Source of the DNA: a virus
Length of the DNA stretch: 22,343 bases
Strand: one strand, 5' to 3'
Virus record (IMG/VR): IMGVR_UViG_3300023171_000041
Span: 1 to 22,343 of that record
The position numbers were made by a program, and so were the translations under genes. How positions within the stretch are numbered: position 1 is the stretch's first letter; every line of letters begins with the position of its first letter. The notes under the pieces are model-generated. The model saw nothing but the letters and a program-made list of their open reading frames with translations, was not told where the DNA came from and made no database searches. This document shows positions 1 to 22,343 of the stretch, piece by piece.

Positions 1-122
1 CCGATCTTACTTCTATAATTGCGGATATTTGTTTCACTTGTACTCATAGCGGCAGCAAATTTTGAGTTGTTATTTTCAAAAAATTCTATTGCTATTTCGT
101 TGATCTTTTTAATTATTTCCAT
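1..122 (-). CDS. Phage repressor, N-terminal part (runs off the left edge)
   Basis: Reading the minus strand from an ATG at 122 gives 40 open codons to the window edge, beginning MEIIKKINEIAIEFF and continuing with a helix-turn-helix-like stretch around residues 18-38 (SKFAAAMSTSETNIRNYRS). This is the pattern of XRE-type or S24-type repressors that open divergent switch regions in Bacteroidota prophages. The gene faces away from the early operon and shares an 88-base region with it that holds paired palindromes, as expected for a lysogeny repressor. The C-terminal part is outside the window, so the presence of an S24 protease domain cannot be judged. That it is a DNA-binding protein is fairly likely; that it is the repressor rests on position. 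Confidence 0.6.
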   Translation of the reverse strand, partial: MEIIKKINEIAIEFFENNNSKFAAAMSTSETNIRNYRSKI

Positions 123-138
123 TTTTCTGAGCCCGATA

Positions 139-154
139 TCGAAATATTGTTCGA
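139..154. promoter_or_regulatory. Candidate repressor operator O1
   Basis: TCGAA, six bases, then TTCGA: a perfect two-arm palindrome in the divergent region between the repressor gene and the early operon. It lies 17 bases upstream of the repressor ATG, so bound protein could control the repressor's own promoter. The same arms and the same 6-base spacer recur 31 bases away. Binding by the repressor is inferred. Confidence 0.6.
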
Positions 155-165
155 AAACACTAGGA

Positions 166-193
166 TTTGTCGAATAAAGTTTCGATACTTGTG
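166..193 (+). promoter_or_regulatory. Candidate early promoter
   Basis: TTTG at 166-169 and TACTTGTG at 186-193 resemble the Bacteroidota -33 (TTTG/TTG) and -7 (TAnnTTTG) elements, with one mismatch in the -7 box and a slightly short spacer of 16 bases. Transcription would start near 200, leaving a very short leader before the ATG at 211. The perfect palindrome ATACTT-GTGT-AAGTAT (185-200) overlaps the -7 element and could be a further operator, perhaps for the Ner-like protein. Confidence 0.4.
170..185. promoter_or_regulatory. Candidate repressor operator O2
   Basis: Second copy of TCGAA-N6-TTCGA, 31 bases (about three helical turns) from the first, so both copies lie on nearly the same face of the DNA. 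It sits between the proposed -33 and -7 elements of the early promoter, where bound repressor would block RNA polymerase. Confidence 0.6.
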
Positions 194-210
194 TAAGTAT
201 TCACGAATAT

Positions 211-435
211 ATGAACATTATGACGATGAAGGACAAAATAATTAGATATCCGGAAAATTTAAGACTTAAGCATCTTATCATAAAATCCGGAATAACCATT
301 AAACATTTAGCTAATGAAATTGGAGTAAGCAGAGAAGTTTTAAGTAATACCGTTAACGGGCATTATAAAGGTGTGAACGTAATTCCGGCACTCCTAAGGC
401 AGCTGGGATTAACAGATGATTCTTCAAACCTGTAG
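211..435 (+). CDS. Ner/Cro-like small HTH regulator
   Basis: A 74-residue protein, nearly all of it a single helix-turn-helix domain (about residues 18-66, including IKHLANEIGVSREVLSNTV). Size, place as first early gene and the shape of the HTH (short helices followed by a segment ending in LLRQLGL) recall the Ner proteins of Mu-like phages, which turn down early transcription once replication has begun. Three in-frame ATGs (211, 220, 226) are possible starts, and the true one cannot be fixed without a Shine-Dalgarno signal. The gene opens the early operon directly behind the operator region, and its stop lies 4 bases before the most likely transposase start. HTH assignment is fairly sure; the Ner role is inferred from context. 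Confidence 0.7.
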   Translation: MNIMTMKDKIIRYPENLRLKHLIIKSGITIKHLANEIGVSREVLSNTVNGHYKGVNVIPALLRQLGLTDDSSNL

Positions 436-439
436 CTGT

Positions 440-2521
440 ATGCAATATTATAATAACAAATTATGCATCACCTATGCGGAGCTAGTGGGGGCAGCTGAAT
501 ATCCCGGCGTCGTTTCGCTAAATGCATTTATCAGCAAATATGATTATATAAATCTGAGCAAAAATAAGAAGCTCGTTGCTCTTCGCAGAGGTAACAGAGG
601 AACAGCGGCGCTTTATGATTTTGAGGCACTGCCAATGCAGATAAAAAACGCAGTAGCTGTTAAATTTAAAGACATCGTGAAATCCGCTCAGCAGGAACCA
701 ATAAAAAAGATGTTGCAGCAGGATTATAAAGCACTGAGTTTTTTTACAAATTATACTTTGCCGAACGGGACAAACCTTAAAGAGAATACAATCAGACAGT
801 ATACTGCAACGGCTGTCGCCCTTAATACAATCGTTACCCTGCTTAATGATACAAAAGCGTGGCGAAAAGCACTGGGAGGTTCTCCGGGATTAACCGGCTC
901 CTTAAAAAACCTCCTGCATGTTTTAGCTTCCCTGCAAACACAATGGGGCTGGAAACTTCCCGCAGGAGAGCGGGCTATGCGCGATAAGATCAGCAAATTT
1001 AAAACCTTCGGTTATGAAAGTCTGATCAGTGGTAAACTCTGCAATGATAATGCAGCAAAGATTGTAGAAAATGAACAGGAAGCAGTCCTGCGGAGAGCGA
1101 TGGCCCTGGGAAGAAATTTTGATGATGTGCAGGTGATGAAAATTTATAACATGACTGCCGCAGTAGCAGGATGGAAAAAAATCAGCCGGGGAACGGTCGC
1201 CAATAAGCGAAGTGAATGGCAGTTATACGCAGATGCAGGGGCCAGAGGTAAGATCAATCACGACAATGTACATGCCATGCAAGTAAAAAGGAGAGCACCA
1301 AAAGCACCGTTGTTATACTGGACGGTAGATGGCTGGGATGTGGAATTGCTTTATCAGCATAGCCAGGTCAATAAAGCAGGACATCAGACAACAAGCTATC
1401 ATAACAGACTAACTGTGGTCGTCGTTTTAGATCCCTGTGAAAAATATCCTGTTGGATATGCAATTGGTACCCACGAAACACCAGTGCTGATCAGGGCGGC
1501 CATCAGAAATGCAGTGAAACATACGGCAGAATTATTCGGTGCTTTTCATCAGGTGCATCAATTACAGACCGATCGTTACGGGAAAGGCGCGCTAACTCCT
1601 TTTTATGAGGCTGTTTCACAAGTGTATACGCCTGCAAGAGCGAAAAATGCTAAAGCAAAGGTCATTGAACCTTACTTCAAACATTTAAATAAGAATCACT
1701 GCCAGGCAAAAACAAACTGGTCAGGCTTTGGGCTCACTGCAAAAAAAGAGCATCAGCCAAATGGAGAATACCTGAACCACATACGTCACAGTTTTCCTGA
1801 TCAAAAAGGTTGTACCGAGCAGATTCACGAGATGATTGCTGTGGAGAGACGGCTAAAAGGCAATGCATATAAAAAGGCTTATGAACAATTGAAAGATGAT
1901 CAGAAATTTATCATTTCGCCGGAAGAATTTTTGTACAGGTTAGGAGAGACATCAGGAGATACCAATAGGCTGACCGGCAATGGTGTGAACTTCCAGGTAA
2001 ACAAGCAAAAGTTTGTATATGACAGTTTCGACCCTCAATTCAGAAAAAATAGAAATGTAAACTGGGTTTTAAAATATGATCCTGCAGACATGAGTAGTGT
2101 ATTGGCTGCAAATACCGACGCCTCTTTAAGATTTATGCTTACCGAAAAGTATGAACAGCCTATGGCATTAGCTGAGCGAATAAACGGGGATATCGCTGAG
2201 CTGGAGAAGGTGAAACGTTATAACAAAGAACTCATCAGTGATATCCTCGATACCCAGGCATGCGACTATCAGCTGATAGATGGACTTATTGGTCGTGTGC
2301 CATTATTGACAGAAACACTGGGGAAACTCTTAATTACTGATAGCGATGGACAGCACAAAAACAATAAAAGCCATGTCCGGCTCATGCAGCGGGCAGCCCA
2401 GATCAATATCAGACAGGAAAACCAGTTCGTAAAACAACAAGCTGAAGAGCAGCTTGCAAGAAGAGAGGCCTATCTCGACTCAAAACTTGATGTAAACCAA
2501 TTTTTAAACAACAGCAATTAA
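440..2521 (+). CDS. MuA-like DDE transposase
   Basis: About 693 residues if it starts at the ATG at 440, 4 bases after the regulator's stop. An earlier in-frame ATG at 416 overlaps the regulator by 20 bases and is less likely. The size matches MuA (663 residues). In numbering from 416, an N-terminal DNA-binding region is followed by an RNase H-fold catalytic core: YWTVDGWDVELLY (first Asp near 305), LQTDRYGKGALTPFYEAV (second Asp near 386) and VIEPYFKHLNK (Glu near 418), the DDE triad. The C-terminal region (about 540-701) would hold the Mu-type beta-barrel and the part contacting the MuB partner. It would bind the element ends, cut and join strands, and drive replicative transposition. The frame is intact, with no stop or frameshift, so activity is plausible. 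Confidence 0.9.
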   Translation: MQYYNNKLCITYAELVGAAEYPGVVSLNAFISKYDYINLSKNKKLVALRRGNRGTAALYDFEALPMQIKNAVAVKFKDIVKSAQQEPIKKMLQQDYKALSFFTNYTLPNGTNLKENTIRQYTATAVALNTIVTLLNDTKAWRKALGGSPGLTGSLKNLLHVLASLQTQWGWKLPAGERAMRDKISKFKTFGYESLISGKLCNDNAAKIVENEQEAVLRRAMALGRNFDDVQVMKIYNMTAAVAGWKKISRGTVANKRSEWQLYADAGARGKINHDNVHAMQVKRRAPKAPLLYWTVDGWDVELLYQHSQVNKAGHQTTSYHNRLTVVVVLDPCEKYPVGYAIGTHETPVLIRAAIRNAVKHTAELFGAFHQVHQLQTDRYGKGALTPFYEAVSQVYTPARAKNAKAKVIEPYFKHLNKNHCQAKTNWSGFGLTAKKEHQPNGEYLNHIRHSFPDQKGCTEQIHEMIAVERRLKGNAYKKAYEQLKDDQKFIISPEEFLYRLGETSGDTNRLTGNGVNFQVNKQKFVYDSFDPQFRKNRNVNWVLKYDPADMSSVLAANTDASLRFMLTEKYEQPMALAERINGDIAELEKVKRYNKELISDILDTQACDYQLIDGLIGRVPLLTETLGKLLITDSDGQHKNNKSHVRLMQRAAQINIRQENQFVKQQAEEQLARREAYLDSKLDVNQFLNNSN

Positions 2522-2522
2522 T

Positions 2523-3455
2523 ATGAAAGAAGAATTAAAGATCCAGATAGTTGATGCACTTGAATATTGGATGGTTCAACATCCCGGCGTATCCCAGAAT
2601 GATATTGCAGCTAGTGCAGATATAAATGCCGGTTATCTGATGAATATGAGAAAAAAGGACTTTAACATTCGGTCCGGCGCCAGAATTGTACAGATATCTG
2701 ATAAATATTTTTTAAGAGTTGCCCGGTTTGTAGGTTTTGAAATCGCACTGAAGCACTGGGAAACCCGGACGACGATTCAATTAAAAGATGTGCTGACCAG
2801 TCTTTCAATCGCCAAAGCGAACAGTGAAACCACAGTTTTAATAGGTGAAACAGGTTGCGGTAAAACCTATAGTCTTGACACTTTCAAGAGTAAATTTCCC
2901 ACAGAAGTATTTACCGTTAAAGTTGGGGCTTCGGATAATCTGAGGGATCTGATTGCAAAAGTGCTGACGGCCCTGAAAATTACTTGTCCTAAATATACAA
3001 GTTCGGCCCGGCTGGGGCAGGTTGCTTTACGTCTGAAAATCCTTAAGGAACAAGGTTTAATGCCTGTACTCGTTTTTGATGAGGCGGAATATATGAAGTA
3101 CGCTGCATTATGTGCCTTTAAAGAACTATACGATGTCCTGCATAAGGATTGTGCCCTCGTATTGATAGGTACAAACGAGTTGCTCACCAATATAGAAAAG
3201 TTGCTGAAGACCAAAAAACCAGGAATAGCGCAGTTATTCAGGCGGATTAAATTCAGGATCCATGAATTACCGGCAATAGATAAAAGGTTTGAGCAGTTCC
3301 TGAATGGTACCGAACCATCTCTTAAAAAATGGCTGCAGCAGCACTGTGATAATTATGGCGAGCTGCATGATGTGATGGTTCCGGCTTTTGCTGAAGCTGA
3401 AAGGAGTAATCTGCCGGTTACGTTAGACCTGGTAAAAACAGTATTGGGCATATGA
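2523..3455 (+). CDS. MuB-like AAA+ ATPase (transposition target selection)
   Basis: 310 residues, the same size and domain order as MuB: an N-terminal HTH (about residues 20-60, SQNDIAASADINAGYLMNMR) followed by an AAA+ domain. Walker A is GETGCGKT at 108-115, Walker B is VLVFDEAE at 182-189, and a sensor-1-like LIGTNEL lies near 214-220. MuB proteins form ATP-dependent filaments on target DNA, deliver targets to the transposase and give target immunity. The gene starts one base after the transposase stop, the classic A-B order of Mu-like elements, so the two are surely co-transcribed. All nucleotide-binding residues are present. A TniB-type name would be equally defensible from sequence alone, but the HTH plus AAA+ layout favours MuB. 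Confidence 0.88.
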   Translation: MKEELKIQIVDALEYWMVQHPGVSQNDIAASADINAGYLMNMRKKDFNIRSGARIVQISDKYFLRVARFVGFEIALKHWETRTTIQLKDVLTSLSIAKANSETTVLIGETGCGKTYSLDTFKSKFPTEVFTVKVGASDNLRDLIAKVLTALKITCPKYTSSARLGQVALRLKILKEQGLMPVLVFDEAEYMKYAALCAFKELYDVLHKDCALVLIGTNELLTNIEKLLKTKKPGIAQLFRRIKFRIHELPAIDKRFEQFLNGTEPSLKKWLQQHCDNYGELHDVMVPAFAEAERSNLPVTLDLVKTVLGI

Positions 3456-4078
3456 AAAGAGGAATTACACCAGCCGAACTGGACGCTATAAAATTTGAAG
3501 TATTTGATTTTGATGCAGAATGGTTTGAAGCATTTGACCAGCCTGAGATTACAGGCGTGTGGTTTATCTGGGGCCACAGCAGCAACGGAAAAACCAGTTT
3601 CACCTTAAAGCTGATCAAATACCTTACTACTTTTGGCAAAAAGGTAGTCTATAACAGTCTTGAAGAAGGGCGACGTAAAACAATGCAAAATGCATTCCGC
3701 AGGGCGGGTATGAGGGAAGTAACCGGCAAGGTTCTCCTCGTTCAGGAGTCAATGGAAGAGTCCGCCCTGCGACTTAAAAAGCGGGGCAGTGCCGATGTCC
3801 TGGTGATTGATAGTTTTCAATATGCGGGTCTTTCTTTTAAACAATATCTGGCCTTTAAAAAACTATACCCTAAAAAGCTTATCATTATTATCAGTCAGGC
3901 TGAAGGTAAAACACCAAAAGGAAGAGCAGCAAAAGACGTCATGTTTGATGCCGATCTCAAAGTATGGGTAGAAGGGCACAGGGCAATCTCTAAAGGCAGA
4001 TATATAGGTAAAAAAGGATACTATACAAACTGGATTGACGGAGCAGCGCGATACTGGGGACAGGAGCTACTGGACTGA
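3452..4078 (+). CDS. DnaB/RadA-type RecA-fold ATPase
   Basis: 208 residues with a RecA-like nucleotide-binding core. Walker A is GHSSNGKT at 41-48. The strand with the likely catalytic Glu reads VVYNSLEEG (64-72), as in DnaB and RadA, and Walker B is VLVID at 116-120. A Gln after a run of Ile (IIIISQ, about 147-152) matches the position of a RecA-family sensor. A basic tail (KGRYIGKKGYY) could contact DNA. It overlaps the MuB-like gene by 4 bases (ATGA). It lacks the DnaB N-terminal domain and is about half the length of a replicative helicase. Likely an accessory replication or recombination ATPase for the element; the exact role is not known to me, and canonical Mu has no such protein. Confidence 0.7.
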   Translation: MKRGITPAELDAIKFEVFDFDAEWFEAFDQPEITGVWFIWGHSSNGKTSFTLKLIKYLTTFGKKVVYNSLEEGRRKTMQNAFRRAGMREVTGKVLLVQESMEESALRLKKRGSADVLVIDSFQYAGLSFKQYLAFKKLYPKKLIIIISQAEGKTPKGRAAKDVMFDADLKVWVEGHRAISKGRYIGKKGYYTNWIDGAARYWGQELLD

Positions 4079-4079
4079 G

Positions 4080-4481
4080 ATGGATAACCAGATACAAAGA
4101 ATCTGTCAATTACTCACGTGGACGCCAGAAGCCTATTGTTTACACCAATACACAGAATATGAACTCTGCATTGCCAGGATATGCCAGCGTTTGCCAGGAG
4201 CAGCCCGTTTGCTTCGCTATTCTACTCCCTTCCGTATTTTTTACAATAATGAGTGGGCATGGAGAAATGAAAACGAGTTTATTCCCTTCGCAAATAGTCT
4301 TACAGAAGATTTGCTGGATATCGACGAAGAAGGGGTTAGTATTTATAAGGGAATGGAATATGGAACACCCTTACTAATAGAAGAATATTGCAGTACACAT
4401 GCTGCACAACAACTTTTCTACAACGAAGAGTTTACTACAAAATATTGTCAAATAGTTGATCATCTGCTAGCTTATGTCTAA
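4080..4481 (+). CDS. Small early-operon protein of unknown function
   Basis: 133 residues from the ATG at 4080, one base after the preceding stop. An upstream in-frame ATG at 4035 would give 148 residues but overlap the ATPase gene by 44 bases, so 4080 is preferred. The protein is rich in aromatic residues and Glu (FYNNEWAWRNENEFIPF), has no signal peptide, membrane segment or motif I recognise, and looks like a compact cytoplasmic domain. It overlaps the next gene by 8 bases, so translation is probably coupled. Position suggests a helper in replication or transposition, but nothing in the sequence shows this. Confidence 0.6.
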   Translation: MDNQIQRICQLLTWTPEAYCLHQYTEYELCIARICQRLPGAARLLRYSTPFRIFYNNEWAWRNENEFIPFANSLTEDLLDIDEEGVSIYKGMEYGTPLLIEEYCSTHAAQQLFYNEEFTTKYCQIVDHLLAYV

Positions 4482-4779
4482 AATATTAGGTCCCGAAAAC
4501 ATTATCAGCGTGGTCTGCGAATCGCTGGACATTTCTGATATCACTATCCCTATCAGAAGAACAGATCTCACCTATGCCCGTTTTATTGCAGTCATGTTAT
4601 TGCTGCGGCATACAAAGCTATCCTATGAAGAAATAGGCCGTGTACTTGGAAGGGACAAAACGACTATATACTGGGCAGAAGCGAGGTGTAAGGAACTGGT
4701 AAAAACCAATAACGGCCATTTCATTTCGAGATGGAGCCAAGTAAACGAAAAATTGAAAACTTATAAACAACAGCTTTAA
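4474..4779 (+). CDS. DnaA domain IV-like DNA-binding protein
   Basis: 101 residues. The middle part (about 32-78) matches the C-terminal DNA-binding domain of DnaA: ARFIAVMLLLRHTKLSYEEIG is the helical lead-in, and LGRDKTTIYWAEARCKEL (58-75) parallels the DnaA signature GRDHTTVLHA. DnaA domain IV recognises DnaA boxes at replication origins; here it stands alone, without the AAA+ domain. It could bind element-specific sites, recruit replication proteins, or act as a regulator. It lies between unknown early genes and overlaps the preceding one by 8 bases. Domain recognition is fairly firm; function is inferred. Confidence 0.7.
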   Translation: MSKILGPENIISVVCESLDISDITIPIRRTDLTYARFIAVMLLLRHTKLSYEEIGRVLGRDKTTIYWAEARCKELVKTNNGHFISRWSQVNEKLKTYKQQL

Positions 4780-4790
4780 AGATATAAAAT

Positions 4791-5432
4791 ATGGAAAATA
4801 CAGCAATTAATTTAACGACAAGCGAGCTTAAATTTTTATTAGCGAAGAGAGAAAAAGAAGAGAGAGAACTTCTGGAGAAACAAAAACGTGAATATATCGC
4901 CGTCAGAGACAATAATATTGAGACCCTGGTAGACGAGGCAGAACAGTTAGGACTTGCATTAAGTCGTTTTAAGCTTAAGGTGCATGCCATTATGGATGAG
5001 CAGGCGGATAAGCTTGCCGCCTATGGTAAACTTAGAGGAAATAGTAAAGGAGGTTTTGCGATTACCAACAGTTCAAAAGACCTGAAGGTAGTTCGCCGCC
5101 GCGATACTGAGCCGGTATGGGATGAAAGAGCAGTCAAAGCCATAGAACTGATCAAAGACTTCCTGGGTACTACCATTAAAAAGCGCGATGTAAAGCTTTA
5201 TGAGATACTCATCAAGTTTCTGGAGCGCAACATAAAGGGTGACCTGGAATATTCGAAAGTATTTGGTTTGATGGAACATGAAGATAAATTCGACGATCAA
5301 CGCTGGAGAGAAGGGCTGCGTTTACTTAAAGAAAGTTATTCTATTTCATTAAAGAGTTTTGGATATGAGTTTAAGCAAAAAACATATGCAGGGAAATGGG
5401 ATTCACTCGGATTAAATTTTTCAAGCCTCTAG
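4791..5432 (+). CDS. DUF3164-like early phage protein
   Basis: 213 residues resembling the DUF3164 family, which is found in the early operons of Mu-like phages. The N-terminal third is charged and probably coiled-coil (residues 10-75, with LAKREKEERELLEKQKREY). The middle carries FAITNSSKDLKVVRRRD, and the C-terminal half is helical with many charged residues. No catalytic motif is visible. The family's molecular role is not established; position suggests a part in replication. The start at 4791 follows the DnaA-like gene by 11 bases and no better ATG lies nearby. Confidence 0.7.
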   Translation: MENTAINLTTSELKFLLAKREKEERELLEKQKREYIAVRDNNIETLVDEAEQLGLALSRFKLKVHAIMDEQADKLAAYGKLRGNSKGGFAITNSSKDLKVVRRRDTEPVWDERAVKAIELIKDFLGTTIKKRDVKLYEILIKFLERNIKGDLEYSKVFGLMEHEDKFDDQRWREGLRLLKESYSISLKSFGYEFKQKTYAGKWDSLGLNFSSL

Positions 5433-5436
5433 CCAC

Positions 5437-5682
5437 ATGAAGCAGTCCCTATTTACCCAAATTTCAAAAGTAACCGATCGCCGGGGCGAACTGATTTCAC
5501 TACCCTCCAAAGAGGAAGCAGAATGCCTATTTAAAGCTGTTGCCGAAGACAAGTGCGAGGATGCTTTCCGCAGGATCTTCCAGTTGTACAGATTCGGAAA
5601 AATGCCCGAAAGTTATGCCGAAGAAGAGATCAGCAATTTAATTGCAGAGGCATTCAGACAGGGTGCTAAAAACTTCAGATAA
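5437..5682 (+). CDS. Small early-operon protein, last gene of the operon
   Basis: 81 residues, mostly helical and charged (SKEEAECLFKAVAEDKCEDAF, then SYAEEEISNLIAEAFRQG). No motif recognised, no signal peptide or membrane segment. It starts 4 bases after the DUF3164-like gene and is followed 15 bases later by a strong hairpin terminator, which marks it as the end of the early transcript. Coding is supported by the tight spacing and by Bacteroidota-like composition. Confidence 0.6.
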   Translation: MKQSLFTQISKVTDRRGELISLPSKEEAECLFKAVAEDKCEDAFRRIFQLYRFGKMPESYAEEEISNLIAEAFRQGAKNFR

Positions 5683-5697
5683 TGGGCCGTTTTGTTT

Positions 5698-5735
5698 AAG
5701 AAGCCATGCATTTTGCATGGCTTCTTTATTTGGTA
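5698..5735 (+). terminator. Strong intrinsic terminator closing the early operon
   Basis: A 13-bp perfect stem, AAGAAGCCATGCA with its exact complement, and a 3-base loop TTT (5698-5726), followed by a T-rich stretch. On the opposite strand the hairpin is not followed by Ts, so it works for rightward transcription only. It separates the early genes from the next promoter, so the gene at 5788 is controlled independently. Confidence 0.85.
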
Positions 5736-5742
5736 ACTTTTC

Positions 5743-5771
5743 TTGTAATCAGGACTTTGATGTTATTTTTG
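5743..5771 (+). promoter_or_regulatory. Bacteroidota-type promoter for the HTH gene at 5788
   Basis: TTG at 5743-5745, an 18-base spacer, then TATTTTTG at 5764-5771, a full match to the Bacteroidota -7 consensus TAnnTTTG. Transcription would begin near 5778, giving a leader of about 10 bases before the ATG at 5788. It lies immediately after the early terminator. Confidence 0.65.
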
Positions 5772-5787
5772 TATCAAACAACTATCC

Positions 5788-5991
5788 ATGCGTGATCCCG
5801 AACTTAAAAGACAAAGAGACAACTTAATTTACCAGCGTTACTGCCAGTTATGGGGAGAACAACAACTTCGTGAAGAAGTGATCTGGCCAATACTCACCGC
5901 CGAATTCCACCTAACTCAGCGAACAATTTACAGGATCATCCTGCAGCAGACAAAATTACCCTTGTCTAATCAGGAAGACACTATTAAGTAA
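5788..5991 (+). CDS. Small HTH protein, candidate late-gene activator
   Basis: 67 residues, almost wholly one helical DNA-binding unit. The N-terminal part is rich in Arg, Gln and Tyr (residues 1-25); the second half, LTAEFHLTQRTIYRIILQQ (about 36-54), reads as a helix-turn-helix like those ending Mor/C-type or sigma-4-like regulators. It has its own promoter behind a strong terminator, between the early and the structural genes, where Mu carries its middle/late activators Mor and C. Its end overlaps by 8 bases the end of the minus-strand gene that follows, so the two converge. The activator role is inferred from position and HTH; it is shorter than Mor (129 residues), and a different regulator remains possible. 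Confidence 0.55.
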   Translation: MRDPELKRQRDNLIYQRYCQLWGEQQLREEVIWPILTAEFHLTQRTIYRIILQQTKLPLSNQEDTIK

Positions 5992-6526
5992 TGAAATTGT
6001 TCGCCGTACCGATGATCAGTTCAGGGTCGGCCGACCGATGATTTTTCGTCTCGTCTGCACTCTCATCAAGTAACTGCGTCTGGTAATCCGTCACTGTTAC
6101 AATCAGCCGGTCATGATTTATATCCTCCCGCTCTGACACACGGCTCAGCGCCGTGAAACCAATCCCGGAAATTCCTTCCAGCACTTTAAAGACTGCCTCA
6201 TTAAACTCCAGAAACTGTAGTGCTTTTTCCTGATCGGGAGCTCCCAGATGACTGTCAGCTATATTTTCAAATACCGTATGTATACGGATAATTCCCGTTC
6301 CTTTTTGAACCTTATAAGTCGCAGGAGTCCATTTAAACGTGGTAAAGCTGATAAATACTGCAGGGTACAGTATTTTTGGGTCAGGGATGTTGCTCAATAC
6401 CTGGCTATTGTATTTATCTATCCACTGTACCGAGGGCAGAGCCCCCGGCAGGCTCTGATCAAACGTTAATTTCTCTTTCAGGTGATTACTCAATGCCCTG
6501 AAAACATTTCCTTTTATACTCATCAT
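5984..6526 (-). CDS. Candidate tail terminator / tail completion protein
   Basis: 180 residues with a mixed alpha/beta pattern: a helical start (NVFRALSNHLKEKL), a strand pair around YPAVFISFTTFKW and KGTGIIRIHTVFENIAD (about 54-88), and a later strand LIVTVTDYQTQLLD. This ordering resembles tail terminator or neck proteins of the gpU / Mu gp37 kind, which cap the tube and sheath after elongation stops. It is the last gene of a minus-strand operon behind the tape measure. No family is recognised with certainty. If correct, it caps the tail end where a head would attach, and R-type tailocins also need such a cap. Two consecutive ATGs open the gene; either could be the start. Confidence 0.5.
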   Translation of the reverse strand: MMSIKGNVFRALSNHLKEKLTFDQSLPGALPSVQWIDKYNSQVLSNIPDPKILYPAVFISFTTFKWTPATYKVQKGTGIIRIHTVFENIADSHLGAPDQEKALQFLEFNEAVFKVLEGISGIGFTALSRVSEREDINHDRLIVTVTDYQTQLLDESADETKNHRSADPELIIGTANNFIT

Positions 6527-6558
6527 ATTTGTTTTATAAATTTATACTAAACTGTTCC

Positions 6559-8208
6559 CTACTCACCACTTACAGCGATTTCAGCATCCCTGATTGATTT
6601 GATCAATGCCTCTCTAACCAGGTTTCCTGCATCAGCGAAACTTTCTTTGATATTGGTGGTGTTCATATTTTCGATACCTATCAGTTTCTGGATGATCACA
6701 GAGATATTACGGCCTCCGCTAGCAGCACCTACACTTTCATTCTTTGCCAAGGCATTCGCCGGTTTTGCTGCTTTGCCGGCTGCTTCCATATTTCTAAAAG
6801 CAGGAGCTGTAGCCGGTTTGTTCGTGGCAGGTACCGTTGCTGCCGGTAACAACCTTTTTCCCTGTTCTGCTGCTTCTTTGGCCTTGTCTGCCTTTTCCTG
6901 TTTAGCACTTTCTTCAAGACTTTTGTTGTATCCCTTCTTGAACATACCCGAAATTCCGCCGCCATCCATTATTTTCTTAACGCCATCTACAGATTGTTTG
7001 AATCCGTCGGCAATAAGCAATGGGTTCGAAGTCATTACCCCCAGCATCACCTTACCCAGTCCCATAAAGATCGGTACCAGAGAACTCGCCACTTCACCTA
7101 TCCCTGCTAGTATAGCTCTGAAGGAAGCCGATCGCTGATAGATCACATAAAATACGCCTGACAGGACTGCGATAGCTGCTATCACCACTCCGATTGGATT
7201 TGCAGTCATCACCATGTTTAAAGCCATCCACGCTGCAGATAATCCTTCCGTAATCAGCGTATTGAAAATTATCGCAGTACTTGATAAACCCATATACCAG
7301 GCATTTAATGCGATATATCCATTTGCCAGCAAGAAGTATGTACTCATGATTCCAATGGCAATAGTTAGTCCTGTAACCATATCAGCATTTTTGCTCATCC
7401 AGTCTGCCACCCCTTTCAACGGTGCGATCATGGTATTTACAAAACCCGCGGCAGCTGCAAAAGCCGGAGCTAATGAATCGCGGAGTGAAGTTCCGATACT
7501 GCCGATAGTGAGTTCGAGGCTACCCATATTTTCCTGGTAATCCGCATAGCCACCTATCGCTTTTCGCGCTGCCGCTGCAGATCCACCAAATTCCTTACCT
7601 AAGCCGTCCAGAATGATACGTTGCGCTTCCGCCGTTTTTCCGGTATTGACCAGATGGCCGATTGTTGCGATCTGCGTATCATTGAAATTTATACCCGCCG
7701 TTTTTAGCGATTGAATTCCTTTAATCGGGTTATTCAAAGCCGCTCCAATCTGTGCGGTGGCTCCCTTTAAATCCGTTGCTCCCGAGCCCGACATTTTTGT
7801 CGCCAGATCCTGGATTGCCGGTATGGCATCAGTAAATATTTTATTCTTTACGTTGGTAAAAGTAAGGAGCAACGCTTGTGCCTCCTGCGTTTGTACAGCA
7901 GAGAATAAGGTTGTATGCTGCAATTTATCTGCTTGTGTAGTTAATCCGCCAATCGTTTGATTAGCTGTGTTATTAGTAGCTTCCAAAGCCTCTCTGAGGC
8001 TTGCGTTGGCTTTTTTATAAGCATCAAAAGCAACTATACCGTCACTTACCATCTGGCCCAGACCAGGCATTTCAAAACCGAGGTTACTAATTGAGCTGAT
8101 GGTACCTTTGATGAACTCATCGAAACCCTTTGTTTTGTTTTTGACTCTTTCTATTTGCTTATTGAATTCGTTGTCCTTCAGCGAGAGTACATAATCTAAT
8201 GCAATCAT
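6559..8208 (-). CDS. Tail tape measure protein
   Basis: 549 residues with the typical build of a tape measure: a helical, coiled-coil-prone N-terminal part (to about 100), a Gly/Ala-rich amphipathic middle, hydrophobic helices about 277-300, 308-360 and 374-393 including the frequent motif MTANPIGVVIAAI, and an Ala/Pro/Lys-rich low-complexity C-terminal region (about 430-500). It sets tail length and is expelled through the tube on contraction. At the usual 0.15 nm per residue the tail would be roughly 80 nm, short for a contractile phage. It lies on the minus strand, apart from sheath, tube and chaperone genes on the plus strand, whereas in Mu and P2 it follows the chaperones directly. The frame is intact. 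Confidence 0.85.
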   Translation of the reverse strand: MIALDYVLSLKDNEFNKQIERVKNKTKGFDEFIKGTISSISNLGFEMPGLGQMVSDGIVAFDAYKKANASLREALEATNNTANQTIGGLTTQADKLQHTTLFSAVQTQEAQALLLTFTNVKNKIFTDAIPAIQDLATKMSGSGATDLKGATAQIGAALNNPIKGIQSLKTAGINFNDTQIATIGHLVNTGKTAEAQRIILDGLGKEFGGSAAAARKAIGGYADYQENMGSLELTIGSIGTSLRDSLAPAFAAAAGFVNTMIAPLKGVADWMSKNADMVTGLTIAIGIMSTYFLLANGYIALNAWYMGLSSTAIIFNTLITEGLSAAWMALNMVMTANPIGVVIAAIAVLSGVFYVIYQRSASFRAILAGIGEVASSLVPIFMGLGKVMLGVMTSNPLLIADGFKQSVDGVKKIMDGGGISGMFKKGYNKSLEESAKQEKADKAKEAAEQGKRLLPAATVPATNKPATAPAFRNMEAAGKAAKPANALAKNESVGAASGGRNISVIIQKLIGIENMNTTNIKESFADAGNLVREALIKSIRDAEIAVSGE

Positions 8209-8242
8209 TATTTTCTGTTTTAGTTTGTGATTCTATAATTCA

Positions 8243-8551
8243 TTACTGTGTGTTAGCTGCCATGGTAGCATTAAACTTAGCCAGCTGTGTTTTTAGCGAT
8301 TTAATCTCAAGCGAGAGGCTGTGCTTTTCCTCAAAAGCGGCATAATACTTATCACGCCATTCTTTCACCTCATACTGCAGTTCCTTTACCCTGTCATTGT
8401 TTTCATTCACATTTGCCTGCAGCTGTTGGACCAGCATCATTAAGGCCTGCGATTCATCCTTTTTAGAGCGAAAGAAGTGCTCCCACACTTTAATAATGAG
8501 TCCCCCGCTCAACGCCCCTGCTATAAGCTCTGCATAATTTGATATTTCCAT
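8243..8551 (-). CDS. Membrane-anchored coiled-coil protein
   Basis: 102 residues: an N-terminal hydrophobic segment (about 7-25, AELIAGALSGGLIIKVW), a basic stretch (FRSKKDE), then a long heptad-like helix to residue 94. The topology suggests an inner-membrane anchor with a coiled coil, as in i-spanins or some holin-linked proteins. It is the first gene of the minus-strand operon, 34 bases ahead of the tape measure. A spanin role is possible, but a one-protein spanin candidate already exists at 9505, so this may instead be a tape-measure partner or lysis regulator. Function is open. Confidence 0.55.
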   Translation of the reverse strand: MEISNYAELIAGALSGGLIIKVWEHFFRSKKDESQALMMLVQQLQANVNENNDRVKELQYEVKEWRDKYYAAFEEKHSLSLEIKSLKTQLAKFNATMAANTQ

Positions 8552-8984
8552 TGAATTGATTTTTCTACCCGGTTTTGTCTTTTGTTTTTACTGTCTTTTT
8601 CGAAGAAGGTATCAGCTTTTTTTCCCTGCTACAGAACAAAAGTGCTCGCAAAATGCCCCTTTTTATAATGCTGTTTCTCTACATGGTACAGATCCTGACT
8701 ATCAAGGTTTAAATGCTTACCAGCATGGTAAAACCCGTTTGTTTTAGGGCTTTTTAGAACGGACTTTTGATCTCAATGGAAGGGCAACAGTGATCCTGAC
8801 AGAGAAAATGATAACAGATTTTAATCGAAAAGGGCGTGCAAAATGCAGCCAGGTAAGGGCGACTTAAAGCCGGGATTAACATTCATATTATCGCTATTCA
8901 TGCGGGCTGCAAATCAGCAGTTCCGGCATGGGTAGCAAAAAAACAACAGCAAAAAATGGCTATACCGGCCTTTAATAAATAGTA
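8552..8984. other. 433-base noncoding divergent region with a degenerate repeat
   Basis: This stretch separates the minus-strand tape-measure operon from the plus-strand lysis and tail operon, so it should hold the late promoters for both directions. The only sizeable open frame (8556-8747, plus) gives an implausible Cys/Phe-rich protein. A 19-base sequence occurs twice in direct orientation, AAAAGTGCTCGCAAAATGC at 8638-8656 and AAAAGGGCGTGCAAAATGC at 8828-8846 (16 of 19 identical). I find no clear TAnnTTTG box, which would fit activator-dependent late promoters. Confidence 0.5.
8638..8846 (+). repeat. Degenerate 19-bp direct repeat, candidate activator sites
   Basis: Two copies with start points 190 bases apart, 16 of 19 bases identical, each ending in GCAAAATGC, whose outer triplets GCA/TGC form a small palindrome. 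One copy is 87 bases from the minus-strand operon start, the other 139 bases from the plus-strand operon start. A role as binding sites for the late activator is inference. Confidence 0.4.
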
Positions 8985-9503
8985 ATGATGACAAGAACAG
9001 AGAAGATAATTCAAATTGCAAAAAGCTACATCGGTAACCTGGAGATCAGGAGCAATGCAGGCTTTTACGATGCTTCCTTCAGCACCAAAATGAAAGCAGC
9101 AGGATGGTATCGCGGGGCACCCTGGTGCGCGTTTTTTACGAAACATGTATATACAGCAGCTTATGCAGAAGACAAGACACTTTCAACCCTGATCGGAAAT
9201 TGTTTTACAGGCGGTGTGATAGACACTTTCAGACGTGTAAAAGGAAACCCGGCATTCACGACTGGAAGTGTCCCTAAGCCAGGAGCTGTCGTGTTATGGC
9301 GACTCGGAAAAACTACAAAAGGTCATGCCGGTATAGTGCTGAGCGTAGACCAGAAAAACAATACGATGACAACAGTGGAAGGTAACACCAATGCAAGCGG
9401 CAGTCGTGAGGGAGACTGTGTAGCTCAGAAATTAAGAACAATTACCCGTTCTTTCCGAAGCGATGGATTAAATGTGGAAGGTTATATCTATCCCGTTGCA
9501 TAA
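8985..9503 (+). CDS. CHAP-domain endolysin (cysteine amidase/peptidase)
   Basis: 172 residues forming a single CHAP-like NlpC/P60-fold domain. The expected catalytic residues are visible: Cys48 in YRGAPWCAFFTKHV, His114 in KGHAGIVLS, and a polar third residue in VEGNTN (Glu132 or Asn134). Such enzymes cleave peptidoglycan amide or peptide bonds from the cytoplasmic side once a holin has opened the membrane. There is no signal peptide, so release depends on a holin. It leads the plus-strand late operon and is followed at once by the spanin candidate, a normal lysis pairing. The start could be either of two successive ATGs (8985 or 8988). Confidence 0.82.
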   Translation: MMTRTEKIIQIAKSYIGNLEIRSNAGFYDASFSTKMKAAGWYRGAPWCAFFTKHVYTAAYAEDKTLSTLIGNCFTGGVIDTFRRVKGNPAFTTGSVPKPGAVVLWRLGKTTKGHAGIVLSVDQKNNTMTTVEGNTNASGSREGDCVAQKLRTITRSFRSDGLNVEGYIYPVA

Positions 9504-9504
9504 G

Positions 9505-10038
9505 ATGAAGGTAAACAGAAACAAGAAGCTGCTAAACGTAGCTACCCTTATGCTTGTACTCAACATTGTTGCATGCAGATCCACACTGCCGGTTACCAAC
9601 AGCATCGTCAGGAAAGACAGCACCATTACTAGCTATGTCCGTCAATCGGTAGCCATAAAAGGAGCCAAAGTGGAGCGGCAGCTGAATCTGGATAGTTTGC
9701 TCAGTGAAGCCCTGCATAGCAGGAAGCAATACCTGGAAGATTCTCTTCTTTCGGTTAAAGAAGGCAGAGCTATTCCTCCGCAGCCAAAAACAGAGGTTAG
9801 GTACTTTACAGATCCTGACACCAAAGCTGCGCTCAGTTACTGGACAGATCAGTATGGAAAGCTGAACATCGGGTGCGAAAGCAAAGATCAGACGATCCAG
9901 CTTTTAATTGCCCAGGTAAAGCAATTGCATACAGAGCTTAGTACAGCAGTAAAAATAGAATACAAAACCCCCTGGTATAACTACTTAATCATTTTAACGC
10001 TGCTCGCAGCACTACTTTTAACAATCATAAAAAAATAA
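9505..10038 (+). CDS. Candidate u-spanin: lipoprotein with a C-terminal membrane helix
   Basis: 177 residues from the ATG at 9505, one base after the endolysin stop. A longer frame from 9472 would overlap the endolysin by 32 bases and bury the signal peptide, so 9505 is preferred. The N-terminus is a lipoprotein signal: KVNRNKK, a hydrophobic run, and a lipobox LNIVAC with the modified Cys at 24. The C-terminus is a membrane helix (about 159-174, LIILTLLAALLLTII) ending in two Lys. An outer-membrane lipid anchor plus an inner-membrane helix in one chain is the defining build of unimolecular spanins, which fuse the two membranes at lysis. The linker (25-156) is charged with a coiled-coil-like stretch at 128-150. 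Adjacent to the endolysin. Confidence 0.65.
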   Translation: MKVNRNKKLLNVATLMLVLNIVACRSTLPVTNSIVRKDSTITSYVRQSVAIKGAKVERQLNLDSLLSEALHSRKQYLEDSLLSVKEGRAIPPQPKTEVRYFTDPDTKAALSYWTDQYGKLNIGCESKDQTIQLLIAQVKQLHTELSTAVKIEYKTPWYNYLIILTLLAALLLTIIKK

Positions 10039-10040
10039 TT

Positions 10041-11228
10041 ATGGCACGTGATGGAATATCAATTAAACTATTAAACGGTGGCCTGGGCCGCCGTCAGCCT
10101 ACAGAAGATGCCGTGTTTGGCTTTGTAACCAACGGTATAGCCGTACCCGGAAAACTTGATACCGGTAAAGTTTATCAGCTTAAAGGCACCAGAGATGCAA
10201 ATCTGATCGGGCTGGATAAAGAGTACGATACAACCAATAATTTATTGGTTTACCACCACATTGAGCGCTTTTTCCTGCGTAATCCAAATGCAGAATTAAA
10301 CATTCTTTTGGCAGACTCTGGAATTACGATGCTGGATCTGCTCGATAAGGACAGCATTTATGCTCAAAAGTTGCTGAAAGAAGCTGGCGGGAGAATTAAG
10401 GTACTGTTTGTATCGCATGAATCTCAGGCAGGTGATTTAAATTCAGTTGTTCCGAAGGCACAGGAATTACATGATTCGGAGTTCAGTAAGTTCCGTTATG
10501 TAGATATCGTTCTGGAAAGCGGAGCTGGCGGAATTACTCCTTTTACTGATTTAAGAACCCTGGCAAGTCCGAATGTTTCTGTCGTTGTAGCACAGGATCC
10601 TGCAATTGCAGCCCTATTTCCATCTTATTCGGCTGTTGGAGATTTCTGCGGACATTTATCGTCTATTGCAGTCTCACAGAATGTTGGGGAGCAGATCCCT
10701 GAATTTAATATGGTAGATGTAGCTAATAATGCATTTATCTCGGCAAGTATCAATGGTATGCCGGTAGAACAATATACCGATCAGGATTTGGACAATTGGG
10801 ATACAAGTGGTTTTATTTTTCTTGCACCTGTTTCTGGCCTACCCGGTTTGTACTGGAATGATAGTCATACCTGCACACTCATCTCCGATGATTATGCCTT
10901 TATCGAACGTAACAGGGTAATTCATAAAGCTATCCGTCTGGTGCGTACTGCATTATTACCAAAAGTAAAAGGCCGTGTTAAAGTAGATTCAGCAACAGGC
11001 GTTATTCTTCCGGAAGAGCGTAAAGCATTAGAAAATACAGCGGCTTCATCTTTAGACATTTTAGTAGGTGCCGGAGATTTGAGCGGAGGTGTGGATGCTT
11101 ATATCGCACCAGATCAGAATATCCTGCAGACCGACGAATTAATCACAGAAATCACTTTTGTTCCGGTAGCAATCGGCAGAAAAATAACCCTTTCAATAGG
11201 CTTTAAAAACCCACTAAAATCGAATTAA
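10041..11228 (+). CDS. Contractile tail sheath protein (DUF2586-like)
   Basis: 395 residues. The N-terminus MARDGISIKLLNGGLGRRQP and the C-terminal domain with ITEITFVPVAIGRKITLSIGF match the DUF2586 class of sheath proteins found in Bacteroidota contractile tails. In sheath proteins the C-terminal domain lies inward and makes the interlocked beta-strand mesh between subunits. Expressed three bases after the spanin candidate and followed by the tube gene, the standard sheath-tube order. It assembles around the tube and contracts on contact with a target. Length is close to Mu's sheath (495) and well within the family range. Confidence 0.85.
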   Translation: MARDGISIKLLNGGLGRRQPTEDAVFGFVTNGIAVPGKLDTGKVYQLKGTRDANLIGLDKEYDTTNNLLVYHHIERFFLRNPNAELNILLADSGITMLDLLDKDSIYAQKLLKEAGGRIKVLFVSHESQAGDLNSVVPKAQELHDSEFSKFRYVDIVLESGAGGITPFTDLRTLASPNVSVVVAQDPAIAALFPSYSAVGDFCGHLSSIAVSQNVGEQIPEFNMVDVANNAFISASINGMPVEQYTDQDLDNWDTSGFIFLAPVSGLPGLYWNDSHTCTLISDDYAFIERNRVIHKAIRLVRTALLPKVKGRVKVDSATGVILPEERKALENTAASSLDILVGAGDLSGGVDAYIAPDQNILQTDELITEITFVPVAIGRKITLSIGFKNPLKSN

Positions 11229-11229
11229 T

Positions 11230-11661
11230 ATGAATGTAAAGATTAACGGGAAACAATATTCCTGGGCAGATGTACGCGTAAACGTACTAGGAAGAACATT
11301 ACAAGGAATCTCAGAGATTGACTATGATGATCAGGAAGACGTAACCTCAGTAAAAGGCGCAGGGAAGTACCCCCTTGGTTATACCCAGGGAAATTACAAG
11401 GCAACAGCAAAAATGACGTTGTGGATGAGTGAAGTAGAAGCCTTATCGCAGTCCCTTGAAGAGGGGAAGAGACTACAGGATATCGCTCCCTTTGATATCA
11501 CTGTTGTCTATCTCGATGATGAGAGCGGTAACCTGGTTACACACATTCTGAAAAGCTGTAAAATCACTAAACGATCACAAAAAGCAGGGAATGGCAATGC
11601 AGAAGCGATTGCTGTGCCTCTTGAACTTTATGTGTCAACAATTAACTGGAATAAAAAATAA
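11230..11661 (+). CDS. Tail tube protein
   Basis: 143 residues, mostly beta strand (MNVKINGKQYSWADVRVNVL, then KATAKMTLWMSEVEAL and a final LELYVSTINW), the size and pattern of inner-tube proteins (Hcp/gp19/XkdM fold). It follows the sheath gene by one base and precedes the tail assembly chaperones, as in P2, Mu and R-type pyocins. It polymerises as stacked hexameric rings inside the sheath. Confidence 0.82.
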   Translation: MNVKINGKQYSWADVRVNVLGRTLQGISEIDYDDQEDVTSVKGAGKYPLGYTQGNYKATAKMTLWMSEVEALSQSLEEGKRLQDIAPFDITVVYLDDESGNLVTHILKSCKITKRSQKAGNGNAEAIAVPLELYVSTINWNKK

Positions 11662-12005
11662 TGGCAAACGAGATTAAAGCGCCGAAGTTATTGCCTGGAG
11701 GCATTACTCAGGCACAATTTGACGGCTGGAAAAGCAGTGGTTTAGTAGTTAACCAGATCGAGGTAATCGTTACTGAAGAAGATACGGCCACCTGTTACAT
11801 TACCAAACCCCGCAGAGATCATGTGGCTGTAGCGATGAGCCTGTATGCCAAAGATAAAATTCTGGAATGTGGCGAGTTTATCTTAAACAATGCCTGGTTA
11901 GGAGGCGATGTGCGTTGCAAAACAGATGAGGATATCGCGATGGCAGCAGCCTTACAGGCTTCGGGTACAATTAAGTTCTTAGAAGCAACAATAAAAAAGC
12001 ACTAA
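11661..12005 (+). CDS. Tail assembly chaperone, short (zero-frame) form
   Basis: 114 residues, a small soluble alpha/beta protein (ITQAQFDGWKSSGLVVNQIE at the start, helices LGGDVRCKTDEDIAMAAALQ near the end) positioned directly after the tube gene, where lambda gpG, P2 gpE and Mu gp41 lie. Such proteins coat the tape measure before tube polymerisation. The last codons contain a slippery heptamer and the stop is at 12003-12005. Identity rests on position plus the frameshift; I do not recognise the fold from sequence alone. Confidence 0.75.
   Translation: MANEIKAPKLLPGGITQAQFDGWKSSGLVVNQIEVIVTEEDTATCYITKPRRDHVAVAMSLYAKDKILECGEFILNNAWLGGDVRCKTDEDIAMAAALQASGTIKFLEATIKKH
11993..11999 (+). other. 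-1 ribosomal frameshift site A AAA AAG
   Basis: In the zero frame the codons are ATA AAA AAG CAC TAA, so the heptamer A-AAA-AAG is in the canonical X-XXY-YYZ phase, the sequence known from E. coli dnaX. The -1 frame is open from 11975 to 12205 and stops 4 bases before the next gene. A small hairpin, CTCCG (12012-12016) with CGGAG (12024-12028), lies 12 bases downstream. Confidence 0.75.
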
Positions 12006-12205
12006 GCGACACTCCGGCGCTCTCGGAGATACCAGGTGAGGATCTGATTTTTAAAATCAATGCACTCATCTGGTATCATTTAAAGATCAATCCTGGTCAG
12101 ATGACTGACCAGGATTATTTCGAGGCGTGGCGAGGACTGCAATGGGCTATAAATTTTGAGAGCAAACGCTATTCATTAAAAGACGGTGAAACTTTAGAAC
12201 TATAA
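11999..12205 (+). CDS. Tail assembly chaperone, frameshift extension (GT-type domain)
   Basis: Entered by a -1 shift at the heptamer, this frame adds 68 residues to the first 113 to give a 181-residue protein. The extension reads sensibly as a helical domain (ALSDTPALSEIPGEDLIF, then KINALIWYHLKINPGQMTDQ and YFEAWRGLQWAINFESKRYS). The pattern of a short loop, then helices with conserved Trp residues, recalls the C-terminal domain of frameshifted G-T and E-E' chaperones. It has no start codon of its own near its beginning. An ATG inside it (around 12099) would leave out half the domain. In lambda and P2 such fusions link the tube protein to the tape measure; here the tape measure is encoded elsewhere. 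Confidence 0.75.
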   Translation, partial: ALSDTPALSEIPGEDLIFKINALIWYHLKINPGQMTDQDYFEAWRGLQWAINFESKRYSLKDGETLEL

Positions 12206-12208
12206 AAT

Positions 12209-12814
12209 ATGGCATCAATTAATTTTTATTTACCCCAGTTATTTCAGACTCAGTTCGGTATCCAGGGATTATCACCCTTTGATGTTGAAACGGAGCAGAC
12301 ATATACCCAGGAGCAGGCCATATCATCTATCGGTACACCTGTTTATGAAATCATCCAGGTGCAGGCAGAGCAGTATAGTTACTATGATGTGAAGCAGCAG
12401 CAGAAAAGAGATGATGGCGTGATACCAGAATATACCTTTCCATATGAGTTAATGCTGGAAGTGTCGCAAACAAAGAAAATTATAAGCACTGAAGTGGCCG
12501 GCAGGAATGGATCTGTGCTGGAGTATATCGGGCTGGGAAACTATGAGATCACGATACAAGGTTTTGTGATTAATTATAGCAGCCAGGACTATCCGGAGAC
12601 TGCGGTGACTGCTATGAAACGAATCCTGGACATTCCAAAGTCTTTGAAGGTATCCAGTCTTTATTTAAACAGGCTGGGGATAGACCGGATTGCCATAAAA
12701 GACTACAGTCTTCCCATTTATGAAGGTCATATTCAGGTTCAGCCCTTTAAGATAGCTGCGATCAGTGATCTGCCTTATGAACTGGATTTAGTAGAAAGGA
12801 AATTATTAAAATGA
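12209..12814 (+). CDS. Baseplate-region tail protein (DUF6046-like)
   Basis: 201 residues, recalling DUF6046-type proteins of Bacteroidota contractile tails (family named from memory, not searched). The first 60 residues are loose and Gln-rich; the rest has clear strands (YTFPYELMLEVSQTKKIIST, YEITIQGFVINYSS, and KVSSLYLNRLGIDRIAIKDY). It precedes the LysM-like gene, the slot held by proteins that join the tube to the baseplate hub (compare Mu gp43 or XkdP neighbours). A place in the baseplate is therefore likely; the exact ring is not known. It ends 4 bases into the next gene (ATGA overlap). Confidence 0.6.
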   Translation: MASINFYLPQLFQTQFGIQGLSPFDVETEQTYTQEQAISSIGTPVYEIIQVQAEQYSYYDVKQQQKRDDGVIPEYTFPYELMLEVSQTKKIISTEVAGRNGSVLEYIGLGNYEITIQGFVINYSSQDYPETAVTAMKRILDIPKSLKVSSLYLNRLGIDRIAIKDYSLPIYEGHIQVQPFKIAAISDLPYELDLVERKLLK

Positions 12815-13110
12815 GAAAAGTAAAGGTAATAATCGGGCAGAATATTATGGATATCGCTCTGCAGGAGTATGGACGCGCTGATGCCATTGTTGATCTATGT
12901 GCGCTCAACGATCTGGAAATTGATGATGATATTTTTGCCGGACAGATCCTGAATCTTCGGGATTTAACAGATGCGGACGAGGTGGCAAAGTACTATAGGA
13001 GCAAGCGCATACAAGTGAGTAGCACCCTTTCAATGGTTCCCCAATCGGTACTAGCTACAGGCTCAGGCGAACCAATAACAACGAATGATGATAATTTAAT
13101 CGGTATTTAA
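12811..13110 (+). CDS. LysM-like baseplate protein (gpX/gp53-like)
   Basis: 99 residues. The first half fits a short LysM-type fold: KVIIGQNIMDIALQEYG, DAIVDLCALNDLEIDDDIFA and GQILNLRD carry the usual spacing of the LysM pattern (a start strand, two helices and a closing strand with GQ.L). In contractile tails, small LysM proteins such as P2 gpX, T4 gp53 and Mu-like equivalents clamp the hub to the wedges. The C-terminal 40 residues are low-complexity and may be disordered. It overlaps the preceding gene by 4 bases. Confidence 0.7.
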   Translation: MRKVKVIIGQNIMDIALQEYGRADAIVDLCALNDLEIDDDIFAGQILNLRDLTDADEVAKYYRSKRIQVSSTLSMVPQSVLATGSGEPITTNDDNLIGI

Positions 13111-15075
13111 ATGGCATTTGATTTAAAAAAAATATGGCAGTTGCTGCAGGGAACAGAACTTCGCGATGAGTATGAAATACCCGTTAGTGAAGGTGAAGCC
13201 TCCGGTAATACCAAGAAATACAATATTAGTCAGCTGAAAGCACATATCTGGGCTTTTGTGAAACAGCAGATCGGCGAAGTAACGCAAGGTCCGCAAGGTC
13301 CGTCAGGTACCGCTGGTCAGCAGGGACAGCCTGGTCCCGGTGGCGCGAAAGGCGATAGAGGAGACAAAGGTGATCCTGGTTTAAAAGGTGATTCTGGACC
13401 TGCAGGTCCGATAGGAATACAAGGTCCGAAAGGGGACAAAGGTGATGCCGGTAGTGCAGGTGAACAAGGTTTGCAGGGTATTCAGGGAGATCAAGGGATC
13501 CGGGGTATTCAAGGTGAGACAGGTATTGAAGGTCCGAAAGGAGATGTGGGAGTTGGTTATTTTGAGAAGATTCCTGTTACTGTTGACTCAATAGGTGAAT
13601 TTACTATTGACTTTACGCAAAATAATAGACAGGAAAACTTTGGATTGTATCCTAATATAGAGATGTGGCAGGTGGATAATAATGGTGAATATTTCTATAG
13701 CAATTATTACAATAAAACAATAGTTGATAATGCTATTTCGTCAGTTACCATGTCTGCTTTTTTTATAGGATATATTTTGATTAAATCAACGCCAACTGTA
13801 TCGCCTCCAACGCCCGGAACTGGTGGGAATGGTCATGTGGAAGTTATCCCCTATTTAAATCCGGGCAGCCATGAGTTTCTGATTGATTTTACCAAGAATG
13901 ACAGGCAGCAGCTTTTTGGTCTTTACCCTATTGTAGAAGTTTATGCATACATAGGGGGCGATATAGAATTACTAGGTATCGGGGGGTATGAAAAGACTGT
14001 AATAAATGGAATAATAACGAGTATAAAAGCATTTTTACATGGTAATGAAGGATATGTTTTACTTAAGTCTAGTCCCGATGGATCATCTCCGGCTCCTGTT
14101 GATAAATCTGATTATTACGAGATCTTTCCTCTTAAAGGCAGTGATCCCGTTATCATTGATTTTACGCAAAATAATAGAAAAAAACTTTTTGGTCGTTTTC
14201 CATATATAGAAACTTTTCAAACGTATGTTGGAAATCCTTATTATCCACCTAATTACGAGACGCATTTATTTCTTGGTTTCGAAAAAATATTAGCTGCAGA
14301 TGGAAGCATCGAGAATATTACGATACCAGGAAGCATTTATGAAGGATATACAATAATTAAATCAAGTCCAGCTTTGCTGGTTCCAAGTCCGGGAGGGCAA
14401 GATGAGATTCCAGTTAATGGGAATTTTGAAGTAATCAATTTTACCGTGGATAGGACAATTAGTAGTAGTGTTACAGTTGATTTTACTGTGAACAACCGGC
14501 AAGAACTGTTTGGACTTTATCCATTAATAGAAGTTTGGGTTTACGTGGAAGATGGAACTGGTAGTAGAAAGGAGACTACGATTTCAACTTTTTTCACTAA
14601 GTCTTTCGAAAATGATGGTTTAAAATCTATTTCCTTTGATGTGAATGATGATGGATACCTGATTCTAAGATCAAGTCCGACCGCTTCAGCTCAAAATCCT
14701 GTTAATGAGTCTGTAATCAAAATTCCTGCAAATTCAGATTATACCATAAAAGGAATAGGTTATAACAACTTCATCACAGTCCCTGAAAACCTGGATAATG
14801 TGGAAAGGTCATTGGTATTTCCGAGTGCATCTGCAAACCCCGGTAAGCAAATGACCTTCTTTTTGTCTGGTACATGGGGCGAGACTAATAACGTCTGGAA
14901 ATTAACTTCTACTGGGGGCGGTAATATTGTGGATCCAAATTATAAAGCGTTTGCAAATGGCTTCCGCGCAACTTCAACTCCAGATGGGCTAGAAGAGTTC
15001 AATCCAAGATTTTTCATCTTTCAAAGTGATGGGGTGAACTGGATGACCGTGAACAACCGCTACGTTCCAAATTAA
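13111..15075 (+). CDS. Collagen-like tail fibre with four tandem beta domains
   Basis: 654 residues. The N-terminal 55 residues (FDLKKIWQLLQGTELRDEYE) probably attach to the tail. Residues 60-149 are 30 uninterrupted Gly-X-Y triplets, a collagen-like triple-helical shaft. There follow four copies of a domain of about 91-106 residues, each opening with DFTxNNRQxLFGLYPxIEVW and closing with GYxxIKSSP, with first Asp codons near 13609, 13885, 14157 and 14475. A different C-terminal domain (about residues 545-654) ends in FFIFQSDGVNWMTVNNRYV. This build suggests a trimeric fibre with repeated binding modules, the part that would touch the target cell. It sits between baseplate genes, not at the operon end, and begins directly after the LysM-like stop. 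Confidence 0.75.
   Translation: MAFDLKKIWQLLQGTELRDEYEIPVSEGEASGNTKKYNISQLKAHIWAFVKQQIGEVTQGPQGPSGTAGQQGQPGPGGAKGDRGDKGDPGLKGDSGPAGPIGIQGPKGDKGDAGSAGEQGLQGIQGDQGIRGIQGETGIEGPKGDVGVGYFEKIPVTVDSIGEFTIDFTQNNRQENFGLYPNIEMWQVDNNGEYFYSNYYNKTIVDNAISSVTMSAFFIGYILIKSTPTVSPPTPGTGGNGHVEVIPYLNPGSHEFLIDFTKNDRQQLFGLYPIVEVYAYIGGDIELLGIGGYEKTVINGIITSIKAFLHGNEGYVLLKSSPDGSSPAPVDKSDYYEIFPLKGSDPVIIDFTQNNRKKLFGRFPYIETFQTYVGNPYYPPNYETHLFLGFEKILAADGSIENITIPGSIYEGYTIIKSSPALLVPSPGGQDEIPVNGNFEVINFTVDRTISSSVTVDFTVNNRQELFGLYPLIEVWVYVEDGTGSRKETTISTFFTKSFENDGLKSISFDVNDDGYLILRSSPTASAQNPVNESVIKIPANSDYTIKGIGYNNFITVPENLDNVERSLVFPSASANPGKQMTFFLSGTWGETNNVWKLTSTGGGNIVDPNYKAFANGFRATSTPDGLEEFNPRFFIFQSDGVNWMTVNNRYVPN
13288..13557 (+). 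repeat. 30 collagen-like Gly-X-Y triplets in the fibre
   Basis: Ninety codons with Gly at every third position and frequent Pro, Lys, Asp and Gln between, including repeated GPKGDKGD-type units. It encodes a rod-like trimeric shaft. Short 9-base units repeat at the DNA level, so length could change by slippage or recombination. Confidence 0.9.
13609..14679 (+). repeat. Four tandem beta-domain modules in the fibre
   Basis: Modules start about 276, 272 and 318 bases apart. The module head DFTxNNRQxLFGLYP and tail GYxxIKSSP are conserved while the inner sequence differs strongly between copies, the pattern of old duplications under diversifying use. Possibly carbohydrate- or surface-binding units; this is inference. 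Confidence 0.8.
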
Positions 15076-15099
15076 TCAAAATTAATAAATATAATAGAT

Positions 15100-16632
15100 A
15101 TGAGACGACACATCATTATGCTGTTGCTGGGTTTGGTGACACTCAGCCTTAAAGCACAGGAAACGCCGCCACCATTTGACGGAAATTTTAAACAACTAAG
15201 TACGTCACAATTTTATCTGCACCTGCCAGACTCCGCTGTGTGGCAGTATAAAGGGCTTGCCTATGGGTGGGCACAGTTAGGACGATTTAAAGATATTAAA
15301 AACCTTCATGATCTAATCAGTAATACTCAAACTTCGGTGAATTTAAAAGAGGATAAAAGTAACAAAGTAACTTCCCTAAATAATCCAGATGATTTAACTT
15401 ATCCCACTAGCAAGGCTGTTGCAGATGCAGTTAAAAGTATTGAAAGTCCGACACCTACATTGAACCAGGTGATGTCTGCAGGTAATACAACAGATAAAGA
15501 TATAAATGTAGGCCAGTTCACACTTTCAAGCACATTAAATGTAATACCTAATAAAAATAAAGGAAGATACGCACTCTCAAGTAATGGCAATGTGATAATA
15601 AACCTTCAGGAAGAGGTGGGTATCAATTCGCTTGGTGTTACTAATATTGGTGTTGGAATTAGGGCCTTACTAAATAATTCTGGCACTGAATCGCAAGGTT
15701 TTGGTACTACAGCACTCTATAATAATGCAGGAGCATCTTCGAATGGGTTCGGGAATTCAGCTTTACAGAATAATACTGGGATAGAATCAAATGGCTTTGG
15801 AAATCAATCTTTATCATTCAATACCGGACGGGAATCGAACGGCTTTGGTTATAATTCTGTATCTCACAATACTGGTAGTTCTGCAAATGGTTTTGGGAAC
15901 TATTCCATGGCTAATAATATTGGGTATAACTCAAATGGTTTCGGTAACTCATCCTTAATTAATAATAAGGGAAATTCATCTAATGGTTTTGGTTCTTTAG
16001 CGCTGGGGAATAATGAGGGTAGCTATTCTAATGGGTTCGGTGAACTGACATTGCATGATAATACTGGAGAAGCGTCCGGAGGTTTTGGTTTTGCTGCGCT
16101 ATCAAATAACACAGGTAATTCTTCCAATGGTTTTGGTAATTATTCTCTGCATGATAACACTGGTAGTCAGTCAAATGGTTTTGGTAATTCTGCTCTAAGT
16201 CAAAATAGCGGGATAGCATCTAATGGATTTGGAAATGCTGCTCTAAGTCAAAACAATGGTGGCGCATCTAATGGTTTTGGAAGCTGGACATTGGCATATG
16301 TCGCTGCTGATTCTTATGATTTGACAGCAATTGGTAATGAGGCTGCAATGGGATCTCCGGATGTACCTGTTTCATTTCAGAATTCTACTGCTATAGGAGC
16401 GAAAAGTACAATTACAAAAAGCAACCAGGTTACCTTAGGGAATAGTAATACGGAAGAAGTCCGCACAACTGGTGCTTTTATAAGCAGGCAGTTAAAACTA
16501 TCAAATCTGAATTCCGAACCTATTTCATCTTCTGATACAGGGATTAAAGGTGAGCTCAGGGTAACCGGTGGATTTATCTATGTATGTATTGATACTAACA
16601 CCTGGGTAAGAACTGCACTGCAATCCTGGTAG
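15100..16632 (+). CDS. Signal-peptide-bearing repeat protein, YadA-head-like (fibre or surface protein)
   Basis: 510 residues. The N-terminus is a Sec signal peptide: RRH, the hydrophobic IIMLLLGLVTLSL, and a likely cut after KA or KAQ. Then come a domain ending in LTYPTSKAVADAVKSI (a phrase common in Bacteroidota fibre-like proteins), 13 copies of a 16-residue repeat SNGFGNxSLxxNxGxx (codons 15691-16314) expected to form a beta-solenoid, a YadA-head-like stretch (STAIGAKSTITKSNQVTLGN), and a C-terminal domain with IYVCIDTNTWVRTALQSW. Phage fibres are assembled in the cytoplasm and do not normally carry signal peptides, so it may be exported to the periplasm or cell surface of the producing cell. 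Alternatives: a fibre that acquired a signal, or a lysogenic conversion (moron) gene. It starts 24 bases after the collagen-like fibre gene. Confidence 0.7.
   Translation: MRRHIIMLLLGLVTLSLKAQETPPPFDGNFKQLSTSQFYLHLPDSAVWQYKGLAYGWAQLGRFKDIKNLHDLISNTQTSVNLKEDKSNKVTSLNNPDDLTYPTSKAVADAVKSIESPTPTLNQVMSAGNTTDKDINVGQFTLSSTLNVIPNKNKGRYALSSNGNVIINLQEEVGINSLGVTNIGVGIRALLNNSGTESQGFGTTALYNNAGASSNGFGNSALQNNTGIESNGFGNQSLSFNTGRESNGFGYNSVSHNTGSSANGFGNYSMANNIGYNSNGFGNSSLINNKGNSSNGFGSLALGNNEGSYSNGFGELTLHDNTGEASGGFGFAALSNNTGNSSNGFGNYSLHDNTGSQSNGFGNSALSQNSGIASNGFGNAALSQNNGGASNGFGSWTLAYVAADSYDLTAIGNEAAMGSPDVPVSFQNSTAIGAKSTITKSNQVTLGNSNTEEVRTTGAFISRQLKLSNLNSEPISSSDTGIKGELRVTGGFIYVCIDTNTWVRTALQSW
15691..16314 (+). 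repeat. Thirteen 48-base coding repeats (16-residue solenoid)
   Basis: Consensus SNGFGN[ST][AS]LxxNxGxx, repeated 13 times in register, the last copy ending in a divergent sequence. Codons vary between copies much more than the residues, so protein-level constraint is likely. The array could gain or lose copies by recombination. Confidence 0.88.
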
Positions 16633-16670
16633 TATTCGAATCATCTTCAAATTTATTAATCAGTAAACAC

Positions 16671-17042
16671 ATGGAAAAATTCATTCGCCTCCTTCTTGGA
16701 AATAACGACCTGCCTACTTTTTGTGCGGCTATGGTGATCGCTCTGGCGGGAGCCTTAATCTCACTAAAAATCAAGGCAGGGAAGCGCGATAAACTTAGTC
16801 CGGAAACGCCATTTCAGTTCTCCTGGAAGTTCCTTGTTCAGGATAACCTTTTGAAGTTATTCGCCGGTATTCTACCAGTAGTCATTGCCATCAGGTTCTC
16901 TTCGGAGTTCTTTGGTCAGGATTTAACTATGGGCTTTGCCTTTCTGATAGGTCTGGGTAGTGATTCTATATTAAGCAGGCTGGAGAGTTTACAGGAAATG
17001 GCTAGAATATCAGTTTCAGATAAAACAATAAACAACAGATAA
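16671..17042 (+). CDS. Small membrane protein with about three helices, holin candidate
   Basis: 123 residues with hydrophobic segments near 14-34 (LPTFCAAMVIALAGALISL), 59-76 (LLKLFAGILPVVIAIRF) and 86-103, joined by a basic loop (KIKAGKRDK) and ending in a polar tail. Size and topology suit a holin, which the endolysin at 8985 would need, but no holin family is recognised and the gene lies 7 kb from the lysis genes. It is separated from the preceding gene by 38 bases and overlaps the hub gene's start by one base, so it is part of the late operon. Confidence 0.55.
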   Translation: MEKFIRLLLGNNDLPTFCAAMVIALAGALISLKIKAGKRDKLSPETPFQFSWKFLVQDNLLKLFAGILPVVIAIRFSSEFFGQDLTMGFAFLIGLGSDSILSRLESLQEMARISVSDKTINNR

Positions 17043-18022
17043 TGCTCAATCTTTCACTAAATATTGTCATCACAGACCCTAAGGGTAATTATACTTTAGC
17101 ATTTACTTCAGCAGCAACTGTTGAGATAGAAAGCTCCTGGAAAAATCTTACCGATACAGCGAAGATCACTTTACCACGACATATCCGCTTAAAAAATAGC
17201 GTTTACGATGACATCAATAATGTTATTGTCCGTGGTTCGAAGGTAGAAATTAATCTTGGTTACGACGGTGATATGAAAAGAGAATTCACAGGTTATGTTG
17301 CAAAAGTAGATGCAAAGACTCCTTTTTCGATAGAATGTGCAGATGAGATGTGGAAGCTGAAACAAACCACATTCAATAAAATATGGCGCAAGGTAAGCCT
17401 TCGGGAAGTGCTATCTTTTATCTACAAGGGGGAAATAAGGGTTGCCGACATTAACATTGGAACTTACCGGATCGTGAACGCCAGTGCGGCTAAGGTACTG
17501 GACGATTTAAAGGAAATGGGCTTTTATAGTTATTTCCGCTATGATGAAGTATTGAAGGATATTGTGCTTTTTTCTGGGTTTGGAGGTTATGCGCTTGGAA
17601 CCAGTGATAAGGCAGTTTACAACTTTAACAAGAACGTCATAGAGAATAGTCTCAGCTACCGGTTGCAGGAAGATATGAAACTGAAGGTTACTGCGGTTTC
17701 AATGCATAGCGATAATACCAAAGTTGAGGTTGAAATAGGGGATGAGGGTGGTGACAAGCGCTCCTTGCAATGTCCGGTTAATCTGAACAAGGCAGAGGTG
17801 ACTAGTTTTGCGAAAGCAAAGTTTCAGCTGCTGAAGGTAGCAGGGTATAAAGGTGCGGTAACGGGATTCGGTATTCCCTATGTAAAACACGGCGACGTGG
17901 TGACTGTGCAGGATGATATGTTCCCGGAAAGGTCGGGCGCTTACTTCGCAGATACGGTGAAGGTTACTTTTGGTACAGGGGGCTTCAGAAGAAATGTAGA
18001 ATTGGGTTATAAAGCATCATAA
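17042..18022 (+). CDS. Baseplate hub protein (gpD / gp27-like)
   Basis: 326 residues with the layout of hub proteins: a first beta-barrel domain (ATVEIESSWKNLTDTAKITL, then VEINLGYDGDMKREFTGYV), a central domain with a conserved-looking helix (SAAKVLDDLKEMGFYSYF), and a second barrel late in the chain (YKGAVTGFGIPYVKHGDVVT, GAYFADTVKVTFG). This is the fold shared by T4 gp27, P2 gpD and the N-terminal part of VgrG. It forms the trimeric centre on which the spike sits. It is immediately followed by the spike gene. Confidence 0.8.
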   Translation: MLNLSLNIVITDPKGNYTLAFTSAATVEIESSWKNLTDTAKITLPRHIRLKNSVYDDINNVIVRGSKVEINLGYDGDMKREFTGYVAKVDAKTPFSIECADEMWKLKQTTFNKIWRKVSLREVLSFIYKGEIRVADINIGTYRIVNASAAKVLDDLKEMGFYSYFRYDEVLKDIVLFSGFGGYALGTSDKAVYNFNKNVIENSLSYRLQEDMKLKVTAVSMHSDNTKVEVEIGDEGGDKRSLQCPVNLNKAEVTSFAKAKFQLLKVAGYKGAVTGFGIPYVKHGDVVTVQDDMFPERSGAYFADTVKVTFGTGGFRRNVELGYKAS

Positions 18023-18474
18023 TGAAAGAACTGATAAGAGAAATAACAAAGGGTGCATTCGTCGCAACCACAATTGGTCATGTGAAAGCAGTAGATCGGG
18101 AGAATTCAACCTGTGATGTAGAAACCCTGGCTGACGGGGATGTGCTGGACGTGAGGTTAAGGGCGGCTGTGGATGAGCAGCAGAAAGGGATCTTTCTGTT
18201 TCCTAAAATCGGCAGTTCGGTAATCATAGCACCCATAGCAAATAACAGTACCCAATATTATGTGGCCATGTTCAGCGAAGTTGAAGAAATGGTGATCCAG
18301 ATTGAGGGGCAGGTGCTGCAGATAGATAAAGATGGTTTTAGCCTTCGAAATGACAAGGAAGATTTAAAAGCTATCCTGACTACGTTCTGTGAGGAGATGC
18401 TGAAGATCTATGCACCAAAAAATGTACCTGGTATAAATGTTTTAAAAACACGTATTAAAAACCTTCTAAAATGA
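18022..18474 (+). CDS. Baseplate spike protein (gpV-like, OB-fold)
   Basis: 150 residues. Residues about 12-85 fit an OB-fold (FVATTIGHVKAVDRENSTCD, VLDVRLRAAV, GIFLFPKIGSSVIIAPI), followed by a short strand-rich piece (VIQIEGQVLQIDKDGFSLR) that would make a small beta-helix, and a helical tail. This is the P2 gpV / Mu gp45 family that makes the membrane-piercing tip. No HxH metal-binding apex is visible, so the tip is either blunt or completed by another protein. Overlaps the hub stop by one base. Confidence 0.78.
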   Translation: MKELIREITKGAFVATTIGHVKAVDRENSTCDVETLADGDVLDVRLRAAVDEQQKGIFLFPKIGSSVIIAPIANNSTQYYVAMFSEVEEMVIQIEGQVLQIDKDGFSLRNDKEDLKAILTTFCEEMLKIYAPKNVPGINVLKTRIKNLLK

Positions 18475-18689
18475 GTTTAAACAAAAAACAACTGGTTCAG
18501 GATTTAACAACGCTGTATGAAAATACAATGGGTTCCAATACTGATGAGGTAACGGCAAAGGATGACTTTATAAATTATCTGGCAAACGCTATCGATGCCT
18601 ATGTTAAATCGGCAACAATAAAATATAGTGGCGGCTTAACAGCGCCTAATGGTCCGGTTAGTGGAACTTTTAACCATACCATAGAATGA
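18471..18689 (+). CDS. Small baseplate-operon protein of unknown function
   Basis: 72 residues with a helical first half (NKKQLVQDLTTLYENTMG, DDFINYLANAIDAYVKSA) and a short glycine-rich end (YSGGLTAPNGPVSGTFNH). It overlaps both neighbours by 4 bases (ATGA), so it is translationally coupled to the spike and the wedge gene. No family recognised. The end of the spike protein (about residues 112-130) is similarly helical, which suggests the two might meet. Confidence 0.6.
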   Translation: MSLNKKQLVQDLTTLYENTMGSNTDEVTAKDDFINYLANAIDAYVKSATIKYSGGLTAPNGPVSGTFNHTIE

Positions 18690-18994
18690 GTTATGTAAAT
18701 GATATTCTCCTTTCTTCAACAAATGATTTGTTGATAGAAAACGGGGATTTTGTAGTCGGGCCATCTGATGATCAGCATATCATGCTGGTCCTGCTCAACT
18801 CTCCGGGACAACTGAGGCATGAGCCGCTCATTGGTGTTGGCGTACAACGCTATAAAAACAGCAGACTGGACCTGATTGCAATTACCAAACTAAAGCAGGA
18901 AATACGCTTGCAGCTTCAGCTTGATGGCTTTGACGCGGCCACTATTGAAACCATAATTAAAGATCAGGAAATAACCGTAAACGCAGAACGATAA
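18686..18994 (+). CDS. Baseplate wedge protein (gp25/gpW-like)
   Basis: 102 residues matching the small gp25-like wedge family (P2 gpW, Mu gp46): an N-terminal segment (DILLSSTNDLLIENGDFVVG), a helix followed by SPGQLRHEPLIGVGV (about 39-53), and a C-terminal strand-helix part (LKQEIRLQLQLDGFDAATIE). These proteins connect the hub to the wedges and nucleate sheath assembly. They are universal in contractile systems, so its presence supports a complete baseplate. Confidence 0.82.
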   Translation: MSYVNDILLSSTNDLLIENGDFVVGPSDDQHIMLVLLNSPGQLRHEPLIGVGVQRYKNSRLDLIAITKLKQEIRLQLQLDGFDAATIETIIKDQEITVNAER

Positions 18995-19800
18995 TGGCAA
19001 GAGAAACAGAAATTATTTATAACGAAGCCCTGGCAGAAAAGCAGGCACAGCCTGAGCTCGCTCAGCTAAACAGCCCAAGTACAACAGCAATCTGGAGCAA
19101 CTGGTTACGTATTTTTGCAAGTATCATCCACCTTTTTGAAGTTAAGATGGATACCTTTAAAGCTGAAATACAAAATATAATTGATACCAATCAATATGGT
19201 ACATTGTACTGGTGGGCATTGCGTGTTAAAGAGTATCAGCATGGTGATCTTTTACAATTCCTGAATAATCACTTTGTATATCCGGCGATTAATCCTCTTA
19301 AACAAATTGTAGGTCTGGTGTCTATCACCGATGAAAGGGGGATTGTGAAAGTTAAGGCAGCAAAGGTCATCAATAATCTGCCAAAGGAGCTGAGTGCTAC
19401 TGAAGCCGCAGGCTTGCTGTCTTATTGCCAGCAGATCAGGCCGGCAGGTACACGTATAGCGGTGGAAAGTCTTCCTGCCGATTTAATGAAGGTGCGTCTG
19501 AACATCTATTACAATGCACAAATAGACCTTGACACACTCAAACCAGCCGTAGAAGCTGCGTTTATCAACTATATCAACACACTGGAATTTGATGCCGTAT
19601 TTTATGTAAATAAAATGATTGATGCTATTCAGTTGGTACCAGGCGTGATCAAAGAGCAGGTAGAGGTTCTGGATATTGCAGTAAAGCAGGGTTTGGATCC
19701 TTATACACAGTTTACTACCAAGTACCAGGCTAAATCGGGTTATTTTAAGATAGACACAGATCATCCACTATCGTCAACTTTAAATTATATAGCAGGATGA
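18994..19800 (+). CDS. Baseplate wedge protein (gpJ-like)
   Basis: 268 residues in the position and with the features of the baseplate J family (P2 gpJ, Mu gp47, T4 gp6): a helical N-terminus with TTAIWSNWLRIFASIIHLF, a middle beta region (VGLVSITDERGIVKVKAAK), and a C-terminal part with LPADLMKVRLNIYYNAQID and a final KSGYFKIDTD. It forms the wedge ring that opens during contraction. Slightly shorter than P2 gpJ (302). Starts one base before the gp25-like stop and ends 4 bases into the next gene. Confidence 0.75.
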   Translation: MARETEIIYNEALAEKQAQPELAQLNSPSTTAIWSNWLRIFASIIHLFEVKMDTFKAEIQNIIDTNQYGTLYWWALRVKEYQHGDLLQFLNNHFVYPAINPLKQIVGLVSITDERGIVKVKAAKVINNLPKELSATEAAGLLSYCQQIRPAGTRIAVESLPADLMKVRLNIYYNAQIDLDTLKPAVEAAFINYINTLEFDAVFYVNKMIDAIQLVPGVIKEQVEVLDIAVKQGLDPYTQFTTKYQAKSGYFKIDTDHPLSSTLNYIAG

Positions 19801-20279
19801 GGTATTCTTTTAATATCAATAAGCTTATTGATCTGCTATTGGCTAATATGTTTCACAAGCCGGCACATGTTGCCTGGTTGCGCAGCGGGTTGAAGCCTTT
19901 AAAAACGACTTATGCTGAACTGATGACATTGCGGGGCAGCAAACTTGCTGAAGCTACGATTACAAGTTCAGTAAACCGGATCACAAAGGCACTGAATGAT
20001 AAGTTTAATGCCACAGGAATATATTTGGTACACGAACTGGACTACGTAGATAGTGCATTTGAATTTCTTGCGATAGACCCTCACTACGACGAATTTGATT
20101 ACCTGGGGGAAGAAAATCATACGCCGCCGGCCTTTGACTTTTTATCCAGTGAGTATGATCCTGATAATGATTTTATAGTGAGGGTGCCAAATGCTTTAGC
20201 ACTCAGGGTTAATGAAATAAAGGCATTTATTTTTAAACATACAATGGCCGGTCGCCGGTTTAACATAGAATTATATTAA
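19797..20279 (+). CDS. Tail protein I-like baseplate component
   Basis: 160 residues following the gpJ-like gene with a 4-base overlap, the usual place of P2 gpI / Mu gp48. Helical N-terminal part (NINKLIDLLLANMFHKPAHV, LKTTYAELMTLRGSKLAEAT) and an acidic aromatic middle (EFLAIDPHYDEFDYLG), ending in IFKHTMAGRRFNIELY. Such proteins attach fibres to the wedge. Family assignment is from order and size more than from motifs. Confidence 0.6.
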   Translation: MRYSFNINKLIDLLLANMFHKPAHVAWLRSGLKPLKTTYAELMTLRGSKLAEATITSSVNRITKALNDKFNATGIYLVHELDYVDSAFEFLAIDPHYDEFDYLGEENHTPPAFDFLSSEYDPDNDFIVRVPNALALRVNEIKAFIFKHTMAGRRFNIELY

Positions 20280-20280
20280 T

Positions 20281-21162
20281 ATGAAAGAGCTTTTAAAAAT
20301 ACAAGGTGGATATCCACGTCAGATGGATTATCTTTTTAATCTGCAAAATGAATTGTTTACCATGAATAATTCTCTTTTTGCAGGATTGGGAATGGATCTG
20401 GCACTATCCGGATGTGCAGTGACTGATCACGGAAACGGATCTGTCGACATTGCATCAGGATTGGTTTACGTTGGGGGAGAGGTGCTGCGGTTTGATGGTG
20501 TTTCAAATCTTACCGGCTTTACTACCAAGACCCTCTCCAAAGGTCCGTTCGTAGCGACAGATCCAAAGATATTTGCAGATCAGCAAGCGAAAAATGTTTA
20601 CCGTGAGGCTAAAGCTGTAGTGACTGAGCGGTCTTCTGTTCTGCAACTGCAGATCAAAAATACTAACCTGTATAATCTCAAGGATTATATCAGTGATACG
20701 GTTTCTGCGGCTGATGTAAAAGGAGCGATCAGGCAGATTTATGATCTGGATAATACCTTACTCGCTAACTTTGATAGTTCTGGACTGGGTATTTCTGCAA
20801 GATGGAATGGATGGGCGCTGATGAATGGTCAGAATGGTACGAGAGATGTTCAGGGTAAAGTCCTGATTGGTACCGGAAGGTTTACTGATCCGCTCACTGG
20901 TATCCAGACCGTATATGGTAATGGAGATTCGGGGGGTGAGAAATCCCATAAACTGATTGTTGCTGAAATGCCCAGGCATAATCATGGTTCTGGTAGAGGA
21001 CCAAGTCGTGACAGAGCCCGTGGGGATTTAAATACTGTGGGTTTTAATGGCTCAAATTATACTTTTAACGCCGATGAATGGACAGCACCGGCAGGTGATG
21101 ATCTTCCCCATAATAACATGCAACCCTATGTAGTTGTATATTTCATTATGAAAATAGCCTAG
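20281..21162 (+). CDS. Tail collar / receptor-binding protein
   Basis: 293 residues. The first 170 (KELLKIQGGYPRQMDYLFNL) would bind the baseplate, with a helix-rich linker. The last 120 are a phage tail-collar domain: WNGWALMNGQNGTRDVQGKV, then GEKSHKLIVAEMPRHNHG and the end DDLPHNNMQPYVVVYFIMKI. The paired histidine motifs (HNHG and PHNNMQPY) are standard for collar and short-fibre C-termini, where the histidines can hold metal. It would act in target contact. It is the last gene of the late operon, followed 6 bases later by a terminator hairpin, and probably the rightmost gene of the element. Confidence 0.75.
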   Translation: MKELLKIQGGYPRQMDYLFNLQNELFTMNNSLFAGLGMDLALSGCAVTDHGNGSVDIASGLVYVGGEVLRFDGVSNLTGFTTKTLSKGPFVATDPKIFADQQAKNVYREAKAVVTERSSVLQLQIKNTNLYNLKDYISDTVSAADVKGAIRQIYDLDNTLLANFDSSGLGISARWNGWALMNGQNGTRDVQGKVLIGTGRFTDPLTGIQTVYGNGDSGGEKSHKLIVAEMPRHNHGSGRGPSRDRARGDLNTVGFNGSNYTFNADEWTAPAGDDLPHNNMQPYVVVYFIMKIA

Positions 21163-21168
21163 CATAAA

Positions 21169-21213
21169 TTTAAGACCTTGATCATTCAAGGCCTTAAATC
21201 TTTTTCGTTTTTT
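21169..21213 (+). terminator. Terminator of the late operon
   Basis: Hairpin with 6 bp, one mismatch and 6 bp around a 4-base loop TCAT (arms 21169-21181 and 21186-21198), followed by TCTTTTTCGTTTTTTTG. It lies 6 bases after the collar-protein stop and would insulate the chromosome from late transcription. Confidence 0.8.
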
Positions 21214-21229
21214 TGATGAATTTAAGCAG

Positions 21230-21273
21230 TTCCGGACATTTTGTTTTTAAATTCCCGAATTTTCATTTTGGCA
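21230..21273 (+). repeat. Two tandem 22-bp units, candidate right end of the element
   Basis: TTCCGGACATTTTG... (21230-21251) and TTCCCGAATTTTCA... (21252-21273) agree at 14 of 22 positions and abut exactly. MuA-type transposases bind adjacent 22-bp sites near each end, and element ends read 5'-TG / CA-3'. The second unit ends in GGCA. The real junction may be a few bases to the right. The left end is not in the window, so no comparison or target-site duplication can be checked. Confidence 0.35.
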
Positions 21274-21430
21274 CTTATATTATGCTTTATCTACATTATG
21301 ATAACAAGAAGCTGAAAAACCATCTGTTACTCAATTAGTGTAATCCAATAAAATATTGCATTTTTACAGCTTAAAATTTGAGTGAGGAGGATTAAAATGG
21401 CCTTTTTGCCGCGTTAATTTAGAAGACAAT
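21274..21430. other. Intergenic stretch before the chromosomal permease gene
   Basis: No gene of note: the short ATG frame at 21397 stops after six codons. The stretch is AT-rich and likely holds the host permease gene's leader. I see no TAnnTTTG box with good spacing. If the element ends near 21273, its insertion lies about 160 bases upstream of the permease start. Confidence 0.4.
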
Positions 21431-22343
21431 TTGAACACATCATATTTCATAGCACGGCGTATTGCCATTAAGTCAGAACGTACTTTTTCGAAGCTGATCG
21501 TTCGTATTGCGATATCAGGCGTAATGCTTAGCCTTACGGTAATGATGTTGTCCATCGCTATTATAAAAGGTTTTAAGACTGAAATTCAGGAAAAGGTAAG
21601 AGGATATGTTGGGGATGTCAGGATTTTTAAACTGGATTTGAACAACTCCTTTGAGCTGAGTCCTTTTGTTCCTTCTGCAAAGACGCTTGCCTACCTTAAA
21701 AACAATAAAGATGTGGCTTACTTCCAACCTTACGCCACGAAACCGGGAATTATCTCGGCAAATGACGAGGTAGAAGGAATAAATTTTAAAGGTATCACTA
21801 AAAGCTTTAACTGGGATTATATCAGTAAACACCTGGTCAGCGGCAGGGTCATCAACTTTGCAGACAGTATCAAAGCTACACGGGAAATCATGATTTCTGC
21901 TTATACGGCTAACCGGTTGAAGCTGAAAACAGGTGACAATTTCATCATGTACTTTGTGCAGAATCCACCAAGGAAAAGACCTTTTAAGATTGTTGGGATT
22001 TACGATATAGGCGTAGAGGAGATTGATAAAAGCTTTGTATTGGGCGATATCAATATCATCAGGCGTTTGAATGACTGGAAACCGGATCAGGTTGGTGGTA
22101 TTGAAGTGAAGCTGAAAAACTTCAACAGGTTAAGTCAGGCCTCTGATGATATTTATGCAAACCTGGAAATGAAACTGAAATCTGAATCTGTGCAGGAATA
22201 CTTTCCGAATATATTTACCTGGCTTTCTCTGCTGGATGTAAATACAAGAGTACTACTCATTCTGATGATGATTGTGGGGGTGATCAATATGATCACTGCA
22301 TTACTGATCATGATTTTGGAGCGTACCAATATGATCGGTATGC
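21431..22343 (+). CDS. LolC/FtsX-type ABC transporter permease (runs off the right edge)
   Basis: 304 open codons to the window end, beginning (with TTG) NTSYFIARRIAIKSERTFSK. The first membrane helix is VRIAISGVMLSLTVMMLSIA (about 22-41). It is followed by a periplasmic domain with the MacB/LolE-like pattern (TANRLKLKTGDNFIMYF, FKIVGIYDIGVEEIDKSF), and a second helix VLLILMMIVGVINMITALLI near the end. The start must be TTG: the frame is open only from 21386 and has no ATG before 21431. Lipoprotein-releasing or related export systems use this fold with an ATPase partner, not seen here. It is a chromosomal gene next to the element, and a Pedobacter-like host fits its sequence. The rest of the gene, including the other helices, lies outside. 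Confidence 0.8.
   Translation, partial: MNTSYFIARRIAIKSERTFSKLIVRIAISGVMLSLTVMMLSIAIIKGFKTEIQEKVRGYVGDVRIFKLDLNNSFELSPFVPSAKTLAYLKNNKDVAYFQPYATKPGIISANDEVEGINFKGITKSFNWDYISKHLVSGRVINFADSIKATREIMISAYTANRLKLKTGDNFIMYFVQNPPRKRPFKIVGIYDIGVEEIDKSFVLGDINIIRRLNDWKPDQVGGIEVKLKNFNRLSQASDDIYANLEMKLKSESVQEYFPNIFTWLSLLDVNTRVLLILMMIVGVINMITALLIMILERTNMIGM

What the first reader, a model, noticed from the sequence alone, without database searches (positions are those of the whole stretch)
211..21273. Mu-like transposable element with a complete contractile tail but no head genes: a candidate mobile tailocin
Seen: intact MuA-like and MuB-like genes, then regulators, lysis genes, sheath, tube, chaperones, tape measure, a complete-looking baseplate, fibres and a collar protein, then a terminator and a chromosomal gene. 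No terminase, portal, protease, scaffold, capsid or connector gene is recognisable in 21 kb of densely packed genes. Known: in Mu the head genes lie between lysis and tail, and R-type tailocins are headless tails with lysis genes that are normally immobile and regulator-bound. Inference: this element combines tailocin function with its own transposition machinery. It could spread bacteriocin-like particles between chromosomal sites, or be a satellite that lends tails to a helper's heads.
Basis: partly seen in the sequence, partly recalled or inferred. Interest (0 to 1): 0.9.

Follow-up and report, generated by a model that had tools for sequence, protein, structure and literature searches.

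The report
Transposable headless phage-tail (tailocin) element
This is a jumping DNA element from a Pedobacter-like bacterium that kept the transposase, contractile tail and lysis genes of a Mu-like virus but lost every head gene, most likely a bacteria-killing tail particle (tailocin) that can move within genomes, and the same design has arisen at least four times in related bacteria.

Summary
The window is a 22.3 kb virus record cut at its left end; the element runs to about 21280, beside a Pedobacter-like host gene. Profiles built from complete relatives find no head, packaging or neck gene in it, nor in a syntenic relative (G409, one-contig Pedobacter chromosome) that supplies the missing repressor side. 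Compared with the closest complete phages, three separate blocks of head and neck genes are gone, while the tail and lysis genes lying between them (Mu-type tail terminator, tape measure, a coiled-coil protein) remain. Tail genes and MuA both evolve under purifying selection. The two copies sit at different chromosomal sites. Nine such headless elements were found, eight with MuA; trees place the headless+MuA state in at least four separate lineages among complete phages. None of the eight genomes checked carries a related terminase or portal, which argues against a resident helper. Best reading: a transposable R-type tailocin. Killing particles and active transposition are inferred: no target-site duplication was confirmed for a headless copy, and no particles were examined. 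Ten literature searches found no described mobile tailocin.

The parts
211..435 (+). Ner/Cro-like HTH regulator
   Evidence: Pfam HTH_26, PHROG 1468; 75% identical in G409
416..2521 (+). MuA-like DDE transposase, 701 aa, candidate triad D305/D386/E418
   Evidence: PHROG 310 E 8e-30; 42% to phage TCUEAP3 MuA; D-D-E kept in G409, G348, G252, G003, L011, L012
2523..3455 (+). MuB-like AAA+ target-selection ATPase
   Evidence: AAA_22 6.5e-17, TniB-like, PHROG 296
3452..4078 (+). Early ATPase conserved in Bacteroidota Mu-like phages
   Evidence: PHROG 6891 E 3e-71
4474..4779 (+). DnaA C-terminal-type DNA-binding protein
   Evidence: Bac_DnaA_C 3e-12
4791..5432 (+). DUF3164 early protein of Mu-like phages
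   Evidence: Pfam PF11363 1.9e-11, PHROG 846
5788..5991 (+). Small HTH protein, candidate late activator, last early gene
   Evidence: PHROG 532 late activator, weak (E 0.011); 79-87% identical in G409; similarly placed HTH genes in other headless elements
5984..6526 (-). Mu-type tail terminator (cap), homologue of Peternella gp29
   Evidence: PHROG 6911; AlphaFold model matches phage Mu terminator 9khy Z 14.7 and pyocin R2 collar Z 12.4
6559..8208 (-). Tape measure protein, 549 aa
   Evidence: PHROG 27166 E 1.9e-28; same strand and order in complete phages G001, G002
8243..8551 (-). N-terminal hydrophobic plus coiled-coil protein, probably lysis or tail related
   Evidence: 48% identical to a gene between adaptor and TerL in complete phage L013/G001
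8985..9503 (+). CHAP endolysin
   Evidence: Pfam CHAP 6e-9, PHROG 9589
9472..10038 (+). Lipoprotein with C-terminal membrane segment, probable spanin
   Evidence: Sequence (LNIVAC lipobox, terminal hydrophobic stretch); 41% in G001 at the same place
10041..11228 (+). Contractile tail sheath (DUF2586)
   Evidence: Pfam DUF2586 6e-44; PHROG 907
11230..11661 (+). Tail tube protein
   Evidence: PHROG 4579 E 5e-32; 94% in G409
11661..12005 (+). Tail assembly protein following tube, probable chaperone
   Evidence: PHROG 19076; position
12209..12814 (+). Baseplate hub (DUF6046)
   Evidence: Pfam DUF6046 8e-36
12811..13110 (+). LysM-like small tail protein
   Evidence: Weak LysM match; syntenic homologues
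13111..15075 (+). Collagen-like fibre
   Evidence: PHROG tail fibre matches
15100..16632 (+). Fibre-region repeat protein with signal-peptide-like N terminus, variable between relatives
   Evidence: Only residues 1-69 conserved in G409; sequence
16671..17042 (+). Holin
   Evidence: PHROG 6384 holin E 0.001; 76% in G409
17042..18022 (+). Baseplate hub (gpD-like)
   Evidence: PHROG 4930 E 3e-72
18022..18474 (+). Spike gpV-like
   Evidence: PHROG 5275; position after the hub
18471..18689 (+). Small baseplate-region protein
   Evidence: Syntenic homologues in G409, G159, G003
18686..18994 (+). gpW-like baseplate wedge
   Evidence: Position; homologues across loci; gpW name inferred
18994..19800 (+). 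Baseplate J-like wedge
   Evidence: PHROG 38413 7e-30, PHROG 6 baseplate wedge 2e-5
19797..20279 (+). gpI-like baseplate protein
   Evidence: Same place after J as Peternella gp59 family; name inferred
20281..21162 (+). Tail fibre/collar protein
   Evidence: PHROG 8469 tail fibre 6e-15
21171..21280 (+). Terminator-like hairpin and predicted right end (...TTTTGGCACTTATA)
   Evidence: Similarity to the genome ends of TCUEAP3, Peternella and the G409 right end
21431..22343 (+). Host gene outside the element (LolE-like permease), cut by the record end
   Evidence: 79-88% protein identity across Pedobacter genomes

Best explanation
A transposable R-type tailocin. It descends from a Winoviridae-like Mu phage of Bacteroidota that lost all head, packaging and neck genes but kept its repressor-controlled early module (Ner, MuA, MuB, ATPase), lysis genes and a complete contractile tail. 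On derepression the late genes would make tails capped by a Mu-type terminator, released by holin, endolysin and spanin, that kill related cells chosen by the fibres. The retained transposase lets the locus move to new chromosomal sites and may also raise its copy number on induction. Shown: gene content, selective loss of head genes, purifying selection, different sites, repeated origin. Inferred: particle formation, killing, transposition activity and spread between cells by hitchhiking.
For: Eight head/neck HMMs: no hit inside any of nine headless elements, strong in held-out complete phages. Order against complete phage G001: neck, then headmorph/portal/adaptor, then TerL/TerS/protease/capsid are missing, while terminator, tape measure and coiled-coil genes between them remain. 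The retained minus-strand gene models as the phage Mu tail terminator / pyocin R2 collar. G409 is syntenic, with the same junctions; all shared genes open, dN 0.04-0.34 against saturated or near-saturated synonymous sites, MuA included. G409's element lies between genes that are neighbours in other Pedobacter genomes, far from lolE, the window's flank. Headless+MuA state in 4 (sheath tree) or 5 (MuA tree) separate places. No related TerL or portal in the eight genomes.
Against: No particle, killing or transposition data. No clean target-site duplication found for G409 or G159 and only an ambiguous one for G252, although complete phages G348 and G001 show the expected 4 bp. G409 has an in-frame deletion in MuB and has lost DUF3164; G004 lacks MuA and MuB, so mobility can decay. 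Without a head the element cannot transfer itself between cells.
Confidence: 0.75

Rival explanations
1. A decaying Mu-like prophage that happened to lose its head genes by deletion and has no present function.
For: Defective prophages are common; MuB truncated and DUF3164 lost in G409; no clean target duplication in G409 or G159.
Against: Three separate losses removed only head/neck genes; tail genes and MuA open and under purifying selection since the shared loss; the same outcome in several lineages.
Confidence: 0.12
2. A satellite that lends tails to, or is packaged by, a helper phage's heads.
For: Mobile element lacking virion genes, as in phage satellites; a helper could arrive by infection.
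Against: No related TerL or portal in any of eight host genomes; neck gpG lost while the terminator is kept; no packaging or hijacking gene recognised.
Confidence: 0.06
3. A domesticated, effectively immobile tailocin in which MuA/MuB serve regulation or copy-number increase only.
For: G004 is a related headless element without MuA and MuB, so the tail locus persists without transposition genes; the Hymenobacter locus L005/L025 is headless without MuA.
Against: Window and G409 copies lie at different sites with shared head-loss junctions; G159 and G232 share the element but no flanks; MuA conserved.
Confidence: 0.2

Closest known systems
Winogradskyella phage Peternella_1 (Winoviridae, Mu-like myophage; PMC8776804)
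   Same: Repressor, MuA, MuB, ATPase, DUF3164, tail terminator, sheath, tube, hub and baseplate homologues in a similar order
   Different: Complete phage with head and packaging genes between the early and tail modules and a virion with a head; sheath about 29% identical
Complete Mu-like prophages G001/L013 (Sphingobacteriales MAG JN15.004) and G002/L014 (Mucilaginibacter MAG)
   Same: Closest complete tails (sheath 44-49%), minus-strand tape measure and terminator; coiled-coil gene in G001
   Different: Carry terminase, portal, protease and capsid; distant MuA
BceTMilo R-type tailocin of Burkholderia cenocepacia (PMC5411513)
   Same: Headless contractile tail with lysis genes; also lost the gene that docks the tail to a head
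   Different: P2/KL3-derived; no transposase mentioned in that paper
Hymenobacter sp. CRA2 headless locus (L025; overlapping IMG/VR record L005)
   Same: Same tail gene family, terminator kept, no head genes
   Different: No MuA; separate head loss in the sheath tree

Membership tests
R-type tailocin | Complete contractile tail: sheath, tube, tape measure, baseplate, fibres, terminator | tested here: met
R-type tailocin | No head-formation or packaging genes | tested here: met
   for the window and, for the part left of base 1, relative G409; for eight host genomes
R-type tailocin | Lysis cassette in the same locus | tested here: met
   CHAP endolysin, spanin-like lipoprotein, holin
R-type tailocin | No nucleic-acid replication genes (definition in PMC12090994) | tested here: not met
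   MuA, MuB, ATPase and DnaA-like genes present and conserved; this is what makes it a variant rather than an ordinary member
R-type tailocin | Tail particles that kill related bacteria | not testable with these tools
   Needs induction, microscopy and spot tests
Mu-like transposable element | MuA DDE transposase followed by MuB ATPase | tested here: met
Mu-like transposable element | Insertion at varied sites | tested here: met
   Window beside lolE, G409 between EamA and DUF2851 genes; G159 and G232 flanks unrelated
Mu-like transposable element | Short target-site duplication at defined ends | tested here: inconclusive
   4 bp in complete phages G348 (AATG) and G001 (ACTT); none in headless G409 or G159, ambiguous in G252; left end of the window not held
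Mu-like phage (virus) | Own head and packaging genes | tested here: not met

The most novel reading that the evidence does not exclude
A recurrent class of self-mobile bacteriocin elements: Mu-like phages of Bacteroidota repeatedly shed their head genes and persist as transposable tailocins, with transposition used to move and possibly to multiply the weapon locus on induction.
Probability: 0.5. Interest if true: 0.88.

Novelty: new variant of a known kind. Interest (0 to 1): 0.76.

Why it matters
Tailocins are usually described as domesticated loci without replication genes. A repeatedly evolved form that keeps a phage transposase offers a route by which such weapons relocate and spread, provides natural replicates of head loss, and makes it testable why transposition genes are kept by an element that can no longer package DNA.

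Tried and rejected
Assembly artefact from the minus-strand tape measure: rejected, the complete phages G001 and G002 have the same order and G409 is syntenic in one contig. Head genes hidden left of base 1: made unlikely by G409, where only a repressor lies there. Resident helper: no related TerL or portal in eight genomes. Search for close relatives by MuA in viral contigs: none. PDB sequence search with MuA and sheath: no hits. Rfam and tRNA: none. Target duplications in headless copies: not found or ambiguous. A first version of that scan had swapped arguments and is void. G159 left flank in five related genomes: no match, so no empty site for it. Flavobacteriaceae survey (397 genomes): four MuA+sheath pairs by position, all at complete-phage spacing of 18-21 kb. 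BceTMilo as a Mu-like precedent (recalled from memory): rejected, it is P2-like.

Full report
The window is a complete 22,343-base IMG/VR record. ORF listing and family searches show, on the plus strand, a Ner-like regulator, MuA, MuB, an ATPase, a DnaA-type protein, DUF3164 and a small HTH protein; then on the minus strand a PHROG 6911 protein, a tape measure protein and a coiled-coil protein; then on the plus strand CHAP endolysin, spanin-like lipoprotein, sheath, tube, hub, fibres, holin, hub D, spike, wedge, J, I and a collar fibre. From 21431 follows a host permease gene, 79-88% identical at the protein level to homologues in Pedobacter; the genus name rests on Pedobacter cryoconitis genomes G003 and G004 being returned within the genus of G409.

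Base 1 lies inside the element. In G409, a single-contig chromosome of 5.39 Mb, the syntenic element has only a repressor (about 3899-4348, minus strand, oriented coordinates) and the left end region beyond the point where the window starts. The right end is placed near 21280 by likeness to the genome ends of phages TCUEAP3 and Peternella and to G409.

Head genes. I built HMMs for portal, head morphogenesis, TerL, TerS, protease, major capsid, adaptor and neck gpG from complete relatives. None matched any ORF of at least 40 aa in the stretches holding nine headless elements (window, G409, G252, G400, G159, G232, G003, G004, L085) except one weak TerS-like hit (E 0.02) at 43.4 kb in the G232 stretch, about 7 kb past its last fibre-region genes. 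Held-out complete phages G348 and G001 matched all eight and G002 six; sheath and tube matched in all twelve. TerL and portal alignments found nothing in the eight headless genomes but hits in ten of the eleven other genomes searched; G384 had neither and is unresolved.

What was lost. In complete phage G001 the order is terminator, neck, tape measure, head morphogenesis, portal, adaptor, coiled-coil, TerL, TerS, protease, capsid, a 142-aa protein, lysin, spanin, sheath. In the window it is terminator, tape measure, coiled-coil, lysin, spanin, sheath. Three separate blocks are gone, made up of head and neck genes (plus that unassigned 142-aa gene). The PHROG 6911 protein, modelled with 12 homologues (pLDDT 80), matches the phage Mu tail terminator (Z 14.7) and the pyocin R2 collar (Z 12.4). 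Keeping the terminator while losing the neck parallels BceTMilo, which lost the P2 S gene that docks the tail to the capsid (PMC5411513).

Selection. Window and G409 align across the junctions, so head loss was probably shared. Every shared gene is open in G409, including a 692-aa MuA (the stop reported is not inside that ORF). dN is 0.04 (tube) to 0.34 (tape measure), with synonymous sites saturated or nearly so, so only the direction (purifying), not exact ratios, can be claimed. MuB in G409 has an in-frame N-terminal deletion and DUF3164 is absent.

Sites. In G409 the element lies between an EamA-type and a DUF2851 gene; these are close neighbours (about 46 bp apart in G418) in many other Pedobacter genomes, while lolE is 2.6 Mb away. 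G159 and G232 share the element (about 82% nucleotide identity) but not the flanks. G409 flanks show an imperfect duplication of about 35 bp rather than a clean short one. Complete phages G348 and G001 show 4-bp duplications, in line with the 4-bp repeats reported for Porphyromonas transposable phages (PMC10367356).

Recurrence. MuA end to sheath start is 5-8 kb in headless elements and 17-21 kb in complete phages (from ORF coordinates). Of 400 Sphingobacteriaceae genomes, 19 have the sheath: six headless with MuA, one headless without MuA (G004), ten complete, two unresolved (G081, G384). The MuA tree needs five changes of the headless label and the sheath tree four, all forced by well-supported branches. 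Module exchange between phages could lower the number of independent losses. L085 is a Bacteroidales case and was not in the sheath tree.

Literature. Ten searches in open-access full text found no mobile or transposable tailocin. [quoted passage not shown] Subscription journals and preprints were not covered.

Noticed in passing
Right ends of G159 (L153/L154), G232 (L155/L156), G400 (L151/L152), G003 (L157/L158): Arrays of alternative fibre genes sharing a repeated start (MAKQTLNTIKNWFKTGLKPTQQQFWDTWDSFWHKDQVIP); a similar start occurs in G252. They could widen or switch target range.
   Followed up: partly
window 15100-16632: A protein in the fibre region with a signal-peptide-like N terminus and about a dozen NNTGxxSNGFGN-type repeats; G409 keeps only its first 69 residues.
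   Followed up: partly
window 8556-8747: A small ORF at the junction left by the lost terminase-to-capsid block, conserved only in G409 (79% over 29 residues); could be a gene or a conserved regulatory region.
   Followed up: partly
L048/G004 (Pedobacter cryoconitis S3M1): A related headless element that lacks MuA and MuB but kept repressor, DUF3164 and tail: apparently an immobile derivative.
   Followed up: partly
L026, L029, L030, L032 (Flavobacterium): Sheath clusters without recognised head genes and with hub genes upstream, in a different order; possibly another tailocin or contractile injection type.
   Followed up: no
window 5698-5726: Strong inverted repeat between early genes and the small HTH gene, probably a terminator.
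   Followed up: no
G409 flanks (L147/L148), oriented coordinates 3340-3370 and 23961-24005: About 35 bp of imperfect direct duplication of host sequence on both sides, longer than the 4 bp seen in related complete phages; unexplained.
   Followed up: partly
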